Below, piece by piece: positions 1 through 64,000 of a stretch of 64,000 nt of DNA (position 1 is the stretch's first letter; each line of letters starts with the position of its first letter). A program made the position numbers and the translations under genes. This DNA is from Blastococcus sp. HT6-4 (GTDB lineage Bacteria; Actinomycetota; Actinomycetes; Mycobacteriales; Geodermatophilaceae): NCBI RefSeq assembly GCF_039679125.1, contig NZ_CP155551.1, forward strand, positions 744,001 through 808,000, given 5' to 3'. The notes beneath the pieces are model-generated. The model made no database searches. It saw nothing but the letters and a program-made list of their open reading frames with translations, and had not been told where the DNA came from.

Positions 1-2
1 AC

Positions 3-107
3 GCGGAGTTCCACTTCACCGACGTCTACTGGCCCGACTTCCGGCGGATCGACTTCCTGCGCGCCCTGCGCGACTACTCCGCGCGGCACCGGCGCTTCGG
101 CGGGTAG
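3..107 (+). CDS. Z-isoprenyl (cis-prenyl) diphosphate synthase, C-terminal fragment
   Basis: The last 34 codons of a gene that enters from the left edge; reading frame 3 stops at TAG 105-107. The tail reads [19 protein letters not shown] and ends RHRRFGG, which matches the C-terminus of the UppS family (E. coli UppS has a similar FTDVLWPDF and ends in RRFGG). These enzymes condense isopentenyl diphosphate onto an allylic diphosphate to give Z-polyprenyl chains for cell-wall carrier lipid. The '[16 protein letters not shown]' form resembles the short-chain mycobacterial paralogue Rv1086 more than the essential UppS. A position just ahead of phoH2 also fits the Rv1086 neighbourhood. Family is confident; chain length is inferred. 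Confidence 0.8.
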
Positions 108-153
108 CCGGGGGAGTGCTCGGGGGAGCGGGTGCGGCTGCGAAACTGCCTCC

Positions 154-1371
154 ATGACCGCAGCAGGCCTCGACATCGCCCTCGAGTACGTGCGGCTCGG
201 GCTGCGCTTCGACCGCCTGGAGCCCGGTTTCGTCGACGCCTACACCGGCGATCCGCGGGTCCGGGCGCAGGTCCTGGACGAGCCGGCCCCCACTCCGCAG
301 CAGCTGCGGGACCGGGCCCGCCGGCTGCTGCGCGAGCTCGATGCGGCCGGCCTGCCCGAGGACCGCGCCGGTTTCCTGCGGGGCCAGCTCACCGGCCTGG
401 AGTGCAGCGCCCGGAAGATGAGTGGGGAGCCGGTCGGCTTCGTCGACGAGGTGCGCAGCTACTTCCAGGTCGACGTCGGGCTGGGGGACGAGGCCGCCTA
501 CGCCGCCGCGCACGCCGACCTCGACGCGCTGCTGCCGGGCGACGGCACGCTGGCCGAGCGGTACGCGGCGCACCGGCGCCGGGAGGAGTGCCCGCCCGAC
601 CGGCTGGAGACCGCGGTACAGGCGCTGTCGAGCGCACTGCGCGACCGGGTCCGTGGGCAGTACGGCCTGCCGGAGTCCGAGACGGTGCGCTACGAGGTCG
701 TCACGGACAAGCCGTGGTCGGGGTTCAACTACTACGAGGGCGACTTCCGCTCGCGGGTGGCCATCAACGCCGACCTGCCGCACCGGCTCTCCCAGCTGCC
801 GCACCTGGTGGCGCACGAGTCCTACCCGGGTCACCACACCGAGCACTGCCGCAAGGAGCGCGGTCTCGTCGAGCGGTCGGGGCGGCTGGAGCACACGGTC
901 TTCCTGGTCAACACCCCCGAATGCCTGATGGCGGAGGGGCTGGCCGACCTCGGCGTCCCGGCGGCGATCGGGGACGGCTGGGGCGCGTGGTCGGCGGAGA
1001 TCCTCGGTGACCTGGGGCTGCGGTTCGACGGTGACCTGGCCGAGCGGATCGCGACGGCGGCCGCGCCGCTGAACCGGGTGCGCCAGGACGCCGCGGTGCT
1101 GCTGCACGACCGCGGAGCCGACGCCGACGAGGTCGGCGCCTACCTCCAGCGGTGGGCGTTGGTCAGCCCCGAGCGGGCCCGCCAGCAGATCCGCTTCCTC
1201 ACCGACCCGCTGTGGCGGGCCTACATCTCGACCTACGTCGAGGGCTACGACCTGCTCTCGCGGTGGCTGACCGCCCGCCCGGCGGCCCAGCCGGTCGCCG
1301 ACCGTTTCGTCCGCCTGCTCGACGAGCCGCTCACGCCGCAGCGGGTCGCCGCCGAGCTCGGGGACGGCTGA
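154..1371 (+). CDS. DUF885-family putative metallohydrolase
   Basis: A 405-residue soluble protein with no signal peptide. It carries HESYPGHHTEHC at about residues 221-232, the HExxPGHH-type motif typical of DUF885 proteins, which are thought to be zinc-dependent hydrolases or peptidases. The EGLADLG segment about 35 residues later (about 264-270) could supply a further metal ligand. The ATG at 154 is chosen because the protein begins about there in the family; the upstream sequence has no clear ribosome binding site. It ends three bases before the next gene, so the two are probably co-transcribed. Substrate and biological role are unknown. Confidence 0.75.
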   Translation: MTAAGLDIALEYVRLGLRFDRLEPGFVDAYTGDPRVRAQVLDEPAPTPQQLRDRARRLLRELDAAGLPEDRAGFLRGQLTGLECSARKMSGEPVGFVDEVRSYFQVDVGLGDEAAYAAAHADLDALLPGDGTLAERYAAHRRREECPPDRLETAVQALSSALRDRVRGQYGLPESETVRYEVVTDKPWSGFNYYEGDFRSRVAINADLPHRLSQLPHLVAHESYPGHHTEHCRKERGLVERSGRLEHTVFLVNTPECLMAEGLADLGVPAAIGDGWGAWSAEILGDLGLRFDGDLAERIATAAAPLNRVRQDAAVLLHDRGADADEVGAYLQRWALVSPERARQQIRFLTDPLWRAYISTYVEGYDLLSRWLTARPAAQPVADRFVRLLDEPLTPQRVAAELGDG

Positions 1372-1374
1372 GCG

Positions 1375-1743
1375 GTGGGCGCCCGGACCCCGGCACGGGC
1401 CCGGTTCCTGGGGCTGTGGACCGCGGGCTGGCTGGCGCTCTTCCTGATCGTCGGCATGGTCCGGTTCGGCGATCCGTCGGTGCAGTGGCCGGTGCTGGTC
1501 GTGCCGCTCCTGTGGGCGCTGGTCGCGCTCCGGCCGCGGCGCGCGGCACGGGACTCCCGGCCCGCCCGGGCACGGCCCGAGCCGGCAGGAGGACCGGCCG
1601 ACGACGAGTGGGCCGACGAGTGGGCCGAGGCCGACCGGTGGCCGGACGAGGACCCGCGGTGGCCGCCGCCGGGCGCGCGTACCGACACGGTGGAGCGCCC
1701 GGCGCTGCGCCGCCGGGACGACGGGCCGCGGGACCGGTGGTGA
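1375..1743 (+). CDS. small two-helix membrane protein, unknown
   Basis: A 122-residue protein starting at GTG 1375, three bases after the stop of the DUF885 gene. Residues about 10-28 and 37-52 form two hydrophobic segments. The rest is a charged, disordered cytoplasmic tail rich in Arg, Asp, Glu and Trp-Pro (repeats such as DDEWADEWAEADRWPDEDP). I do not recognise a family. Tight spacing to the upstream gene and a codon bias like its neighbours support it as a real gene. The tail could be a protein-interaction surface, but nothing specific can be claimed. Confidence 0.5.
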   Translation: MGARTPARARFLGLWTAGWLALFLIVGMVRFGDPSVQWPVLVVPLLWALVALRPRRAARDSRPARARPEPAGGPADDEWADEWAEADRWPDEDPRWPPPGARTDTVERPALRRRDDGPRDRW

Positions 1744-1879
1744 CCACCGGCGGCGCGCGCGGGTTCCGCCGTCGGTCGAGCTGACCGGGCCGGTGGGATC
1801 GCTGGTGCGGGTGAGGCTTCCGGGTGACACGCACCCCTCGATGTGGGTTGCCCGTCACGCGGATGTCACCCCCTGCGCC

Positions 1880-1977
1880 TAGCGTCCGCGGTGAACGGCG
1901 AGCTGCCCTCGCCGTTCACGGGAGGCCCGGTTGGTGCGACTGCGTTCGTCGACCAGAGGGGGCCGGTGCCCGGCCCC
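1880..1977 (+). promoter_or_regulatory. phoH2 promoter -10 and structured 5' leader
   Basis: A TAGCGT hexamer at 1880-1885 fits the actinobacterial TAnnnT -10 box, placing the transcription start near 1891. The leader then begins with a perfect 12-bp hairpin (1891-1902 with 1908-1919, loop CTGCC). This is followed by a perfect 8-bp GC hairpin (1959-1966 with 1970-1977, loop TGC). The whole leader to the GTG at 2037 is about 146 nt. It does not match any riboswitch consensus I know. It may be a regulatory RNA element, or simply an RNA-stabilising structure, for the RNA-processing protein encoded downstream. Confidence 0.45.
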
Positions 1978-2036
1978 TGTGCCGGGACCCGGCCACCTTC
2001 GAGCCGGGGCGCGCCGCGCCCCACGGGAGCCGATCC

Positions 2037-3332
2037 GTGACCACTCGCCGCACGTTCGTCCTCGACACCTCCGTCCTGCTCTCCGACCCCGGGGCGCTGC
2101 TGCGCTTCGGTGACGCCGACGTGGTGCTGCCGCTCGTCGTCATCGGGGAGCTGGAGGACAAGCGCAACCACCCCGAGCTCGGCTGGTTCGCCCGGCAGGC
2201 GCTGCGCATCCTCGACGACCTGCGGGTGGCCCACGGCCGCCTGGACGCCCCGGTGCCGATCGGCGGGGACGGGGGCACGCTGCACGTCGAGCTGAACCAC
2301 AGCGACCCCTCGGCGCTGCCGGCCGGCTTCCGCAACGACAGCAACGACAGCCGGATCATGGTGGTGGCGCTCAACCTGCGCGCCGAGGGCAGGGACGTCT
2401 GCCTGATCACCAAGGACGTCCCGCTGCGGGTGAAGGCGGCCGCGGTCGGCCTGGACACCGACGAGTACCGGGCGCACGACGCGGTCGACGCCGGGTGGAC
2501 GGGCATGGCGGAGCTGTCGCTCGACGACGCGGAGCTCGGTGAGCTCTACGACGCCGGGGAGGCCTTCCTGCCGGCCGCCGCCGAGCTGCCGACGCACACC
2601 GGGCTGGTGCTGCTCTCCTCGCGCGGTTCGGCCCTGGGCCGGGTGCTGCCCGACAAGAAGGTGCGGCTGGTGCGCGGTGACCGCGAGGCGTTCGGGCTGC
2701 ACGGTCGTTCGGCCGAGCAGCGGGTGGCCCTCGACCTGCTGCTCGACCCGGAGATCGGGATCGTCTCCCTCGGTGGCCGGGCCGGCACCGGCAAGTCGGC
2801 GCTGGCCCTCTGCGCGGGGCTCGAGTCGGTGATGGAACGGCGGGCGCACAAGAAAGTGGTCATCTTCCGGCCGCTGTACGCCGTCGGCGGGCAGGAGCTC
2901 GGCTACCTGCCCGGCGGGGAGGGCGAGAAGATGTCGCCCTGGGCCCAGGCGGTCTACGACACCCTGGGCGCGCTGGTCTCGCCGGCGGTGCTCGACGAGA
3001 TCGCCGACCGCGGGCTGATCGAGGTCCTGCCGCTCACCCACATCCGCGGTCGGTCGCTGCACGACTCCTTCGTGATCGTCGACGAGGCGCAGTCGCTGGA
3101 GCGGGGCGTCCTGCTCACGGTCCTGTCCCGGCTGGGCAGCAACTCGCGCGTGGTGCTCACCCACGACGTCGCGCAGCGGGACAACCTGCGGGTGGGCCGG
3201 CACGACGGCGTCACGGCGGTGATCGAGAAGCTCAAGGGGCACGTGCTGTTCGCCCACGTGACGCTGACCCGGTCCGAGCGCTCGCAGATCGCCGCGCTGG
3301 TCACCGAGATGCTCGAGGACCTCCCGCTCTGA
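2037..3332 (+). CDS. phoH2: PhoH2-type PIN domain / PhoH ATPase
   Basis: A 431-residue fusion of an N-terminal PIN ribonuclease domain (residues about 1-140; [12 protein letters not shown] with the acidic PIN site, then IGELEDKR) and a C-terminal PhoH ATPase/helicase domain. Walker [13 protein letters not shown] lies near residue 248 and Walker [12 protein letters not shown] near residue 345. The mycobacterial homologue Rv1095 unwinds and cleaves RNA, so this is probably an ATP-dependent RNA helicase/RNase. An upstream frame is open from 1824, but it would run through the leader hairpins. GTG 2037 places the PIN domain at the N-terminus as in the family. It is expressed alone, with a palindromic terminator-like element just downstream. 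Confidence 0.88.
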
Positions 3333-3349
3333 CCTGCCTGATCACCCCC

Positions 3350-3423
3350 GCGCTCTGGGGGTGTTCCTCGCGCTCCCGGGCTTCTGCAGGACTGCCCGAG
3401 CACGAGCAACACCCCCAGAGCGC
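3350..3423. repeat. palindromic element, copy 1 (possible terminator)
   Basis: A long imperfect palindrome just after the phoH2 stop. Its ends are perfect 16-bp inverted repeats (3350-3365 GCGCTCTGGGGGTGTT and 3408-3423). The centre is TTCTGCAGGA, flanked by CCCGGGC and GCCCG arms. A sequence-related copy lies at 4443-4515, on the other side of the AbiEi-like gene. It may end phoH2 transcription, but two copies around one gene suggest a mobile or repeated palindromic element. Confidence 0.6.
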
Positions 3424-3504
3424 CGTCGTCCACAAGCGGCGGCTCCGTCCACGGAATCGCTCCGGCGATCGCTCGGCGGGCTACGGTCGACGCACGGTCG
3501 ACGC

Positions 3505-4440
3505 ATGTCCGAGCTGCCTGCCGTGCCCTCCGTCGTCCTGCGCCGCGAAGCCCTCGCCGAGGGGTGGGACGACGACGAACTGGCGCGAGCCGTGCGTTCG
3601 GGGGAACTGACCCGGTTGCGGCGCGGCGCCTACGTCGACGCCGTTCTCCCCGCCGAGCCCGCCGCACGCCACGCGTTGCTGGTGGAGGCGACCCTCGCGG
3701 GGCTGCGCCGGCCCTGCGTGGTCAGCCACCAGTCGGCCGCGGTCCTGCTGGGGCTGCCGTTGTGGGATGTTCCGCTCGATCGTGTCCACGTGACCCGATC
3801 TCCCGGCGCGTGGAGCGACCGGAGCCGGGTGCTGCGCTGTCACGTCGCGCGTATCCGCGACGACGAGGTCGTCGACGTCGCCGGTGTGCCGGTCACCGGC
3901 CCGGTCCGCACGATGCTCGACCTGGCGCGTTCACTGCCGCACGAGGCCGCCGTCGTCGCGCTGGACGCCGCCCTGCACCAGGGCCGGCTGTCGCACGACA
4001 CCCTGCGCGCGCGGCTGTGCGACATCGTCGGGAGCCCCGGGTCGCGGAGCGCCGCACGCGTGGTCGCCGCCGCGGACGGGCGCAGCGAGAGCGTGGGCGA
4101 GAGCCGGAGCCGGGTGATCCTCCAGCGCTGGCAGCTGGTTCCCTCGGCGCTGCAGTTCGAGGTCCGGTCCGGCAACGGCGCTCTGGTGGCTCGAACGGAT
4201 TTCGCATGGGAGGACGCGCGGCTGGTGGGCGAGTTCGACGGCCGGGTGAAGTACGGCCGGCTGCTGGGCGTGGGACAGGAGCCCGGCGATGCCGTGTTCG
4301 CCGAGAAACGCCGGGAGGACGCCGTCCGCGACGAGCGGTGGGACGTGGTGCGCTGGGTGTGGGCGGAGCTCGCAGCGCCGCACCGCCTCGCCGCCAAGGT
4401 GCGGAGGGCCCACGAACGGGCGAGCCGCCGGCTGACGTGA
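3505..4440 (+). CDS. AbiEi-family antitoxin-like protein with nuclease-like C-terminal domain
   Basis: A 311-residue protein. The N-terminus (about 1-60) is a winged-helix segment with the LTRLRRGAYVD motif, typical of type IV AbiEi antitoxins that repress their own promoter. The middle contains VSHQSAAVLLGLPL and GVPVTGPVRTMLDLAR, also typical. The C-terminus (about 230-300) reads TDFAWED, then GEFDGRVKYG, EKRREDAVRD and VVRWVWAEL, a DUF559/Vsr-like endonuclease fold with a D-E-K pattern. No AbiEii nucleotidyltransferase toxin lies beside it, so it is a solitary gene. Actinobacterial genomes carry many such orphans. The start at ATG 3505 follows the domain boundary. The role is unproven: a regulator, a decayed toxin-antitoxin half, or a nuclease. 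Confidence 0.72.
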   Translation: MSELPAVPSVVLRREALAEGWDDDELARAVRSGELTRLRRGAYVDAVLPAEPAARHALLVEATLAGLRRPCVVSHQSAAVLLGLPLWDVPLDRVHVTRSPGAWSDRSRVLRCHVARIRDDEVVDVAGVPVTGPVRTMLDLARSLPHEAAVVALDAALHQGRLSHDTLRARLCDIVGSPGSRSAARVVAAADGRSESVGESRSRVILQRWQLVPSALQFEVRSGNGALVARTDFAWEDARLVGEFDGRVKYGRLLGVGQEPGDAVFAEKRREDAVRDERWDVVRWVWAELAAPHRLAAKVRRAHERASRRLT

Positions 4441-4442
4441 CG

Positions 4443-4515
4443 GCTCTGGGGGTGCTGCGCGTGCTCGGCGAGTCCTGCAGGACCCGGCGAGCACGAGGAA
4501 CACCCAAGGAGGAGC
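4443..4515. repeat. palindromic element, copy 2
   Basis: Related to the element at 3350-3423: it begins GCTCTGGGGGTG, has the exact 12-bp palindrome GTCCTGCAGGAC at 4472-4483, then CGAGCACGAGG and AACACCC. Its outer arms are less perfect than in copy 1. It lies immediately after the AbiEi-like stop codon and before a convergent gene, so it can also act as a transcription barrier. Confidence 0.55.
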
Positions 4516-4522
4516 CGGTCGA

Positions 4523-4759
4523 TCAGGCGTCCGCGTCGGCCGGTGGCTCGGTCGGTGTGCGGCGCGTGGGCCTGGCCGCCGGCTTCGGCGGGGTGGTGAC
4601 GGCCCGCAGCAGCGCGACGACGCCCCAGCCGGCGGCCAGGCACCACGGCAGCCGGCTCACCACCTCCTCGGTGGTGAAGTCCCCGCGCACCCCCAGGGCG
4701 AGCACGGGCACGGCCAGCAGGAACCCGACGAGGAGCACGTCCCAGCGGAACGGGCTCAT
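4523..4759 (-). CDS. small two-helix membrane protein at end of flagellar operon
   Basis: A 78-residue protein beginning MSPFRWDVLLVGFLL. It has two hydrophobic helices (about 6-25 and 38-56) and a short Pro/Arg/Thr-rich tail. Its ATG (4757-4759) overlaps the flhF stop codon as ATGA, so translation is coupled to flhF and it is the last gene of the large flagellar transcript. I do not recognise the family. Placement after flhF suggests a role in flagellar assembly or membrane siting, but that is only an inference. Confidence 0.6.
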   Translation of the reverse strand: MSPFRWDVLLVGFLLAVPVLALGVRGDFTTEEVVSRLPWCLAAGWGVVALLRAVTTPPKPAARPTRRTPTEPPADADA

Positions 4760-7716
4760 GCCGACGGGCTGTCCAGGCGCTCGCAGAGCAGCGACGCCCA
4801 GCGGTGCGGGGTCGCGCGAACGCCGTCGAGGAGGGCCACGGGGACGGTCAGCCGCTGCAGCACGGCGGCCGGGTCGGCGCTGAGGTCGGTGTCCTGGACG
4901 ATGAGCGCGTCGACCCGGGCCAGGCCGTCGAGCCACACCTCGAGGTCCTCCGGCTTGCGGGTCGCCTCGACGACGGCCCACACCGCGACCGGGGCCCAGA
5001 TGGCCAGCATCTGGGCCATCCAGTAGGCGTCGCTGCGCAGCGGCGCGTCGACGGCGACGATGGTCACCGTGCCCGCGCTGGCCGCCTCCTGACGCCGGTC
5101 GATCGCGGCGTCGATCGTCGTCATCCGGCTGCCCTTCGGGGCCAGGCCGGCGAGGTCACCCCGGGTCGCCCACTGCACCCGGTCGGGATCCAGCCGCAGC
5201 GACGCCGACAGGGAACGCGCGGCGCGCAGCGTCTCGACGCCCGGGCCGACGACGAACAGGACGTCACCGGCGCCGCTGGGCAGCTCGGGTACCTCGGGCA
5301 GCCGGTCGGCCAGCGCGCGGGTGAGGGCCGCGTACGTCCCGTCGGCCTCGATCCGGGCGACGACGTCGTCCCCGAGCAGCTCCTGCGGCACCCCCAGTGC
5401 GGTCAGCCGGGCGACCACCTCGTCGGGCGTCCGCACGCCGACGGCAGTGGGCGCGGGCGCGGTGGCCGGCTCGTCGGCGTCGTCGAGCTCCGGGGCCTCC
5501 GGCAGGTCGTCGGAGGCCATGAGCGGCCCGACCGGCAGGCGCGTGACGGTCGCCAGCGTGCGGGTCACCGGGGGTGACGGCACCGGCGCGTCGACCGTCT
5601 CGGCCCCGTCCACCGCGTCGACGGTGTCCGCCGGAGCGGACGTGGTGGTGTCCTCCGGGGTGCGCGCCGACGGCGGGACGGCGGGCCGGGACGACGGCGG
5701 CACCGGCGGGAGGCCGCGGCCGCGGGAACCGGGCAGCGGCGGCAGCAGGGAGATCCGCGGCATGACGGTGGTCGCGTCGAGCGACATGGTCATGGGGGCG
5801 GGGTCGCTGGCGGTCCGGGCGAGCATCGGCGCCACCTCGGCGACCTCGGCGACGTCGGTCACCCCGGTCACCCCGGTCACCTCGGTCGCCTCGGTCGCCT
5901 CGGCGGCATCGGCGACGGGAGCTTCGGCCGCCTCGTCCAGCTGGAGGGGCGCGAGCAGCTCGGCGAGCTCCTCGGGTTCGGTCACCGACGCCGCGTCGAG
6001 GGCCGGCTGGGCCGGGGCGCCGACCTCGGCGACCGCGGGCTCGTCGGCGACCGCCGGTTCGGCGTCGTCGGCCGGCGCGGGCGACTCGACGGACGCCGGC
6101 ACCGGGGCCTGCGCCGCGCCGGTGCCGAACAGCGTCGACGGAGCGGGGTCACCGAGGGCCACCTCGGCCCAGATCGGAGCGTCGGCGTGGGCAGCGGCGG
6201 GCTCGTCCCCGGCGAGCGGCTCGCCCCACAGCGTGACGGAGGCGGCCGGGGCGACCGGCGTCTCGCGGGGCACGGCGGGTACGGCCGGTGCGGGAGCGCC
6301 GAACAGGGAGTGGTTGGCCGGGAGCGCCGACTCGACGGTGGCGGGCCCGGGGAGCAGCGACTCGGCGGCAGCCGGTTCGGCCACGAACCACTCGGCGGCA
6401 GCCGGCTCGACGAACGGCTCGTCCACGAACAGCTCGTCCACGAACAGCTCGTCCACGGACAGCTCGGCGACGACAGGCTCGGCCATGAACAGCTCGGCGA
6501 CGACCGGCTCGGCGGCGGGTTCGCTCGCCGGCGGCAGGACGGCGACGGGCTCGGGCACGAACGGCTCGGGCACCGACTCGGCGGCGATCGGCTCGGCGAG
6601 CACCTCCTGGGGCGAGTCGCCCGCGAGCATCTTGCGGAGGATCCCCGCCAGCGCGTCGTCGGAGTGTCCCTGCGCCAGGGCGGAGCGGAGCACCTCGGCG
6701 ATCTCCTCCTGCCGGGTCGACGGCGACGGCTCGGGGACCTCCGGACGGTCGGCCCAGGCGGGCAGGTCGAGCGGCCCGGCCGTGGTCGTGGTGCAGGTGT
6801 CGGCCTGATCTCTCACCGGGGGGTCCTCCTGGTGCACGGCTCGTGACCGCATCGACGTGTCTGCTGAACCGAGGGCCGCGGCCAATGACGGCCGGGATGC
6901 CGGTGCGTCCCACCTGGCGGCGGGGATGTCGTGGTCCCGGTCGGCGGGCAGCCCGGCCGGCTCGTCCAGTGCCTGGGCGACGGCCTGCCGGACGTCGCGG
7001 TCGCCGGACACCATGCGGGCCAGCGCCGCGGTGAACGGGGACGGAGCGGCCGGGGCCTCGGTCGCGTCCTCGGCGTCCGGCGCCGCGGGCTCGGGCAGCG
7101 CCGTGCGCCGGGGAGCCTGCGGGACCGTCGCGCGGGTGGCCGTCGGGAAGGTGGCGCGCGGGAACGAGGCGGGGCCGTAGCCGGTGGCGGGGGCCGCCGG
7201 AGCCGGGGGAGCGGACGGGACGGGTGCCGCCGGGACCTCCGTCACCGGCGCGGCCGGCGCCGCGTCGAGCAGACCGGCCAGCTCGTCGAGCCGCGCGTCG
7301 TCCACGGCCGGCCGGGGCGCCGCCCAGCCCGTGGCGCGGGGTGCGGCGGTCCGGCCGGCGCCCGGGGAGGAGGTCGTGCCGGCGCTGGACCGGGCGGCCT
7401 CCGCGGCCCAGGCGGCGGCCCCGTTGCGGGACGGCGCGGTCGCGCGGGCGCGCGCGGGCGCGGCGGAGGCCAGCGGGGAGTCGTACGACGCCGCGGTCGT
7501 GACCGGGAGGGAACCGGTCGAGGGGGCAGGGACCCCGGGGCGCGCGAACTGGTCGGGCGCCACCTCGGCGATGTAGCGCTCGGTCGCGAAGAAGCCCAGC
7601 ACGCCGCCGGACCGCACCCGGCGCACGCCGACCACGCGGGCGTGCGGTCCGAACTGCTCGCGCGCGGCGGCGATTGCGTCGTCGCGAGAGGCCGCCTCAA
7701 CGGATCGCAACGGCAC
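4756..7716 (-). CDS. flhF: FlhF-like flagellar protein lacking GTPase motifs
   Basis: A 986-residue protein starting at GTG 7716, overlapping the flhA end by 20 nt. The N-terminus (about 1-55, VRRVRSGGVLGFFATERYIAEV) matches the B domain of FlhF, the SRP-like GTPase that sets flagellar position and number. A very long low-complexity Ala/Pro/Glu middle (about 60-770) includes near-repeats such as ELFVDELFVDEPF and VTGVTDVAEVAEV. The C-terminal 200 residues keep the NG-domain layout. However, the P-loop position (about 820-835) reads VVGPGVETLRAARS instead of GxxGxGKT, and the G3/G4 regions read VAVDAPL and VQDTDLS. GTP binding is therefore probably lost. FlhF proteins are usually about 350-500 residues long. 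Confidence 0.75.
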   Translation of the reverse strand: MPLRSVEAASRDDAIAAAREQFGPHARVVGVRRVRSGGVLGFFATERYIAEVAPDQFARPGVPAPSTGSLPVTTAASYDSPLASAAPARARATAPSRNGAAAWAAEAARSSAGTTSSPGAGRTAAPRATGWAAPRPAVDDARLDELAGLLDAAPAAPVTEVPAAPVPSAPPAPAAPATGYGPASFPRATFPTATRATVPQAPRRTALPEPAAPDAEDATEAPAAPSPFTAALARMVSGDRDVRQAVAQALDEPAGLPADRDHDIPAARWDAPASRPSLAAALGSADTSMRSRAVHQEDPPVRDQADTCTTTTAGPLDLPAWADRPEVPEPSPSTRQEEIAEVLRSALAQGHSDDALAGILRKMLAGDSPQEVLAEPIAAESVPEPFVPEPVAVLPPASEPAAEPVVAELFMAEPVVAELSVDELFVDELFVDEPFVEPAAAEWFVAEPAAAESLLPGPATVESALPANHSLFGAPAPAVPAVPRETPVAPAASVTLWGEPLAGDEPAAAHADAPIWAEVALGDPAPSTLFGTGAAQAPVPASVESPAPADDAEPAVADEPAVAEVGAPAQPALDAASVTEPEELAELLAPLQLDEAAEAPVADAAEATEATEVTGVTGVTDVAEVAEVAPMLARTASDPAPMTMSLDATTVMPRISLLPPLPGSRGRGLPPVPPSSRPAVPPSARTPEDTTTSAPADTVDAVDGAETVDAPVPSPPVTRTLATVTRLPVGPLMASDDLPEAPELDDADEPATAPAPTAVGVRTPDEVVARLTALGVPQELLGDDVVARIEADGTYAALTRALADRLPEVPELPSGAGDVLFVVGPGVETLRAARSLSASLRLDPDRVQWATRGDLAGLAPKGSRMTTIDAAIDRRQEAASAGTVTIVAVDAPLRSDAYWMAQMLAIWAPVAVWAVVEATRKPEDLEVWLDGLARVDALIVQDTDLSADPAAVLQRLTVPVALLDGVRATPHRWASLLCERLDSPSA

Positions 7717-9763
7717 CGCTCACCACTCCCAGCGTCTCGATCTGGGCTGTCCGGGACACCTCCGCGTAGGAGATGACGGGAAGCCGGGGAAGGATCTGGC
7801 GCATCAGGCGCGCGAGGGCGGCGCGGACCTGCGGAGAGCAGACGAGGACGGGCGAGAGGCCCGAGCGCTCGGCGTCCTCGAGCAGGCCGCTGCAGCCGTG
7901 GACGAGGGCGTCCACCGTGCCGGCGTCGAGCGCCAGGACGGCGCCGGCCTCGGTCTGGCGGACGGCCTCCAGCAGCCGCTGCTCGAACCCGGGCTCGAGC
8001 GTGAACACGTGCAGGCGCTCGTCCGGCGTGACGTACGGCTGGCTGATCGCCGAACCGAGCGCCGTCCGGGCCGCCTCGACGAGGCCGTCGAGGTCGGTCG
8101 AGTGCTTGGCACGTACAGAGAGTGCCTCGAAGATGCGGACCAGGTCGCGGATCGACACACCCTCGCCGAGCAACGCGTGCAACACGCGTTGCACCTCTCC
8201 CAGGGTGAGCAGCGCAGGGGTCAGTTCCTCGACGACGACGGGGTGCGAGCGGCGCACCATCTCCACGAGCAGACGGACGTCCTCGCGACCGAGGAGGTCC
8301 GCGGCGTTCTGCCGGACGACCTCGGCCAGGTGCGTGGTGATGACCGACGAACGATCGACGACGGTCGCGCCGGCCATCTCGGCGGCGCGCTGCAGCTCGG
8401 CCGGCACCCACTTGGCCGCCAGGCCGAACACCGGTTCGCGGGTGGGCCTGCCCGGCAGGCCGTCCAGACCGTCGCCGATGGCCAGCACGGTGCCCGCGGG
8501 GGAGCTGCCCTTGGCCACGGGGACACCGTTGAGCCAGATCACGTACTGCGACGACGGGAGCTCGAGGTTGTCGCGGGTGCGCACCAGGGGGATCACCAGA
8601 CCGGTCTCCATGGCGACCTTCCGGCGCAGTGCCTTGACCCGGTCGAGCAGGTCGCCGCCGCGGGCGGTGTCGACCAGGTCGACGAGGTCGAAGGCGACCT
8701 CGAGCTCCAGCGGGTCGACCCGCATCTTCTCGGCGATCGCCTCGGGCGAGTCGGGCGCCGGCTCGAGCTCGGCGGCGGCCGCGGCGGCCTCGGCGTCCTC
8801 GTCGACCTCCGGCTCGTCGGTCAGGCGCGCGGCCATCAGGAGGAAGGCGACGCCGATGATGAAGAACGGCAGCTTCGGCAGGCCGGGGAGGAAGCAGAGG
8901 GCCAGCGCCGCGCCGCCGGCGATCCGCACCGGCTGCTTGAAGCGCCCGAGCTGGGCCAGCAGGTCGGTGCCCATGTCGCCCTCGGTGGCCGAGCGCGTGA
9001 CGATGATGCCGGTCGCGGTGGACAGCAGCAGGGCCGGGATCATGGAGACCAGGCCGTCACCCACGGTCAGCAGCGAGAACGTGGAGACGGCCTCGCCGGG
9101 CGCCATGCCGCGCTGCATGACCCCGATCGCGAACCCGCCGATGAGGTTCACCAGCGTGACGACGATGCCGGCGATCGCGTCGCCCTTGACGAACTTGCTG
9201 GCGCCGTCCATCGACCCGTAGAAGTCGGCCTCGGCGGTGACCTCGTGGCGGCGCCTGCGGGCCTGCGCCTCGTTGATCAGCCCGGCGTTCAGGTCGGCGT
9301 CGATGGCCATCTGCTTGCCGGGCATGGCGTCGAGGGTGAAGCGGGCCCCGACCTCCGCCACGCGGCCGGCACCGTTGGTGATGACCACGAACTGCACGAT
9401 CGTGAGGATGAGGAAGACGACCAGGCCGACGATCAGCGAGCCGCCGATCACGAAGTGCCCGAAGGCCTCGATGACCTTGCCGGCGTAGCCGTCGGTGAGG
9501 ACCAGGCGGGTGGACGAGACGTTCAGCGAGAGGCGGAACAGCGTCGCGACGAGCAGCAGCGACGGGAAGACCGCGAAGTCCAGCGGCTTCCTGATCTGCA
9601 TGGCGACCAGCAGGATCAGCAGCGAGACGGTGATGTTGAGCCCGAGCAGCAGGTCCAGCAGCGCGGCCGGCAGGGGCACGACCAGCATGAGGACGATCGA
9701 CACGACGCCGATCGGGACGGCGGCCTTCCCCAGGCCCTTCACTGGCCCATCCCGGGCGGGCAC
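7697..9763 (-). CDS. flhA: flagellar biosynthesis protein FlhA (export gate)
   Basis: A 688-residue protein. The N-terminal half holds eight transmembrane segments and the conserved FHIPEP-type loop, here NGAGRVAEVGARFTLDAMPGKQ followed by AIDADLNAGLINEAQARRRR. The C-terminal cytosolic domain (about 350-688) forms the docking platform for chaperone-substrate complexes in the type III export gate with FlhB, FliP, FliQ and FliR. The frame opens at GTG 9763. GTG 9742 (VKGLGKAAVPIG) has a better-spaced GGGATGGG upstream and may be the true start. flhF overlaps its end. A 163-bp gap with palindromes and a weak sigma-28-like site separates it from flhB. Confidence 0.95.
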   Translation of the reverse strand: MPARDGPVKGLGKAAVPIGVVSIVLMLVVPLPAALLDLLLGLNITVSLLILLVAMQIRKPLDFAVFPSLLLVATLFRLSLNVSSTRLVLTDGYAGKVIEAFGHFVIGGSLIVGLVVFLILTIVQFVVITNGAGRVAEVGARFTLDAMPGKQMAIDADLNAGLINEAQARRRRHEVTAEADFYGSMDGASKFVKGDAIAGIVVTLVNLIGGFAIGVMQRGMAPGEAVSTFSLLTVGDGLVSMIPALLLSTATGIIVTRSATEGDMGTDLLAQLGRFKQPVRIAGGAALALCFLPGLPKLPFFIIGVAFLLMAARLTDEPEVDEDAEAAAAAAELEPAPDSPEAIAEKMRVDPLELEVAFDLVDLVDTARGGDLLDRVKALRRKVAMETGLVIPLVRTRDNLELPSSQYVIWLNGVPVAKGSSPAGTVLAIGDGLDGLPGRPTREPVFGLAAKWVPAELQRAAEMAGATVVDRSSVITTHLAEVVRQNAADLLGREDVRLLVEMVRRSHPVVVEELTPALLTLGEVQRVLHALLGEGVSIRDLVRIFEALSVRAKHSTDLDGLVEAARTALGSAISQPYVTPDERLHVFTLEPGFEQRLLEAVRQTEAGAVLALDAGTVDALVHGCSGLLEDAERSGLSPVLVCSPQVRAALARLMRQILPRLPVISYAEVSRTAQIETLGVVSGAVAIR

Positions 9764-9786
9764 GACGGTCGACGGCTCACCCCCTG

Positions 9787-9816
9787 TTCATCGGCAGGGC
9801 GGAGGGCAGCCGGTAC
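9787..9816 (-). promoter_or_regulatory. possible weak sigma-28 promoter for flhA
   Basis: On the minus strand a good -10 (GCCGATGAA, 9787-9795) lies 15 bases after GTACCG (9811-9816). The -35 lacks the TCA core of the stronger sites in this window, so support is limited. It would give a short leader to flhA. Confidence 0.3.
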
Positions 9817-9830
9817 CGGCGCGCGCCGCC

Positions 9831-9911
9831 GTCCTCCCTCACCGTGCGGCGTCCTCCCTCGCCGTCCACCGTGAGGGAGGACGCGCCATGATCAGGGAAC
9901 CTGATCATGGC
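9831..9911. repeat. palindrome array between flhB and flhA
   Basis: Two direct copies of GTCCTCCCTC (9831-9840 and 9851-9860) face an inverted copy, GAGGGAGGAC (9873-9882). The second copy forms a perfect 12-bp stem GCGTCCTCCCTC / GAGGGAGGACGC. Immediately after it, 9885-9911 is a perfect 12-bp-arm palindrome (GCCATGATCAGG, loop GAA). This looks like a repetitive extragenic element and could pause transcription or stabilise RNA inside the operon. Confidence 0.55.
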
Positions 9912-9926
9912 CGGCCCCCGCGGAGA

Positions 9927-11075
9927 TCAGGCGGCGGTGGGGGTCCGGCGTCGGCCGGCCTTGGGCAGCCCGGTGGTGTCCGGGGCCTCGAACCCGGGGC
10001 GGTGGAACCCGCCACGCACGCCGCGCGCGTCCAGGTGCATGACGAAGGCCAGCACGCGCGCGACCGCCGTGAACAGCTGCGGCGGGACCTCCTGGCCGAG
10101 TTCGCAGGAGGCGTGCAGCGCCCGGGCCAGGGGGACGTCCTGGACGAGCGGGACGCGGGCCTCCGTGGCCTTCTCCCGCAGCTTCGCCGCGACCGCCCCA
10201 GCACCCTTGGCCACCACGCGCGGCGCGCCCTTGGCGGCGTCGTACTTGAGCGCGACGGCGACGTGCGTCGGATTGACCAGCAGGACGTCGGCCTCGGCGA
10301 CCTCGCTCATCATCCGGTTGCGCGACATCGCCATCTGCACCCCGCGGCGGTGCGCCTTCATGTACGGGTCGCCCTCGGCCTGCTTGTGCTCCTGCTGGAT
10401 CTCGTACTTGCTCATCCTGAGCTGCTTCATCATCTTCTTGCGCACGACGACGTAGTCGGCGACGGCCAGGACCAGGCCGGTGACCGCGACGACGCGGAAC
10501 ATCAGGATCGCCGAGTCGGTGAACGTGGCCGCCACGGCCGAGAGCGGCAGCGCGCCCGCGGAGGACACCAGCGCCTGCGCCCGTTCACTGGTGATGATGA
10601 CGACCGTCCCGAGGGCGGCGGTCTTGATCAGCGCCTTCGCCGTCTCCCAGAGGCCCTGGGTGCCGAACATCCGCTTGATGCCGGGGAACGGGTTGAGCTT
10701 CTTCAGCGTGGGCTTCATCGGCTTGCCCGTCACGTGCACGCCGCCCTGGGCCGCCGACGAGACGACCCCCACGAGCATCATCGCGATCGCGGTCGGGAGC
10801 AGCGTCGTCAGGAAGGCCATCAGCGCCTTGCCCAGCAGCGCGGTGACCGAGGAGGCCTCGGGGTGCTTCACCACCGAGCCCACGTGCACGAACAGCTGCT
10901 GCACCGCCTCGAAGGCGTTCTCCACCAGCATCGGCAGCAGCCCGCTGGCGGCCGCGACGCCCAGCCAGGTGCCCAGCTCCTGGGTCCGCGGGATCTGCCC
11001 GTCCTTGCGCGCCTTCTTCAGGCGCTGGGGAGTGGGCTGCTCGGTCTTCTCACCACCGGGACCGTCCTTGGCCAT
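9927..11075 (-). CDS. flhB: flagellar biosynthesis protein FlhB (export switch)
   Basis: A 382-residue protein beginning MAKDGPGGEKTEQPTPQRLKK, with the family's EKTEQPTPkRLxxAR opening and four membrane helices. The cytosolic autocleavage motif NPTH is at residues 268-271. FlhB cleaves itself between N and P to switch export from rod/hook to filament subunits after a signal from FliK, which is encoded upstream. The C-terminal tail after about residue 350 is Arg/Pro-rich and disordered. It lies 22 bases downstream of fliR in the same transcript. Confidence 0.96.
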   Translation of the reverse strand: MAKDGPGGEKTEQPTPQRLKKARKDGQIPRTQELGTWLGVAAASGLLPMLVENAFEAVQQLFVHVGSVVKHPEASSVTALLGKALMAFLTTLLPTAIAMMLVGVVSSAAQGGVHVTGKPMKPTLKKLNPFPGIKRMFGTQGLWETAKALIKTAALGTVVIITSERAQALVSSAGALPLSAVAATFTDSAILMFRVVAVTGLVLAVADYVVVRKKMMKQLRMSKYEIQQEHKQAEGDPYMKAHRRGVQMAMSRNRMMSEVAEADVLLVNPTHVAVALKYDAAKGAPRVVAKGAGAVAAKLREKATEARVPLVQDVPLARALHASCELGQEVPPQLFTAVARVLAFVMHLDARGVRGGFHRPGFEAPDTTGLPKAGRRRTPTAA

Positions 11076-11097
11076 CAGGCCGCCGTCCGATCAGCCA

Positions 11098-11862
11098 TCA
11101 GCCGCTGCGCAGGGAGATCATGGCCCGGGCGCCGTGCTCGAGCAGGCTGTCCAGGGCCGGGGGGAGCAGGGGGAAGGTGAGGCCCAGCATCGCCAGGGTC
11201 AGCATGATCTTCACCGGGAAACCGAGGGAGAAGACGTTGAGGGCGGGCGCGGCCCGGCTGAGCAGGGCCAGTGCGACGTCGGCGAGCAGCAGCACCGCGA
11301 CCATGGGCCCGGCGATCTGCAGCGCGGCGAGGAACATCATGGAGAAGGCGGTGATGAGCACCACGGCCAGCTGGTCGGTGGGTACGTCACCGCCCACGGG
11401 GAGCCCCTCGTAGGAGGTCGCGAAACCCTTGACCATCAGCAGGTGCCCGCCGCTGGTGAACAGCAGCGTGGTGGCCAGCAGGTAGTGCAGCTTGCCCAGC
11501 GAGCTGTTCTGCGTCATCGACAGCGGGTCGTAGCCCGGCTGCAGCGAGAAGCCACCGGCGACGTCGAGGATGTCGCCGGCCATCTGCACCGCCGTGAACA
11601 GCACCTGCACGACGAAGCCGAGGCCGGCCCCGATGACGACCTCGGTCACGGCGGCGACCAGGAGGAACCCGGCGGTCGGCTCGGGCAGCGTGGCGGCGAT
11701 CTGGGTGGACAGCAGGACCGCCAGCGCCAGGGCCAGGGCGCCCTTGACCGCCCCCGGGATGACCCGGGAGTTGAACGGCGGGGCCAGCAGGACGAAGCCG
11801 GCGGCACGCGCCGTACCGAGGAGGAGGGCGGCGAGGGTGACCGCCGGGACCGAGAGGTCCAC
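11098..11862 (-). CDS. fliR: flagellar biosynthetic protein FliR
   Basis: A 254-residue membrane protein with about six hydrophobic segments from GTG 11862. The conserved segments FVLLAPPFNSRVIPGAVK near the N-terminus and FSMMFLAALQIAGPM later in the protein are family landmarks. FliR completes the FliP5-FliQ4-FliR1 export pore in the MS ring. Four bases separate it from the fliQ stop, so the pair is probably translated together. Confidence 0.95.
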   Translation of the reverse strand: MDLSVPAVTLAALLLGTARAAGFVLLAPPFNSRVIPGAVKGALALALAVLLSTQIAATLPEPTAGFLLVAAVTEVVIGAGLGFVVQVLFTAVQMAGDILDVAGGFSLQPGYDPLSMTQNSSLGKLHYLLATTLLFTSGGHLLMVKGFATSYEGLPVGGDVPTDQLAVVLITAFSMMFLAALQIAGPMVAVLLLADVALALLSRAAPALNVFSLGFPVKIMLTLAMLGLTFPLLPPALDSLLEHGARAMISLRSG

Positions 11863-11866
11863 GGCG

Positions 11867-12142
11867 CTACGTCCGGTCGAGCAGCGCCGGCAGCTGGTCG
11901 AACAGGGCGTGGGTGAAGCTGACCAGCTCGGAGAGCACCCAGTTCCCGGTGACCAGCAGGGCGATGGCGACGGCGATCATCTTGGGGACGAAGGAGAGCG
12001 TGGCCTCCTGGATCTGGGTCGCGGCCTGGAACAGCGAGATCAGGAAGCCCACGAGCAGCGCGGTCAGCAGGATCGGCGCGGCGACCTTCGCGGCGATCAT
12101 CATCGTCTGCGCCGCGATGTCGGTGACGTCGGCGTCGCTCAT
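11867..12142 (-). CDS. fliQ: flagellar biosynthetic protein FliQ
   Basis: A 91-residue, two-helix membrane protein starting MSDADVTDIAAQTMMIAAK, with GFLISLFQAATQIQEATLSFVPK, the FliQ signature. The family is normally about 89 residues, so the ATG at 12142 is preferred over a longer upstream frame. Unlike most fli clusters, it is separated from fliP by about 106 bp of repeat-like sequence, so it may be less tightly coupled to fliP. Confidence 0.95.
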   Translation of the reverse strand: MSDADVTDIAAQTMMIAAKVAAPILLTALLVGFLISLFQAATQIQEATLSFVPKMIAVAIALLVTGNWVLSELVSFTHALFDQLPALLDRT

Positions 12143-12248
12143 CGCTCGACTCCGGACTCGTTCCGCTCCTCGGTCGCTGTCCCCCGCAAGCGGGAGGTGC
12201 CCCCAGCCTGGAGCGATGCTCGCTCGCCCGTCGTTCTCGCAGCGCTCA
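12143..12248. repeat. inserted intergenic element between fliP and fliQ
   Basis: A 106-bp spacer where fliP and fliQ normally abut or overlap. It contains GTCCCCCGCAAGCGGGAGG, a small hairpin (CCCGC-AA-GCGGG), then TGCCCCCAG and CTGGAGCGATGCTCGCTCG. This composition is typical of dispersed actinobacterial intergenic repeats. No promoter or gene is recognisable in it. Confidence 0.4.
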
Positions 12249-13091
12249 TCAGCCGCCACCCCCGTACGAGCCGACCAGCGCGGTCGTGATCAGCGCCCAG
12301 CCGTCGACGACGACGAAGAGCAGCAGCTTGAACGGCAGCGACACGATGGTCGGCGGGACCATCATCATGCCGAGCGACATGAGCGCGGCGCTGACGAGCA
12401 TGTCCAGCACCAGGAACGGGATGAAGATGACCAGCCCGATGATGAAGGCGCTCTTCAGCTCCGACAGCACGAACGCCGGGATCAGGGTGGTCATGCTGAC
12501 CTGGGTGGCGTCGGCCGGGGGTTCCTCGCCGGACAGCCCGATCATGAGCTTGAGCTCGTCCTGCCGGGTGTTGTCGAGCAGGAACTCGCGCAGCGGCACG
12601 ACGCCGACGTCGTAGGCCTGCGAGACCGACATCGCCCCGTCCATGTAGGGCTGGACGGCGACCTCGTTGATGTCGGAGAACACCGGCCCCATCACGAACA
12701 GCGTGAGGAACAGGGCGATGCCGGTGAGCACCTGGTTCGGCGGCGACGTCGCCATGCCGAGCGCGTTCCGGGTGAGGCCCAGGACCACGATGATCTTGGT
12801 GAAGGAGGTGGCCAGCAGCAGCACCGACGGCGCGACCGACAGCACGGTGATCGCGAGGATCAGCGTGATCGAGCTGGACGGCGAGCCGTTGCCGATGGAG
12901 ATGTCGACGGCGCCGTCGACCGTGGGCGCGGTCGGGTCGGTGGGCGCGGTGGGCGCGGTGGGGGCGGCCGACGCGGGGTCGGCGAGCAGGACCGCGACCG
13001 CCGTGGCGAGCAGGCCCAGCAGCAGCACGACGGCGGCGCGGCGGCGGGTCTCCCGGTCGGGGCGCCGCAGCGGGCGCACGGGTGCGCTCAT
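12249..13091 (-). CDS. fliP: flagellar biosynthetic protein FliP
   Basis: A 280-residue protein with a cleavable signal peptide (basic start, hydrophobic 20-40, ending PASA-A). This is followed by a short Thr-Ala-Pro repeat (TAPTAPTDPTAPT) and four conserved membrane helices. The landmark segments are SFTKIIVVLGLTRNALG, PPNQVLTGIALFLTLFVM and the C-terminal VDGWALI. FliP forms the core of the flagellar export pore. Its ATG overlaps the fliO stop by four bases. The Thr-Pro spacer after the signal peptide is unusual. Confidence 0.96.
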   Translation of the reverse strand: MSAPVRPLRRPDRETRRRAAVVLLLGLLATAVAVLLADPASAAPTAPTAPTDPTAPTVDGAVDISIGNGSPSSSITLILAITVLSVAPSVLLLATSFTKIIVVLGLTRNALGMATSPPNQVLTGIALFLTLFVMGPVFSDINEVAVQPYMDGAMSVSQAYDVGVVPLREFLLDNTRQDELKLMIGLSGEEPPADATQVSMTTLIPAFVLSELKSAFIIGLVIFIPFLVLDMLVSAALMSLGMMMVPPTIVSLPFKLLLFVVVDGWALITTALVGSYGGGG

Positions 13092-13528
13092 GAACGGCGG
13101 ACCGTCCGCTCGCGGAGCCCGTCGACGAGCGACCCCCAGCCGTTGCGGTCCAGGACCGACCCCGCCAGCACGCCCTCGGAGGAGGCGCGGGCGGCGGGCA
13201 CCGGCACGGCCGGGGCGCCGTCGGCCGGCTCCGCCGCGGCGTGCAGCCGGGCGGGGGCGCGGCGCTCACCCAGGACGGCGTCCACGGCGTCCGCGTCGAC
13301 CTCGGCCAGCAGCGTGACCTGCTCCTCCGTGGCACCGATGACCAGGACGACGTCGGCGATCCGCACCACGTTGACGCTGCTGGTGCGCCCCATCCGCTGG
13401 CGGGCGACGACCTCGATCAGGCCGTTGCCCTGCCCCAGGCCCCGCTTCTTGGCCAGCCGGGCGGCGAACCAGAGGACGCCGCCGATCAGGGCGAGGGACA
13501 GGAACAGCCGGATGATCATCCACGTCAT
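13088..13528 (-). CDS. fliO: flagellar biosynthesis protein FliO
   Basis: A 146-residue protein with one N-terminal helix (about 4-24). A FliO core follows (LIEVVARQRMGRTSSVNVVRIADVVLVIGATEEQVTLL; a beta-rich segment ending in the typical LVIG-T motif). The tail is Ala/Pro-rich. FliO is a scaffold that helps FliP assemble. It overlaps both fliN and fliP by four bases, so the three are co-translated. Confidence 0.88.
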   Translation of the reverse strand: MTWMIIRLFLSLALIGGVLWFAARLAKKRGLGQGNGLIEVVARQRMGRTSSVNVVRIADVVLVIGATEEQVTLLAEVDADAVDAVLGERRAPARLHAAAEPADGAPAVPVPAARASSEGVLAGSVLDRNGWGSLVDGLRERTVRRS

Positions 13529-14265
13529 GACGCCGCCTGACCGAGTTCGGCGGCATCGGTCACGATCTCGCTGATCCGCAACCCGAAGTCCTCGTCGACG
13601 ACGACCACCTCGCCGCGGGCGATCAGCGTGCCGTTGACCAGCAGGTCGGCCGGGGCGCTGGCCGCGCGGTCGAGCTCGACGACCTCGCCGGGGTGCAGCG
13701 AGAGCAGCTCCTGCACGGTCATCCGGGTGCGTCCGATCTCGACGGTGACCTCCATGGCCACGTGGCGGAGCAGTTCGAGGCTGCCGCGCTGGTTCCGGGT
13801 CGCGGGCAGGGTGACCTGCAGGGCGAGGGTGGCCTGGTGCTCGCCGTCGGCCAGGAGCGGGACGGCGACGAACATGCCCTTGTCGCGCAGCCCGTCCAGG
13901 GCGGCGACCGGCTCCTCGGTCCGCTCCGAGGCGACCCGCACCCGGCCGAGCGTGGCCGCGGCGGCCTCCAGGGCGGGGCGGAGCGCGGAGGCGACGTCCA
14001 TCTGGCCGACGGGGGAGTTCTCCAGGGCGTCGACGACGTCGCCGGAGACGACGAGGACGACGTCACCGGAGACCTCGCCGGAGAGGCCCGCGGTCACCGC
14101 GACGGCGGCGGCGGGCGGAAGGGGGACGGTGTCGGGGTCGCTCACCGGGGCGCCGGCGGTCAGCGCGGAGGTGGAGGGGACCAGCGCAGCTGCGGCGCGG
14201 GCCGCCGCGGCGACGACCGCGGTGACGGTCTGGGAGTCCTGCGAGTCGGTGCGGGGCGCGGTCAT
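13525..14265 (-). CDS. fliN: flagellar motor switch protein FliN with extra N-terminal domain
   Basis: A 246-residue protein. The C-terminal ~80 residues (MEVTVEIGRTRMTVQELLSL to RISEIV) are the SpoA fold of FliN that forms the lower C-ring. The preceding 50-150 segment (GEVSGDVVLVVSGDVVDAL, then LRPALEAAAATLG) looks like a CheC/CheX-type domain, as in Bacillus FliY. However, I do not see the CheC phosphatase pair (E-x-x-N), so phosphatase activity is doubtful. It overlaps fliM and fliO by four bases. Standard FliN is about 100-140 residues. Confidence 0.9.
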   Translation of the reverse strand: MTAPRTDSQDSQTVTAVVAAAARAAAALVPSTSALTAGAPVSDPDTVPLPPAAAVAVTAGLSGEVSGDVVLVVSGDVVDALENSPVGQMDVASALRPALEAAAATLGRVRVASERTEEPVAALDGLRDKGMFVAVPLLADGEHQATLALQVTLPATRNQRGSLELLRHVAMEVTVEIGRTRMTVQELLSLHPGEVVELDRAASAPADLLVNGTLIARGEVVVVDEDFGLRISEIVTDAAELGQAAS

Positions 14266-15257
14266 GCGGAGTCCTTCGCGGCGTGCGGAGCGTGCGGGGT
14301 GGGGACGATGGAGGCGGCCAGCCGGCGTCGGTGGTTGCTGGCGATCGCGTAGGCGAACGTCGTGTCGTTGGTGGTGACCTCCAGCGGGCTGTCCCGCGGG
14401 TGACGGAGCAGCAGCACGTCGTCGACGGCGAGGGAGAGGAGGTCGGACGAGGAGACGGTGAGCGGCGCGAATCGGACGCTGACGTCGACCGGTACCAGGT
14501 TCAGCCGGGCGGCCAGCGCCTCACGAGCACGCTGGCGCTTGCGGAGGGCGGACTCCGACAACTGCGGGGACGCCGCGTTGTTGAGGGCCTGGGCGAAGGA
14601 CGAGAAGGGCAGCACGACCGTCGCCTCGCCCTCGCGGCTGCCGACGGCCATGTCGTAGGTGGCCACCATGACGGTGTCCGAGCCGGCGGCGGCCTGGGCG
14701 AGCTGCGGGTTGTACTCCCGGCCGGTGAGGACCGGCTGGATGTTGGTGACCGAGGACAGCGAGGCGGCGAACTCGTCGAGCAGCCGCTCCAGCAGGTGGT
14801 TGGTGAGGGAGGTCTCCATCGCCGTCATCGGCCGGTTCGGCTGCGTCGCGGCACCGGAGCCGCCGAGCATGTGGTCGACCATCGACATCGCGATGTCCAG
14901 CGGAAAGGCCAGCAGGCCCTTGCCGGTGAGCGGCTCCATGGTGAACGTGGAGATGAAGGTGGGGTTGGGCAGCGTCCCGACGTAGTCGTCGTAGGAGAAC
15001 TGCTCGATGCCGAGCAGCTCCACGCGGGCGCCGGTCCGGAGGAACGTCGTCAGGATCGTCGTCGCCTGGCGGGCGAACGCCTCCTGCGCGATCTGCATGA
15101 CCCGCACGTGCTCGCGGGAGAGCTTCGTGGGGCGGCGGAAGTCGTAGGTGCGCGGCTCCCCGCGCCGGCTGCGGCTGCCCGGGGGAGCGGTGGTCACGGG
15201 GGCGGCTGCCGGGGCCGGCGCGGCGGCCGGGGCCGGTCCGGTCTCGGGGGTGGTCAC
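14262..15257 (-). CDS. fliM: flagellar motor switch protein FliM
   Basis: A 331-residue protein from GTG 15257. Residues about 38-50 (YDFRRPTKLSREH) open the FliM middle domain. GGSGAATQPNRPMTAMETSL and the C-terminal SpoA domain (LVPVDVSVRFAPLTVSSSDLLSL) complete the C-ring subunit that sets rotation direction. The N-terminal EIDALL-type CheY-P binding peptide is not evident; instead there is an Ala/Pro-rich stretch. An ATG at 15269 lies inside a predicted sigma-28 -10 box, so GTG 15257 is preferred, which makes the mRNA nearly leaderless. Confidence 0.92.
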   Translation of the reverse strand: MTTPETGPAPAAAPAPAAAPVTTAPPGSRSRRGEPRTYDFRRPTKLSREHVRVMQIAQEAFARQATTILTTFLRTGARVELLGIEQFSYDDYVGTLPNPTFISTFTMEPLTGKGLLAFPLDIAMSMVDHMLGGSGAATQPNRPMTAMETSLTNHLLERLLDEFAASLSSVTNIQPVLTGREYNPQLAQAAAGSDTVMVATYDMAVGSREGEATVVLPFSSFAQALNNAASPQLSESALRKRQRAREALAARLNLVPVDVSVRFAPLTVSSSDLLSLAVDDVLLLRHPRDSPLEVTTNDTTFAYAIASNHRRRLAASIVPTPHAPHAAKDSA

Positions 15258-15264
15258 GCAAGAC

Positions 15265-15294
15265 CTCATCGGCGGACGGGTCGATCATCCTGAC
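15265..15294 (-). promoter_or_regulatory. sigma-28-type promoter for fliM
   Basis: Minus strand: GTCAGG (15289-15294), exactly 15 bases, then GCCGATGAG (15265-15273). The pattern matches the other flagellar promoters in the window. Transcription should begin about 15258, one or two bases before GTG 15257. Confidence 0.65.
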
Positions 15295-15360
15295 CGGGGG
15301 GCGCCGTCCGGCCGTGCCGGCAGGGGACGGCGTGGCACGTGGTGCCGGTGGGGCGCGTGA

Positions 15361-15390
15361 GGGGTGCCCTCCGTGATCGGAGGGCACCCC
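15361..15390 (-). terminator. terminator-like hairpin between fliL and fliM
   Basis: A perfect 13-bp stem (GGGGTGCCCTCCG with CGGAGGGCACCCC) and a TGAT loop. It should block read-through from motA-motB-fliL, leaving fliM dependent on its own promoter. No T-run is present, as is common in GC-rich actinobacteria. Confidence 0.7.
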
Positions 15391-15460
15391 TGCGTGGTCG
15401 TGCTGGGCGCTACTGCGTGACGTGCTCGGTCGAGTACGTGGCATCCGGTCGGACGTGGTC

Positions 15461-15529
15461 GGCGGTGACGATGTGCGCTGCGTGGGAGTTTCCGGAGCTG
15501 AAATCCCCACCCACGGCACATCGTCCGCC
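15461..15529. repeat. long imperfect palindrome in fliM-fliL gap
   Basis: GACGATGTGC (15467-15476) pairs perfectly with GCACATCGTC (15516-15525), flanked by GGCG/CGCC. Inner arms (GTGGGAGTTTCC with GCTGAAATCCCCAC) extend the pairing, for about 69 bp in all. The sequence is less GC-rich than its surroundings. The 15270-15797 gap holds no convincing gene. A minus-strand frame ending at 15410 has a last few codons (YSTEHVTQ) resembling the FliL C-terminus (YYTEYVTQ), perhaps a decayed duplicate. Confidence 0.5.
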
Positions 15530-15797
15530 TGGCCCATGCGCTCGTACCTCGACGGACGAGAGCGGCACCCATGATGTCGGTGTCCACGTCGAGCGCGACC
15601 CGGAGCACCACGGCCTGCGACTCATCCGGCCCCTGCCGCACCTGCAACGTGACAGGGGGCCTCGGCTCACCCGGTGGTGGGTAGGGGGCGCCGGCTCGCA
15701 TCAACCGGTCGACGAGGCGCTCCATCCAGCTCCGTGGACCGTGCATGGCTGGTGAGGCGGGATGACCCGGACATGACCGGTACCATGACGTCTCGGA

Positions 15798-16271
15798 TCA
15801 TTGGGTGACGTACTCCGTGTAGTAGATGCCCATGACCATCGGGACCCCGTCGGTGGTGTAGGCCTCGATGATCTTCTGCTCCAGGGACTCCTTCAGCGCG
15901 TCCCGGGCGTTGGTGACGTCGGCGGGGTTCGCCTGCGAGAAGGTGGAGATGATCGCGTCGTAGGCCTTGGCGCCGTCGACGCCGCCACCGCCGTGGCCGC
16001 CGGCGGCGGCCTCGACCGTGTAGTCCAGGGTGATGCCGATCTTCAGGTAGCCACCGCCGGCGAGGTTCACCGCGATGGGCTCCAGCGCGGTGTAGCCGCC
16101 GTGCTCCGGTGCCGCGGCCTCCGCCTCGCCCGATCCGGCGAAGAGGAAGAAGTACGCGGCACCGGCCCCGGCGAGCAGGACGACGGCCAGCATCAGGAAC
16201 AGCTTCTTCTTGCCGCCCGTGCCCTCGGTCTCCTCGCCCTCCGCGGGGGCGTTCTTGTCCTTCTTGCTCAT
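15798..16271 (-). CDS. fliL: flagellar basal body-associated protein FliL
   Basis: A 157-residue protein starting MSKKDKNAPAEG. It has one transmembrane helix (about 23-43) and a periplasmic-type domain. Landmarks are LEPIAVNLAGGGYLKIGITLDY and the C-terminal helix-strand ending YYTEYVTQ. FliL surrounds the stator and supports torque. A His/Gly-rich insert (GGHGGGG) sits mid-domain. Its ATG overlaps the motB stop as ATGA. The neighbouring motAB pair supports stator association. Confidence 0.92.
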   Translation of the reverse strand: MSKKDKNAPAEGEETEGTGGKKKLFLMLAVVLLAGAGAAYFFLFAGSGEAEAAAPEHGGYTALEPIAVNLAGGGYLKIGITLDYTVEAAAGGHGGGGVDGAKAYDAIISTFSQANPADVTNARDALKESLEQKIIEAYTTDGVPMVMGIYYTEYVTQ

Positions 16272-17173
16272 TCGGTCACTCCCTGGTCGGCGGCGGCGAG
16301 GCCGGGCAGCAGTGCGTTGGCCTCTGCCGAGGCGGTGGACAGGACGACGATGTCGACCCGGCGGTTCACCGAGATGGCGGTGGGGTCGGACTCGGGCACC
16401 AGCGGCCGGGTCGACGAGTAGCCGTTGGCCGACATCCGGGGCTGCGGGACGCCGCGGCCGCCCAGATGGCGCACCACGGTCGTGGCGCGGTAGGCCGACA
16501 GCTCCCAGTTGGACGGCCACATCCCCCCGGGGGTGACGGCCAGGTGGTTGGCGTGTCCTTCGACGGCCATCTGGTTGGGCAGCCCGGTCAGGGTGGGGGC
16601 GATCGCGTCGAGGATCGCGGCCCCCTCCGGGCGCAGGACGGCGCGCTCGGCGTCGAACAGGACCGCGTCGGCCACGATGTGCACGACCAGCCCGCGCTCG
16701 TCGATCTCGTAGCGGGCCGCACCGGCGTGACCGGCCGCGGCCAGCGCCGCCTCGATCCTGGCGCGGGCCGCGGCCAGCTCGTCGTAGGCGGCCGCGGCCT
16801 CGGCGGCGATTCGCTCGGCGCGCTGCATCGCGGCCTCCGCGGCGGCCGCGTCGACCTCGGCCTGCTGCACCGTGGTGTCCGGCGGCATCGCCGAGGCGAT
16901 GTCGATGACACCGGGCAGCCCGTCGAGCACCGCGCCCTCGGGGGTGGCGCTGGTCTGCACGCTGACGGGGGTGCCGAGGGTCTGCGCGAGCCCCTTGGCC
17001 AGGGCGGCGAACTTGGCCTGGTCGACCTGGCTCATGGCGAAGAGCACCACGAACAGCACGAACAGCAGCGTCATCATGTCCGCGTAGGACACCATCCACC
17101 GCTCGTGGTTCTCGTGCTCCTCTTCCTCGTGCTTCTTGGCCCGGCGGCGGCCGCCGTGGCCGCCGCCGCTCAT
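16268..17173 (-). CDS. motB: flagellar stator protein MotB
   Basis: A 301-residue protein. After a charged His/Glu/Arg N-terminus comes the single helix WMVSYADMMTLLFVLFVVLF, with the proton-carrying Asp at position 32. A plug/linker and coiled segment (about 95-150, Ala/Glu-rich) follow. The OmpA-type peptidoglycan-binding domain (VEGHANHLAV, NWELSAYRATTVVRHL, NRRVDIVVL) anchors the stator. An Asp in the helix argues for proton rather than sodium coupling. It is about 58 bases downstream of motA. Confidence 0.94.
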   Translation of the reverse strand: MSGGGHGGRRRAKKHEEEEHENHERWMVSYADMMTLLFVLFVVLFAMSQVDQAKFAALAKGLAQTLGTPVSVQTSATPEGAVLDGLPGVIDIASAMPPDTTVQQAEVDAAAAEAAMQRAERIAAEAAAAYDELAAARARIEAALAAAGHAGAARYEIDERGLVVHIVADAVLFDAERAVLRPEGAAILDAIAPTLTGLPNQMAVEGHANHLAVTPGGMWPSNWELSAYRATTVVRHLGGRGVPQPRMSANGYSSTRPLVPESDPTAISVNRRVDIVVLSTASAEANALLPGLAAADQGVTE

Positions 17174-17231
17174 CGGTCCGCCCCGCTGGCGGCCGGTGGT
17201 GCGCCACCGGCCGGTGGGCGCGCGAGACGGC

Positions 17232-18002
17232 TCACGCCGCCTCCTTGGCGAGCTCGCTCGGCGGGATCAGCGAGTTGAGCTTCAGGCGGACCGCCCGCGG
17301 GCTGGTGCCGGCCTGGATCTCGGCGATCCCCTCGACGAGCAGCTCCATCTGCGCGGCCTGCAGCTCGCTGACCCGGAGGATCTTCGCGCCCATCGGCAGG
17401 AACCAGAAGTTCGCGGCCATGACGCCCCACAGCGTCGCGATGAACGCGGCGGCGATCATCGGGCCGAGCGACTCGGGGTTGTTGAGGTTCCCCATGACGT
17501 TCATGAGGCCGACGATGCAGCCGACGATGCCGATGGTCGGGGCGTAGCCGCCCATCGTGTTCATGAACTTGGCGGCGACCTTGTCCTCGGTCTTCTTCGC
17601 CGAGATCTCGCTCTCCAGGACCGCGCGCAGCTCCTCGGGGTCGGTGCCGTCGATGCCCATCTGCAGGCCGCGCCGCAGGAACGGGTCCTCGATCGCCTTG
17701 ACCTGCGCCTCCAGCGCCAGCAGGCCCTCCTTGCGGGCCTTCTCCGCGAGGCTCACCAGGGTCTGGATCTGGTCGGTCGGCGGCGGCACCTTGGCCGGCG
17801 TCAGGGCCATCTTGAACCAGCCCGGCATCTTCTTGAGGTCGTCCATCGTCTGGCCGGACATCGCCGCGCCGAAGGTGGCGACGACGACCAGGATGATCGC
17901 CGGGAGGAAGATCAGCGACATCGGGTCGGCGCCCTCCATGACCATGAAGACCAGGAGGGCGACGAGCGAGACGACGAATCCGATCAGGGTGGCCGGATCC
18001 AC
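17232..18002 (-). CDS. motA: flagellar stator protein MotA
   Basis: A 256-residue protein with four transmembrane segments (about 5-22, 32-50, 153-172, 183-200). The cytosolic loop carries LVSLAEKARKEGLLALE and DPFLRRGLQMGIDGTDPEEL, the MotA/TolQ signature. MotA and MotB form the ion channel that drives rotation. The start GTG 18002 lies three bases after the flbD stop. The conserved Pro in helix 3 (GGYAPTIGIVGCI) is present. Confidence 0.95.
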   Translation of the reverse strand: MDPATLIGFVVSLVALLVFMVMEGADPMSLIFLPAIILVVVATFGAAMSGQTMDDLKKMPGWFKMALTPAKVPPPTDQIQTLVSLAEKARKEGLLALEAQVKAIEDPFLRRGLQMGIDGTDPEELRAVLESEISAKKTEDKVAAKFMNTMGGYAPTIGIVGCIVGLMNVMGNLNNPESLGPMIAAAFIATLWGVMAANFWFLPMGAKILRVSELQAAQMELLVEGIAEIQAGTSPRAVRLKLNSLIPPSELAKEAA

Positions 18003-18005
18003 GGG

Positions 18006-18287
18006 TCAGCGCTCCTCTCGGGTCGGGAAGGGCACGACCGACGAGTCGCTCGGGTGGTGCTGAGGGGGTGCCGGGCGGTAGGTGCCCCGGTCCATCTCGT
18101 AGGACAGGGCGAGGATGCCGGCGCGGTACTCGCGGATCTCCTGGAGCACCTCGTCCACGCTCTCCTTCACCACGTACTTGGTGCCGTCCGCGAGGAAGGC
18201 CACCGTGTCCGGGTGGCCCTCGACCTTCTCGATGAGGTCGGGGTTCAGCGCGAACTGGTCGCCGTTCAGGCGCGTCACTCGGATCAC
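18006..18287 (-). CDS. flbD: FlbD-family flagellar protein
   Basis: A 93-residue protein (GTG start) beginning VIRVTRLNGDQFALNPDLIEKVEGHPDTV. It matches the small FlbD family (swarming motility protein SwrD in Bacillus), which raises stator-driven torque. The core ends about residue 65; the tail (PAPPQHHPSDSS) is disordered. It heads the motA-motB-fliL transcript behind a strong sigma-28-type promoter. This name is unrelated to the Caulobacter FlbD NtrC-like regulator. Confidence 0.85.
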   Translation of the reverse strand: MIRVTRLNGDQFALNPDLIEKVEGHPDTVAFLADGTKYVVKESVDEVLQEIREYRAGILALSYEMDRGTYRPAPPQHHPSDSSVVPFPTREER

Positions 18288-18341
18288 GGGTCGGTCCTCT
18301 TGCTCGGTGGTGGCCGCAGAGCGGGCTGGAACGGCAGTCTT

Positions 18342-18371
18342 GTCATCGGTTCCGGCCGCCGGTTCCTTGAG
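18342..18371 (-). promoter_or_regulatory. sigma-28-type promoter for flbD-motA-motB-fliL
   Basis: Minus strand: CTCAAG (18366-18371), 15 bases, ACCGATGAC (18342-18350). The -35 and spacing are identical to those upstream of fliC and fliA. The predicted leader to the flbD GTG is about 48 nt. Confidence 0.75.
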
Positions 18372-18398
18372 CCGAACGCGCTGGCCGGGGGGCTGAGA

Positions 18399-18437
18399 CG
18401 GACGGCCCGGTCACCCTGCGGGTGACCGGGCCGTCCG
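18399..18437 (-). terminator. strong hairpin terminator after flgE
   Basis: A perfect 18-bp stem (18399-18416 with 18420-18437) and a three-base loop TGC. It ends the flgB-to-flgE transcript just before the flbD promoter. Confidence 0.85.
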
Positions 18438-18501
18438 CCGGTGGCCTACCTCCAGGGGCCCGCCACCGAACTCACCGGTGACGGGGGAGGGAGAGCCGTC
18501 A

Positions 18502-19743
18502 TCAGCGCTTGAGGTTCACCAGGTCCTGGAGGATCTCGTCGGATGCGCTGATCACCCTGCTGTTCGCCTGGAAGCCGCGCTGGGCGACGATCAGGCTGGT
18601 GAACTCCTCGGAGAGGTCGACGTTGGACATCTCCAGGGCTCCGGAGACCAGATTGCCCCGGCCGCCGGCCCCGGCGATGCCGATCATCGCCACACCGGAG
18701 TTGTCGCCGACGCGGAAGGCCGAGTTGCCGGCCTTCTCCAGCCCGCTGGGGTTGTTGAAGGCGGCCATCGCGAGCTGCCCCAGCGGCTGGCGTAGCCCGT
18801 TGGAGTAGATGCCGGTGATCGTGCCGTCGTTGGAGAGCTGGAACGACTGCAGCGAGCCCAGCGCGTAGCCGTTCTGCTCGGGGGCCGTCACCTCGCTCGA
18901 GCCGGCGAACTGGCTGATCGTCCCGAGGTCGACGGCGACCGGGCCGGGCCAGCCGGCGGCGCCGGGGGCGAAGCTGATCCCGCCGGTCGGAGCGGTCATC
19001 CTGCCCGCCGTGTCGAAGGTGACCGTGCCGTCGAACGCGGTGCCGTCGGCGTTGGTCAGCGGGAGGGCCGCGCCGCCGTTGTTCTGGACGGTCAGGCTCC
19101 AGGTGTCCGCGGCCGTCTTGCTGAACGTGTAGGTGACCGACTGGGCGACGCCCTGCGCGTCGTACATCGTGGTCGGGGTCTGCACGAACGACCCGATCGG
19201 GGCGGCGGCGTTGAGGTTGCCCTGCAACGTGCCGGTCCCGGTGGCGCGCGGGTTGACGATCTGGCCGTAGGGCACGGTGAGGTTGCCGATCGGGCCGTTC
19301 GGGTTGATGGCGCCGTTGGCGTCGGCCACCCAGCCCTGCAGGATGCTGCCGTCCGGGGTCACCAGCCGGCCGTTGGCGTCGAAGTCGAACGAGCCGGCCC
19401 GGGTGTACAGCTGTTCCCCGCCGGGCCCGGTGGTCACGAAGAAGCCGTCGCCCTCGATCATGAAATCGGTGGAGCGGCCGGTCGACTGGGCGGCCCCGTT
19501 CGTCCAGTTCGTGGTGACGGCGGCGAGCTTGACGCCGAGCCCGATCTGGGCCGGGTTCGTGCCGCCGCGGTCCTCGGCCGGGGCGCCGCCGGCGCGCACG
19601 ACCTGGGACAGCGTGTCCTGGAAGACCGTGGCGCTGCTCTTGAAGCCGACGGTGTTGACGTTGGCGATGTTGTTGCCGGTGACGTCCATCTTGGTCTGGT
19701 GGGCACGCAGACCGGAGATGGCGGAGAACATGGAACGGAGCAT
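18502..19743 (-). CDS. flgE: flagellar hook protein FlgE
   Basis: A 413-residue protein. The N-terminal helix MLRSMFSAISGLRAHQTKMDVTGNN and the NIANVNTVGFK motif are typical of hook/rod proteins. The C-terminus (LSEEFTSLIVAQRGFQANSRVISASDEILQDLVNLKR) forms the matching D0 coil. The large Gly/Thr-rich middle domains are hook-specific. It is the only FlgE/F/G-type protein in the window, so it builds the hook; the distal rod proteins FlgF/FlgG are not seen. It follows flgD by 51 bp and ends the operon. Confidence 0.93.
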   Translation of the reverse strand: MLRSMFSAISGLRAHQTKMDVTGNNIANVNTVGFKSSATVFQDTLSQVVRAGGAPAEDRGGTNPAQIGLGVKLAAVTTNWTNGAAQSTGRSTDFMIEGDGFFVTTGPGGEQLYTRAGSFDFDANGRLVTPDGSILQGWVADANGAINPNGPIGNLTVPYGQIVNPRATGTGTLQGNLNAAAPIGSFVQTPTTMYDAQGVAQSVTYTFSKTAADTWSLTVQNNGGAALPLTNADGTAFDGTVTFDTAGRMTAPTGGISFAPGAAGWPGPVAVDLGTISQFAGSSEVTAPEQNGYALGSLQSFQLSNDGTITGIYSNGLRQPLGQLAMAAFNNPSGLEKAGNSAFRVGDNSGVAMIGIAGAGGRGNLVSGALEMSNVDLSEEFTSLIVAQRGFQANSRVISASDEILQDLVNLKR

Positions 19744-19794
19744 CGGGGGTCTCCTCCGGGTGGGAGCTCGGGTAGGGGCGCGGGTGCGCGTCGG

Positions 19795-20217
19795 TCAGCG
19801 GGCGCCGACGTCGGTGATCCGGCCGAGCGGCACGGCGACACCACCGACGGTGGCCACGGCCTCGGCCTTGCCGGTGCCCAGGCGGACCGAGCTGACGACG
19901 CCCGTCTGCGCGGCGCCGGTCGAGTCCGTGTAGGTCACGGTCTGGCCGACCATGGCGCCGGCGCTGCTCGAGCGCTGCAGCGCCAGCATCGAGGCGTTCT
20001 GCGAGGCGATCTCCTCCAGCTTCTCCACCTGGCTGAAGGTGGCCGTCTGCGCCATGAGCTGATTGGTGTCGGCCGGGTTGCTCGGGTCCTGGTACTTCAT
20101 CTGGGCCACGAGCAGCTTGAGGAAGGTGTCCTTCCCCATCTGGTCGCCGCGGTCCACGGCGGTCGAGGCGGAGTACGTGGGCCCGCCGGCGACGGTGCCA
20201 CTCACTGCGTCCGGCAT
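19795..20217 (-). CDS. flgD: flagellar hook assembly scaffold FlgD
   Basis: A 140-residue protein with the FlgD N-terminal signature KDTFLKLLVAQMKYQDPSNP, then FSQVEKLEEI, plus a short beta segment with GQTVTYTDSTGA. It is only a minimal FlgD; many homologues have 200 or more residues with extra FLG/Tudor domains. FlgD caps the growing hook and is displaced once FliK ends hook assembly. It sits 18 bases after the fliK stop. A sigma-28-like box in the end of fliK could give it extra expression. Confidence 0.92.
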   Translation of the reverse strand: MPDAVSGTVAGGPTYSASTAVDRGDQMGKDTFLKLLVAQMKYQDPSNPADTNQLMAQTATFSQVEKLEEIASQNASMLALQRSSSAGAMVGQTVTYTDSTGAAQTGVVSSVRLGTGKAEAVATVGGVAVPLGRITDVGAR

Positions 20218-20235
20218 CGGTGGTCGGCCTCCTTC

Positions 20236-21618
20236 TCAGACGAGCACGTCCACGCCGGACGACGTGGATCGGTGGGTGGGCGGTGTGGGCCCCTCTTCGC
20301 TATCGGCAGGCCGACCCCCGGAGAGTGACCGTTCGCCCGCCTGGTTCTGCGGCGCACCTCGCTGGCCCCAGCCCTGCTGGGCCTGCTGCTCGGCCGCGTG
20401 CCTGGCCAGCCAGGACCCGCCTGCGTCGGCGTCCACCTCCACCCGGGACGGCCCGAGGCCGGCGGCCTCCAGGTCACGGCGCAGCTCGGGAAGGGCATCG
20501 AGGAGAGCGGCCCGGCCCAGCTCGTGGGCGCCGCGCAGGTGCACGTCGAGGCTGCCCTGCGCGACGGTGACCTGCACCTCGACCGGGCCCAGGTTGTCGG
20601 GGGTGAGGACGAGGGTCATGGTGTGCGAGCCGCTGCCGGAGCTGCTGAGCGCGGCGACCTGGCGCGCCACCTGGCCGGAGACCGGCTGCGCGGCTCCGCT
20701 GCCGGTGGCGGCGTCGGACGGGGTCACCGCGGCGGTGGCCGGGGCGGGGCTCGTGGCCGGGGCAGGGAAGGCGCCGGTACCCGCCGGGGCGACGGGCACG
20801 TCGTCGACGGCGGCCCCCGCGGCGGACCGGGGCAGCCCGGCACCGGGGTCCCCGCCGGACGAGCTGTCCGGCGCCGCGCCGCCGTCACCGGAGGCCGGGG
20901 CCGCCGGTGCGGTGGGGACGGCGGGCGCGTCCGTGCCCGCTGCGGCGCCGGCGGGAGCGAGCCCGGCGGTGCCGGTGGCCGGCACCGTGCCGGCCACCGT
21001 GGCGACGGTTGCTCCGGTGCCGGGCTGGGCTGCCGGCCCGACGGCCGCCGGGACCGGCGCGCCCGCCGCGACCGGGACCGGCGCGCCCGCCATGGCCGGG
21101 ACCGGCGCGCCCGCCACGGCCGGGACCGGCGCGCCCGCCGGGGACGCCGCCGGCTGACCGGTCGCTTCGGCCGAGCCGATGAGGGGGACGCCGGTGGGCA
21201 CGCCGGGAAGGAGCGTCACCCCGGTCAGCGACCGGGCGGCAGCGGCGACCGTGCCGGCGGCATCGCCGGGCGGACCGTCGGTCGCCGTGGCCTCGTCGGC
21301 CCCTGCGGTCGTCGTCGCGGCGCCTCCGAGCGCCAGGGCCCACAGCGCCGCCGCCACGCCCGCGGCGGCGGCGTCGACCGCAGCGGCGGGCGCGGTCTCC
21401 CCGGTGACCTCGCTCTCCCCGCCGGCCGCGGCGTCCCCGGAGGCCTGCTGACCGTCGCGGCCGTGGGTGGCGTCGCGGACGGGGCTCCGCCCGTCGGCGA
21501 GCGCGCCGTCCAGGGCCGAGGCGAACGGGCCCGTGCTGTCGGCGGAGCGGGCCGGCGAGGAGGTCGCGGCGGCCGCGGGCCGGGCGGCCGGGGCGGCGAC
21601 GCTGAGGGGGGATGTCAT
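20236..21618 (-). CDS. fliK: flagellar hook-length control protein FliK
   Basis: A 460-residue protein from ATG 21618. The first 330 residues are low-complexity Ala/Pro/Gly/Thr, the expected extended ruler. The C-terminal FliK domain (about 345-420) carries MTLVLTPDNLGPVEVQVTV and LDVHLRGAHELGRAALLDALPELRRDLEAAGL, with the LxPxxLGxVEVxV signature. It interacts with FlhB to switch export specificity when the hook is complete. The upstream frame stays open far into neighbouring genes. ATG 21618 is set by its ATGA overlap with the preceding gene. Confidence 0.9.
   Translation of the reverse strand: MTSPLSVAAPAARPAAAATSSPARSADSTGPFASALDGALADGRSPVRDATHGRDGQQASGDAAAGGESEVTGETAPAAAVDAAAAGVAAALWALALGGAATTTAGADEATATDGPPGDAAGTVAAAARSLTGVTLLPGVPTGVPLIGSAEATGQPAASPAGAPVPAVAGAPVPAMAGAPVPVAAGAPVPAAVGPAAQPGTGATVATVAGTVPATGTAGLAPAGAAAGTDAPAVPTAPAAPASGDGGAAPDSSSGGDPGAGLPRSAAGAAVDDVPVAPAGTGAFPAPATSPAPATAAVTPSDAATGSGAAQPVSGQVARQVAALSSSGSGSHTMTLVLTPDNLGPVEVQVTVAQGSLDVHLRGAHELGRAALLDALPELRRDLEAAGLGPSRVEVDADAGGSWLARHAAEQQAQQGWGQRGAPQNQAGERSLSGGRPADSEEGPTPPTHRSTSSGVDVLV
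20299..20329 (-). promoter_or_regulatory. possible internal promoter for flgD-flgE
   Basis: Minus strand: GCCGATAGC (20299-20307) lies 16 bases after GTCACT (20324-20329), inside the 3' end of fliK. The -10 is good but the spacing is one base longer than at the stronger sites, so this is tentative. Confidence 0.3.
21050..21145. repeat. 24-bp tandem repeat within fliK
   Basis: Four copies of a 24-bp unit (core GGGACCGGCGCGCCCGCC starting at 21050, 21074, 21098 and 21122) encode the repeated octapeptide AGAPVPxx in the FliK ruler region. Copy-number change would alter ruler length in steps of eight residues. Confidence 0.8.
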
Positions 21619-22565
21619 CGGTAGGCCTCCGCCTTGCTCATCACGGAGCGGACGTAGTGCTGGGTCTCGGGAAAGGGCGGAACGCCCCCGTAGCGGCGCA
21701 CCGTGCCGGGGCCGGCGTTGTAGGCGGCCAGGGCGAGCTCGGTGGAACCGAACTGCTCGGCGAGGGTGCTGAGGTACTTCGCGGCACCGTCGACGGCCGA
21801 GCCGGGATCGAGCGGGTTCACGCCAAGGCCGCGGGCGGTGGCGGGCATGAACTGCATGAGCCCCTGTGCGCCCGCCGGCGAGACGGCGGAGGAGTTGAAG
21901 TTCGACTCCTGCTTGGCGACGGCGGCCAGCAGCGAGGGGTCGACGCCGTGCCGGCTGCCCGCGCGGGTGAACAGGTCGGCGTAGGGCACCCCGGCGAGGG
22001 CGGTGCCCGCGGTGGCCGCCGGCGAGGCAGCGGTGGCCTCGGGGAGAACCCGCCGGATGGCGGTCGGGGTGCCGACGTCGCGGATGCCCACGGTGCCCCC
22101 GGGCTTCGGCGAGTCGATCATCTTGCCGCCGCCGATGTAGATGCCCACGTGGTCGACCCCGGGCCGGTTCGAGGAGTAGTCGAAGAAGACCAGGTCGCCC
22201 GGGCGCGCGGAATCGAGCGAGGCGACGGCCTTGCCGGTGGTCACCTGCTGGGAGGAGGTGCGCGGGAGCTCGACGCCGAGGTTGCCCAGCACCAGCTTGG
22301 TGAAGCCGGAGCAGTCCAGGCCCTTGGCGGGGTCGGTGCCACCCCACAGGTAGGGGACCCCGAGGTACTTCTGGGCCTCGGAGACGACGGCGCTCTCCGA
22401 CGCGGTGCCCCCGCCGGCCGACCAGGTGCTCACCGCGGAGGTGCCGGTCAGGCCCGCGGCGCCGGCGGCCGACGCCCAGGCCGCGGACGACGCCGCGCTC
22501 GCGGTCGGCCGGAACCGGGCCTGGATCTCGCTGATCCGGGTCTGGATCGCGGTCACTCCGTCCAT
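21615..22565 (-). CDS. NlpC/P60 endopeptidase fused to lytic transglycosylase (flagellar)
   Basis: A 316-residue protein. The middle (about 70-170) is an NlpC/P60 (C40) peptidase: LGVPYLWGGTDPAKGLDCSGF with the catalytic Cys, then DHVGIYIGGGKM with the catalytic His. The C-terminus (about 200-316) is an SLT transglycosylase: GVDPSLLAAVAKQESNFNSSAVS with the catalytic Glu, GLMQFMPATARGLG and ALAAYNAGPGTV. Both activities cut peptidoglycan. There is no signal peptide, so it is probably exported by the flagellar system, as FlgJ is. Placement between fliJ and fliK supports a rod-penetration role. ATG 22565 overlaps fliJ by 13 bp. Confidence 0.88.
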   Translation of the reverse strand: MDGVTAIQTRISEIQARFRPTASAASSAAWASAAGAAGLTGTSAVSTWSAGGGTASESAVVSEAQKYLGVPYLWGGTDPAKGLDCSGFTKLVLGNLGVELPRTSSQQVTTGKAVASLDSARPGDLVFFDYSSNRPGVDHVGIYIGGGKMIDSPKPGGTVGIRDVGTPTAIRRVLPEATAASPAATAGTALAGVPYADLFTRAGSRHGVDPSLLAAVAKQESNFNSSAVSPAGAQGLMQFMPATARGLGVNPLDPGSAVDGAAKYLSTLAEQFGSTELALAAYNAGPGTVRRYGGVPPFPETQHYVRSVMSKAEAYR

Positions 22566-23008
22566 GCCGGCCCCCTCCCGCCGTCGGTGGTGCGTCCGGC
22601 GCGGCCGGTGACGAGGTCGTCGGCCGCGCGTTCCTCCGCCAGGTCGGCGGCGCGCTGCTGGGCCTGGCGGTGCCGCTCGGCGAGCCGCTCCAGGGCCTTG
22701 GTCCGCTGCGCCGCGGCGGTCCACTCGGCGCGGACCGCCTCGGCCTGCTCCGCGGACGCGGTCGCCATCGACCGCGCATCGGCGGCGTCGGTGGCGGCGG
22801 TCCGCAGCAGGACCATGGCGGCGACGAACGAGCCGGCGGGCAGCGAGCGCGGCAGCACCGCGCCGGTCAGCGCGGTCTCGTACTCGGTGGCCCGCCGGTC
22901 GGCGTCTTCGGCGGCGCCGGCGGCGGCCGCGGCGGCGGCCGCCGCCGTCCGCTCCTGCGTACGCCGCAGCTCGAGCACCGGCTGGAGCCGGAAGGCGGCG
23001 CGCTTCAT
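22553..23008 (-). CDS. fliJ: flagellar export protein FliJ
   Basis: A 151-residue, almost entirely helical protein opening MKRAAFRLQPVLELRRTQE, the FliJ pattern (F-L-LqpVLeLrr). An Ala-rich coiled coil follows, with a second heptad-rich region AEQAEAVRAEWTAAAQRTKALERLAERHR. FliJ is the coiled-coil stalk of the FliI6 ATPase that contacts FlhA. Its ATG overlaps the fliI stop by four bases, which fixes the start. Confidence 0.8.
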   Translation of the reverse strand: MKRAAFRLQPVLELRRTQERTAAAAAAAAAGAAEDADRRATEYETALTGAVLPRSLPAGSFVAAMVLLRTAATDAADARSMATASAEQAEAVRAEWTAAAQRTKALERLAERHRQAQQRAADLAEERAADDLVTGRAGRTTDGGRGPAWTE

Positions 23009-24315
23009 GCGCTGCTCACGATCTGCTGCAGCCAGGACCACGCCTCGGCCGGGGGAGTCGACTCCCCGAGCGGCTGCTGCAGGAACGCGTCGATGCTCGG
23101 GGCGAGCTGGCGGGCGCGGTCGACGAGCGGATCGCTGCCGGCCTGGTACGCGCCGATCTCGATCAGCTCCCGGACGTCGCGCAGCGCACCCATGAGCCGG
23201 CGGATCTCCCGGGCGTCGGCCATCTGCGCCGGCGGGACGACCGCACCGGCGACGCGGGAGATGGACTCGAGCACGTCGATGGCCGGGAAGTGCCCGGTGG
23301 TGGCGAGCTTGCGGGTGAGCACGACGTGCCCGTCGAGGATCGAGCGGGCGGTGTCGGCGATGGGCTCGTTGTGGTCGTCGCCCTCGACGAGCACGGTGTA
23401 GAGGCCGGTGATGGATCCGGTCGCGCCCGTGCCGGCCTTCTCGAGCAGCTGCGGCATCATCGCGAAGACGCTCGGCGGGTAGCCGCGGGTGGCCGGGGGC
23501 TCCCCGGCGGAGAGCCCGACCTCGCGCTGCGCCATGGCGGTGCGGGTGATCGAGTCCATCAGGAGCAGGACGTCCCGGCCCTCGTCCCGGAACGCCTCGG
23601 CGATGCGGGTGGCGACGAAGGCGGCCTTCAGCCGCACGAGCGGCGGCTCGTCGGAGGTGGCGACGACGACGACCGTGCGGGCCATGCCCTCCGGGCCGAG
23701 GTTCTCCTCGATGAACTCGCGGACCTCGCGGCCACGCTCGCCGATGAGCCCGATGACGCGGACGTCGGCGTCGGTGCCGCGGGTGATCTGGGCGAGCAGG
23801 CTGGACTTGCCGACGCCGGAGCCGGCGAAGATCCCCAGGCGCTGCCCCTTGCCGCAGGGGACGAGGGTGTCGAGCGCCCGGACGCCGAAGGTGAGCGGCT
23901 CCTCCACGCGGGTGCGGGAGAGCGCGTGCGGTGTCTGCGTCTCCAGGTCGACCCAGGACACCCGGCTGGCCAGCGGGGGGCCGCCGTCGACCGGGCGGCC
24001 GAGCCCGTCGAGGACCCGCCCCAGCAGCGCCTCGCCCACGGGGACCTGCAGCGGGCGGCCGGTGGCCCGCACCGGGGCGCCGGCGTGGACGCCGGACAGC
24101 CCACCCAGCGGCATGCAGGTGAGCCGGTCGCGGCCGACGGCGACGACCTCGGCCAGCAGCTGCTGGCCGGCCGGGTCGACCTCGACGAGGTCGCCCACGG
24201 CAGCGGTGACGCCGTCGACGCCCAGGGTCAGGCCCATCGCGCCGGTCACGATACCGGTGACCTGGGGACGGGCGGCCAGGCGAGCGCGCTCGAGCAGTCC
24301 GGGAGGAACGGTCAT
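23005..24315 (-). CDS. fliI: flagellum-specific ATPase FliI
   Basis: A 436-residue protein. The Walker A motif FAGSGVGKSSLL is near residues 160-172. LIGERGREVREFIEENLG and LLLMDSITRTAMAQREVGLS (Walker B) are classic FliI/F1-beta signatures. The C-terminal helical domain includes PLVDRARQLAPSIDAFLQQPLGE. FliI hexamerises at the export gate and, with FliH and FliJ, uses ATP to release chaperones and prime substrate export. ATG 24315 overlaps the fliH stop by four bases. Confidence 0.96.
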   Translation of the reverse strand: MTVPPGLLERARLAARPQVTGIVTGAMGLTLGVDGVTAAVGDLVEVDPAGQQLLAEVVAVGRDRLTCMPLGGLSGVHAGAPVRATGRPLQVPVGEALLGRVLDGLGRPVDGGPPLASRVSWVDLETQTPHALSRTRVEEPLTFGVRALDTLVPCGKGQRLGIFAGSGVGKSSLLAQITRGTDADVRVIGLIGERGREVREFIEENLGPEGMARTVVVVATSDEPPLVRLKAAFVATRIAEAFRDEGRDVLLLMDSITRTAMAQREVGLSAGEPPATRGYPPSVFAMMPQLLEKAGTGATGSITGLYTVLVEGDDHNEPIADTARSILDGHVVLTRKLATTGHFPAIDVLESISRVAGAVVPPAQMADAREIRRLMGALRDVRELIEIGAYQAGSDPLVDRARQLAPSIDAFLQQPLGESTPPAEAWSWLQQIVSSA

Positions 24316-25166
24316 GACCGGAGCACCGCCTGCACCCGCTCGAGCGCCGCGCTCAGCTGGGCGTCGATCCGGCGGGGCCCGGACTCGGCGACGGCGCCGG
24401 CCCGCTCCACGGCCGGGTCGGGTACGACGCGGACGCCGTCGGGGAGCTCGGCGAGCGCCTCGGCGGGCACCTCGGCCAGGTCGTCGGGGTGCAGCCGGAC
24501 GACGACGGGCGCGTCGGCGGGGCAGAAGGCGAGTGCCCGGCGGACCGCGTCCATGACCGGGTCGGAGGCGATGGCCAGCTCGCGGCCGAGCACGTCCTCG
24601 ACCAGCGTGAGCACGGTCCCGACGATCGACTCGCGGATGTCGTCGGCGACCGGGCGGACCGACTCGTCCAGCGCCCGGCTCGCCGCGCCGAGAGCGGCGG
24701 TCGCCGACACCAGGCGGCGCTCCCAGCGTGCCTGAACCTCGGCGAGCCGCTCCTGCGCGGCCCGCTCGGCCTCCGCGACGACCGACCCGGCCTCGGTCAG
24801 GCCCTCGGCGTGACCGGCGGCGAAGCCCTCGGCGTGCGCCTGGGCCCGGAGCCGGGCCAGCTCCTCGGCGTAGACGTCGCCGAGCCGGAACGACGGCCTG
24901 CTCCCGGCGACCGGCTGGTCCTCCGCGCGGCGGACGGTGGTCCGCCGCTCGACCGGTGACGGCCGCCACGGGACGGCGGGGGAGGAGGCAGCGACCGGCG
25001 CCGCGACCGGGAGCGGGGCGGCCGGTGCGGCGGCGGACCGGGCCGCCGGCACGACCGTGCCGACACCGCCGTCGGCCAGGACCTCCCGGTACGGGCGGGC
25101 CTGCGCGGCCGAGCTACCGCGCAGGACGGCACCCTCACGCGGTGGACGGTGGCCGGTGTCAGGCAA
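24312..25166 (-). CDS. fliH: flagellar assembly protein FliH
   Basis: A 284-residue protein. A Pro/Ala-rich N-terminus (1-90) is followed by a helical region with HAEGFAAGHAEGLTEAG, a GxxxG-type FliH repeat. The C-terminal domain (VLTLVEDVLGRELAIASDPVMDAVRRAL and VVVRLHPDDL) binds FliI. FliH inhibits FliI and links it to the C-ring. The likely start is TTG 25166, overlapping the fliG end by eight bases; no ATG or GTG fits better without losing the tight coupling. Confidence 0.85.
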   Translation of the reverse strand: MPDTGHRPPREGAVLRGSSAAQARPYREVLADGGVGTVVPAARSAAAPAAPLPVAAPVAASSPAVPWRPSPVERRTTVRRAEDQPVAGSRPSFRLGDVYAEELARLRAQAHAEGFAAGHAEGLTEAGSVVAEAERAAQERLAEVQARWERRLVSATAALGAASRALDESVRPVADDIRESIVGTVLTLVEDVLGRELAIASDPVMDAVRRALAFCPADAPVVVRLHPDDLAEVPAEALAELPDGVRVVPDPAVERAGAVAESGPRRIDAQLSAALERVQAVLRS

Positions 25167-26223
25167 CGAAGTCGTCCTCGCCGCCGCGCGAGATGGTCAG
25201 CACACCCTGCTCCTCGAGGGTGCGGATGACCGCCACGACCTTGGCCTGGGCCTCCTCGACCGTGCGGGTGCGCACCGGGCCGAGCAGCTCGATCTCCTCG
25301 GAGAGGTTCTCGGCGGCCCGCTCGGAGAGGTTCCGCTTGATCTTGTCCTGGACGTCGGGCCGCACGCCCTTGAGTGCGGTGGCGAGGTCGTTGGCCTCCA
25401 CCTCGCGCAGCACCAGCTGCAGCGACCGGTCGTCGATGGTGACGATGTCCTCGAAGACGAACATCTGCGAACGGACCTGGTCGGCCAGCTCCGGGTCGGT
25501 GTTGTCCAGCCACTCCAGGATGGAGCGCTCGGTCGGCCGCGGCGAGCGGTTGATGATCTCGACGAGGGTCTCGACACCACCGACGGTGGTCATGTCCTGG
25601 TGGGCCAGGATCGAGCCCATCCGGCGGCCGAGCTCCTCCTCGACCAGACGCACCATCTCCGGCGAGGTCCGGTCCATGGTGGCGATCCGGTGCGCGACCT
25701 CCGCCTGCTGCTCGGGCACGAAACCGGAGAGCACCTCGGCCGACTGGGCCGCGGTGAGGTGGGCCAGGACGAGCGCGATGACCTGCGGGTGCTCGTCCTT
25801 GAGGAAGGTGACCAGCTGGCGGACGTCGGCGTTGCGCAGCGAGGCGAACGGCACCTCGGTGTAGACGACGTTGAGCCGGGACAGGATGTTCTCGGCCTTG
25901 TCCTGGCCCAGGCCCGCGGCCAGGATCTCGCGGGCGAACTCGACGCCGCCGCGGCCGACGAACTGCTGCGCGGTCATCAGGCCGTGGAACTCGCGCATGA
26001 CGCCGTCGACGTCGTCGAGCTCCACCGAGCCCAGCTTCATCAGCTCGCGGGTGAGCGCCTCGACCTCGCGGGGGCGCAGCTGGGCCAGCAGGACGCCGGC
26101 CTCCTCCTTGCTCATCTGGGCGAGGAAGACCGCCGCCTTGCGCAGGCCCGGCAGTTCGGGCCGCGGTGGCCGCGGGGGCGCGACGACCGTGCCGGGTGCG
26201 ATGGGGATGCTCGCGAGGGTCAT
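25159..26223 (-). CDS. fliG: flagellar motor switch protein FliG
   Basis: A 354-residue protein with the three armadillo-like FliG domains. Residues 28-80 are FliGN (LRKAAVFLAQMSKEEAGVLL), about 120-200 are FliGM (EHPQVIALVLAHL, the EHPQ motif), and about 210-330 are FliGC with the torque helix (DDRSLQLVLREVEANDLATALKG). FliG links the MS ring to the C-ring and contacts MotA. ATG 26223 overlaps the fliF stop by four bases. Confidence 0.96.
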   Translation of the reverse strand: MTLASIPIAPGTVVAPPRPPRPELPGLRKAAVFLAQMSKEEAGVLLAQLRPREVEALTRELMKLGSVELDDVDGVMREFHGLMTAQQFVGRGGVEFAREILAAGLGQDKAENILSRLNVVYTEVPFASLRNADVRQLVTFLKDEHPQVIALVLAHLTAAQSAEVLSGFVPEQQAEVAHRIATMDRTSPEMVRLVEEELGRRMGSILAHQDMTTVGGVETLVEIINRSPRPTERSILEWLDNTDPELADQVRSQMFVFEDIVTIDDRSLQLVLREVEANDLATALKGVRPDVQDKIKRNLSERAAENLSEEIELLGPVRTRTVEEAQAKVVAVIRTLEEQGVLTISRGGEDDFVA

Positions 26224-27815
26224 GGCTTCGTCTCGCTCAGCCAGCCGCGCAGCATGGCCGCGACCTCGTCGGGACGCTCGCTGACCATCGTGGAGATCTC
26301 CCCTCGGACCCTGGCCCGTTCCACCGCCTCGAGCTCGAGGGCGGCGTTGTCGGGCGCGACCTCCTGGCGGGTGCTGGCCACCCGCAGCCGGTCCAGCTCG
26401 GCCAGCATGTCCGCGTCGAGCTCGAGCGGCTCGTAGTCGTCCTCGATCTCCTCCTCGCGGCGGCGCGAGCGCAGCCAGACGATGAGGACGACCAGCGCGA
26501 TGCCCGCGGCGATCCCGCCGGTGCGGATCATCGACCACATCTGCTCGGCGGCCTCGGCCTCGCGGGCGGCCTCCATCGCGGCGGCGGCGTTCTCGGCGGC
26601 GGCGTCGTCGAACGGCATGGCGGCGATGGCGATGTCGTCCCCGCGCGCCGGGTCCAGGCCCACGGCGTTGGTCATGAGGTTCGTCATCTGCTGCTGGTTG
26701 AGGTTGCCGGCGACGGCGTCGTCCATGACGACGGAGACGGTCAGCCGCTTGAGGTCGCCGGGGGCGCCCTCGACCACCTCGACGGTCTTCCCGACGGCGT
26801 TGTTGGCCGTCCAGGAGTCCTTCTCGTAGTTCGATTCCCCCGCGCCGGCGTTCTCCGCCGCGTCGGGCATGTTCTCCGGGCCGAGGATGCCGCCGACCGG
26901 GGCGCCTCCGCCCTCGTACGTCTCGGTCGTGTGCTGCTCGGAGAGCGGCGGCGTGCCCTCGTCGAAGTCGTAGGTCTCCGAGGTGGTGTTGCGCTTCGCG
27001 AGGTCGACCTCCGCGCGCACCGACACGACGGAGCGGTTCGGGCCGAGGACCTGGTCCAGCATCGCCTGCGCCTTGGTGGCCAGCCGGTCCTCGTACTCCT
27101 GCTCGACCTGCGAGCGGGCGTCGCCGGCCGCGGCGCTCACGCCCTGCCCGGGGGAGGAGAGCACCCGGCCGCTGGCGTCCGCGACGGTGACCTGGTCGGG
27201 CGACATGTCACGGATGCTGGAGGAGACCAGGTTGGTCACCGCCAGGATCTGCTCACCGGACAGCGCGGTGCCGGGCGCCAGGTCGAGCAGCACCGACGCC
27301 GTCGGCTGGGCCTTCTCGCTGACGAAGACCTCGTCCTCGGGCAGGGCGACGTGCACGACGGCGGAGTTGACGCCGGCGAGCGACTCCAGGGTGTTCGCCA
27401 GCTCGCCCTCCAGCGCCCGCTGGTAGGTGACCTGCTGCTGGAACTCGCTGGTGGTGATGCCCTGCTCGTCGAGCAGCGCGTAGCCGGTGTCCTTGCCGGC
27501 GGGCAGGCCCTTGCCGCTCATGTCCAGGCGCAGGTCGTAGACCGCGTCCTTGGCCACCAGGATCGTGCCGCCGCCGTCGGACAGCTCGTAGGACACCCCG
27601 GCCGCGTCGAGCTCGTCGACGATCGCCGACGCGTCACTGGCCGCCAGGTTGGAGAACAGCGGCGCCTGGGTCGGCGTGGTGATCCAGCTGTAGAAGACGA
27701 AACCGCCGAGCGTCAGCCCGGCGAGCATCAGGCCGATGACGACCTTCTGCCCCAGGCTGATCGTGTCGAACGTGGAGCGGGCACGCTCCAGCGTCCCGGC
27801 GACGGCCGGATTCAT
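26220..27815 (-). CDS. fliF: flagellar MS-ring protein FliF
   Basis: A 531-residue protein with two transmembrane helices (about 25-45 and 430-448) enclosing the secretin-like ring-building domains: YALLDEQGITTSEFQQQVTYQRALEGELANTL and VHVALPEDEVFV. The C-terminal tail ending RGWLSETKP is the FliG-binding segment. FliF is the first assembled ring of the basal body. It overlaps the fliE stop by one base (TGATG) and fliG by four. Confidence 0.96.
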   Translation of the reverse strand: MNPAVAGTLERARSTFDTISLGQKVVIGLMLAGLTLGGFVFYSWITTPTQAPLFSNLAASDASAIVDELDAAGVSYELSDGGGTILVAKDAVYDLRLDMSGKGLPAGKDTGYALLDEQGITTSEFQQQVTYQRALEGELANTLESLAGVNSAVVHVALPEDEVFVSEKAQPTASVLLDLAPGTALSGEQILAVTNLVSSSIRDMSPDQVTVADASGRVLSSPGQGVSAAAGDARSQVEQEYEDRLATKAQAMLDQVLGPNRSVVSVRAEVDLAKRNTTSETYDFDEGTPPLSEQHTTETYEGGGAPVGGILGPENMPDAAENAGAGESNYEKDSWTANNAVGKTVEVVEGAPGDLKRLTVSVVMDDAVAGNLNQQQMTNLMTNAVGLDPARGDDIAIAAMPFDDAAAENAAAAMEAAREAEAAEQMWSMIRTGGIAAGIALVVLIVWLRSRRREEEIEDDYEPLELDADMLAELDRLRVASTRQEVAPDNAALELEAVERARVRGEISTMVSERPDEVAAMLRGWLSETKP

Positions 27816-28129
27816 CAGATCTGCATCCTCATGATCTCGGTGAAGGCCGCGACGGCCTGGTTCTTGATCGTCACGACCATCTCGGTCGCCACGCCGGACT
27901 CAGCGCTGGCGATCATGTAGTCGTGCACGTCCTTCAGGTCACCGGTGGCGGCCTGCACGCCCAGCTCCGCGGTCACCGACTGGGTGGCCTGGAGCTTGTC
28001 GAAGGTGGAGGCCAGGACGGCGGCGAAGCCGTCGGTCGCCTCGGTCGCGACGGTGCCGCGGAGGCTGCCGGCGACGCCGGAGGCCGCGCCGATGCCGACC
28101 GGCGGAATGCCGCTGAGCGGGAGAGTCAT
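27815..28129 (-). CDS. fliE: flagellar hook-basal body protein FliE
   Basis: A 104-residue protein. Its C-terminal half carries VHDYMIASAESGVATEMVVTIKNQAVAAFTEIMRMQI, closely following the FliE pattern (A..k...a...t...rnKvv.AYqEImRMQi). FliE joins the MS ring to the proximal rod. ATG 28129 overlaps the flgC stop by one base, and its own stop overlaps fliF. Confidence 0.93.
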   Translation of the reverse strand: MTLPLSGIPPVGIGAASGVAGSLRGTVATEATDGFAAVLASTFDKLQATQSVTAELGVQAATGDLKDVHDYMIASAESGVATEMVVTIKNQAVAAFTEIMRMQI

Positions 28130-28533
28130 CAGCGCTTCCCGAGCTGCAGCGCGGCCTGGTAGGCGTTGGTCGCCCGCTCGACGACGGCGAGGTTCGCCTG
28201 GTAGCCGCGCTGCGCCATCATCATGGAGGTCATCTGGTCGCCGAGGTCGATGTCGGGGTACTTGACGTAGCCGTCGGCGTCGGCCAGCGGGTGCGTGGGC
28301 TCGTAGACCAGGCGGCCCTCGGGGTCGCCGAACTCCGCGCGGGCCACGCGCACGCCGCCCTCGCCGGTTCCGTAGTCCACGGCCTGGGCCACGACGAGCC
28401 GCGCCTGGAAGGCGTCCTCGTCGGTGCGCCGCACCGTGTTGATGTTGGCGATGTTGTCGGCGGCGGCGTCGAGCCACTTCCGGTGCGTCATCAGCCCGGA
28501 CTGCGAGATGCTCAGGGCCTGAAACATGCTCAT
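28129..28533 (-). CDS. flgC: flagellar basal-body rod protein FlgC
   Basis: A 134-residue protein with the N-terminal rod motif MFQALSISQSGLMTHRKWLDAAADNIANINTVR, the DPEGRLVYEP stretch typical of FlgC, and the C-terminal MTSMMMAQRGYQANLAVVERATNAYQAALQLGKR. FlgC is a proximal rod subunit. Three bases separate it from flgB. ATG 28533 is used; the second ATG two codons later is also possible. Confidence 0.95.
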   Translation of the reverse strand: MSMFQALSISQSGLMTHRKWLDAAADNIANINTVRRTDEDAFQARLVVAQAVDYGTGEGGVRVARAEFGDPEGRLVYEPTHPLADADGYVKYPDIDLGDQMTSMMMAQRGYQANLAVVERATNAYQAALQLGKR

Positions 28534-28536
28534 GGT

Positions 28537-28884
28537 CTAGGACGTCCTCAGGGCCGTGCGGATCGAGTTGTACTTACCGTCGAGCGCGGTGAGCGCCAGT
28601 TGGTAGCGCAGCCCCGTCTCGGTGGCGATGACCGTCTCCGCGTCGAGGTTGACGTTGTTGCCGTTGGTGTTGGTCGGCTCGAGCGAGCGCGCGGTGGTAC
28701 CGCCGGAGATCACTGGGGTCGTTCCGCTGCGGACAGCCCCGCGCAGCGACGTCTCGAAGTCCGTCCGCCCGGCCAGGAAGCCGGGGGTGTTGACGTTCGC
28801 GATGTTGTCTGCGGTGACGCGCTGCCGCTGCGCGAGCCCGGCGAGCGCGGCCTTCAGGACCGGCGTGCCGACGTCGCCGATCAT
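28537..28884 (-). CDS. flgB: flagellar basal-body rod protein FlgB
   Basis: A 115-residue protein starting MIGDVGTPVLKAALAGLAQRQ, with the NIANVNTPGF motif, GNNVNLDAETVIATETGLRYQ and a C-terminal helix typical of FlgB. It is the first gene of the long flgB-flgE transcript. A longer in-frame start exists at 28944, but homologues begin at the chosen methionine. The predicted sigma-28 promoter lies about 110 nt upstream. Confidence 0.94.
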   Translation of the reverse strand: MIGDVGTPVLKAALAGLAQRQRVTADNIANVNTPGFLAGRTDFETSLRGAVRSGTTPVISGGTTARSLEPTNTNGNNVNLDAETVIATETGLRYQLALTALDGKYNSIRTALRTS

Positions 28885-29003
28885 CGGGCGGCTCGCCGGC
28901 GGGTGGAGCAGGACACGATCGACCTCCGGGTATGCGGACGACACCCGCGAACGAGTGCTGGGTCGCCGATCCGTGGCGAAAGTGGTGCTCTCCGTGCACG
29001 TGC

Positions 29004-29033
29004 TTCATCGGCAGCCGGGCGGAACCGGCTGAC
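29004..29033 (-). promoter_or_regulatory. sigma-28-type promoter for flgB operon
   Basis: Minus strand: GTCAGC (29028-29033), 15 bases, GCCGATGAA (29004-29012). It lies in the gap between the glycosyltransferase terminator and flgB and would drive the whole 10-kb early flagellar operon. No other promoter is evident there. Confidence 0.6.
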
Positions 29034-29184
29034 CCCGTTCCGCCACACGAGGGACCACAGCGACCGGGAGGGGTGACGGTGACGGATGTGACCAGTGGGG
29101 AGCTCGTCGCGTCCCGGCCGACCGGGGCGGGGGAGTCGGCACCTGCCGTGCCGGCGGGTGGCCAAACCCACCTCGGGAGTGCAC

Positions 29185-29221
29185 GAACGCCCCGCCGCCG
29201 GGAACCGGCGACGGGGCGTTC
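29185..29221 (-). terminator. terminator after flagellar glycosyltransferase
   Basis: A 17-bp stem with one G-T pair (GAACGCCCCGCCGCCGG with CCGGCGACGGGGCGTTC) and a GAA loop. It lies just after the glycosyltransferase stop codon. Confidence 0.8.
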
Positions 29222-29236
29222 GATCGGATGGAGGCG

Positions 29237-30328
29237 TCAGCGTGCGGCTGTGGCCAGACGCCCGCCGCCGAGGGCGCGGGTGCGGTTGTCGCGGGCGGTC
29301 CGCCAGGCGGCGACCCAGCGCTCGGCGGTGTGCTCGGTCAGGTGGTGGGCCAGGACGTGCTCGCGGGCCGCAGCGGCGACCTCGCGCCGTCGGTCGGCGT
29401 CCTTCACGCCGAGCGTGAGCCACTTCGCCCAGTCCTTCGGGGACCGCGCGGGCATCCCCAGCCCGAGCCGCTCGTACTCCTCGGTCCGGGCGCGCACGCT
29501 GTAGACGCCCCGTGCGGAGTACTCCAGAGGCTTGAGCCAGCTCTTGCTCGTGTTGAACCGGTCGACCCGGAGGGGAGCGATGCCGATGTCGAACAGCTCG
29601 CCCATCCGCGCCGCGTACCCGTCCACGTCCATCACCCAGGGCACCTCCTCCGGCTCGTCCGGCAGCCCCAGGCGGTCCTTCACGTCCCACTTCTGCCCGA
29701 GGATCACCAGTCGGCTCTGCCCGCGGGTCCGGTCCAGCGCCTGCTGGAGGCCGGAGCCCATCTCCTGCAGGTCGTACGGGTGGCTCGGCACGCTGCCGGC
29801 CCAGCCGATGGTCACGGTGTCCGGGGTGCGCTCGTAGGCCGGCGGCAGCTCGGCGGTGCGGCGCGGGACGGCGTTCTCGATCACCACACCGCGGCCGTGG
29901 CGGGCGTACTCCTTCAGCAGCGCGGGCGTCGACGTGGTCACCAGATCGGCCTCGCGGGCGGCCTGGGCCGCGAACTCGCTGCTGCCGGCCCGCACCAGGG
30001 CGTCGTGCCCCATGTGGCCGTACGGGACGGCGGACAGCAGGTCGTCCATCTCCACGACGACCGCGACGCCCTGCGCCTGCAGGATCCGCTGGGTCTGCAT
30101 CATCTCGGCGGTCTTCGGCAGCTGGAGGACGACGACGTCCGCGCCCTGGGCGTCGACGTCGACGACCTCCATCGGAGCGCCCTCGGTCACCGACCGCATG
30201 GTGGTGCCGATCCCGCGGGAGACGGCGACCTCGACGCCGAGCCCTGCGGCCTGGACGGCGCGGGCCGGCTCCTCGATGCGGTAGTACGTGGAGCCGGTCG
30301 CGATCGCATGGGTGAGGAAGACGCGCAT
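29237..30328 (-). CDS. glycosyltransferase, probable flagellar/surface glycosylation
   Basis: A 363-residue soluble protein beginning MRVFLTHAIATGSTYYRIEEPARA. Its two Rossmann-like halves include VVIENAVPRR, TIGWAGSVPSHPYDL and the C-terminal FDIGIAPLRVDRFNTSKSWLKPLEYSARG. The last of these is a GT4-type E-x7-E-like donor-binding region. It is related to methylation-associated glycosyltransferases found in polysaccharide clusters. Placement between the flagellin export genes and the flgB promoter suggests it glycosylates flagellin. The acceptor and donor are unknown. A sigma-28-like -10 lies upstream. Confidence 0.75.
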   Translation of the reverse strand: MRVFLTHAIATGSTYYRIEEPARAVQAAGLGVEVAVSRGIGTTMRSVTEGAPMEVVDVDAQGADVVVLQLPKTAEMMQTQRILQAQGVAVVVEMDDLLSAVPYGHMGHDALVRAGSSEFAAQAAREADLVTTSTPALLKEYARHGRGVVIENAVPRRTAELPPAYERTPDTVTIGWAGSVPSHPYDLQEMGSGLQQALDRTRGQSRLVILGQKWDVKDRLGLPDEPEEVPWVMDVDGYAARMGELFDIGIAPLRVDRFNTSKSWLKPLEYSARGVYSVRARTEEYERLGLGMPARSPKDWAKWLTLGVKDADRRREVAAAAREHVLAHHLTEHTAERWVAAWRTARDNRTRALGGGRLATAAR

Positions 30329-30408
30329 GGGAGAGCCCTTCTGTGAATGCCTGCTGCCGGTGGGGCGCGGGACGCCGCCCCGGCATCGGGGCCGGTGCGC
30401 GCTCCTCT

Positions 30409-30438
30409 GTCATCGGCAGTCCGGCCCCGGAAGGGTTC
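30409..30438 (-). promoter_or_regulatory. possible sigma-28 promoter for glycosyltransferase
   Basis: Minus strand: a perfect-looking -10 GCCGATGAC (30409-30417) lies 15 bases after GAACCC (30433-30438). The -35 lacks TCA, so this is a weaker candidate than the main set. It lies in the 144-bp gap after the upstream gene. Confidence 0.4.
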
Positions 30439-30472
30439 CGTCAGGACTGCATTTCTCCGGCGGAGGTCGCGG

Positions 30473-30901
30473 TCAGAGCGCCTGGTCGATGAACGAGGCC
30501 GGGGGGCGCTCGTCGCCGTAGGACATGCGGGCGGCGACGTCGCGCTGCTTCTGGGAGCGGGTGATCCGCTCGACCAGGGCCTCGGCGACGGCGAGTTGGT
30601 GCTGGAGCAGCCGGGCGGCGCGCTCGCGCAGGTCCACGGGCACCGGGCCGAGACCGGTGGGGGGCACCCAGTCGGAGGCGCGCCGCCCCCAGGCGGCGAT
30701 CTCCTCGGCCCTGCCCCGGGCGAGGCTCTCCTGCGCCTCGAGCACATCGCCCTCGAGCTCGGCGAGGGCGATGTGCCAGTCAGTGGGCTGACGCCGGCCG
30801 CCGGAGGTCGAACTGCCGGACGCGTTCGGCTGGGTGGCCGGCGTGTACGGACTCTGGCCGAAGCCCGCCGCGGCCGAACCGCCGACAGGGCTCACGGTCA
30901 T
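30473..30901 (-). CDS. unknown flagellar protein in the FliT position
   Basis: A 142-residue protein opening MTVSPVGGSAAAGFGQSPYTP. A disordered 45-residue start is followed by two amphipathic helices (about 48-75, WHIALAELEGDVLEAQESLARGR, and about 95-125, RERAARLLQHQLAVAEALVERITRSQ). I recognise no family by sequence. Its ATG overlaps the fliS stop by four bases. A small helical protein directly after fliS is where the FliD chaperone FliT is usually encoded, so a FliT-like function is a reasonable inference, not an observation. Confidence 0.6.
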   Translation of the reverse strand: MTVSPVGGSAAAGFGQSPYTPATQPNASGSSTSGGRRQPTDWHIALAELEGDVLEAQESLARGRAEEIAAWGRRASDWVPPTGLGPVPVDLRERAARLLQHQLAVAEALVERITRSQKQRDVAARMSYGDERPPASFIDQAL

Positions 30902-31284
30902 GACGGAACGCCGGCCAAGGACGCGGCGGCCTGCCGCCATGCGTCGCGCAGCGGCTCGACGACTGCACGGCAGGAGCTGATCCGGTTGGTGTCGAACTTC
31001 AGGTTGGCCTGGACGAGCTCGCTCATCAGCCAGTTGTAGAGGGCGGCCAGGCGGGGGCCGCCCTCCCACACGTCGACCTGCAGGCTGGACAGCAGCTCCA
31101 GGATGATCGCCTGGGCGTGCTGGAGCTCCTCGTTCGCCCGGGGGCGGTTCCCCTCCGCGACCGCCACCTGCGCCCGCTCGAGATCGAGGGCGAGCCGGTC
31201 GTAGAGCATCACCAGCACCTGCTGCGGCGAGGCGGTGGCGACGGCGTCGCCGAGGTAGCGGGCGCGGAGCGAAGCAGCACTCAT
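30898..31284 (-). CDS. fliS: flagellin export chaperone FliS
   Basis: A 128-residue helical protein. YLGDAVATASPQQVLVMLYDRLALDLERAQVAV is the FliS signature (A.Y....v.taSP.qLi.mLYdgal..l..A), and LMSELVQANLKFDTNRI follows. FliS binds the flagellin C-terminus, keeping it unfolded until export, and in Gram-positives it also competes with FliW. It is 48 bp downstream of fliD. Confidence 0.92.
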   Translation of the reverse strand: MSAASLRARYLGDAVATASPQQVLVMLYDRLALDLERAQVAVAEGNRPRANEELQHAQAIILELLSSLQVDVWEGGPRLAALYNWLMSELVQANLKFDTNRISSCRAVVEPLRDAWRQAAASLAGVPS

Positions 31285-31332
31285 CGGGAAGGGCTCCTGA
31301 AGCGAAGAGTCGAGCGGGTCGGGCGGGGGACG

Positions 31333-32685
31333 TCAGGCCGACGGCAGCGAGCCGAGCTGACCGGCCAGCCAGTTGGACTGGTTGGTCAGGGAGCTCAGCG
31401 CGGTTTCCATGGCGGTGAACTGGCGGGTGAGGGCGACCTTGCGCGCGGCCAGCCGCAGGTCCCAGTCGGCGATCCGGTCCTGGATGTCGCGCGCGAGGCT
31501 GTCCTGGCCCGTGGCCAGGGAGCTGAGCGTGCCGGTCGTGGCGTCCGAGGCGGCCTTGCTGACGTCGCGGACCCGCGCGGCCAGGCCGGGGACGAAGTCG
31601 GGCTCCCCCTCCACCCCGGTTCCGGTCACGATGCGCTGGGCCAGCTCCGGCGTCGCCGTGAGGGCGGCGGTGAACTTCTCCTTGTCGAAGGTGATCCGGC
31701 CGTCGCGGGTGGTCTGGAACCCGACCTGGGCCGGTGAGCCGTCCGCGCCGACCGCCTCGGAGACCGCCTGCAGCAGCTGGCCGGCGATGGAGGTCACCGC
31801 GTACTCGCCGCGCAGCGCCGCCTTGCTGCCGGGGGTGTTGTCCGAGTAGGTCTTGATCGTCGACAGCGCGTTGTTCACCGCGTCGACGAGCGCGGAGACC
31901 TTGTCGGCGACGGCGGCGGGGTCCGTGGCGACGGTGACGGTGACCGGCGTGGGCTCCACCTTGGACACGGTGAGCGTCGCCCCCGGCAGGACGCCCTCGA
32001 ACGTGTTGGTGGCCGAGCGGATCGTGTAGGCCGTCGTGGTGGCGGTGTCCTCGCCGACCTTCAGCTCGGCGTCCTGGCCGACGCTGGTGGCGGTGAACTC
32101 GGTGCCGGCGATGGAGAAGCCGGCGGCCGCGCCGGAGGTGCCGGCGCTGATCTGGAGGGCGAACTCGCCGGGGGCGACCTGCACCGCGGAGGCCTTCAGG
32201 CCCAGGGCGGTGTCGGCGTTGATCTTCGCCGCGACCTGCTCGAGCGACTCGGTGCCGTCGAGCGTCACCGTGCCCTTGCTGGTGGCGCCGTCCGCGCTGC
32301 GGATGTCCATGCTGCTCAGGCCGGCGGCGGTGGTCGTGCTCGACCACCGGCCGGTGCTCACGCTGGAAGCCGTGGTCGCGACCTGGGCGACGGTGAAGGT
32401 GAGCGAGCCCGGGGTGGCGTAGGAGGCGGTGGTGACGCCGACCGAGGCGGCGGTGCTGGTCGCCTTCGTGCTGGCGAACGACTCCGGCTTCGCGAGCGAC
32501 TCGGCGCTGGTGGTCAGGGCCGCGAGCGCACTGTTGACGGTGCGGTAGGCGCTGGCGGCGACCTGGGTGGCGGACAGCCGCGTCTTGAGCGAGTTCTGCT
32601 GCCGCGCCTCCAGCTGCAGGAGCTGGGTGATCATCGTGCCGGTGTCGATCCCGGACACCAGGCCGGTGTTGATGCTCATCGTCAT
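31333..32685 (-). CDS. fliD: flagellar filament cap protein FliD
   Basis: A 450-residue protein. The N-terminus MTMSINTGLVSGIDTGTMITQLLQLEARQQNSL is diagnostic of FliD. Low-complexity Thr/Ser-rich D2-D3 domains follow, and the C-terminal coil (MTRQFTAMETALSSLTNQSNWLAGQLGSLPSA) matches the family end. It forms the cap under which flagellin folds. It sits downstream of fliC past a terminator-like hairpin, so it is probably expressed at a lower level than flagellin. Confidence 0.94.
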   Translation of the reverse strand: MTMSINTGLVSGIDTGTMITQLLQLEARQQNSLKTRLSATQVAASAYRTVNSALAALTTSAESLAKPESFASTKATSTAASVGVTTASYATPGSLTFTVAQVATTASSVSTGRWSSTTTAAGLSSMDIRSADGATSKGTVTLDGTESLEQVAAKINADTALGLKASAVQVAPGEFALQISAGTSGAAAGFSIAGTEFTATSVGQDAELKVGEDTATTTAYTIRSATNTFEGVLPGATLTVSKVEPTPVTVTVATDPAAVADKVSALVDAVNNALSTIKTYSDNTPGSKAALRGEYAVTSIAGQLLQAVSEAVGADGSPAQVGFQTTRDGRITFDKEKFTAALTATPELAQRIVTGTGVEGEPDFVPGLAARVRDVSKAASDATTGTLSSLATGQDSLARDIQDRIADWDLRLAARKVALTRQFTAMETALSSLTNQSNWLAGQLGSLPSA

Positions 32686-32729
32686 GTCACTGGCTCCTGG
32701 GTCGGTGGGGATCGGGGGCCCAAGCGAGC

Positions 32730-32759
32730 GAGGGGGGAGGCACGAGGGCCTCCCCCCTC
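32730..32759 (-). terminator. terminator/attenuator between fliC and fliD
   Basis: A 12-bp perfect stem GAGGGGGGAGGC / GCCTCCCCCCTC with a six-base loop. It lies 50 bp after the fliC stop codon, on the path to fliD, and would leave fliC mRNA more abundant than fliD. Confidence 0.7.
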
Positions 32760-32811
32760 ACCCGGGGTGCTGCTGAGGGTCTGCGGCCTCAGCTGTTCAG
32801 CTGATCGTGGA

Positions 32812-33645
32812 TCAGCGGAGCAGCGAGAGGACGCCCTGCGAGGCCTGGTTGGCCTGCGCGAGCATCGCGGTGCCGGCCTGGGACAGGATCTGGGCGCGGG
32901 TGAACCCGACCATCTCCTGCGCCATGTCGGCGTCACGGACCCGGCTCTCCGACGCGCTCAGGTTCTCGATCGAGACGTTGAGCGAGTTGATGGTGCTCTC
33001 GAAGCGGTTCTGCTTCGCACCGAGGCTGGCGCGGGACTCCGAGACCGTCTTGATCTGGGCGTCGAGCGTGGTCAGGTCGGCCGTGGCGCTGTAGGTGCCG
33101 GAGGCCGACATGTTCGTGGCCACGCCGGTGACCGCCGTGGCGACCGTGGTGACGTTGCTCAGCTCGACGGTCATCGTCTCGCCGCCGTTGGCACCGGTCT
33201 GGAACGACAGGCTGGATGCGCTGCCGTTCAGGAGCTTGGTGCCGTTGAAGTCGGTCCGGCCAGCGATGTCGGTCAGCGCGCCGGCGAGCTCGGTGACCTC
33301 CTTCGCGATGTAGCCGCGGGCCTTGTCGTCGACGACGCCGCTGTTACCCGCCTGGACGGTCAGGTCGCGGACGCGCTGCAGGATCGAGTGCACCTCGGTG
33401 AGGGCACCTTCCGCCGTCTGCACGACGGAGACGCCGTCCTGCGAGTTGCGGACGGCGACCTTGAGGCCACCGACCTGCGAGCGCAGGCCCTCGGAGATCG
33501 CCAGACCGGCCGCGTCGTCGGCGGCGCGGTTGATCCGGAAGCCGGAGGACAGCTTCTCGAGCGACTTGCTCATCTGGTTGTCGGTGATCGACAGGTTCCG
33601 GTGAGCGTTGAGAGCAGCGATGTTCTGGTTGATGCGCAGACCCAT
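32812..33645 (-). CDS. fliC: flagellin FliC
   Basis: A 277-residue protein, short for a flagellin, so only a small surface domain separates the D0/D1 coils. The N-terminus MGLRINQNIAALNAHRNLS with FRINRAADDAAGLAISEGLRSQ, and the C-terminus ending ILSQAGTAMLAQANQASQGVLSLLR, are typical. The ATG at 33645 has an excellent AAGGAGGA Shine-Dalgarno sequence. It is the only flagellin gene in the window. It sits behind a strong sigma-28 promoter and a leader hairpin that looks like a CsrA site. Exposed Ser/Thr-rich positions could be glycosylated by the neighbouring enzymes. Confidence 0.97.
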   Translation of the reverse strand: MGLRINQNIAALNAHRNLSITDNQMSKSLEKLSSGFRINRAADDAAGLAISEGLRSQVGGLKVAVRNSQDGVSVVQTAEGALTEVHSILQRVRDLTVQAGNSGVVDDKARGYIAKEVTELAGALTDIAGRTDFNGTKLLNGSASSLSFQTGANGGETMTVELSNVTTVATAVTGVATNMSASGTYSATADLTTLDAQIKTVSESRASLGAKQNRFESTINSLNVSIENLSASESRVRDADMAQEMVGFTRAQILSQAGTAMLAQANQASQGVLSLLR

Positions 33646-33679
33646 GATGTTCCTCCTTGGACGGGGTCGTACTGGTCTT

Positions 33680-33701
33680 CCCGCTGCATCCGTGCTGCGG
33701 G
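33680..33701 (-). promoter_or_regulatory. probable CsrA-binding hairpin in fliC leader
   Basis: In the fliC 5' leader, an 8-bp hairpin with one A-A mismatch presents a CGGA tetraloop within CACGGATG, close to the CsrA consensus (A/C-A-x-GGA-U/x-G). A second GGA motif is the ribosome binding site AAGGAGGA itself, about 28 nt downstream. This is the same two-site layout as the Bacillus hag leader. CsrA and its antagonist FliW are encoded nearby. Confidence 0.6.
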
Positions 33702-33714
33702 CCGTACATGAAAG

Positions 33715-33744
33715 GTCTTCGGCTGCGGAGCGGGACCCCTTGAG
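33715..33744 (-). promoter_or_regulatory. sigma-28-type promoter for fliC
   Basis: Minus strand: CTCAAG (33739-33744), 15 bases, GCCGAAGAC (33715-33723). It gives a leader of about 63 nt that contains the CsrA-like hairpin. The -35 and spacing equal those before flbD and fliA. Confidence 0.8.
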
Positions 33745-33775
33745 CCGAGCGCCGAACTTCTTTCCGAACGGGTGA

Positions 33776-34738
33776 TCAGGCGGTCCTGGCGGCGCTGTCG
33801 GGCGCGGTCGACCAGGCGGTGCGCTGCTGTGGGACCGGCGCCCCGTTGCGGGCGGCCACCCGGGCGACATACGACAGCTGCTGGTTGCGCGCACGGACGC
33901 CACCGTCCGGTGCGACGGCCCGGCCCTCCCACACCTCGCTCATGGCCGCGTGCAGGAGGGTCAGGGCCCGCGCCCGCATCTGCGAGACCCGTGACAGGGT
34001 CACCCCCAGGTCCTCGGCGATGTCCGTCAGTGATTCATCACCGAAGAAATTGCGTTCCACGACCTCGTCGAGCCGGTCGGGCAACGCGCGGATCGCGTCG
34101 TGCAGGTAGCGGGCGCGTTCGCCCCGCAGGACCGCGCGCTCGGGGGACTCTCCGGTGTCGGGCAGGTCGAGCGTCGTCCCGTCGGGGCCGGTCTCGGCGT
34201 CGATGCTGACCATGACGGCCCGGTGGACGTCGACCTGCAGGTGGTCGAGCTCGCTGCGCGCGACGCCCAGGCTCTGCGCGAGCTCCTCGCGTGTGGGCGG
34301 CCGGCCGAGGCTGATGGTGAGCGCGTCGGTGGCGGCGTCGGTCCGACGGGCCGCGGCGCGCACCGACCGGCTGGCCCAGTCCCCGGAGCGCAGTTCGTCG
34401 AGGACCGCGCCCTGCAGGCGGGCCAGGGCGTAGGTGGCGAAGGAGGCGCCCGCGTCCGGGTCGAACCGGCGCGCCACCTCGACCAGGGCCACGTGGGCGC
34501 AGGACAGCAGGTCCTCGCGGCTGACGTGGCCGGGCAGCGAGATGCGGGAGGCGACGGCGTTGACGGCGAACGCCGCCAGGGGGAGGTGCTCGGTCACCAG
34601 CGCGTCGACCTCCTGGGGGGATCGCCCCTTGACCGGGTGCGGGACCCGGCCGTTCTGGGGGCGCTCACGCAACGGCCGGTCGTGCGCGGACCGCTCACGG
34701 AGGGGGCGCTCGGTCGTGAGGGAACGGACTCGGGTCAC
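33776..34738 (-). CDS. fliA: flagellar sigma factor FliA (sigma-28)
   Basis: A 320-residue protein. Region 2 (VSREDLLSCAHVALVEVARRFDPDAGASFATYALARLQGAVLDELR), region 3 (GRPPTREELAQSLGV) and region 4 (VVERNFFGDESLTDIAEDLGVTLSRVSQMRARALTLLHAAM) are complete and typical of FliA/WhiG. GTG 34738 is chosen because a sigma-28 promoter with a start near 34770 excludes the longer frame from 34831. The first 60 residues are Arg-rich and repetitive (PLRERSAHDRPLRERPQNGR). No FlgM anti-sigma gene is seen in the window. It is divergent from flgN. Confidence 0.93.
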   Translation of the reverse strand: MTRVRSLTTERPLRERSAHDRPLRERPQNGRVPHPVKGRSPQEVDALVTEHLPLAAFAVNAVASRISLPGHVSREDLLSCAHVALVEVARRFDPDAGASFATYALARLQGAVLDELRSGDWASRSVRAAARRTDAATDALTISLGRPPTREELAQSLGVARSELDHLQVDVHRAVMVSIDAETGPDGTTLDLPDTGESPERAVLRGERARYLHDAIRALPDRLDEVVERNFFGDESLTDIAEDLGVTLSRVSQMRARALTLLHAAMSEVWEGRAVAPDGGVRARNQQLSYVARVAARNGAPVPQQRTAWSTAPDSAARTA

Positions 34739-34777
34739 GTCCGTATCTCTCGGCGGCCGGTACCGGGATCGGCACCA

Positions 34778-34807
34778 CCCGTCGGCACAAATCCTCCCGG
34801 ACTTGAG
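34778..34807 (-). promoter_or_regulatory. sigma-28-type promoter for fliA (autoregulation)
   Basis: Minus strand: CTCAAG (34802-34807), 15 bases, GCCGACGGG (34778-34786). The -10 is less perfect after GCCGA. It implies positive autoregulation of fliA. Confidence 0.65.
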
Positions 34808-34826
34808 TGCCAGTTCGGTGCTTCGG

Positions 34827-34856
34827 CTCAACCCGCTCCGAACGGGTGCCGATGCC
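34827..34856 (+). promoter_or_regulatory. sigma-28-type promoter for flgN-flgK-flgL-fliW
   Basis: Plus strand: CTCAAC (34827-34832), 15 bases, GCCGATGCC (34848-34856). Its -35 is 19 bp from the divergent fliA -35, so one bound holoenzyme may affect the other. The predicted leader to flgN is about 74 nt. Confidence 0.7.
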
Positions 34857-34937
34857 AGCTCCGACGGCGGTCGTCCCCGGCGAGTCCGGGGCGACCGCGA
34901 GCGAGCACGAGTGAGACGACGGAAGGCGGTGGACGGA

Positions 34938-35423
34938 GTGGACTACCAGCACCTGTCGACGATGCTGTGGCGCGAGCAGGAGCTCCTGGACCTGCTGCTC
35001 TTCAAGGCCGAGGAGAAGCAGTACCTGATCCTCACCGGCAAGACCCGCTGGCTGGCGCGCATCGCCCACGAGATCGAGGTCGTGCTCGACCAGCTGCGCA
35101 CCCTCGAGGTGGAGCGGTCGGCGGCCACCGAGGTGATCGCGGCCACGCTGGGGCTGGAGACCAACCCCTCCCTGCGGCAGGTGGCCGACGCGGCCCCCGC
35201 TCCGTGGGGCGACCTGCTCGCCAAGCACCACGAGGCGCTGCTGGTGCTGATCACCGACCTGCGCAGCCTGTCGGACGCCAACAAGGAGCTCATCGAGGGC
35301 GGCCTGGCCGCGATCGGGGACGCGCTCAGGCAGACGCACGTCCCCTCGGCCGGCACGTACGGCGCGAAGGGGCGGCACACCGACGCCACCCACCGCGCGG
35401 TCACCCTGGACGGAGCACTCTGA
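34938..35423 (+). CDS. flgN: FlgN-family flagellar chaperone
   Basis: A 161-residue helical protein (LSTMLWREQELLDLLLFKAEEKQYLILTGKTRWLARIAHEIEVVLDQLR). It has the alternating Leu/Glu pattern of FlgN, the export chaperone for the hook-filament junction proteins FlgK and FlgL encoded immediately downstream. GTG 34938 is preferred because GGAAGG (34921-34926) lies 11 bases ahead; GTG 34929 or 34911 are alternatives. The C-terminus is polar and disordered. It ends one base before flgK starts. Confidence 0.82.
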   Translation: MDYQHLSTMLWREQELLDLLLFKAEEKQYLILTGKTRWLARIAHEIEVVLDQLRTLEVERSAATEVIAATLGLETNPSLRQVADAAPAPWGDLLAKHHEALLVLITDLRSLSDANKELIEGGLAAIGDALRQTHVPSAGTYGAKGRHTDATHRAVTLDGAL

Positions 35424-35424
35424 C

Positions 35425-36825
35425 GTGAGCACCTTCAGCCTCCTGAACACGGCGACCACGTCGCTCTGGGCGCAGCGCCGGGCGCTCGACGTCACCGGTC
35501 AGAACATCTCGAACGTCAACACGGACGGGTACTCCCGCCAGCGGGTGGACATGCGGGCCATCGGGGGGAGCGCCGTCCCGGCGTTCTACTCCACGGGCAG
35601 CGGCATCGGTGGCGGCGTCAACGCCGACCAGGTGGCGCGGATCCGCGACGCCTTCCTCGAGGGCCGCGGGCACACCGAGCACGCCAACAGCGCGCAGCTG
35701 ACCGCCGAGACCGACGCCTACCAGCTGGTCGAGCAGGCGTTCCGCGAGCCCGGGACCACCGGCCTGCAGAACCTCATGGCCGACATGTGGCGCGGCTGGC
35801 AGGACGTGGCCAACAAGCCGGAGGACCCCGCCGCGCGCGGGCAGGTGCTCAAGCGGCTCGAGACGCTCGTCGGCGGCCTGCACTTCAGCAGTGCGCAGCT
35901 GGACGGGCAGTGGCAGCAGACCCGCGAGAACCTGAGCGTCCTCGTGGACGATGTCAACGCGGCGGCCGAGACGGTGGCCCGCCTGAACACCGCGATCCTG
36001 CGCGCTTCGCAGAGCGGGCTGCCGGCCAACGACCTCACCGACCAGCGCGACCTGCTCGTCATGAAGCTCGCCGACCAGGTGGGGGTGTCGGTGCGGCCGC
36101 GGGACGGTGGCGTCGTCGACGTGCTCGTCGGCAGCGTCACGCTCGTCTCCGGCGGGACCGCGTCGAAGCTCGCGGTCCAGGGCACGATCGACCCCACCGG
36201 CGCCGCCGGTGACCCGCCGCGCGTCGTGACCGCCGACGGGGGGCTCACGGTCACCGTCGGGGGCACCGCCGGGGGACAGCTGCACACGCTGAACTCGATC
36301 CTCCCCACCTACCGGACCGAGCTGGACGCCGTCGCGTCGGCGCTCGCCACGGCGCTGAACACGGCGCACGCCGACGGCTACGACCTCGACGGCCTGCAGG
36401 GCGGCGCGCTGATCGGCTCCTCGGGCGGGCCGGTGACGGCGTCGTCCATCACCGTGTCCCTCACCGACCCGCGGAAGATCGCGGCGTCGTCCATCGGCCC
36501 CGGCACGCCGAACCTCGACCGGGGCAACGCCGACAAGCTGGCCCAGCTGGGCAACGGCGTGGCCTCGCCGGACGCGGCCTACCGCAAGATGATCGTCGAG
36601 CTGGGTGTCCAGTCGGCGGTCTCGCAGCGCAACCTCGGCATCCAGTCGGTCATCACCGGGCAGGTGGACGCCGCCCGGGAGTCCGTGGCCGGGGTCAACC
36701 TCGACGAGGAGATGACCAACATGCTGTCCTTCCAGCACGCGTACTCGGCCGCGAGCCGGCTGGTCACGGCGATCGACGAGATGCTCGACGTCCTGATCAA
36801 CCGCACCGGCCGCGTGGGGCTGTGA
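35425..36825 (+). CDS. flgK: hook-filament junction protein FlgK (HAP1)
   Basis: A 466-residue protein. The N-terminus STFSLLNTATTSLWAQRRALDVTGQNISNVNTDGYSRQRVD and the C-terminus VNLDEEMTNMLSFQHAYSAASRLVTAIDEMLDVLINRTG are the FlgK signatures, with coiled coils inside. FlgK and FlgL join the curved hook to the filament. The GTG start at 35425 begins one base after the flgN stop. A six-base gap to flgL indicates co-translation. Confidence 0.96.
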   Translation: MSTFSLLNTATTSLWAQRRALDVTGQNISNVNTDGYSRQRVDMRAIGGSAVPAFYSTGSGIGGGVNADQVARIRDAFLEGRGHTEHANSAQLTAETDAYQLVEQAFREPGTTGLQNLMADMWRGWQDVANKPEDPAARGQVLKRLETLVGGLHFSSAQLDGQWQQTRENLSVLVDDVNAAAETVARLNTAILRASQSGLPANDLTDQRDLLVMKLADQVGVSVRPRDGGVVDVLVGSVTLVSGGTASKLAVQGTIDPTGAAGDPPRVVTADGGLTVTVGGTAGGQLHTLNSILPTYRTELDAVASALATALNTAHADGYDLDGLQGGALIGSSGGPVTASSITVSLTDPRKIAASSIGPGTPNLDRGNADKLAQLGNGVASPDAAYRKMIVELGVQSAVSQRNLGIQSVITGQVDAARESVAGVNLDEEMTNMLSFQHAYSAASRLVTAIDEMLDVLINRTGRVGL

Positions 36826-36830
36826 TCTGA

Positions 36831-37721
36831 GTGCGCATCACGCAGAAGTCGGTCGCCCTCACCAGCCTGCAGGGCCTCAACCGCAACCTCGACACCTTCG
36901 GCAAGCTGCAGCAGCAGCTCACCTCGGGCCGGCTCATCAACGCGCCGTCCGACTCGCCGACCGGTACGAACAAGGCGATGCAGCTCCGGTCGGAACAGGC
37001 GGCCGTCGAGCAGTTCGGCCGGAACATCTCCGACGCCGACAGCTGGCTGTCGATCACCGATTCCACGCTGCAGAACATGCTCGAGGTCACCCGGCGGGTC
37101 CGCGACCTCACCGTGCAGGGAGCGAGCACCGGCAGTTCGTCCGAGGCGAGCCGGCGGGCGCTGGCGACGGAGGTGGAGTCGCTGCGGGAGAGCCTGCTCG
37201 GCCTGGCGAACACCACGATCCAGGGGCGGCCCATCTTCGGCGGAGTGGCCACCGGCACCCAGGCGTACGGCGACACCGGCGCCTACCTGGGCATCGCGGG
37301 GGCCGACGGGGCCGATGTCATGCGCCGCGTCGCGTTCACCGCGGAGGTCCGCGTGGACCTGACCGGCCCGGAGGCCTTCGGGCCCCCCGGTGACGACCTG
37401 TTCGCGCTGGTCGCACGGATCGCCGACGACCTGGTCAACGACCCGGCGGCCCTCGACCAGGGCCTGGTGGATCTGGATGCGGTGATGAAGCGGATGCTCG
37501 GTGGAGTCGCGGACGTCGGCGCCCGCGCGGCGCGGATCGAGCGGGAGCAGCAGATCAACAGCGACCTCGCGCTCGCTCTGGAGACCCAGCTCGGCGGGGT
37601 CGAGAACGTGGACCTGCCGAACACGATCATGCGCTTGCAGATGCAGCAGGTCGGGTACCAGGCCGCGCTGCAGGCGACGGCGAAGGCGATCAGCCCGACG
37701 CTGATGGACTACCTGCGCTGA
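36831..37721 (+). CDS. flgL: hook-filament junction protein FlgL (HAP3)
   Basis: A 296-residue protein from GTG 36831, opening VRITQKSVALTSLQGLNRNLDTFGKLQQQLTSGRLINAPSDSPTGT, a flagellin-like FlgL start. IQGRPIFGGVATGTQAYG and the C-terminal QMQQVGYQAALQATAKAISPTLMDYLR complete it. It forms the distal junction ring next to flagellin. Its stop overlaps the fliW ATG (TGATG). Confidence 0.94.
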   Translation: MRITQKSVALTSLQGLNRNLDTFGKLQQQLTSGRLINAPSDSPTGTNKAMQLRSEQAAVEQFGRNISDADSWLSITDSTLQNMLEVTRRVRDLTVQGASTGSSSEASRRALATEVESLRESLLGLANTTIQGRPIFGGVATGTQAYGDTGAYLGIAGADGADVMRRVAFTAEVRVDLTGPEAFGPPGDDLFALVARIADDLVNDPAALDQGLVDLDAVMKRMLGGVADVGARAARIEREQQINSDLALALETQLGGVENVDLPNTIMRLQMQQVGYQAALQATAKAISPTLMDYLR

Positions 37722-38161
37722 TGGCCACCGTCACGGAGATGCCGGCCCCGGACCCGGCGACGACGGCATCGGCTGTGCCGCCGGTCGAGGTGCTGTCGTT
37801 CACCGAGCCGCTGCCGGGATTCCCGGGGCACCACGACTACGTGCTCGTGGCCGGGGACGGTGCCGGGCTGCTGTTCTGGCTCCAGGCGGTGGCGCTCGAC
37901 GGGCCCCGGTTCCTCGCGGTGCCGGCGCGCGACTTCTTCCCGGACTACGCACCGGTGCTGCCGGCCGCGGTCCGCTGCGAGCTCGGTGCGGACGGCGCCG
38001 AGGTACGCGTCTACTGCCTGGTCACCGTTCCGGACGGCGACCCGGCCGAGGCGACGGCCAATCTGCGCGCGCCGGTCGTCGTCGTCCCGTCGACGCACCG
38101 CGCCCGGCAGGTCGTGCTGGCCGACGGCGCTCTTCCGCTCCGGCGGCGCCTGCGCCGATAA
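37721..38161 (+). CDS. fliW: flagellar assembly factor FliW
   Basis: A 146-residue protein matching FliW: EPLPGFPGHHDYVLVAGDGAGLLFWLQAVALDGPRFLAVPARDFFPDY and the C-terminal TANLRAPVVVVPSTHRARQVVL. FliW binds flagellin when it accumulates and otherwise binds CsrA and blocks it. Pairing with csrA downstream and flagellin nearby is the standard arrangement in Gram-positives. It overlaps the flgL stop by one base. A GCCGATAAC box at its end (38154-38162) may be a weak promoter for csrA. Confidence 0.9.
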   Translation: MATVTEMPAPDPATTASAVPPVEVLSFTEPLPGFPGHHDYVLVAGDGAGLLFWLQAVALDGPRFLAVPARDFFPDYAPVLPAAVRCELGADGAEVRVYCLVTVPDGDPAEATANLRAPVVVVPSTHRARQVVLADGALPLRRRLRR

Positions 38162-38253
38162 CCTCTCGGGGGCGCGTCGGAACGCGACCCCACCGTCCGC
38201 TCCCGCGGACGCCGCCACGGACGGCCACCACACACACCCATGGAGGGGTACAC

Positions 38254-38568
38254 GTGCTCACACTCACCCGCAGCGTCGGCGAGACCATCCGCATCGGCGA
38301 CGACATCGAGGTCCACGTCGTCGAGGTGCGCGGTGGCACCGTGCGACTGGGCTTCAAGGCGCCACGCGAGGTCGCGATCCACCGCGAGGAGGTCTACCGG
38401 CAGATCGCCGAGGCCAACCTCCTCGCCGCGCAGGTCACCGCCGACACGCTCGGTGCGCTCGCCGCCTTCGCGCCCACCCCCGCCACCGGTCAGGACACTC
38501 CGCCGGCCGAGACGGTCCCGGCCGGTCCGGACGCCGTGGAGGCGGAGGCGGCGCGCCCGGCGGACTGA
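38254..38568 (+). CDS. csrA: translational regulator CsrA
   Basis: A 104-residue protein from GTG 38254 (RBS GGAGGGG). The first 60 residues, opening VLTLTRSVGETIRIGDDIEVHVVEVRGGTVRLGFKAPREVAIHREEVY, contain the whole CsrA RNA-binding fold, including the RLGFKAPREVAIHREE strand-turn. The last 40 residues are an Ala/Pro extension absent from E. coli CsrA. It probably represses flagellin translation through the leader hairpin at 33680-33701 and is antagonised by FliW. Confidence 0.94.
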   Translation: MLTLTRSVGETIRIGDDIEVHVVEVRGGTVRLGFKAPREVAIHREEVYRQIAEANLLAAQVTADTLGALAAFAPTPATGQDTPPAETVPAGPDAVEAEAARPAD

Positions 38569-38768
38569 CACAACTGCACGGGATCCGGGGGGTCGTCCTC
38601 GGCAGACCGTGCCAATGTGACGGCGCCGCGGGCCGGGCCGGGCGCGACACGGGCAACTATTGCCGAAGCTTTGCCCCTACAACTGCGGTGACACAGCGAG
38701 TTGTGTGCCGACTTCGCTGCGTACATGCGGCAGATTCGTCCCCACGCAAGTGACAGGGGGCGATCAAG

Positions 38769-39266
38769 ATGGCACGCAACGCATTCACCGCATCGGCGAC
38801 CGGGGACGAGGCCGGTGAGCCGGAGTCCGTGGTGGTCCACGTGCAGCTGCGGCCGCGCCGCGGCGCCACCCGCAAGTGCCTCGCGGCGCTGGCGGCGCTG
38901 GCCGCCGAGCACCAGGACGTGGTCGTCGCCGTCACCGGGCTGAGCAAGGACGACCGCGTCGTGCGGGTGACCGTCGGCGTGGACCTCGGTCCCCGCACGG
39001 CGATCGCCAAGTTCTCGCCGCAGGCCCAGGCCGCCTACGCGTTCGTCTCGGCGCTGTTCACGTCGCTGTACGACCACATGCCCGTCTACACGGCCGAACC
39101 GAGCGGCGCCGAGCGCGCCGCGGCCACCGCGCTGCTCGAGCACGCCGCCGCCGGCGCCGCCCGGGCCGAGGCCGCCGACCTGATCGACGTGCTGCCCGGG
39201 GCTGCGGCGGCCTCACCCGTGCCTGCCCCCCGCCTCCCCGGTCCCGGGGAGCGCATCCCGGCCTGA
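38769..39266 (+). CDS. conserved-looking hypothetical protein next to csrA
   Basis: A 165-residue soluble protein with GGGGG four bases upstream of the ATG. The core (about 20-105) alternates strands and helices: VVVHVQLRPRRGATRKCLAAL, VVVAVTGLSKDDRVVRVTVGV and a helical YAFVSALFTSLYDHMPVYTAEP. The C-terminus is Ala/Pro-rich. I do not recognise it. A 200-bp gap to csrA suggests its own promoter. Together with the next three genes it forms an uncharacterised block between csrA and the flagellum-associated hydrolase. Confidence 0.65.
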   Translation: MARNAFTASATGDEAGEPESVVVHVQLRPRRGATRKCLAALAALAAEHQDVVVAVTGLSKDDRVVRVTVGVDLGPRTAIAKFSPQAQAAYAFVSALFTSLYDHMPVYTAEPSGAERAAATALLEHAAAGAARAEAADLIDVLPGAAAASPVPAPRLPGPGERIPA

Positions 39267-39337
39267 CGGCCTCCCGCGCGGCGCTCCGGCGCCGCGAGTC
39301 CGGCACCTCTTCTTCCCCGTAGTGCCCAGGAGTACCG

Positions 39338-40435
39338 ATGCCCGACCGCGTCCCGTTCCCGACTCCCGCCGACGACCGTGCCGGCATCCGCCGGCCCCTC
39401 GTGTTCGGGGGGATCCCGGAGGCCGAGGGGTGGGCGCTGGCGCCCATCACCCCGCGCGACCGCGTGCACTTCCGCGCGGACCGGGAGCTGCCGCTCGAGC
39501 AGTTCGGCCGCGAGCTGCCCGACGGCGTGTCCGTCAGCTACGACCAGGGTGACGGCCTCTACCGGGTCGACGGGGCGTGCGGCTCGGCCGCGGTCCTCGC
39601 CGACTGGGTGAAGGCCTGGTGCGCCGGGCAGGGCATCACGACGATCGGCCTGCGGGCCGAGACCAACGTCCGCCGCCGTGCGCCGCGCGACCTGCCGCCG
39701 GACTTCCTCAACGACCTGTGCCGCCACTACGGCCCGGTGAGCCTGAAACGCCTGCAGCGGAACATGAGCACGATCCGGCTGCACCTGCCCGACCCCGACG
39801 ACCTCGGGCAGCAGGTGTTCGAGTGGGTGCTCAAGGCCGTGGCGCAGTACGACGAGACCAAGTCCGTCCCGTTCGGGGCCTTCCTGGCCACCCAGCTGTC
39901 CAAGTGGGTGCACGACCTCGGGCGCAACGCCCACGGGCGCACCGCGGCCGACACCGAGCACAAGCAGCAGAAGGCGATCGCGGCCTTCATGGCGGAGCAC
40001 CAGCGCCGGCCCAGCGAGAAGGAACTGGCCGCGTTCATGGGGCAGAGCGTGGCCACGCTCCGGCGCAACTCGCAGACGGTCGCCACCCTCAACGGCCTGC
40101 GCAACCTGCAGTCGCTCGACGGCGCGCCCGACGCGACCGAGATCCTGCTGCCCGACTCCTCCGAGGCGCCCGACGAGATCATGGGGGAGGCGGAGCAGAC
40201 CCTCCTCTCGCACGCTCTCACCGCGGCCTGCCAGCCCGACCCGCAGGCGCGGCCGGACCAGCGCGCCGGCCAGCCCAACGTGCTGGGCTGGGCGACCTGG
40301 TACCTGACCACCTGGGGCGGCCAGACCAAGACCCAGCTGTCCAGCGACCTGAACACCTCGGTCCGGAACATGAACGTCTACGCCGACCGGGTCGAGAAGG
40401 CCCTCAAGGACCGGCTGGCCGAGCTCGCCGACTGA
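39338..40435 (+). CDS. divergent sigma-70-like protein
   Basis: A 365-residue protein. About 135 residues of unknown N-terminal domain precede a region-2-like segment (about 160-205, FEWVLKAVAQYDETKSVPFGAFLATQLSKWVHDLGRN). A region-3-like segment (about 215-265, AEHQRRPSEKELAAFMGQSVATLRRN with SLD) follows, and a region-4-like C-terminal HTH (TWGGQTKTQLSSDLNTSVRNMNVYADRVEKALKDRL). Pattern and order match sigma-70 factors, but conservation is low. It could be an alternative sigma factor or a sigma-like regulator. It is coded close to csrA and a flagellar cell-wall hydrolase. The family assignment is mine and unverified. Confidence 0.6.
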   Translation: MPDRVPFPTPADDRAGIRRPLVFGGIPEAEGWALAPITPRDRVHFRADRELPLEQFGRELPDGVSVSYDQGDGLYRVDGACGSAAVLADWVKAWCAGQGITTIGLRAETNVRRRAPRDLPPDFLNDLCRHYGPVSLKRLQRNMSTIRLHLPDPDDLGQQVFEWVLKAVAQYDETKSVPFGAFLATQLSKWVHDLGRNAHGRTAADTEHKQQKAIAAFMAEHQRRPSEKELAAFMGQSVATLRRNSQTVATLNGLRNLQSLDGAPDATEILLPDSSEAPDEIMGEAEQTLLSHALTAACQPDPQARPDQRAGQPNVLGWATWYLTTWGGQTKTQLSSDLNTSVRNMNVYADRVEKALKDRLAELAD

Positions 40436-40569
40436 GCGAGGACCCGTCTCCCTCACACCCCGGGATCCCGCACGTCCGGGGGGAGGCCCGCGGATCGCGG
40501 TGACGCGTGGTGCGCGGTGTGCCGAACGTGCCGGGGCGGGGCCGAAAAGCACAAAACCCGTCGTCAACG

Positions 40570-40599
40570 GGTCGATCGGGTCCCGCACCTGCCGATATC
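40570..40599 (+). promoter_or_regulatory. possible weak sigma-28-like promoter
   Basis: Plus strand: GGTCGA (40570-40575), 15 bases, GCCGATATC (40591-40599) in the gap before the next two genes. The -10 is good; the -35 lacks the TCA core. It would give a start near 40607 and a leader of about 75 nt. Confidence 0.3.
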
Positions 40600-40679
40600 C
40601 AGGTTGTGACGCCAGGTCCGAGCTCCCGCCACCACGCCTCCCCGGCGTCGGCGGCCGGACCCTGGTACCGGGACGCGCG

Positions 40680-41027
40680 GTGAGCGCGCTCCCCGCAGGC
40701 GACGCCGCCTCGCCGACGCTCGTGCCGCACTGGCTGGACGCGTCCGCGCGGGCACTGCTCGCCGCGACGGTCCGCGCGGCCCTGGACGACCGGTCCGTCC
40801 ACCCGGTCACCACGGTCCACCTGTGCGACGTGCTCACCGAGCTGCACGTGGCCGCCGCCCGCGAGGCGGTCTGGCCGGCGTCGACCGCCCGCGTCCGCCT
40901 GGCCACCGGGTGGGACGACGACGTGCTCCCGGTGCGGCTCAGCCCCGCCGAGCTGTCCGGGGTGCTGGCCCTCCCGGGTCTGCCCGAACCGCTGCGGCAG
41001 CTGCTGGCCACCGGGCGCCGCACGTGA
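40680..41027 (+). CDS. hypothetical protein
   Basis: A 115-residue protein from GTG 40680: LVPHWLDASARALLAATVRAALDDRSVHPVTTVHLCDVLTEL, then a beta-rich VRLATGWDDDVLPVRLSPAEL and a helical end. It is mostly helical with no signal or membrane segment. A frame open from 40500 is longer, but the possible promoter and composition favour the shorter start. Its TGA overlaps the next GTG, so the two proteins are co-translated and probably work together. Family unknown. Confidence 0.55.
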   Translation: MSALPAGDAASPTLVPHWLDASARALLAATVRAALDDRSVHPVTTVHLCDVLTELHVAAAREAVWPASTARVRLATGWDDDVLPVRLSPAELSGVLALPGLPEPLRQLLATGRRT

Positions 41028-41791
41028 CCTCCAGCATCTTCGGGACGGCTCCCGGGACCCGGCTGCTGCACCGGTTCCGGGGTGCGGCGGTCGACGTGGC
41101 CGACCTGCACGAGGTCGCCGCCCAGGTGCTGCCGCAGCTGGCCACCCCGCGGCTGCGCCTGGCTCTCGTCCGCCGTCCGGGCGCGGGCACGGTGCTGCAG
41201 ATGGAGGAGGACGAGCGCACCCAGGGGATCGCGCTCCACGAACTCGCCGACGACATGAGCCGGGCCGGGGTGGTGGCGAGCACCGCAGGGATCGCCGCGG
41301 CGCTGCGCACCTTCGTGGCCCGGCGTCCGGTCACCGACGCCGCCGCGGCCGGGGCGGGCGTCGCCGTCCTCGACTGGGCGGACCCCGCGCGGACGACCGT
41401 CGGCTGGACCGTCGTCGTCCTCCGCGGTCAGCACGCCCTCGTGTGGTCGCCCTCGCCCGCCGCGCGGACGGTGCAGCTGCACCGCACCCGGTCCGCGGCC
41501 ACGGGGCGGGCGCACGACGTGTCGCTGGAGATGCGGGTGGAGGGGCCGCTGGCCCTGTGGTCGCACCGCAGCGTGCCCGTGCTGGCCACGGCCGGGCTGG
41601 TCGCCCCCGAGCTGATGCTGCACCGCATCGCGGGTGCGGGGCTGGCGCTGCCGGACATGCACGTCGTCGTCACCCCGCACCGGCCGGTGGCCTGCGCCGC
41701 CCCCGGGGTGGCCCGGCGGCTGGCCGGGGAGGCCAGCGAGGCCAGCGTGACCCTGCCCTGGCGCTCGATCGTCGACCTGCCCTGGCTCTGA
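41024..41791 (+). CDS. hypothetical protein, co-translated with preceding gene
   Basis: A 255-residue protein from GTG 41024, overlapping the previous stop by four bases. It is mixed alpha/beta: a helical start (FRGAAVDVADLHEVAAQVLPQL), then strands VLDWADPARTTVGWTVVVLRGQHALVWSPSP and HDVSLEMRVEGPLALWSHRSV, and ends WRSIVDLPWL. There is no signal peptide, membrane helix or known catalytic motif. I do not recognise the family. It converges with the NlpC/VanY gene on the opposite strand, 18 bp away. Confidence 0.6.
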   Translation: MTSSIFGTAPGTRLLHRFRGAAVDVADLHEVAAQVLPQLATPRLRLALVRRPGAGTVLQMEEDERTQGIALHELADDMSRAGVVASTAGIAAALRTFVARRPVTDAAAAGAGVAVLDWADPARTTVGWTVVVLRGQHALVWSPSPAARTVQLHRTRSAATGRAHDVSLEMRVEGPLALWSHRSVPVLATAGLVAPELMLHRIAGAGLALPDMHVVVTPHRPVACAAPGVARRLAGEASEASVTLPWRSIVDLPWL

Positions 41792-41809
41792 GCCCACCGC
41801 GCGGCCGGC

Positions 41810-43849
41810 TCAGGAGATGTGGCCGTACTCCCAGTGCCACGGTTCGGGCTTCTCCCCGCCGGGGCCGGCCCAGGCCGGCTGGACGAATCCGAAGCGGCCG
41901 GCGTTCGCGGCCATCCACCGCCACTGCGGGGTGCCCGCGACGTTGACGCCGCCACCCAGGTCGATCGCCAGGGCCCACCCGTGGTTGGACGTCCCGGGCA
42001 CGGCGGCGAGCTTCGGTTTGCGGTAGTACGCGGCCACCTGGGCGCCGAACGAACGGTAGGAGTCGGTGAGCGCCAGCGGCGTGCCGAACTCGGCGGTGAA
42101 GGCGGCGTCCAGCTGCGCGTAGGAGGCCGCGGCGTCGCAGCGCAGGGCGTGGGCACCGATCCCCAGGCGGCACAGCGACCCGGCGGGGATGTGGCCGTTG
42201 GTCCAGCCACCCCACTGCGGGCTGGCCGGCCCGGGCGGTGGCACCGGCGCGCCGCAGGGGCGGGTCGTGGCGTCAGCGGGCAGCGGGGCGTTCGGCTGCG
42301 CGGGAGCGGGCAGGGTGACCCGGACGGCCGTCGAGCCGGCGACCACCGGGCGCACCGCCACCTGGTAGCTGGCCGCGGATGCGCCGATGACGTCGCCCTC
42401 GCCGAGGTACACCCCGACGTCCTGCCCGCCGGGGGAGAAGACCAGGTCACCGACCTGCAGGTCCCGCGCCGGCACCGCGGCGCCGGCCGCCCACTGGCCC
42501 GCCGGGGTACCGGGCAGGGCGTGTCCGCCCAGCAGCCAGGTGGCAGCGGTGAAACCGCCGCAGTCGTAGGTCTCCGGACCGGTGGTGCCTGCGACGAACG
42601 GCTTGCCCAGCTGGGACAGGGCATTGCTGACCGCGGCCACCGCCTCGGCGGGGAGCACGGTCACCGGCGAGCTGCCGATCACGGCCCAGGCCACCCCGGG
42701 GATCGGCCGGCCGTCGGCGTCCAGCGCCGCGGACATGCCGGCCGGCAGGGCCGCCTGATCGGCCAGTGCAGCGGCCGGAGGCGGCACGACGCCGGCCGCC
42801 GACAGGCGGTCCAGGTAGTCCTGCCAGCGGTGCACCGCCGCGTCGTTGCGCTGCTGCTGCGCGCCCGCCGCCGGGATGGAGCCGAGCCCGGCGAGCCGGC
42901 CGGAGACCGCGGGGGAGAGGTCGCCGACCTCGGCGCGGACGTCGGCCAGCACCTCCGCCGCGCGCCGATCGGCGGCGGCTGCGGCGCCGCGGGCGGCGGC
43001 GACCCTGGCGACGGCGGCGTCCAGCTCGGCGGCGCCGCGCTCGGCCCGGACCACCGCGCTCTCCAGGCCGCGCTCGGCGCGGTCGGCCAGCGCCTGGTGG
43101 TAGAGGACCCCGGAGATGGCGCTGGCGTGGTGCACGTCGAGGGCGAGCAACGGGTAGCGGCTGGTGGCCCCGGCTCGATAGAGGCCGGCGGCGCCGGCGC
43201 CCACGACGAGCTGCTGGGCCGCCACCTGCTCGCGGACGGCCCGCTCGGCCGCCAGCGCGTTCTCCAGCTCCGTACGTCGCTGGACGGCATCCGCCTCCAG
43301 CCGTCGGTACCGGTCGGCCTGGTCCAGCAGCGAGCTGCGCGCGGTCAGCGCCAGCGTGGTCGGGTCGAGCGCCGGCCCGGCGCCCTCGGGTGCGGGGGCG
43401 CCGGGCAGGACGAGTGCGAGGAGGGCGGGCAGCAGCAGCGCGCTGGTCGCGACGACCCCGAGGCGGGTGGACCAGCGGGCGCCGTTCCGCTCCGTGCGGG
43501 GGGCCGGCCGGCGGGCCGGGGTCCGGCGCACGGCGGCCCGGCCGGAGGCCGGGCGGCCACGGCCGTCGCGGGGAGCAGCCGGCGCGGTGCCGGAGCGCCG
43601 GGCGGTGACGGCGGCCCGGGCGGCCGCCAGCTGCTCGGGGGTGACGTCGGGGCGGGCGGCCATCGCCTGGCGCAGCGCCAGCGCTTCCCGCAGCGCGGCG
43701 GCCTCCGCCGGGGTCAGGGGCGGTCGGCCGGCGGACCGCGCGCCACCGGGGGCGGGGCGCTTCGCGCGGGGACGCGTCGCGGCGGTCCGGGTGGTGGTGC
43801 GGGCAGTCGTGCGGGTGACCGTGCGCCCGGATGTGCGCGCTGCAGGCAC
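41810..43849 (-). CDS. membrane-anchored NlpC/P60 and VanY (M15) peptidoglycan hydrolase
   Basis: A 679-residue protein from GTG 43849. A cytosolic Arg/Thr/Ala-rich tail (1-145) is followed by one transmembrane helix (about 150-172), a coiled coil (about 185-330), and an NlpC/P60 domain (YDCGGFTAATW with the catalytic Cys, DVGVYLGEGDVIGAS). A C-terminal M15/VanY carboxypeptidase domain ends it (DSYRSFGAQ, SNHGWALAIDLGG with zinc ligands, EPWHWEYGH). It cuts peptide crosslinks outside the cell. A TTCAAG-N15-GTCGATTGA sigma-28 site about 70 bp upstream places it in the flagellar regulon, where it may open the wall for filament or hook passage. Confidence 0.85.
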   Translation of the reverse strand: MPAARTSGRTVTRTTARTTTRTAATRPRAKRPAPGGARSAGRPPLTPAEAAALREALALRQAMAARPDVTPEQLAAARAAVTARRSGTAPAAPRDGRGRPASGRAAVRRTPARRPAPRTERNGARWSTRLGVVATSALLLPALLALVLPGAPAPEGAGPALDPTTLALTARSSLLDQADRYRRLEADAVQRRTELENALAAERAVREQVAAQQLVVGAGAAGLYRAGATSRYPLLALDVHHASAISGVLYHQALADRAERGLESAVVRAERGAAELDAAVARVAAARGAAAAADRRAAEVLADVRAEVGDLSPAVSGRLAGLGSIPAAGAQQQRNDAAVHRWQDYLDRLSAAGVVPPPAAALADQAALPAGMSAALDADGRPIPGVAWAVIGSSPVTVLPAEAVAAVSNALSQLGKPFVAGTTGPETYDCGGFTAATWLLGGHALPGTPAGQWAAGAAVPARDLQVGDLVFSPGGQDVGVYLGEGDVIGASAASYQVAVRPVVAGSTAVRVTLPAPAQPNAPLPADATTRPCGAPVPPPGPASPQWGGWTNGHIPAGSLCRLGIGAHALRCDAAASYAQLDAAFTAEFGTPLALTDSYRSFGAQVAAYYRKPKLAAVPGTSNHGWALAIDLGGGVNVAGTPQWRWMAANAGRFGFVQPAWAGPGGEKPEPWHWEYGHIS

Positions 43850-43920
43850 TGCGTCCCCCGGGCGGTCTCGACGTGACGGATGGGGCTCCTGGTGCTGCTG
43901 GGATCAGGAGCTTCCGCACA

Positions 43921-43950
43921 TCAATCGACACGCCGCGGGAGGTACTTGAA
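43921..43950 (-). promoter_or_regulatory. sigma-28-type promoter for NlpC/VanY hydrolase
   Basis: Minus strand: TTCAAG (43945-43950), 15 bases, GTCGATTGA (43921-43929). The leader to the GTG is about 65 nt. Spacing and -35 match the flagellar set. Confidence 0.6.
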
Positions 43951-44000
43951 GGACGCCCCGGAACGGCTCACCCGTCCGGGGTGGGGTGAACCTCGGGGGA

Positions 44001-44026
44001 GCGGGCGGACGCCGCCGTCCGCCCGC
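44001..44026 (-). terminator. terminator-like hairpin
   Basis: A perfect 11-bp stem GCGGGCGGACG / CGTCCGCCCGC with a CCGC loop. It lies downstream of the small gene at 44086 on the minus strand and upstream of the sigma-28 site for the hydrolase. Confidence 0.5.
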
Positions 44027-44085
44027 GGCCGTGCGGGCCGGGGGCCGGGACGGTCGGGGGGATCAGCGCCGCTGCGGACGGCCGG

Positions 44086-44277
44086 TCACGGCGCCCACCA
44101 GGCGCCGTGCCGCTGCACGAGCGGGATCCGCAGCTCACCGCCGTCCTCGGTGGACACGACGAACTCGAGCTTGGTGATGCGCACCGGTGGGCCGTCGCCG
44201 TCGGGCTCCAGCAACTGGCCGGTCGCCAGGGGCATGGGCGGCAGGACGAGGACGTCCTCGTCAGGTGGCTCGGCCAT
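44086..44277 (-). CDS. small hypothetical protein
   Basis: A 63-residue acidic protein (MAEPPDEDVLVLPPMPLATG, then VRITKLEFVVSTEDGGELRIPLVQRHG). It is mostly beta strand with no signal peptide. ATG 44277 is preceded by GAGAGGACC. The reading frame is also open to an ATG at 44310. I do not recognise the family. It lies downstream of the gltA terminator. Confidence 0.5.
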   Translation of the reverse strand: MAEPPDEDVLVLPPMPLATGQLLEPDGDGPPVRITKLEFVVSTEDGGELRIPLVQRHGAWWAP

Positions 44278-44335
44278 GCGCGGTCCTCTCCAGTGCGTGG
44301 GCTCACCCACCGTTAGGATCTCCCGGAGGGACGCA

Positions 44336-44371
44336 ACGGGCCGGGTGACCCCGGAGGGTCACCCGGCCCGT
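44336..44371 (-). terminator. terminator after gltA
   Basis: A perfect 15-bp stem ACGGGCCGGGTGACC / GGTCACCCGGCCCGT with a six-base loop, 15 bp past the gltA stop codon. Confidence 0.85.
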
Positions 44372-44385
44372 GGGACGGCCTGCGG

Positions 44386-45687
<1,302 letters not shown>

Positions 45688-45696
45688 CAGGGAGCC

Positions 45697-45702
45697 ACGC
45701 TA
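45697..45702 (-). promoter_or_regulatory. gltA promoter -10 box
   Basis: Minus strand TAGCGT, a TAnnnT -10 box, lies 9 bp before the gltA ATG (45687). The mRNA would be almost leaderless. The same hexamer precedes phoH2. No clear -35. Confidence 0.4.
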
Positions 45703-45825
45703 CTGCTTCCCACCGTGGCCGCGCGCGGGGACGCGACCAGCCGCAGCGCATCGCATCGCCCGGATCGACGGACCGATCGGGTCGCACGCCCCGGCCGTCC
45801 GGTTCGGCCGGGCGGGCCGCGGGCC

Positions 45826-47715
45826 TCACACGCCCGCCGGCTCCCGCTCCCCGGCGCCGGCGACCACCGCGGGGGCGTCGTCCCACATGGGCGAGGACAC
45901 CAGCTTCCCCAGCCGGTCGAGGGCTTCCTCGGTGAACTGCAGTTCGCCGGCCAGGGAGACGGCCGCGTGTGGCGCCTGGTTCTCCAGCCCGATGTCGCCG
46001 CAGTCGTCGGTGGTCCGGCCGAGGCCGGCCAGCAGCCCGGTGAGCAGGGTGATGCTGGCGGTCCCGTGCACGTCGTCGTCCGGGACGAAGGGCATGCTCA
46101 CCCTCAACCGCGGCCGGGCGGCGGCCAGCGCGAGCAACCGGGCGGTCCACGCCGGGTGGTCGGCCCACCGTGGTGCCACCCGGACCTGGAGGGAAGAGCC
46201 ACGGCCGCGCAGCAGCGCGGCGGTGAGGTCCCCCTCCAGCGTGCCGTCGTACAGGTCGCCGAGCGGCACGACCGCGGCCCGGGGGTCGGCGCTCGCCGTG
46301 GCGGTGGCGTTGAACGTCATGAGCAGGAGGGCCCCGTACCCGTCGTCGGTCGGGGACTCGCCCAGGTCGTCGAGGTCCGCGGCCGGGGCCGAACGGGCGC
46401 GTTCGTAGAGCTCCTCCAGCTGCGTGCGCCAGCCCGGGTTGTCGTGCACGGCGCGGACCGAGGCCCCGGCCTCGGCTCCCTCACGCCGCCGCAGGTCCGC
46501 GTCGGCGGCCAGGCGGTGCACCGTCAGGGCCAGCCGGCTCACGGTCGTGGCGGCGGGGCGCCCCGCGAGCCCGGGCGACCACCGCTGGAAGATGTGGGCC
46601 GGGTCGGTCTCGGCGGTGTCGGCCAGGCCGACCACCGGCAGGCCGAGGACGGCCGCCTCGAGCGCCGTGGTGCCGGCATACGTCGGATAGGACTCGAGGT
46701 AGATGTCGGCCAGGCCGAAGTACGGGGCGGGGTCGGTCACCCGGCCCACCGAGTGGACCCGCCCCGGGTACTTCCTGGTCAGCCGGTCCCAGTGCGGGCT
46801 CGGCTGGACCCCGACCAGGACCATCGTCAGCCGGGGCGAGAAGTGCAGCACCTTGTCGACGACGTCGTGGAGCCCGCGGCCCGAGGGGGCGGAGACCTTC
46901 CAGTCGTCGCTCACGGTCAGCGCCACGACCGCGTCGGGGTGGATGCCGAGGCGTCGGCGCACGTCCTCGGCCCCGGCCGAGGGCATCTCCTCCACCGGCA
47001 TCGGCAGGACGGCGATGCGCTCGCCGGGCACCCGGCGCAGGTCGACGTCCAGGAAGCGCACCGCCGGGCGGAGATCGCACAGCACGTCGGTGGCCCCGAC
47101 GCCGAGCCAGTACGTCAGGTCGGCGTGGTTCTCGTAGATGACCGGTGGGCGGGGCCCCGGCAGGTTCGCGGCCGCGAGGGCGACGACGTCGTACGCGTGC
47201 ACGTGCAGGACCACGACGTCGGCGCGGTCCATGTGCGCGCGCAGCTCGCGGGCCCGGTCGACGAGTGCGGGCGTCGTCGACCGCAGGTCGACCAGGGTGC
47301 CGCCCGATGCGACCGCGGCCTCCGTCAGGAGGCCGGGCACCGGGACGTCCTGGTTGGTCAGGACGACGTCGCTGGTGCGGGCGTCGCGGCTCATCCACCG
47401 CGCCGCCAGCCGGGTGTGCCCGCCGATGCCGTGCGCCTCCGACAGGACGTGCAGGACGCGACCGTTCCGGCGGTCGCCGTCGACGGTGACCGAGCCGGTG
47501 CCCCGGACGGCGGAGATGACGGTGCGCTCCAGCCGGAGATCGCTCAACAGGCCGACGGGGAGCCACAACGCGTAGTTGGCGGCCACCATGGCCGTCCTGA
47601 GCACGTTCTCCACGTCACCGCGGGCGGCGTACCGCTGCGTCATCGACACCAGGAGTTCGTAGTGCCGCCGGTTCTGGGCGAGAAGTCCCGGCTGCTCTTC
47701 CTGGGGACGGGGCAC
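45826..47715 (-). CDS. large glycosyltransferase (GT4-like), sigma-28-linked
   Basis: A 629-residue protein from GTG 47715, preceded by GGAGG at seven bases. The first half holds a GT-B-type fold: GRVLHVLSEAHGIGGHTRLAARWM, HVHAYDVVALAAANLPG, and the C-terminal Rossmann half with DIYLESYPTYAGTTALEAAVLGLPVVG (the GT4 E-x7-E-like donor site). The last 150 residues are an extra domain of unknown function. No membrane helix or signal peptide is seen. Its promoter matches the flagellar sigma-28 pattern, and amino-sugar genes lie divergently upstream, so it may add a sugar to flagellin. The acceptor is unknown. Confidence 0.75.
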   Translation of the reverse strand: MPRPQEEQPGLLAQNRRHYELLVSMTQRYAARGDVENVLRTAMVAANYALWLPVGLLSDLRLERTVISAVRGTGSVTVDGDRRNGRVLHVLSEAHGIGGHTRLAARWMSRDARTSDVVLTNQDVPVPGLLTEAAVASGGTLVDLRSTTPALVDRARELRAHMDRADVVVLHVHAYDVVALAAANLPGPRPPVIYENHADLTYWLGVGATDVLCDLRPAVRFLDVDLRRVPGERIAVLPMPVEEMPSAGAEDVRRRLGIHPDAVVALTVSDDWKVSAPSGRGLHDVVDKVLHFSPRLTMVLVGVQPSPHWDRLTRKYPGRVHSVGRVTDPAPYFGLADIYLESYPTYAGTTALEAAVLGLPVVGLADTAETDPAHIFQRWSPGLAGRPAATTVSRLALTVHRLAADADLRRREGAEAGASVRAVHDNPGWRTQLEELYERARSAPAADLDDLGESPTDDGYGALLLMTFNATATASADPRAAVVPLGDLYDGTLEGDLTAALLRGRGSSLQVRVAPRWADHPAWTARLLALAAARPRLRVSMPFVPDDDVHGTASITLLTGLLAGLGRTTDDCGDIGLENQAPHAAVSLAGELQFTEEALDRLGKLVSSPMWDDAPAVVAGAGEREPAGV

Positions 47716-47765
47716 GAGCGGGCCTCCAGAGCTCGGGGCGGGGCCGTTCCCCGTCCACCGGGTGC

Positions 47766-47795
47766 TGAATCGGCAGTCCCCGCCCCTCTGGTGAC
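47766..47795 (-). promoter_or_regulatory. sigma-28-type promoter for large glycosyltransferase
   Basis: Minus strand: GTCACC (47790-47795), 15 bases, GCCGATTCA (47766-47774). The leader to the GTG is about 44 nt. The -35 keeps the TCA core. Confidence 0.5.
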
Positions 47796-47954
47796 CGCGG
47801 CCGCCGCAGCGCACCGCGCGACATCCCGCTCCCCGGACGGGAGCATGCGTCCGCGTGGTGTCGCGGGCGGCAGCCGATCGCGGTGGAGGATCCGGCGTGG
47901 CGGACCCGTGACGGCCCGGGCCCCGCCCCCGAGCCCGCATCCGACAGGAGCACC

Positions 47955-49097
47955 GTGACCCCGCAGCCCCCACCGGTCATCGCCCTCGGCCAGCCCACCA
48001 TCGGTGAGCCCGAGCTGCGGGCGGTCGACGAGGTCTTCCGGTCCGGCTGGATCGCGGGCAACGGGCCCACCGGCGCGCGCTTCGGCGCGGAGTTCGCCCG
48101 GGTCGTCGGCACCGCCCACGCGCTCCCGGTCAGCAACTGCACGGCGGCGCTGCACCTGGCCGTCGCCGCGCTCGGCGCAGGCCCGGGGGACGAGGTGGTG
48201 GTCGCCGACTACACCTTCCCCGCGACCGGTCACGCCGTCGTGTACGCCGGCGCGACGCCGGTCTTCGCCGACGTCCGGCCGGACACCGCCACCGTCGATC
48301 CGGCGGCGGTCGAGGCCGCCGTGACCGGCCGGACGGTCGGGATCATCGCCGTCGACGCCATGGGCCAGTGCGCGGACTACGCCGAGCTGCAGGCGATCGC
48401 CGACGCGCGCGGCCTGTGGCTGGTGGAGGACGCCGCCTGCGCGTCCGGCGCCGCCTACCGGGGCCGTCCGGCAGGCGGCTTCGGCGACGCCGCCTGCTTC
48501 TCGTTCCACGGCCGCAAGGGCATCACCGCGGGTGAGGGAGGCGCGCTCACCACCGACCGCGACGACATCGCGGCCCAGGCCCGCAAGACGTCCGCCTTCG
48601 GGATCGAGAGCGCACTGACCCGGGCGGGCACGGCCGATCTGCCGATCCCCGAGTTCGACGAGATCGGCTACAACTACAAGCTCTCCGACGTCGCGGCCGC
48701 CATCATGCTCGCCCAGCTCCAGCGGCTCCCGGAGCTGGTGCAGGCCCGGCAGGCCGTGGCCGCGGCCTACGGCGAGCTGCTCGCCGACCTCGACCTGGTC
48801 ACCCTGCCGGTCACCGCCCCCGATCGCACCCACTCGTGGCAGAGCTACGTGCTCACCCTGGACCCGTCGGTCGGCCGGGGGGCGGTCGCCCGCGAGCTGC
48901 GCAGCCAGGGGGTGCAGTGCAACTTCGGCACCTACGCCTCGCACCTGCAGCCCGTCTACGAGGCCGGCGCCGCCTGCCCCGTCTCCGCGGACCTGTTCCG
49001 CCGCCACCTGGCCATCCCGATGCACGCCAACCTCGGCGAGGCCGACGTCGAGCGCGTCGCCACCGCCCTCCGGGCCGCCGTCCTGGCGTCCCGCTGA
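47955..49097 (+). CDS. DegT/DnrJ/EryC1 aminotransferase (sugar)
   Basis: A 380-residue PLP enzyme from GTG 47955 (AGGAG five bases ahead). Landmarks are SGWIAGNGPTGARFGAEFA, VSNCTAALHLAVAALG, GLWLVEDAACASGAAYRG and SFHGRKGITAGEGGAL, where the Lys is the PLP Schiff-base residue. These enzymes transfer an amino group to a keto-sugar nucleotide (C3, C4 or C5). It is the first of a three-gene run with an epimerase and an acyltransferase. The sugar position cannot be read from the sequence. Confidence 0.88.
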   Translation: MTPQPPPVIALGQPTIGEPELRAVDEVFRSGWIAGNGPTGARFGAEFARVVGTAHALPVSNCTAALHLAVAALGAGPGDEVVVADYTFPATGHAVVYAGATPVFADVRPDTATVDPAAVEAAVTGRTVGIIAVDAMGQCADYAELQAIADARGLWLVEDAACASGAAYRGRPAGGFGDAACFSFHGRKGITAGEGGALTTDRDDIAAQARKTSAFGIESALTRAGTADLPIPEFDEIGYNYKLSDVAAAIMLAQLQRLPELVQARQAVAAAYGELLADLDLVTLPVTAPDRTHSWQSYVLTLDPSVGRGAVARELRSQGVQCNFGTYASHLQPVYEAGAACPVSADLFRRHLAIPMHANLGEADVERVATALRAAVLASR

Positions 49098-49132
49098 GCC
49101 CGTCGTCCGATCCACAGCGAGGAGCACCGCAC

Positions 49133-50068
49133 ATGCCGTCCACCGTCCTGGTCACCGGAGGGGCCGGTTTCATCGGTTCCCACCTGATCCCGCAGCTCCT
49201 CGCGCGCGGCGACGAGGTCCGCATCCTCGACAACATGTCCCGCGGCGACCGCCGGCGGGTGGCGGAGTGGACCGCCACCGGACGGGTCGAGTTCGTCGAG
49301 CAGGACATCCGCTACGGCGGGGCGGTGCACCAGGCGATGACCGGCTGCGACCGGGTCGTCCACCTCGCCGCGGTCTCGATCAACAAGAGCGAGGCCGACC
49401 CCTTCGAGAGCGTGGACATCAACATCGTCGGCAGCAACAACGTCTTCAAGGCAGCGGCCGATCACGGTGTCCGCCGGGTGGTGTTCGCCTCCAGCGCCTC
49501 GGTCTACGGCGATCCGGAGACGCTGCCCATGGCGGAGGACGGGCCGCTGCACCCGCTGACGCCGTACTGCATCGCCAAGCACACCGGTGAGCAGCTGCTC
49601 GACTACTACGCCCGGCGCTCGGCGATGACCTGGATCGCACTGCGCTTCTTCAACGTCTACGGCCCTGGCCAGAAGCCGACCGCCTACTACACCTCGGTCA
49701 TCAACCACTTCGTGCAGCGGCTGCGGGCCGGTGAGCCGCCGGTCATCGACGGTGAGGGCGCGCAGTCGATGGACTTCGTGCACGTGCACGACATCGCCCG
49801 CGCGGTCGTCATGGCGCTGGACGTGGATGCCGCACGCGCGAACGTGCCGATCAACATCGGCACCGGGATCGACACCTCCGTGGCCCAGCTCGCCCGCACC
49901 CTGGTCGCCGCGGTCGGGGTCGACGTCGAGCCGCAGTTCCGGCCGCGCGACGTCCTCGTGTCGCGGCGTGCGGCGGACATCACCCGCGCGCTGGACGTCC
50001 TCGGCTGGAAGCCGACCCTCGACCTGGTGACCGGGATGCAGGACCTCGTCGACCACGAGATCGGCTGA
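49133..50068 (+). CDS. NAD-dependent epimerase/dehydratase (extended SDR)
   Basis: A 311-residue enzyme from ATG 49133. It has the NAD motif VLVTGGAGFIGSHL, ASSASVYGDPETL with the catalytic Ser/Thr position, and YCIAKHTGEQLL with the YxxxK pair. RFFNVYGPGQKP and MDFVHVHDIARAVVMAL are typical of UDP-glucose 4-epimerase or UDP-glucuronate-type SDRs. It probably reshapes a nucleotide sugar before or after transamination. It is 35 bp downstream of the aminotransferase with GAGGAG in the gap, so they form one operon. Confidence 0.88.
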   Translation: MPSTVLVTGGAGFIGSHLIPQLLARGDEVRILDNMSRGDRRRVAEWTATGRVEFVEQDIRYGGAVHQAMTGCDRVVHLAAVSINKSEADPFESVDINIVGSNNVFKAAADHGVRRVVFASSASVYGDPETLPMAEDGPLHPLTPYCIAKHTGEQLLDYYARRSAMTWIALRFFNVYGPGQKPTAYYTSVINHFVQRLRAGEPPVIDGEGAQSMDFVHVHDIARAVVMALDVDAARANVPINIGTGIDTSVAQLARTLVAAVGVDVEPQFRPRDVLVSRRAADITRALDVLGWKPTLDLVTGMQDLVDHEIG

Positions 50069-50070
50069 CG

Positions 50071-50532
50071 GTGGACCGGCCCGCCGTCCCGCACGACGTC
50101 ACCGCCCTGCCGCCCAACCCCTTCAACCCGCACGCCTGGGTGTCCGGGGACCCGGAGATCGGCGAGGGCACGTGGATCGGCGCGTTCACCGTCATCGACG
50201 GCTCCGGGGGGCTCACCATCGGCCGGGGGTGCGACATCTCGTCCGGCGCGCAGATCTACACCCACTCCTCGGTCCGGCGGTGCGTCTCCGGGCGGGCCTT
50301 CCCGGAGGTCGAGCGGGCGCCGGTGCGCATCGGGGACCGGGTGTTCGTCGGCGCGGGCGCGATCATCACCATGGGCGTGACGGTCGGCGACAACAGCGTC
50401 GTCGCCGCCGGCGCCGTCGTCACGCGGGACGTGCCGCCGTTCACCGTGGTCGCCGGCGCGCCGGCCCGCGCGACGGCGCGCGTGGTGCTGGAGGACGACG
50501 GGGTGCGTTTCAGCCCGTTGCCGGCCGGCTGA
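50071..50532 (+). CDS. left-handed beta-helix acyltransferase (WbpD-like)
   Basis: A 153-residue hexapeptide-repeat protein from GTG 50071, two bases after the epimerase stop. Repeats such as IGEGTWIGAFTVIDG, IGRGCDISSGAQIYTH and VFVGAGAIITMGVTVGDNSVVAAGAVVTRDVPPF mark the LbH fold, with an SSVRRCV loop. Enzymes of this type N-acetylate the amino group placed by the aminotransferase. Co-translation with the epimerase suggests one pathway. Confidence 0.85.
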   Translation: MDRPAVPHDVTALPPNPFNPHAWVSGDPEIGEGTWIGAFTVIDGSGGLTIGRGCDISSGAQIYTHSSVRRCVSGRAFPEVERAPVRIGDRVFVGAGAIITMGVTVGDNSVVAAGAVVTRDVPPFTVVAGAPARATARVVLEDDGVRFSPLPAG

Positions 50533-50550
50533 CCGCGCCGGCCGGCCGGC

Positions 50551-51516
50551 TCAGGTCTGCGCGGCCGCTGCCGCCAGGGCCTGCGCCACCACGCGGTGCG
50601 CCGGGAGGATCCCCGCGCGTTCGGTCGCGTCGTCCGCCGAGCCCGCCACCAGATCCACGAAGTGCGACAGCTGAGCGGCGAGCGGCTCTCCCAGGGAAGC
50701 CATCATCGGGATCTCGATGACCGTCTGCTGGCGGTAGCCCAGGCCGTCGTCCGTCGCGGCCTCGCTGGCCACGTGCCGGTAGATGGTGACCGCCTGGCGG
50801 AGCAGATCCACCTCGATCGCCCGGTCGACCTCCGTGATCGTCATGCTGCGGATCTTGCGCTGGCCGATCCGCGAGGCCGACAGCGCGGCGAGCCGGCCGC
50901 CCCGGAAACCGAGCTGGACCTCGGCGACGTCCTCGGCCGCGGGGAGCGAGGCGGGGTGGAAGTGGCCGAACTGCGCCGCCACCGAGCAGGGCTCGTCCCC
51001 GAGCAGCCGGAGGGCGATGTCGACGTCGTGCACAAGCAGGTCCCAGGCCACGCCGGTCGGGATGCGCGGGGCGTACGGCGAGTGGCGCTGGGCGCTGACG
51101 TGCACGGGATCCCGGGTCAGCTGCGCCGCGGTCACCACCGCGCTGTTGAACCGCTCGAGCAGCCCGCACATGAGGGGCAGGCCGGCGGTCGCGGCGGCGG
51201 CCACCATCTCCTCGATGGCGGCCAGGCCGTCGGCCATCGGCTTCTCCACCAGGAGCGGGAACCCCGCGCCGATGACCTCCAGGGCGATCGGGTGGTGTGT
51301 GCTGGTCGGGGTCGCCACGATGACCGCGTCCACACCGGCGAGCCCGGACAGGTCCGGCGCCCAGGCGGCGCCGAACCGTTCCGCGACGGCCCGGCCGGTC
51401 TGCTCGTGCGGCTCCACGACCACCGCGAGCTCGGCCCGGGGTGAGCTCCGCACCACCCGGGCGTGCAGGGCTCCCATGGCACCTGCGCCGATCACGGCGA
51501 TGGCGGGTCCGGGCAC
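50551..51516 (-). CDS. Gfo/Idh/MocA-family oxidoreductase
   Basis: A 321-residue protein from GTG 51516. The N-terminal Rossmann fold has AVIGAGAMGALHARVV; VIVATPTSTHHPIALEVIGAG and LLVEKPMADGL (the EKP motif) follow, and VHDVDIALRLLG is in the C-terminal domain. In amino-sugar clusters such enzymes (WbpB-like) oxidise C3 of a UDP-sugar to the ketone that DegT aminates. It starts four bases after the minus-strand aminotransferase stop at 51520, so the two form an operon. Confidence 0.86.
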   Translation of the reverse strand: MPGPAIAVIGAGAMGALHARVVRSSPRAELAVVVEPHEQTGRAVAERFGAAWAPDLSGLAGVDAVIVATPTSTHHPIALEVIGAGFPLLVEKPMADGLAAIEEMVAAAATAGLPLMCGLLERFNSAVVTAAQLTRDPVHVSAQRHSPYAPRIPTGVAWDLLVHDVDIALRLLGDEPCSVAAQFGHFHPASLPAAEDVAEVQLGFRGGRLAALSASRIGQRKIRSMTITEVDRAIEVDLLRQAVTIYRHVASEAATDDGLGYRQQTVIEIPMMASLGEPLAAQLSHFVDLVAGSADDATERAGILPAHRVVAQALAAAAAQT

Positions 51517-51519
51517 GCC

Positions 51520-52611
51520 TCAGCCCCCCAGCACGCGGCGGAACCGGTCGATCACGGTGTCCAGCTCGTCGTCGGTGAGGTGCTGGTGGACCGGGAGCGA
51601 GAGGCACCGGCGCGCGACGGACTCGGCGACCGGCACGTCGGCGGCCACGACCCGCGGATCGCGGCGGTAGCAGTCGTGGTCGAACACCGTCCGGGGGTAG
51701 TAGACGCCGGTGCCGACACCCGCCGTAGCCAGTTCGGCGACCACGCGGTCTCGGTCGGCCGCCGGCGGCAGCAGGACGGTGTACTGGTGCCAGACGTGCG
51801 ACCGGCCCGGCAGCTCGCGGGGGAGCCGCACCCCGGCCAAATCGGCCAGGCCTGCGGTGAGCCGGGCCGCGTTGCGTCGGCGCCGGTCGGCGATCTCGGC
51901 GGCCCGGGCCACCTGCGGCAGGCCGACCGCGGCGTGGAGGTCGGTCATGCGGTAGTTGTGGCCGGCCATCTCGTACGCGTACCGCGCGCGCATGCCCTGG
52001 TTGCGCAGGACGCGCAGCCGGTCGGCGAGGACGTCGTCGGTGGTGGTGATCATCCCTCCCTCGCCGGTGGTGAGGTTCTTGGTGGCGTAGAAGGAGAAGC
52101 AGCCGATGCCGAACGCGCCGGCGCCGCGGCCCTCGTACACGGCGCCGTGGGCCTGGGCGGCGTCCTCGACCAGGTGCAGGCCGTGGTGCCGGGCGAGCCG
52201 GGTCAGCGGCCCCATCTCGGCCGTCTGGCCGTACAGGTGCACCGGCATGACCGCCGCCGTCCGGGCCCCCACCACCGCGGCCACCGCGGCGGGGTCGACG
52301 GCGAAGTCGTCCTCCCGGATGTCGGCGAACCGGGCGGTGGCGCCGGCCTCGAGGATCGCGTTGAGGGTCGCCACGAAGGTGAACGGGGAGGTGATCACCT
52401 CGGCGCCGGGCCGCAGGTCCAGCGCCTGCAGCGCGGCGACGAGGGCCGTCGTCCCGTTGTTGACGGCTATCGCGTGCGGGACGCCGACGAGCTCGGCGAA
52501 GGCACGTTCCAGCCGTTCGACCATCGGCCCCTGGGCCAGGGATCCGGACCTGAGGACCTCGAGGACGAGCGGCTCGGCGTCGCGGACGTCGACCTTGCTG
52601 ATGGGGATCAC
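51520..52611 (-). CDS. DegT/DnrJ/EryC1 aminotransferase (WbpE-like)
   Basis: A 363-residue PLP enzyme. VNNGTTALVAALQAL, GLHLVEDAAQAHGAVYEG and SFYATKNLTTGEGGMI (catalytic Lys in TKN) are diagnostic. It ends with VHQHLTDDELDTVIDRFRRVLGG. Paired with the oxidoreductase it resembles the WbpB/WbpE module that makes 3-amino-sugar nucleotides. The start is uncertain: GTG 52611 and GTG 52644 sit in a duplicated 33-bp segment, and neither has a clear ribosome binding site. Confidence 0.88.
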   Translation of the reverse strand: MIPISKVDVRDAEPLVLEVLRSGSLAQGPMVERLERAFAELVGVPHAIAVNNGTTALVAALQALDLRPGAEVITSPFTFVATLNAILEAGATARFADIREDDFAVDPAAVAAVVGARTAAVMPVHLYGQTAEMGPLTRLARHHGLHLVEDAAQAHGAVYEGRGAGAFGIGCFSFYATKNLTTGEGGMITTTDDVLADRLRVLRNQGMRARYAYEMAGHNYRMTDLHAAVGLPQVARAAEIADRRRRNAARLTAGLADLAGVRLPRELPGRSHVWHQYTVLLPPAADRDRVVAELATAGVGTGVYYPRTVFDHDCYRRDPRVVAADVPVAESVARRCLSLPVHQHLTDDELDTVIDRFRRVLGG

Positions 52612-52650
52612 AGGGGATGTTCCGACCTTGCCGGTGGGGATCACAGGGGG
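52591..52650. repeat. 33-bp tandem duplication at aminotransferase start
   Basis: CGACCTTGCTGATGGGGATCACAGGGG (from 52590) is repeated 33 bp later as CGACCTTGCCGGTGGGGATCACAGGGG (from 52623). Each copy contains a possible GTG start (52611, 52644) on the minus strand for the aminotransferase. Confidence 0.7.
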
Positions 52651-52759
52651 GCGCGGTCGCCCCCCGTACGGTAACCGGCGGTGCGTGCAGGGGCCGCCGG
52701 CCCGGCCGGTGCGCGCAGGGGCGACCTCGTGCAGGTGAGCACACCGACCGGAGGTGAGC

Positions 52760-53461
52760 ATGGGGAACCAGGTCCACCCCACGGCGGTCATCGGCCCCGG
52801 GGTCGAGCTCGGCGCGGACACCGTGATCGGCCCGTATGCCGTGCTCACCGGCCCGTGCCGCATCGGCGACCGCACCTGGATCGGGGCGCACGCGGTGATC
52901 GGTGCCGCCCCGGAGATCCGCGGTCACGAGCCGGGCCTGCCCTGGGGCGGGCACACCGACGACCTGGGGGTCGAGATCGGCGACGACTCCACGGTGCGCG
53001 AGTTCGCCACCGTCCACCGGGGCACCCGGCGGCCGACCCGGATCGGCAACCGCTGCTTCGTGATGAACAAGGTGCACCTCGGGCACGACGCGGTCGTCGG
53101 TGACGACGTCACGCTGGCCGTCAGCACCATCCTCGGCGGGCACGTGGAGGTCGGTGACGGTGCCAACCTGGGGCTGGCCTGCGTGCTGCACCAGCGCCGG
53201 ATCGTGGGTCCCGGCGCCATGGTCGGCATGTCGTCGGTGGTGACCCGGGACGTGCCCCCCTTCGCCAAGGCGTTCGGGGCGCCGGCGCGGGTGCGCGGTG
53301 TCAACGAGGTGGGCATGGTCCGGCGCGGCATCGACTCAGGCGACATCGCCGCGCTGGCCGAGTACTACGGGAGCGACCGGCCGGAGCCGGACTCGTGGAC
53401 GCCCCCGGACAACCTGGCCGCGGCCTGGGAGTGGTGGACCGCCCGGACGGACGCCGGCTGA
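52760..53461 (+). CDS. LpxA-like acyltransferase
   Basis: A 233-residue left-handed beta-helix protein from ATG 52760 (GGAGG five bases ahead). VHPTAVIGPGVELGADTVIGPYAVLTGPCRIGDRTWIGAHAVIG is typical of the LpxA family, and NKVHLGHDAVVGDDVTLAVSTILGGHV carries the LpxA catalytic-His region. Actinobacteria lack lipid A, so this enzyme most likely acylates an amino sugar made by its neighbours. The C-terminal 50 residues are helical. It is divergent from the aminotransferase. Confidence 0.8.
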   Translation: MGNQVHPTAVIGPGVELGADTVIGPYAVLTGPCRIGDRTWIGAHAVIGAAPEIRGHEPGLPWGGHTDDLGVEIGDDSTVREFATVHRGTRRPTRIGNRCFVMNKVHLGHDAVVGDDVTLAVSTILGGHVEVGDGANLGLACVLHQRRIVGPGAMVGMSSVVTRDVPPFAKAFGAPARVRGVNEVGMVRRGIDSGDIAALAEYYGSDRPEPDSWTPPDNLAAAWEWWTARTDAG

Positions 53462-53465
53462 GGCG

Positions 53466-53500
53466 CCGCACCGGGCCGGCGGAGCGCCGGCCCGGTGCGG
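53466..53500. terminator. bidirectional terminator between LpxA-like gene and fumC
   Basis: A perfect 15-bp GC stem CCGCACCGGGCCGGC / GCCGGCCCGGTGCGG with a GGAGC loop. It lies between two convergent genes and can serve both. Confidence 0.85.
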
Positions 53501-53508
53501 CCGGCGGG

Positions 53509-54939
53509 TCAGGGGTGGGTCATGGAGAGGACGTCGAGCGCCTCGTCCAGCTGCTGGTCGGTGAGCTTGCCCTGCTCCACGTAGCCACGCTCGACGACGA
53601 CCTGGCGGATCGTCTTCTGCTCGGCCAGTGACTGCTTGGCGACCTTGGCCGCCTCCTCGTAGCCGATGTACTTGTTGAGCGGCGTGACGATCGACGGCGA
53701 GGACTCGGCGTAGGTGCGGCACTGCTCGACGTTGGCGGTGATGCCGTCGACGCAGCGGTCGGCGAGGATCCGGCTCACGTTGGCCAGCAGCCGGATCGAC
53801 TCGAGCACGTTGCGGGCCATCAGCGGCAGGGTCACGTTGAGCTCGAAGACGCCGGTGGTGCCGGCGTAGGTGACCGCGGCGTCGTTGCCGATGACCTGGG
53901 CGCCGACCTGGATCACCGCCTCGGGGATCACCGGGTTCACCTTGCCCGGCATGATCGAGCTGCCCGGCTGCAGGTCGGGCAGGGCGATCTCGCCGAGACC
54001 CGTGCGGGGTCCGGAGCCCATCCAGCGCAGGTCGTTGGCGATCTTGATCAGCCCGACGGCGATCGTCTTCAGCTGGCCGGAACCCTCGACGAGCGCGTCG
54101 CGGGAGCTCTGCGCCTCGAAGTGGTCCCGGGCCTCCGACAGCGGCAGCTCCATCTGGGCGGCCAGCTTCTCGATGATCGCGGCGGCGAACCCGGGCGGGG
54201 TGTTGATGCCGGTGCCGACCGCGGTGCCGCCCAGCGGCAGCTCGCCGATCCGGGGCAGGGACGCCTCCAGCCGCTCGACCCCGTAGCGCACGGCGGCGGC
54301 GTAGCCGCCGAACTCCTGCCCGAGGGTGACCGGGGTGGCGTCCATGAGGTGGGTGCGGCCGCTCTTCACGACCTCCGCGAACTCCTCGGCCTTGCGGGTG
54401 AGCGAGGCCTCCAGGTGGCGGAGCGCCGGGATCAGCGTGACGACGATGGCCCGGGTCGCCGCGATGTGGATCGCCGACGGGAAGACGTCGTTGGACGACT
54501 GCGAGGCGTTGACGTGGTCGTTGGGGTGCACCGGCGCGCCGAGGGACTCGGCGGCCAGGGTGGCGATGACCTCGTTGGTGTTCATGTTGCTCGACGTCCC
54601 CGAGCCGGTCTGGAAGACGTCGATCGGGAAGTGCGCGTCCCAGTCGCCGCGGGTGACCGTGCCGGCGGCCGCGGTGATCGCGTCCGCGATCCCGCGGTCG
54701 AGGACGCCGAGATCGGCGTTGACGGCGGCGGCCGCGCCCTTGATGGCGGCCAGTGCGCCGATCAGCTCCCGCTCGATGGGGGTGCCGGAGATGGGGAAGT
54801 TCTCGACGGCGCGCTGCGTCTGCGCCCGCCACTTGGCCCAGGAGGGGACGCGGACCTCTCCCATGGAGTCGTGCTCGATGCGGAAGTCGGTGGTGTCCTG
54901 ACCGCTGCCGTCCTGCGCTGCGCCGTTCTGCTGGGCCAC
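53509..54939 (-). CDS. fumC: fumarate hydratase, class II
   Basis: A 476-residue enzyme interconverting fumarate and malate in the TCA cycle. The superfamily signature [15 protein letters not shown] is complete. Others are [33 protein letters not shown] and [24 protein letters not shown] 54939, with GGGAG six bases ahead, is chosen over a much longer open frame. It corresponds to M. tuberculosis Rv1098c, which likewise sits beside glpX. Confidence 0.95.
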
Positions 54940-55111
54940 GCTGTGCTCCCGGTGGTGTGGATGGTGACAGTGCTCCGGACGGGACCCTAGACACCCGTGG
55001 GGGAGCACGTCGGTTCCGCCCTCGCCGGGGGCCGCCGAGGAGGGGCGTGGGGCGCCGGCGGCGCTCCGCCGACCACGGCGCCGATCCCGGCGCGAGCCCC
55101 GAGGAGGGCAC

Positions 55112-55774
55112 ATGTCCCAGCCGCCCCTGCCGCCCGACGACGGTGTCCCGACCACGCCGGGCCACGGCGCGCCGGGGTGGCCGGCGTCCGACGGGAGCTG
55201 GCCCCCGCCCGGGCAGCAGCCCGCACCGGACTGGGCGACGACGACCTGGCAGCCGCCGGCGCCGCCCCGGACGGTCCCGCCGCCTCCGGAGAGGGCGTCC
55301 GGCCGGGGCCGGTGGGCGGTCGCCGGTGCGGCGCTGGCCGGGGTTGTCGGCGGCGCCGTCGCGGCGTCCCTGCTCGTCAGCGCGGTGTTCGTCGGCAGCG
55401 CCGAGGACATCGGCCGCGCCATGGGGGAGGAGCTGGCGCCCGGCATCGGCGACGGCATCCGCGAGGGGATGGCCGACGGCGCCCAGGAGCAGATGGACGC
55501 CGCCATGGGCCTGCTCGGAGAGGAGGGCACGGGGGGCTGGTACGGCGGCGCGCCGGGCGGCGACGTCGAGCAGTTCCCGCCGGTGGAGCCGGGGGACCTG
55601 GGCCCCGACGAGGTGCTCGACGCCTACGCGCAGGGCTGCTTCGACGGCGACCTCCAGGCGTGCGACGACCTGATGTACGGATCGCCGCCGCTGTCGGACT
55701 ACGAGGAGTACGCCGGCACCTGCGGTGGCCGGGTGAAGGTCTACACCGTGCTGAGCTGCACCGAGCTGGAGTGA
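55112..55774 (+). CDS. membrane-anchored protein with Cys-containing extracellular domain
   Basis: A 220-residue protein. A Pro/Gly/Trp-rich N-terminus (1-65; [10 protein letters not shown]) precedes one transmembrane helix (about 70-95). The extracellular domain ends with four Cys ([14 protein letters not shown], then [18 protein letters not shown]), likely two disulfides. This C-terminal domain is widespread in actinobacterial membrane proteins of unknown function. It lies in the gap between fumC and glpX with its own start. Confidence 0.6.
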
Positions 55775-55846
55775 GCCGGCGGGTGCTCCCCGGGGTGCAC
55801 CGCCGGTGCCGCCGGGGGCCGCCGTCCTCGGCTACCGTCCGGGCCC

Positions 55847-56448
55847 GTGAGCGATGACGTCCCGGCCGTCCGGGCCTCCGATGCCGACCGCGAGGCGATG
55901 GTGGCCCGGCTGCAGACGGCCCTCGCGGAGGGCCGCATCGACCTGGACGAGTTCGGCCAGCGGGCCGGCGCCGCCTACGCCGCGGTGACGACCACCGAGC
56001 TCGCGGAGCTGGTGGCCGACCTCCCGGCCGAGCCGCGGGCGGAGATCGTGGGCACCCGCGGGCCGGAGACGGTCAGCACCGTGTTCGGCGACATCGTGGT
56101 CGCCGGGCCGAGCGTGCCGCTGCGGGCCGGCACGGTGTTCGGCGACGTGCGGCTGGACCTGCGGGGGCTGCGCACCGGGACCGACCGGCTGGACCTCCAC
56201 CTGAGCACCGTGTTCGGCACCGTCGACGTGATCGTCGCCGAAGGCGTGGACGCCCAGCTGGCGGGCCGCACCGTGTTCGGCAACCGGAAGGTGCGGCTCG
56301 CGGCGGTGCCCCGCGTCGCCGGCACCCCGCTGGTCGTCGTGCACGCGCGCTCGGTCTTCGCGACCTCACGCTGCGCAGCCTCGCACCGGGGGACTCGCCG
56401 AGCCGGTGGGGTGCGCTGCTCGAGCGGCTCGCCCGGCGGAGGCGATGA
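55847..56448 (+). CDS. DUF1707 / cell-wall-active-antibiotic-response-like protein, apparent frameshift
   Basis: The N-terminal DUF1707 helix pair (VRASDADREAMVARLQTALAEGRIDLDEFGQRAGAAYAA) is followed by short beta repeats (TVFGDIVVAGPSV, TVFGDVRLDLRGL, TVFGTVDVIVAEGV). Near 56360 the frame breaks: as read, VFATSRCAAS continues and the frame stays open for 1.8 kb. One extra G between 56360 and 56361 would instead give VFGDLTLRSLAPGDSPSRW and a stop at 56446-56448, giving 200 residues. A sequencing error or a recent mutation are both possible. Gene symbol and function are unknown. Confidence 0.65.
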
Positions 56449-56458
56449 CCCCGGCGGT

Positions 56459-57514
56459 TCAGTCCTCCCGGTCGAAGGGCACCGCAGAGTAGGCGCGCAG
56501 CTTCTCCAGCGAGTGGAGGCTGTCGATCGAGCGGATCGTCCCCGACCGCGACCGCATGACCAGCGACTGCGTGGTGCAGCCGCCGGCGTCGTAGCGCACG
56601 CCGCGCAGCAGCTCCCCGTCGGTGATGCCGGTCGCCACGAAGAAGACGTCACCGCGGACGAGGTCGTCGATGTGCAGGACCCGGTCGAGGTCGTGCCCGG
56701 CGTCGACCGCCTTCTGCCGCTCGTCGTCGTCCTTGGGCCACAGCCGGCCCTGGAGGGCGCCGCCCATGCACTTGAGCGCGCAGGCGGTGATGATCCCCTC
56801 CGGCGTGCCGCCGATCCCCAGGAGCAGGTCGACGCCGGTGCCCTCGCGGGCGGCCGCGATCGCACCGGCGACGTCGCCGTCGGTGATGAACTTGATGCGG
56901 GCGCCGGCCTCCCGGACCTCCTGCACCAGCTGCTCGTGGCGGGGCCGGTCGAGGATGCAGACGGTGACGTCGCCGACCGAGCTCTTCTTGGCCTTGGCGA
57001 TGCGGCGGATGTTCTCCGCGACCGGTGCGGTGATGTCGACGACGTCGGCCGCGGCCGGGCCGGTGGCCAGCTTCTCCATGTAGAAGACCGCCGACGGGTC
57101 GTACATGGCGCCTCGCTCGGCGACGGCCATGACCGCGATCGCGTTGGGCATCCCCTTGGCCATCAGCGTGGTGCCGTCGATCGGGTCGACGGCGACGTCG
57201 CACTCCGGGCCGTTGCCGTCGCCGACCTGCTCGCCGTTGTAGAGCATGGGCGCCTCGTCCTTCTCGCCCTCACCGATCACGACGACGCCCTTCATGCTCA
57301 CCGTGCCGATGAGCGCGCGCATCGCGTCGACGGCCGCGCCGTCGCCCCCGTTCTTGTCGCCGCGCCCCACCCAGCGCCCGGCGGCCATCGCGGCGGCCTC
57401 GGTGACCCGCACGAGCTCCAGGGCGAGGTTGCGGTCGGGTGCGGGGCGGCCGGCGCTGAAGCCGTTCCCGGACGTCGACGTGGGAAGGGGGCCGTCGGGG
57501 ACGGGGAGCGACAC
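56459..57514 (-). CDS. glpX: fructose-1,6-bisphosphatase class II (GlpX)
   Basis: A 351-residue gluconeogenic enzyme. It has [43 protein letters not shown] (metal-binding Asp and Glu), [12 protein letters not shown] and [23 protein letters not shown] 57514 is preceded by AGGAGG. The gene order fumC-glpX matches M. tuberculosis Rv1098c-Rv1099c. Confidence 0.95.
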
Positions 57515-57628
57515 GGGGACCTCCTGGAGAAGGACCCCGTCGTCCCCACCCTTCGCGAGCTCAGGGCGGGGCCCGGGTCGGGGCCATGGGCGGCGAGGCG
57601 GGGCGAGCTTGCCTGCGATCCTAGGGGC

Positions 57629-58252
57629 ATGACCGGAAACGGCCCGACGAGCCAGCGCCCCGAGCACCCCCGCGACGCGGCCGCTGCCGACGAGCTGCCG
57701 CCGCCGTCGCCCGCCGTGGTGCGGGCCAACCGGATGAGCGCGGCCAACATGATCCGCTCGCTGCTGCCACTGGTCCTGATCTGCCTGGCGATCGTCGGCT
57801 GGCAGGCCTTCCGCGCCAACCCCGACGACCCGATCCTCGAGATCGACCCGACCAACACCCTCCAGCTGGCCGACGTGCGGGCGGACTACCCGCTGCTGGT
57901 GCCGGACCCCGGCGACGGTTTCCGGCCGACCAGCGCGCGCACCGATGCCGGCAACGCGGGTGAGGGCGATCCGGTGAGCGTGCAGCTCGGCTACGTGACG
58001 CCGTCCGAGCGGTACGCGGCGTTCGTGGTCAGCGACGACCCCGAGGCCGAGTCCGTGAGGGCGATCCTGGACGGGGCCGTGGCGGACGGCAGCGTCGAGG
58101 TCGACGGCCAGGAGTGGACCAGGTCGACCACCCAGAGCGGGGAGACGGCGCTCTCCCGGGTCGCCGACGGCCTGACGCTCGTGGTCACCGGATCGGCCGG
58201 TGAGCAGGAGCTGCGCACCCTGGCGGGGTCGGTGGAGCCCTACTCCGGGTGA
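57629..58252 (+). CDS. DUF4245-family membrane-anchored protein
   Basis: A 207-residue protein from ATG 57629. After a 35-residue polar start there is one transmembrane helix (about 42-62, [23 protein letters not shown]). The extracellular part contains [37 protein letters not shown] and [22 protein letters not shown], matching DUF4245. It is divergent from glpX, as in Rv1099c-Rv1100. Function unknown. Confidence 0.8.
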
Positions 58253-58400
58253 GCCGCCCGTTCGGCGTCCGGGCGGACCGGACGGGGCAGGTCACGAGAT
58301 GATGACCCTCGGGTGCGTCGCCGAGCCGGAGTCCGTCCGGAGCAGCACTCTGTTCCCACCGGCCACGTGCTTCCATCGCCCGCCTCCGGAGGAGATCCAG

Positions 58401-58640
58401 ATGCCACCACGCGACGACTGTCCGCAGAGTGATCACCAGGCCCCGGCGAGCGGCGGGTCGTGCGCCTGCGGCATGGTGACCCGGATCCCCGTGGCCGAGC
58501 CGCCGCAGTCGACCGACGTGCGCGACGTGCTCGCCCGCTGCCTCGACGACGAACCGGGGGGCGTCGACCGGGTGCTCGCGGCGTTCGCCGACGCGGGGCT
58601 CGTGGTGGCGCCGGGGACGCAGCTGCGACCGCCCGCCTGA
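58401..58640 (+). CDS. small hypothetical protein
   Basis: A 79-residue protein opening MPPRDDCPQSDHQAP, with GSCACGMVTRIPV and a helical tail (DVRDVLARCLDDEPGGVDRVLAAFADAGLVV). The ATG at 58401 has GGAGGAG at the right distance. A longer in-frame stretch exists upstream but lacks a start signal. The four Cys could bind a metal; this is not proven. Confidence 0.5.
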   Translation: MPPRDDCPQSDHQAPASGGSCACGMVTRIPVAEPPQSTDVRDVLARCLDDEPGGVDRVLAAFADAGLVVAPGTQLRPPA

Positions 58641-58656
58641 GCCGCCGGGCCCGCGG

Positions 58657-58887
58657 TCAGCCCTCCCGGGCGTCGTCCGCCGGTGCCGCGGCCGCCAGGC
58701 GCTCGCGGGCCCGGTCCAGCCAGTGCTGGCAGAGCCGGGCCAGCTCCTCCCCGCGCTCCCACAGGGTCAGCGACTCCTCGAGGGTGAGGCCACCGGCCTC
58801 GAGCCGGCGCACGACGTCGGCCAGTTCCTCGCGGGCCTGCTCGTAGGTGGTCGTCGGCTCGGGGGCGCGCTCGTCGGTGCTGCTCAT
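58657..58887 (-). CDS. xseB: exodeoxyribonuclease VII small subunit
   Basis: A 76-residue helical protein. [50 protein letters not shown] is the XseB family sequence. Four to six copies bind XseA to form exonuclease VII, which degrades single-stranded DNA. Its ATG overlaps the xseA stop by four bases. The xseA-xseB order is as in Rv1108c-Rv1107c. Confidence 0.94.
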
Positions 58888-60137
58888 GCGGGGTCCTCCT
58901 GGTCGGGGCCGCCGGTGTCGGGTCCGGCGCCGCGGTCGACGCGGACGGGGAGGCGGCCGCCGGCGACCCGCACCCGCAGCGGCTCGCCGTCGGCCACCGC
59001 GGCGGGGTCGCGCACCAGCGAGCCGTCGGCCCGCTGGACGACGGCGTAGCCGCGCTCGAGCGTCGCGGCGGGGGACAGGGCGGCGACCCGGGCGCGGGCG
59101 TGCTCGAGATCGCGCTCGGCCCCCTCGACGCGGTGGACCAGCGTCCGGCGCGCGCGGGTGCGCAGCCCGAGGACGTCGTCCTCCCGGCCGTGCAGCAACC
59201 GGTCGGGGGAGGCGAGCGCGGGCCGGGTGCGCACGGACTCCAGCCAGCGTTCCTGCTGCTCCAGCCGGGTGGCGACCAGGTGCCGCGCACGCGCGCGCAG
59301 GCCGTCGACCAGCCGCCGCTGCTCGCCGATCTCCGGCACGATCCGGTGCGCGGCATCGGTCGGGGTGGCGGCCCGGACGTCGGCGACGTGGTCGACCAGC
59401 GTGGTGTCGGTCTCGTGGCCGACCGCGGTGACGACCGGCGTGCGGCAGCCGGCGATCGCGCGGACCAGCCCCTCGTCGGAGAACGGCAGCAGGTCCTCCA
59501 CCGAGCCGCCCCCGCGGGCGACGACGATGACCTCGACGGCGGGGTCGGCGTCCAGCCGGCGCAGGCCCTCGATCACGTTGCCCGCGGCCTGCGGCCCCTG
59601 GACGACGCAGTGGTGCGTCGCGAACCTGACCGCCGGCCAGCGGCGGCGGGCGGTGACGAGCACGTCCCGCTCGGCGGCGCTGTCCCGGCCGGTGATCAGC
59701 CCCACCACCCCGGGTGCGAAGGGCAGGGGCCGCTTGCGGGCGACGTCGAACAGCCCCTCCGCGGCCAGGAGCCGGCGGATGCGCTCGATGCGGGCCAGCA
59801 GCTCGCCCAGGCCCACCGCCCGGATCTCGGTCGCCCGCAGCGAGAAGGAGCCCCGGGCGACGTAGTAGTCGGGCCGGGCGCGCACGATCACGCGGGCGCC
59901 CTCGGTGAGCTCCAGCCCCGGGCGCTCGGCGACGTCACGGTGGCAGGTGACCGGCACCGACAGGTCGGCGGCCGGGTCACGGAGGGTGAGGAAGACGGTG
60001 GCCGCGCCACCGCGGCGGGACAGCTGGGCCACCTGTCCCTCGACCCACACCTCGCCCAGGCGGCCGATCCAGTCGGCCACCTTGCGGGCCACCGTGCGCA
60101 CCGGCCACGGGGACTCGGGGGAGGACGGCGCGGTCAT
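58884..60137 (-). CDS. xseA: exodeoxyribonuclease VII large subunit
   Basis: A 417-residue protein. An N-terminal OB-fold ([26 protein letters not shown]) precedes the catalytic domain with [23 protein letters not shown] and [40 protein letters not shown], which contains the conserved D and H residues. The last 140 residues are an Arg-rich coiled coil that binds XseB. It matches Rv1108c. Confidence 0.95.
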
Positions 60138-60175
60138 GCCCCGAGCGTGTCAGACGGCTCCGACACCCCCGGACG

Positions 60176-60215
60176 CCCCGTCCCGGCGGTCGGTGCACGT
60201 ACCGCCGGGACGGGG
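60176..60215 (-). terminator. terminator after the lipid-droplet-like gene
   Basis: A perfect 15-bp stem CCCCGTCCCGGCGGT / ACCGCCGGGACGGGG with a ten-base loop. It follows the stop of the gene at 60223, before xseA. Confidence 0.8.
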
Positions 60216-60222
60216 CCCTTCG

Positions 60223-61404
60223 TCAGGTGCCGCGGGGGGCCAGCGGGCTGGACTCGACCGCCTGCTCCTCGAGCTTCTCCAGCCGGTTGCGCAGCATCCG
60301 CAGGTACGGGTCGCGGGCCCGCGTCGCCTGCTCGTAGGCGAGCAGGTCGGACACCGTGTTGAGCTGGTATCCGCGCAGCCGCCCGCGCAGCTGTGCGATC
60401 GAGAAGCTGTCGTAGCCCTCGACCGGTGCGGCGCCGGCGGCCTGGGCGCCCGAGAGCTCGCTGCCGCCCTGCGGGTCGTCGGTGGGCACGTCGGAGGTCT
60501 CGCCGACGGCGTCCACGGTCGCGCCCTCGGCGATCGCGGCGTCGGTCTCGTCGGTGTCGGTCGGGCCCACGTCGGTGGCCACGCCGGTCGCCGCGGCCAC
60601 CGGGGTCCCGCCCTCGTCGACGGCGACCTCCGGGCCGGCGTTCGTACCCGTCGCCGCGGTCTCGGTGCTGCGCTCGCCACCGGTCGTCGCGGTGTCGTCC
60701 TGCGGTGCCTCGACGGCGGCGACGCCCTCGTCGGTCACCGTCGCCTCCACGGTGTCGATCCCGCCGTCGGCGGTGAGCACGTCGACGGTCGTGGAGACGT
60801 CGGCGGTGGGCTCGGCGGCGGTCGCGGCGTCCCCGGCCGGCGCGGCGTCGGACTCCAGGAGCGCCCGCTCGACGGCGTCGGCGTCCTCGGTGGCCACCGG
60901 GGCCGCGGGGGCGTCGGTCAGCGGGTCGGTGTCCGGTGCCTCCGGGACCATCTCGTCGATGGCCAGCTCGTCGAGCACCTCCTCGGTGCTGGGGGCGTCC
61001 TCGGTGAGCGCGTCCACCACATGCCGGGCGGTCTCCGCGGGCGCGGCCACCGCCGCGGCCGCCGCACCGGCCGAGCCCTCGGTGGCCACGTCGGTCGCGA
61101 CCCCGGCGTCGAAGCCGTCGGGGACCCGGTCGAAGGCCGAGTCGCGCAGGCGGGGGCCCGGTTCTTCGTCGTCGAACGTGGCCAGCCCCGGCTCCGACTC
61201 GCCCCGCATGCCGACGAGGAGTTCGTCGCCGCGGGCGACCAGGCCGGCGTACGCCTGCTGCACCTTCATCGCGTGCTGCATCGCCATGCCGACGGCGCGC
61301 ACCGGCAGACCGGGCAGCGTCTCGGGGAGCTTGCGCGTCTCGTCGAGCACGGTCGCCACCAGACCGGCGGCGGCGCGGACAACCTCGGGGATCTCACGGG
61401 CCAT
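60223..61404 (-). CDS. lipid droplet-associated-type protein (Rv1109c-like)
   Basis: A 393-residue protein from ATG 61404. The N-terminus ([58 protein letters not shown]) resembles the amphipathic start of actinobacterial lipid-droplet-associated proteins. The central 250 residues are acidic, Ala/Asp/Thr/Val-rich low complexity with repeats such as [12 protein letters not shown] and [14 protein letters not shown]. The C-terminus ([38 protein letters not shown]) is basic and conserved. Gene order xseB-xseA-this-ispH equals Rv1107c-Rv1110. Confidence 0.7.
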
Positions 61405-61549
61405 GGGCACAGCGTGCCCCAGAAGTACCCGTGCGACACACCCGACCAGCGATGATGCGCCCGCCGGGGGCATGCGGCTGGTCACATCCGTGTCCGGTGA
61501 CACCCGCGCGGACCGGTCCCGGACGGCACACCCACCTACCATGGTGCGC

Positions 61550-62527
61550 ATGGCTGATCAGCGCGGACGGGTCCTGCTGGCCGATCCCCGGGGCTACTGC
61601 GCCGGTGTGGACCGGGCGGTGGTCGCCGTCGAGCGGGCCCTCGAGATCCACGGGGCGCCCGTGTACGTCCGCAAGCAGATCGTCCACAACAAGCACGTGG
61701 TGGCCACGCTGGAGCGGCGCGGGGCGATCTTCGTCGACGAGACCGACGAGGTCCCCGAGGGCTCGGTGGTCGTCTTCAGCGCGCACGGGGTCTCTCCGGC
61801 GGTGCACCAGGAGGCGGCCGACCGGCAGCTGCACACGATCGACGCCACCTGCCCGCTGGTCACCAAGGTGCACCAGGAGGCCAAGCGCTTCGCCCGCGAC
61901 GACTACGACATCCTGCTGATCGGTCACCGCGGCCACGAGGAGGTCGAGGGCACCTCCGGCGAGGCGCCGGCCCACATCCAGCTGGTCGACGGTCCCGACG
62001 ACGTGGCGAACGTCCAGGTCCGCGACCCGGAGAAGGTCGTGTGGCTGTCCCAGACCACGCTGTCGGTCGACGAGACCCTCGCGACGGTCGACCAGCTGAA
62101 GAACCGCTTCCCCGGGCTGCAGTCGCCGCCGAGCGACGACATCTGCTACGCCACCCAGAACCGCCAGCAGGCCGTCAAGAAGATGGCGGGGGAGTGCGAC
62201 CTCGTGCTGGTGGTCGGATCCACGAACTCGTCGAACTCGGTGCGCCTGGTCGAGGTGGCGCTCGAGGCGGGCGCCCGGGCGAGCCACCTGGTCGACTACG
62301 CGGCGGAGATCGATCCGGCCTGGCTGGAGGGCGTCGCCACGGTCGGGGTGACCAGCGGTGCCTCGGTCCCCGAGATCCTCGTCAGCGAGGTGCTGGACTT
62401 CCTGGCCGAGCGCGGTTATCCGGACGTCGAGACGGTGAAGGCCGCCGAGGAGCGCCTGGTGTTCGCGCTCCCGCACGAGCTGCGCAGGGCCGAGAAGGCC
62501 GCGCAGGCCCCCGGCGCGGCCGACTGA
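61550..62527 (+). CDS. ispH: 4-hydroxy-3-methylbut-2-enyl diphosphate reductase
   Basis: A 325-residue [4Fe-4S] enzyme making IPP and DMAPP, the last step of the MEP isoprenoid pathway. The three cluster cysteines are C17 (GYCAGV), C101 (ATCPLV) and C199 (DICYAT). [28 protein letters not shown] and [13 protein letters not shown] are the other landmarks. ATG 61550 is used; ATG 61541 is also in frame. No ribosome binding site is visible, so the mRNA may be leaderless. It is divergent from the Rv1109c-like gene. Confidence 0.96.
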
Positions 62528-62541
62528 CCGCCCCCCGCCCG

Positions 62542-62587
62542 GACGACGGAGCCCCGGACCGCATCAGCGGTCCGGGGCTCCGTCGTC
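62542..62587. terminator. strong terminator after ispH
   Basis: A perfect 21-bp stem (62542-62562 with 62567-62587) and an ATCA loop. It lies between ispH and a convergent gene, so it can serve both. Confidence 0.9.
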
Positions 62588-62609
62588 GGTGGGGCGGGTG
62601 CCCGGGCGG

Positions 62610-63254
62610 TCAGCGGCGGGTGGCCAGCCGGACCAGCGCCAGCACCACAGCGGCGACGGTGGCCGCGGCCATGGTCGGGAAGCCGCGGACCAGCAGCGTG
62701 GCCATGGTGGCCAGGTTGAACGGCGCGGACGGCGCCAGGGCGACGTTCACCGCGGCGACCGCGAGGAACACCAGCGGCGGGGAGACGATGACCGTGAGGA
62801 GGTCCCGGCGACGGACGAGCAGGGCCGCGGCCGAGGTGCTGGCGGTCAGGACGACGAGGGTGATCAGGCCCAGGCCCGTGCCGACGAAGGAGTCGATCGC
62901 GCCGCCGGCCAGCGTCAGCAGGAAGATGCCGAGCACGGCGACGACTCCGCGCAGCTTGCTGTCGCGCGCCGCAGGGGGCGCGGCGGTCCGGCCACGCGTG
63001 CCGGCCGCGGCAGGGCGCGCGCCCGACGGCCGGTCCGGTCGCCGGGGACCGCCGGGACGGGGCTCGTCGAGCCGGTCGTAGGCGGGGTCGCGCTCGGCCA
63101 CCCGCAGGCGGTCGCCGGCGCGTCCGGGCACCGGGGGACGCGACGCACGGGCCGGCCGGGCGCCACCCGCCGAGGGGTGCGGGGTGCGCACGGCGGAGGG
63201 CCGTTCGGGGCGCGCTCCGCTCTGCCATGCGCCCGCTGCGCTCGCCGAGGCCAT
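62610..63254 (-). CDS. DUF6542-like membrane protein
   Basis: A 214-residue protein from ATG 63254 (GGAGG six bases ahead). A Pro/Arg/Ala-rich disordered start (1-98) is followed by four hydrophobic helices (VVAVLGIFLLTLAGGAIDSF, GLGLITLVVLTASTSAAALLV, LLTVIVSPPLVFLAVAAVN, and a C-terminal helix ending ALVRLATRR). It matches the actinobacterial DUF6542 pattern, and the location after ispH matches Rv1111c. Function unknown. Confidence 0.7.
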   Translation of the reverse strand: MASASAAGAWQSGARPERPSAVRTPHPSAGGARPARASRPPVPGRAGDRLRVAERDPAYDRLDEPRPGGPRRPDRPSGARPAAAGTRGRTAAPPAARDSKLRGVVAVLGIFLLTLAGGAIDSFVGTGLGLITLVVLTASTSAAALLVRRRDLLTVIVSPPLVFLAVAAVNVALAPSAPFNLATMATLLVRGFPTMAAATVAAVVLALVRLATRR

Positions 63255-63448
63255 GGCGCCCCTCCGTCCCGTTGCCTGGGCGGCCCGACTGGCCGTCCTG
63301 CGTGCCACGGTAGCGAGCGGAGCTGGGAGTACGCGGGACGTCGGTGCCGCGTCGTCGGCTTCCTGTGGTGGCTCCGCGACGTGGGGTGATGCCTGTGACA
63401 CGCGGTGCGCACGGGTCGGCGCCGGACGGTGGCCGGCTCCGCGTCAGG

Positions 63449-64000
63449 TCATCCCGACGTGCCGTCGCGGTCGGGTTCGGCGACGGCGTCCAGCCGCCCG
63501 GACGCCGGCGGTTCGGCCGGCCGCAGCGTGCGCACGGTGGCCTCCACCGGAGCCGGCTCGGGCACCGGTGACTCGGCGACGCCCAGGTCGTCGAAGCGCC
63601 GGGCGGCGGCCAGGACCGACCGCTCGTAGGAGCCGACGGTCTCGTTGTACCGGCTGAGCGTGGTCGACAGCGCGGAGCCGAGGCGGGTCAGGTGACCCGA
63701 CAGCGTGCTCAGCCGTGCGTGCAGGCGCCGGCCCACCTCGAGCACCTGGTCGGCGTCCCGGGCCAGGCGCTCCTGCCGCCAGGAGTAGGCGACCGTGCGC
63801 AGCAGCGCGAGCAGCGTGCTCGGTGTCGCCAGGACCACGTCGCGGGCGAAGCCGTACTCGAGCAGGCCCGGCTCGGCCTCCAGCGCGGTGGTGAGGAATC
63901 CGTCGGAGGGCACGAACAGCACGGTGAACGGCGCGGCGGGCCGGAAGGCGGTCGGGTACCGACGGGCGGCCAGCGCATCGATGTGGGCGCGCAGCTGCCG
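63449..64000 (-). CDS. rmuC: DNA recombination protein RmuC family (C-terminal part; 5' end beyond window)
   Basis: The last 183 codons of a gene whose start is beyond the window edge. APFTVLFVPSDGFLTTALEAEPGLLEYGFARDVVLATPSTLLALLRTVAYSW is the RmuC signature block, and RLARDADQVLEVGRRLHARLSTL follows. RmuC limits DNA inversions and is linked to nuclease activity on recombination intermediates. The tail is Pro/Ala-rich and variable. Confidence 0.92.
   Translation of the reverse strand, partial: RQLRAHIDALAARRYPTAFRPAAPFTVLFVPSDGFLTTALEAEPGLLEYGFARDVVLATPSTLLALLRTVAYSWRQERLARDADQVLEVGRRLHARLSTLSGHLTRLGSALSTTLSRYNETVGSYERSVLAAARRFDDLGVAESPVPEPAPVEATVRTLRPAEPPASGRLDAVAEPDRDGTSG

Follow-up and report, generated by a model that had tools for sequence, protein, structure and literature searches.

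Comparison with related genomes makes it very likely that eight sites in Blastococcus sp. HT6-4 are promoters for the flagellar sigma factor FliA, accompanied by a subclass predicted to yield leaderless mRNAs and by short leader ORFs predicted to be coupled to the genes behind them. The sites lie in a 64-kb stretch of DNA that was analysed as a whole (the window), and they and the genes concerned are as follows.

15268..15294, minus strand: fliM promoter, GTCAG...GCCGAT, matrix rank 5, predicted leaderless
15798..16271, minus strand: probable true fliL, an open frame named by position with no family test
18345..18371, minus strand: flbD-motA-motB-fliL promoter, matrix rank 4
29007..29033, minus strand: promoter of the flgB...flgE operon (rod, MS ring, switch, hook; a putative operon, from gene order), matrix rank 6
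33718..33744, minus strand: fliC promoter, CTCAAG...GCCGAA, matrix rank 2
33776..34633, minus strand: fliA, flagellar sigma factor of the FliA/WhiG family, with Pfam sigma70 regions 2, 3 and 4; start GTG 34633 is a chosen, putative start
34781..34807, minus strand: fliA promoter, CTCAAG...GCCGAC, matrix rank 3
34827..34853, plus strand: flgN-flgK-flgL-fliW promoter, divergent from fliA, matrix rank 1
41810..43849, minus strand: NlpC/P60 and VanY wall hydrolase (Pfam)
43924..43950, minus strand: NlpC/VanY wall hydrolase promoter, TTCAAG...GTCGAT, matrix rank 8
45826..47715, minus strand: large glycosyltransferase (Pfam Glyco_trans_1_4), likely start GTG 47715 behind an SD-like GGAGG
47769..47795, minus strand: large glycosyltransferase promoter, matrix rank 7

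The initial annotation had described the eight as nTCAnn and a GCCGAT-like element 15 bases apart, and all eight were located in this form, with a gap of 17 bases between TCA and GCCGAT in each. The -10 is GCCGAT at fliM, flgB, flgN and the large glycosyltransferase, and lies one base away from it at the other four sites (ACCGAT at flbD, GCCGAA at fliC, GCCGAC at fliA and GTCGAT at nlpC). CTCAAG does stand upstream of flbD, fliC and fliA, as had been noted. All eight sites carry TCA in the -35 place rather than the TAAA of the FliA consensus, and we read this as a variant of the FliA-type -35, not as a different kind. All sites but one had been placed in non-coding DNA, which holds for the rest; the exception, probably the fliM site, is non-coding as well, since the overlapping ORF 15285-15746 has a relative in only 1/18 genomes and the true fliL is probably 15798-16271. 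The spacing, given as exactly 15 bases, holds within Geodermatophilaceae but not across the class, where most of the other genomes examined have TCA-N16-GCCGAT at fliM and some have TAA.

We assessed the eight sites with a position matrix built from 71 training sites in other members of the family, from which the 64-kb window was excluded; the flgN, NlpC/VanY and large glycosyltransferase sites were not among the training sites. The matrix placed the eight at ranks 1-8 of ~128,000 window positions, and 8 positions reached at least 15 bits; over 60 dinucleotide shuffles the number of such positions averaged 0.45 and never exceeded 2. Scores of at least 15 bits were also found at 7 places, several of them within genes, in 18 other stretches of the same genome, some of which had been chosen because they contained matches.

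Most sites were kept at orthologous places in the relatives, which are non-independent samples. GTCA-N17-GCCGAT was found at fliM in 16/16 relatives with the region and at flgB in 15 of 16 with that gene, the remaining one having GTAA, and CTCAA-N16-NCCGA was found at flbD in 14 of the 16 that have it. At fliC, TCAA lies at -108 to -119 in 18/18 relatives, 10 of which have GCCGTA as the -10. The flgN site has GCCGA in all 18, with CTTGA (15), CTCAA (2) or CTGAA (1) as the -35. The fliA site scores at least 8.2 in 11/18 relatives and is weak or absent in the other seven; it likely serves the autoregulation of fliA. The NlpC/VanY site has the same form in 4/18 relatives and TTCAG...GTCGAT in 3 more, and the large glycosyltransferase site is kept in 2 of the 4 with a homologue. 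The GTG behind the latter site was rejected as a leaderless start, being out of frame; no in-frame start lies at the end of its 47-codon frame, and GTG 47715 is the more likely start.

The cluster contains the cognate FliA gene that FliA promoters call for. Its product matches NCBIfam FliA_WhiG with E 3.8e-44 and 151.1 bits, below the model cut-off of 189.6. This gene, the orthologous conservation and the occurrence of the motif upstream of chemoreceptor genes elsewhere in the genome all support the flagellar sigma reading, and the eight are almost certainly real promoters for the flagellar sigma factor, with FliA dependence deduced from sequence. Among the weaker copies that had been proposed, those at flhA and at 40.6 kb are real as judged by conservation. 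The copy at flgD, which sits within the fliK frame, was found in 7/15 relatives scanned, and that at the small glycosyltransferase was strong in only 2 of the 12 having the gene.

The initial annotation had not mentioned that promoter and start codon are a constant distance apart at fliM, flhA and 40.6 kb. The fliM gene is placed as follows.

14262..15257, minus strand: fliM, start GTG 15257, 10 nt past the -10

An in-frame GTG follows the fliM -10 by 9-10 nt in 15/16 family relatives and also in the sixteenth (G052), that is, in 16/16. In class genomes outside the family, a score of 7.6 at gap 9/10 was reached in 38 of the first 40, as compared with 0.3% of 2000 shuffles. In a competition among all gaps from -3 to 60, gap 9 or 10 came top in only 16/40, because the same fliM promoter pairs also with in-frame starts further downstream. 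To remove this ambiguity, the best promoter (TCA or TAA as the -35, with the -10 following after 16-18 bases) was picked blind to start codons in 46 genomes. In 41 of them an in-frame start followed, at a distance of exactly 9 nt in 26 and of exactly 10 nt in 15. The five exceptions, whose best site lacks a start at this distance, were L303, L305, L309, L310 and L311; four of these have only weak sites, and the L305 site scores 7.6 with no in-frame start. With relaxed elements, 12 of 16 named loci with a FliM match, including those of Nocardioides, Aeromicrobium, Pseudosporangium and two Arthrobacter, showed the 9-10 nt spacing to an in-frame start; Dactylosporangium, Naasia, Microbacterium and an acidimicrobial MAG did not. 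At least two genomes are apparently common to the named and the 46-genome sets. The spacing suggests that the fliM mRNA is probably leaderless.

At flhA and at 40.6 kb, the spaced GTG opens a short frame in front of the gene.

9790..9816, minus strand: flhA promoter, GCCGAT -10, with GTACC where the -35 would be
9739..9780, minus strand: flhA leader ORF, 13 codons, predicted leaderless, its TGA overlapping flhA GTG 9742 by 4 nt
7697..9742, minus strand: flhA, conserved start GTG 9742
40571..40596, plus strand: conserved promoter-like site, GTCGA-N15-GCCGAT; GCCGAT-N9-GTG in 16/18 relatives
40606..40683, plus strand: gene A leader ORF, 25 codons, predicted leaderless, its stop overlapping GTG 40680 by 4 nt
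40680..41027, plus strand: gene A, 115 aa, 56-83% identity in 18/18 relatives

GTACC-N16-GCCGAT-N9/10-GTG at flhA, and a leader ORF of 12-16 codons with the 4-nt overlap, were each found in 23/23 Blastococcus genomes, the present one included. Six relatives from four other genera (G037 included) have the corresponding GTG as flhA's own start, and the site is absent in two Modestobacter-group relatives. The ratio N/S for the leader peptide was 1.46 against 2.55 expected (12 distinct leaders), suggesting weak constraint at the peptide level. Blastococcus sp. HT6-4 has a further in-frame GTG at 9763. The gene A leader forms a coupled frame in 16/16 relatives having the site, with lengths of 19-36 codons; the longer frame at gene A (40500-41024) has no Pfam match.

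One may suppose that the FliA promoters are real and that fliM, flhA and the 40.6-kb gene are nevertheless not leaderless, the true starts lying downstream and the GTG being incidental. Many genomes do have further in-frame starts downstream at fliM, the stretch from the GTG to the FliM core is variable and Pro/Ala-rich in many genomes, and flhA has its own start, preceded by an SD-like sequence in 14/22 genomes. We consider this unlikely, as the fliM GTG is in frame at 9-10 nt in the 41/46 distant and 16/16 family genomes, and as the leader ORFs hold a coupled frame across many lengths.

Neither the flhA nor the gene A site has a good TCA -35 in Blastococcus sp. HT6-4, and such poor -35 elements (GGTACC at flhA; in most cases GGGTCSA at 40.6 kb) might be read by another sigma factor, possibly the FliA/WhiG-like product of 39338-40432. 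This protein has weak sigma similarity and adjoins the 40.6-kb site, and the constancy of GTACC at flhA in all 23 Blastococcus would suit a dedicated factor. However, it falls below the family cut-offs (hhalign against FliA: probability 15%, E 0.0018), and in two Klenkia-group relatives that keep the protein, flhA has GTCAC and gene A lacks a gap-9 site, so that we regard a second sigma factor as improbable.

The preferred reading, FliA promoters with a leaderless subclass, was also put to a prediction test in the whole genome, where [CG]TCA-N16/18-GCCGAT-N9/10-GTG occurred at 9 places as compared with 0 for the reversed control. Besides fliM, a chemoreceptor gene (site at 1112347) and a GGDEF gene start at the spaced GTG, and the coding part of a GAF-domain gene apparently starts at one (857970). 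At the GGDEF gene, the promoter and its gap of 9 are retained in 18/19 Blastococcus loci scanned, that of the present genome included; at locus L338 the GTG is outside the expected frame. Five of the nine places look like other things: the large glycosyltransferase GTG, which is out of frame, two within long frames extending upstream of the GTG, one that opens only a 33-codon frame and one that appears to overlap a helix-turn-helix gene in another frame.

The bare consensus was not diagnostic, with 158 matches in the window (GC 71-77%; 18-base gap, at most 2 mismatches) against 195.7 expected. TCAA-N16-GCCGA occurred 80 times in the genome as compared with 27 for the reversed-pattern control, and these matches, part of which were examined in context, lie apparently mostly within genes, where CTC and GCC GAN would share one codon frame. 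Plain consensus scans were discarded as proof. That the motif simply reflects short patterns and the codon usage of GC-rich DNA is hardly credible: consensus searches are indeed swamped by background, but the eight sites top a matrix built from other genomes, the matrix and shuffle results argue strongly against it, and the sites are outside genes as delimited here and mostly conserved at orthologous places.

In the mechanism that we propose from these sequence patterns, RNA polymerase with FliA would read the TCA -35 and the GCCGAT -10 at a fixed distance and would activate seven of the eight putative flagellar operon heads (flhA, fliM, flbD, flgB, fliC, fliA and flgN, not fliD), as well as some chemotaxis and signalling genes elsewhere. 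The sites stand at the heads of early as well as late operons. With the usual distance from a flagellar -10 to the transcription start, a -10 held 9-10 nt from GTG would put that start on the start codon or no more than ~2 nt from it. The leaderless subclass would comprise fliM, flhA and gene A, and elsewhere one chemoreceptor, one diguanylate cyclase and perhaps the GAF-domain protein, and on these messages the ribosome would start without a Shine-Dalgarno leader. At flhA and gene A the leader stop and the following start share bases (NTGA), so that translation there is probably coupled by termination-reinitiation. The sequences with their conservation, spacing and reading frame are observed directly; the operons, the 5' ends, control by FliA, and both leaderless and coupled translation are inferred. 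A wider proposal is that in flagellated Actinomycetia, which apparently have no FlgM, the genes for the switch (fliM operon) and the export gate (flhA) are expressed mainly as leaderless FliA messages, that leaderless translation together with stop/start coupling gates flagellar assembly, and that a second FliA/WhiG-like sigma factor, encoded beside the cluster, serves the divergent -35 subclass; taken as a whole, this is a long shot.

FlgM (PF04316) was found in 0/57 family genomes, with control matches in 3/14 known genomes, and the RsiG-type anti-sigma motif E-x3-S-x2-R-x3-Q-x3-D had no match in the window and five other stretches of the genome. FlgM is also described as lacking in four other genera (PMC2587704), and the present sites may offer a handle on the ordering of flagellar genes without FlgM, which that Kineococcus genome paper, in its available part, leaves open. 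The promoter set matches textbook expectation; less expected are the fixed spacing at fliM in most flagellated genomes of the class examined, and leaders at flhA and gene A that vary in length but not in coupling. From the spacing, 5' ends can be predicted almost to the base, and gene starts that annotation could miss are corrected.

The TCA/GCCGAT promoter set is in itself ordinary, being of the known flagellar/WhiG consensus type. FliA promoters of Actinoplanes missouriensis reportedly have a consensus of the CTCA-N15/17-GCCGA type, similar to the Blastococcus sites. The flagellar (FliA/sigma-28, sigma-D) and WhiG consensus is TAAA / GCCGATAA, and WhiG has the same promoter specificity as flagellar sigma factors (PMC8325347); the Blastococcus sites share the -10 core and a similar spacing, but have TCA in place of TAAA and head early operons too. 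Leaderless WhiG promoters and coupled leaders are each already known singly. A leaderless mRNA is defined by a 5' end within 3 nt of the start codon (PMC7682106), and the non-flagellar atsA is mentioned as a leaderless gene (PMC11064477). No report of leaderless fliM or flhA was recognised in a literature search, beyond whose reach most subscription papers lay. Streptomyces whiH is leaderless and has a -10 of the WhiG type, GCCGACAA (PMC3160421), and resembles fliM and its companions in starting leaderless from a FliA/WhiG-type -10, a property predicted in Blastococcus; it differs in encoding a sporulation regulator, and the accessible text of that paper mentions no flagellar gene or leader ORF. 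In Mycobacterium tuberculosis, uPPE2-PPE2 has a 4-nt stop/start overlap and the downstream gene depends on the short ORF, but this leader is SD-led and riboswitch-controlled (PMC11260477), whereas the Blastococcus leaders are predicted to be leaderless. Mycobacteria also have leaderless coupled small ORFs with an RTG start and an RTGA overlap with the next gene, with one example in which the peptide sequence is unconserved and the architecture conserved (Shell 2015, PMC4633059); as compared with these, the Blastococcus leaders lie at flagellar-type promoters, upstream of flhA and gene A, and occur family-wide.

The window occupies positions 744001-808000 of one 4,297,415-base contig of this genome (G000), and Pfam matches within it support flhA, flhB, fliN, fliM, motB, motA, flbD, flgE, flgD, fliK, fliH, fliG, fliF, flgC, flgB, fliS, fliD, fliC, fliA, flgN, flgK, flgL and fliW, with flgB and flgC, members of one rod family, told apart by their order. 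The initial annotation had proposed eight fixed-spacing FliA promoters (nTCAnn, 15 bases, a GCCGAT-like -10) at fliM, flbD, flgB, fliC, fliA, flgN, the wall hydrolase gene nlpC and a large glycosyltransferase gene, and we found all eight at that spacing. A matrix was built, with the window excluded, from 71 sites upstream of orthologues in 18 relatives of the family Geodermatophilaceae (fliM, 16; flgB, 15; fliC, 15; flbD, 14; fliA, 11), sites scoring below 8.0 being left unused. The eight sites took ranks 1 to 8 in the window, and those at flgN, nlpC and the large glycosyltransferase gene did so though absent from the training set. The motif is commoner in the window than in shuffled sequence: 8 window positions reached at least 15 bits, compared with a mean of 0.45 and a maximum of 2 in 60 dinucleotide shuffles. 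Single shuffled positions scored up to 21 bits. Since at least 15 bits was also reached at 7 places, several of them intragenic, in 18 other stretches of the genome, some picked for holding hits, the score alone does not prove a promoter.

Conservation was counted upstream of orthologues in the 18 relatives, omitting those whose alignment starts past residue 60 and the genes of genomes G053 and G009 that lie outside the compared stretches. The fliM site was kept in all 16 relatives with the region available, and the flgB site in 15/16, with GTAA in the remaining one. The flbD site was present as CTCAA-N16-NCCGA in 14 of 16, and the fliA site in 11 of 18. At fliC, TCAA was found in 18/18, the -10 being GCCGTA in 10. 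The flgN -10 was retained, but the -35 (window place 34827-34832, plus strand) was CTTGA in 15/18 relatives. CTTGA resembles the housekeeping TTGA, and together with the flagellar -10 it possibly forms a hybrid promoter. The nlpC site had an identical form in 4/18 relatives and a TTCAG variant in 3, and the large glycosyltransferase site was kept in two of the four relatives possessing a homologue.

The gap between fliL and fliM holds an open frame:
15285-15746, minus strand, open frame with a relative in just 1 of 18 genomes
This frame is likely not a gene, which would leave a gap of about 540 bases ahead of fliM. The FliM protein (14262-15257, minus strand) has a Pro/Ala-rich N-terminus, and many family relatives begin alike. 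The EIDALL-type motif, the CheY-binding site of FliM, is absent from its first 80 residues.

At fliM, GCCGAT is followed after 9-10 nt by GTG in the window and in 16/16 relatives, and this GTG was confirmed to be in frame in 15 of the relatives and also in the sixteenth, G052. A class-wide search gave a FliM match in 54 of 394 genomes, own genome counted; 48 strong matches were retained, six with E above 1e-4 were discarded, and 46 were read (G000 and G012 excluded). When the promoter was picked blind to start codons, an in-frame start lay 9 or 10 nt from the best promoter in 41 of the 46; four of the other five had weak sites alone, and the site of locus L305, scoring 7.6, had no in-frame start. 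With all gaps competing in the first 40 genomes, a gap of 9-10 nt was found in 16/40, a test that is ambiguous because several starts can pair with one promoter. Among 18 named actinobacterial loci, two lacked a FliM hit, and an in-frame start at 9-10 nt was present in 12 of the other 16 and not in 4, using a relaxed -10 and -35 and with some of these genomes also among the 46. Flagellar transcription starts about 9 nt after GCCGAT. Messages of the fliM type would therefore begin within about 2 nt of the GTG, inside the 3-nt leaderless definition applied to Actinoplanes (PMC7682106).

In all 23 Blastococcus genomes, own counted, flhA is preceded by GTACC-N16-GCCGAT-N9/10-GTG (full GGTACC in 22), and the GTG opens a predicted leader ORF, 12-16 codons long, with a TGA stop that shares 4 nt with a GTG in the flhA frame. 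A further GTG lies 21 nt upstream in the flhA frame in this genome and in L145. GGTACC (9812-9817, minus strand) occupies the -35 place yet mismatches the TCA element. The survey of relatives, which omitted two with flhA outside the compared stretches, found the same design in four from two further genera (one leader of 19 codons, one overlap ATGA) and no site in two Modestobacter-group relatives. The predicted leaderless GTG is the flhA start itself in five relatives, and likewise by reading in G037. Since it opens flhA in some relatives and a leader in others, the GTG seems to predate its role in a leader.

Gene A (40680-41027, plus strand, 115 aa) has the same kind of arrangement, with GCCGAT-N9-GTG placing a GTG at 40606, from which an ORF of 25 codons runs to overlap the GTG at 40680 as GTGA. 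The design recurs in 16/18 relatives, always with gap 9 and a coupled frame, and the gap-9 form is missing in two Klenkia-group relatives. The leaders span 19-36 codons, with a barely conserved peptide and one CTGA overlap. Because length drifts while the frame stays, gene A offers the best evidence for translation of a predicted leader. The adjoining 365-aa protein (39338-40432, plus strand) is strongly conserved (74-93% identity across 17 aligned relatives), with weak FliA/WhiG sigma similarity under the cut-off (NCBIfam E 6e-7), Pfam matches to sigma regions 2 and 3 (E 0.01-0.02), and a top PDB profile match to 6pfj, an RNA polymerase sigma factor (E 0.009).

The pattern [CG]TCA-N16/18-GCCGAT-N9/10-GTG occurred at nine places in the genome and its reverse at none; by sequence, the predicted promoter-GTG spacing came true at further genes. 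Apart from the fliM gene itself, the GTG is the in-frame start of a chemoreceptor gene (1112347) and of a gene for a GGDEF diguanylate cyclase (1393487). A GAF-domain protein (857970; L316 1-1503, minus strand) has a frame that turns coding-like at the GTG, 9 nt behind a CTCAAG...GCCGAT site, and its coding sequence seems to begin there. The other five places look like something else: the large glycosyltransferase GTG (out of frame), L321 (33 codons only), L318 and L323 (frames continuing upstream) and L315 (overlapping an apparent helix-turn-helix gene in a different frame). The GGDEF gene is present in 20/23 Blastococcus genomes, and its promoter with gap 9 in 18 of 19 scanned loci (own counted, partial match L343 left out; L337 lacks it), the -10 being GCCGAT in 6 and a close variant in 12, with the L338 GTG outside the expected frame. 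This promoter may link the flagellar sigma factor to c-di-GMP. The gene itself (L324 1501-2640, plus strand) appears leaderless behind its conserved FliA-type promoter.

FliA-type promoters head early operons (flgB-flgE, fliM-flhB and flhA, as read from gene order) as well as late ones, and none was found upstream of fliD in this genome. FlgM was found in 0/57 family genomes. An export-triggered FlgM checkpoint would, we infer, be hard to run if export genes need free FliA. Outside the window, FliA-type sites precede 3 of 9 chemoreceptor matches (258028, 4028753 and 1112347), 4028753 preceding a PAS-domain frame, and an OmpR-type response regulator gene (1019145).

Our literature searches did not find the leaderless and coupled-leader combination with flagellar genes, or such deep conservation of it. 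The -10 element and the sigma family are already known, and the TCA form has reportedly been described for Actinoplanes. A leaderless gene with a WhiG-type -10, whiH, is cited in PMC3160421, and mycobacteria are known to carry coupled leader ORFs of the leaderless kind (PMC4633059).
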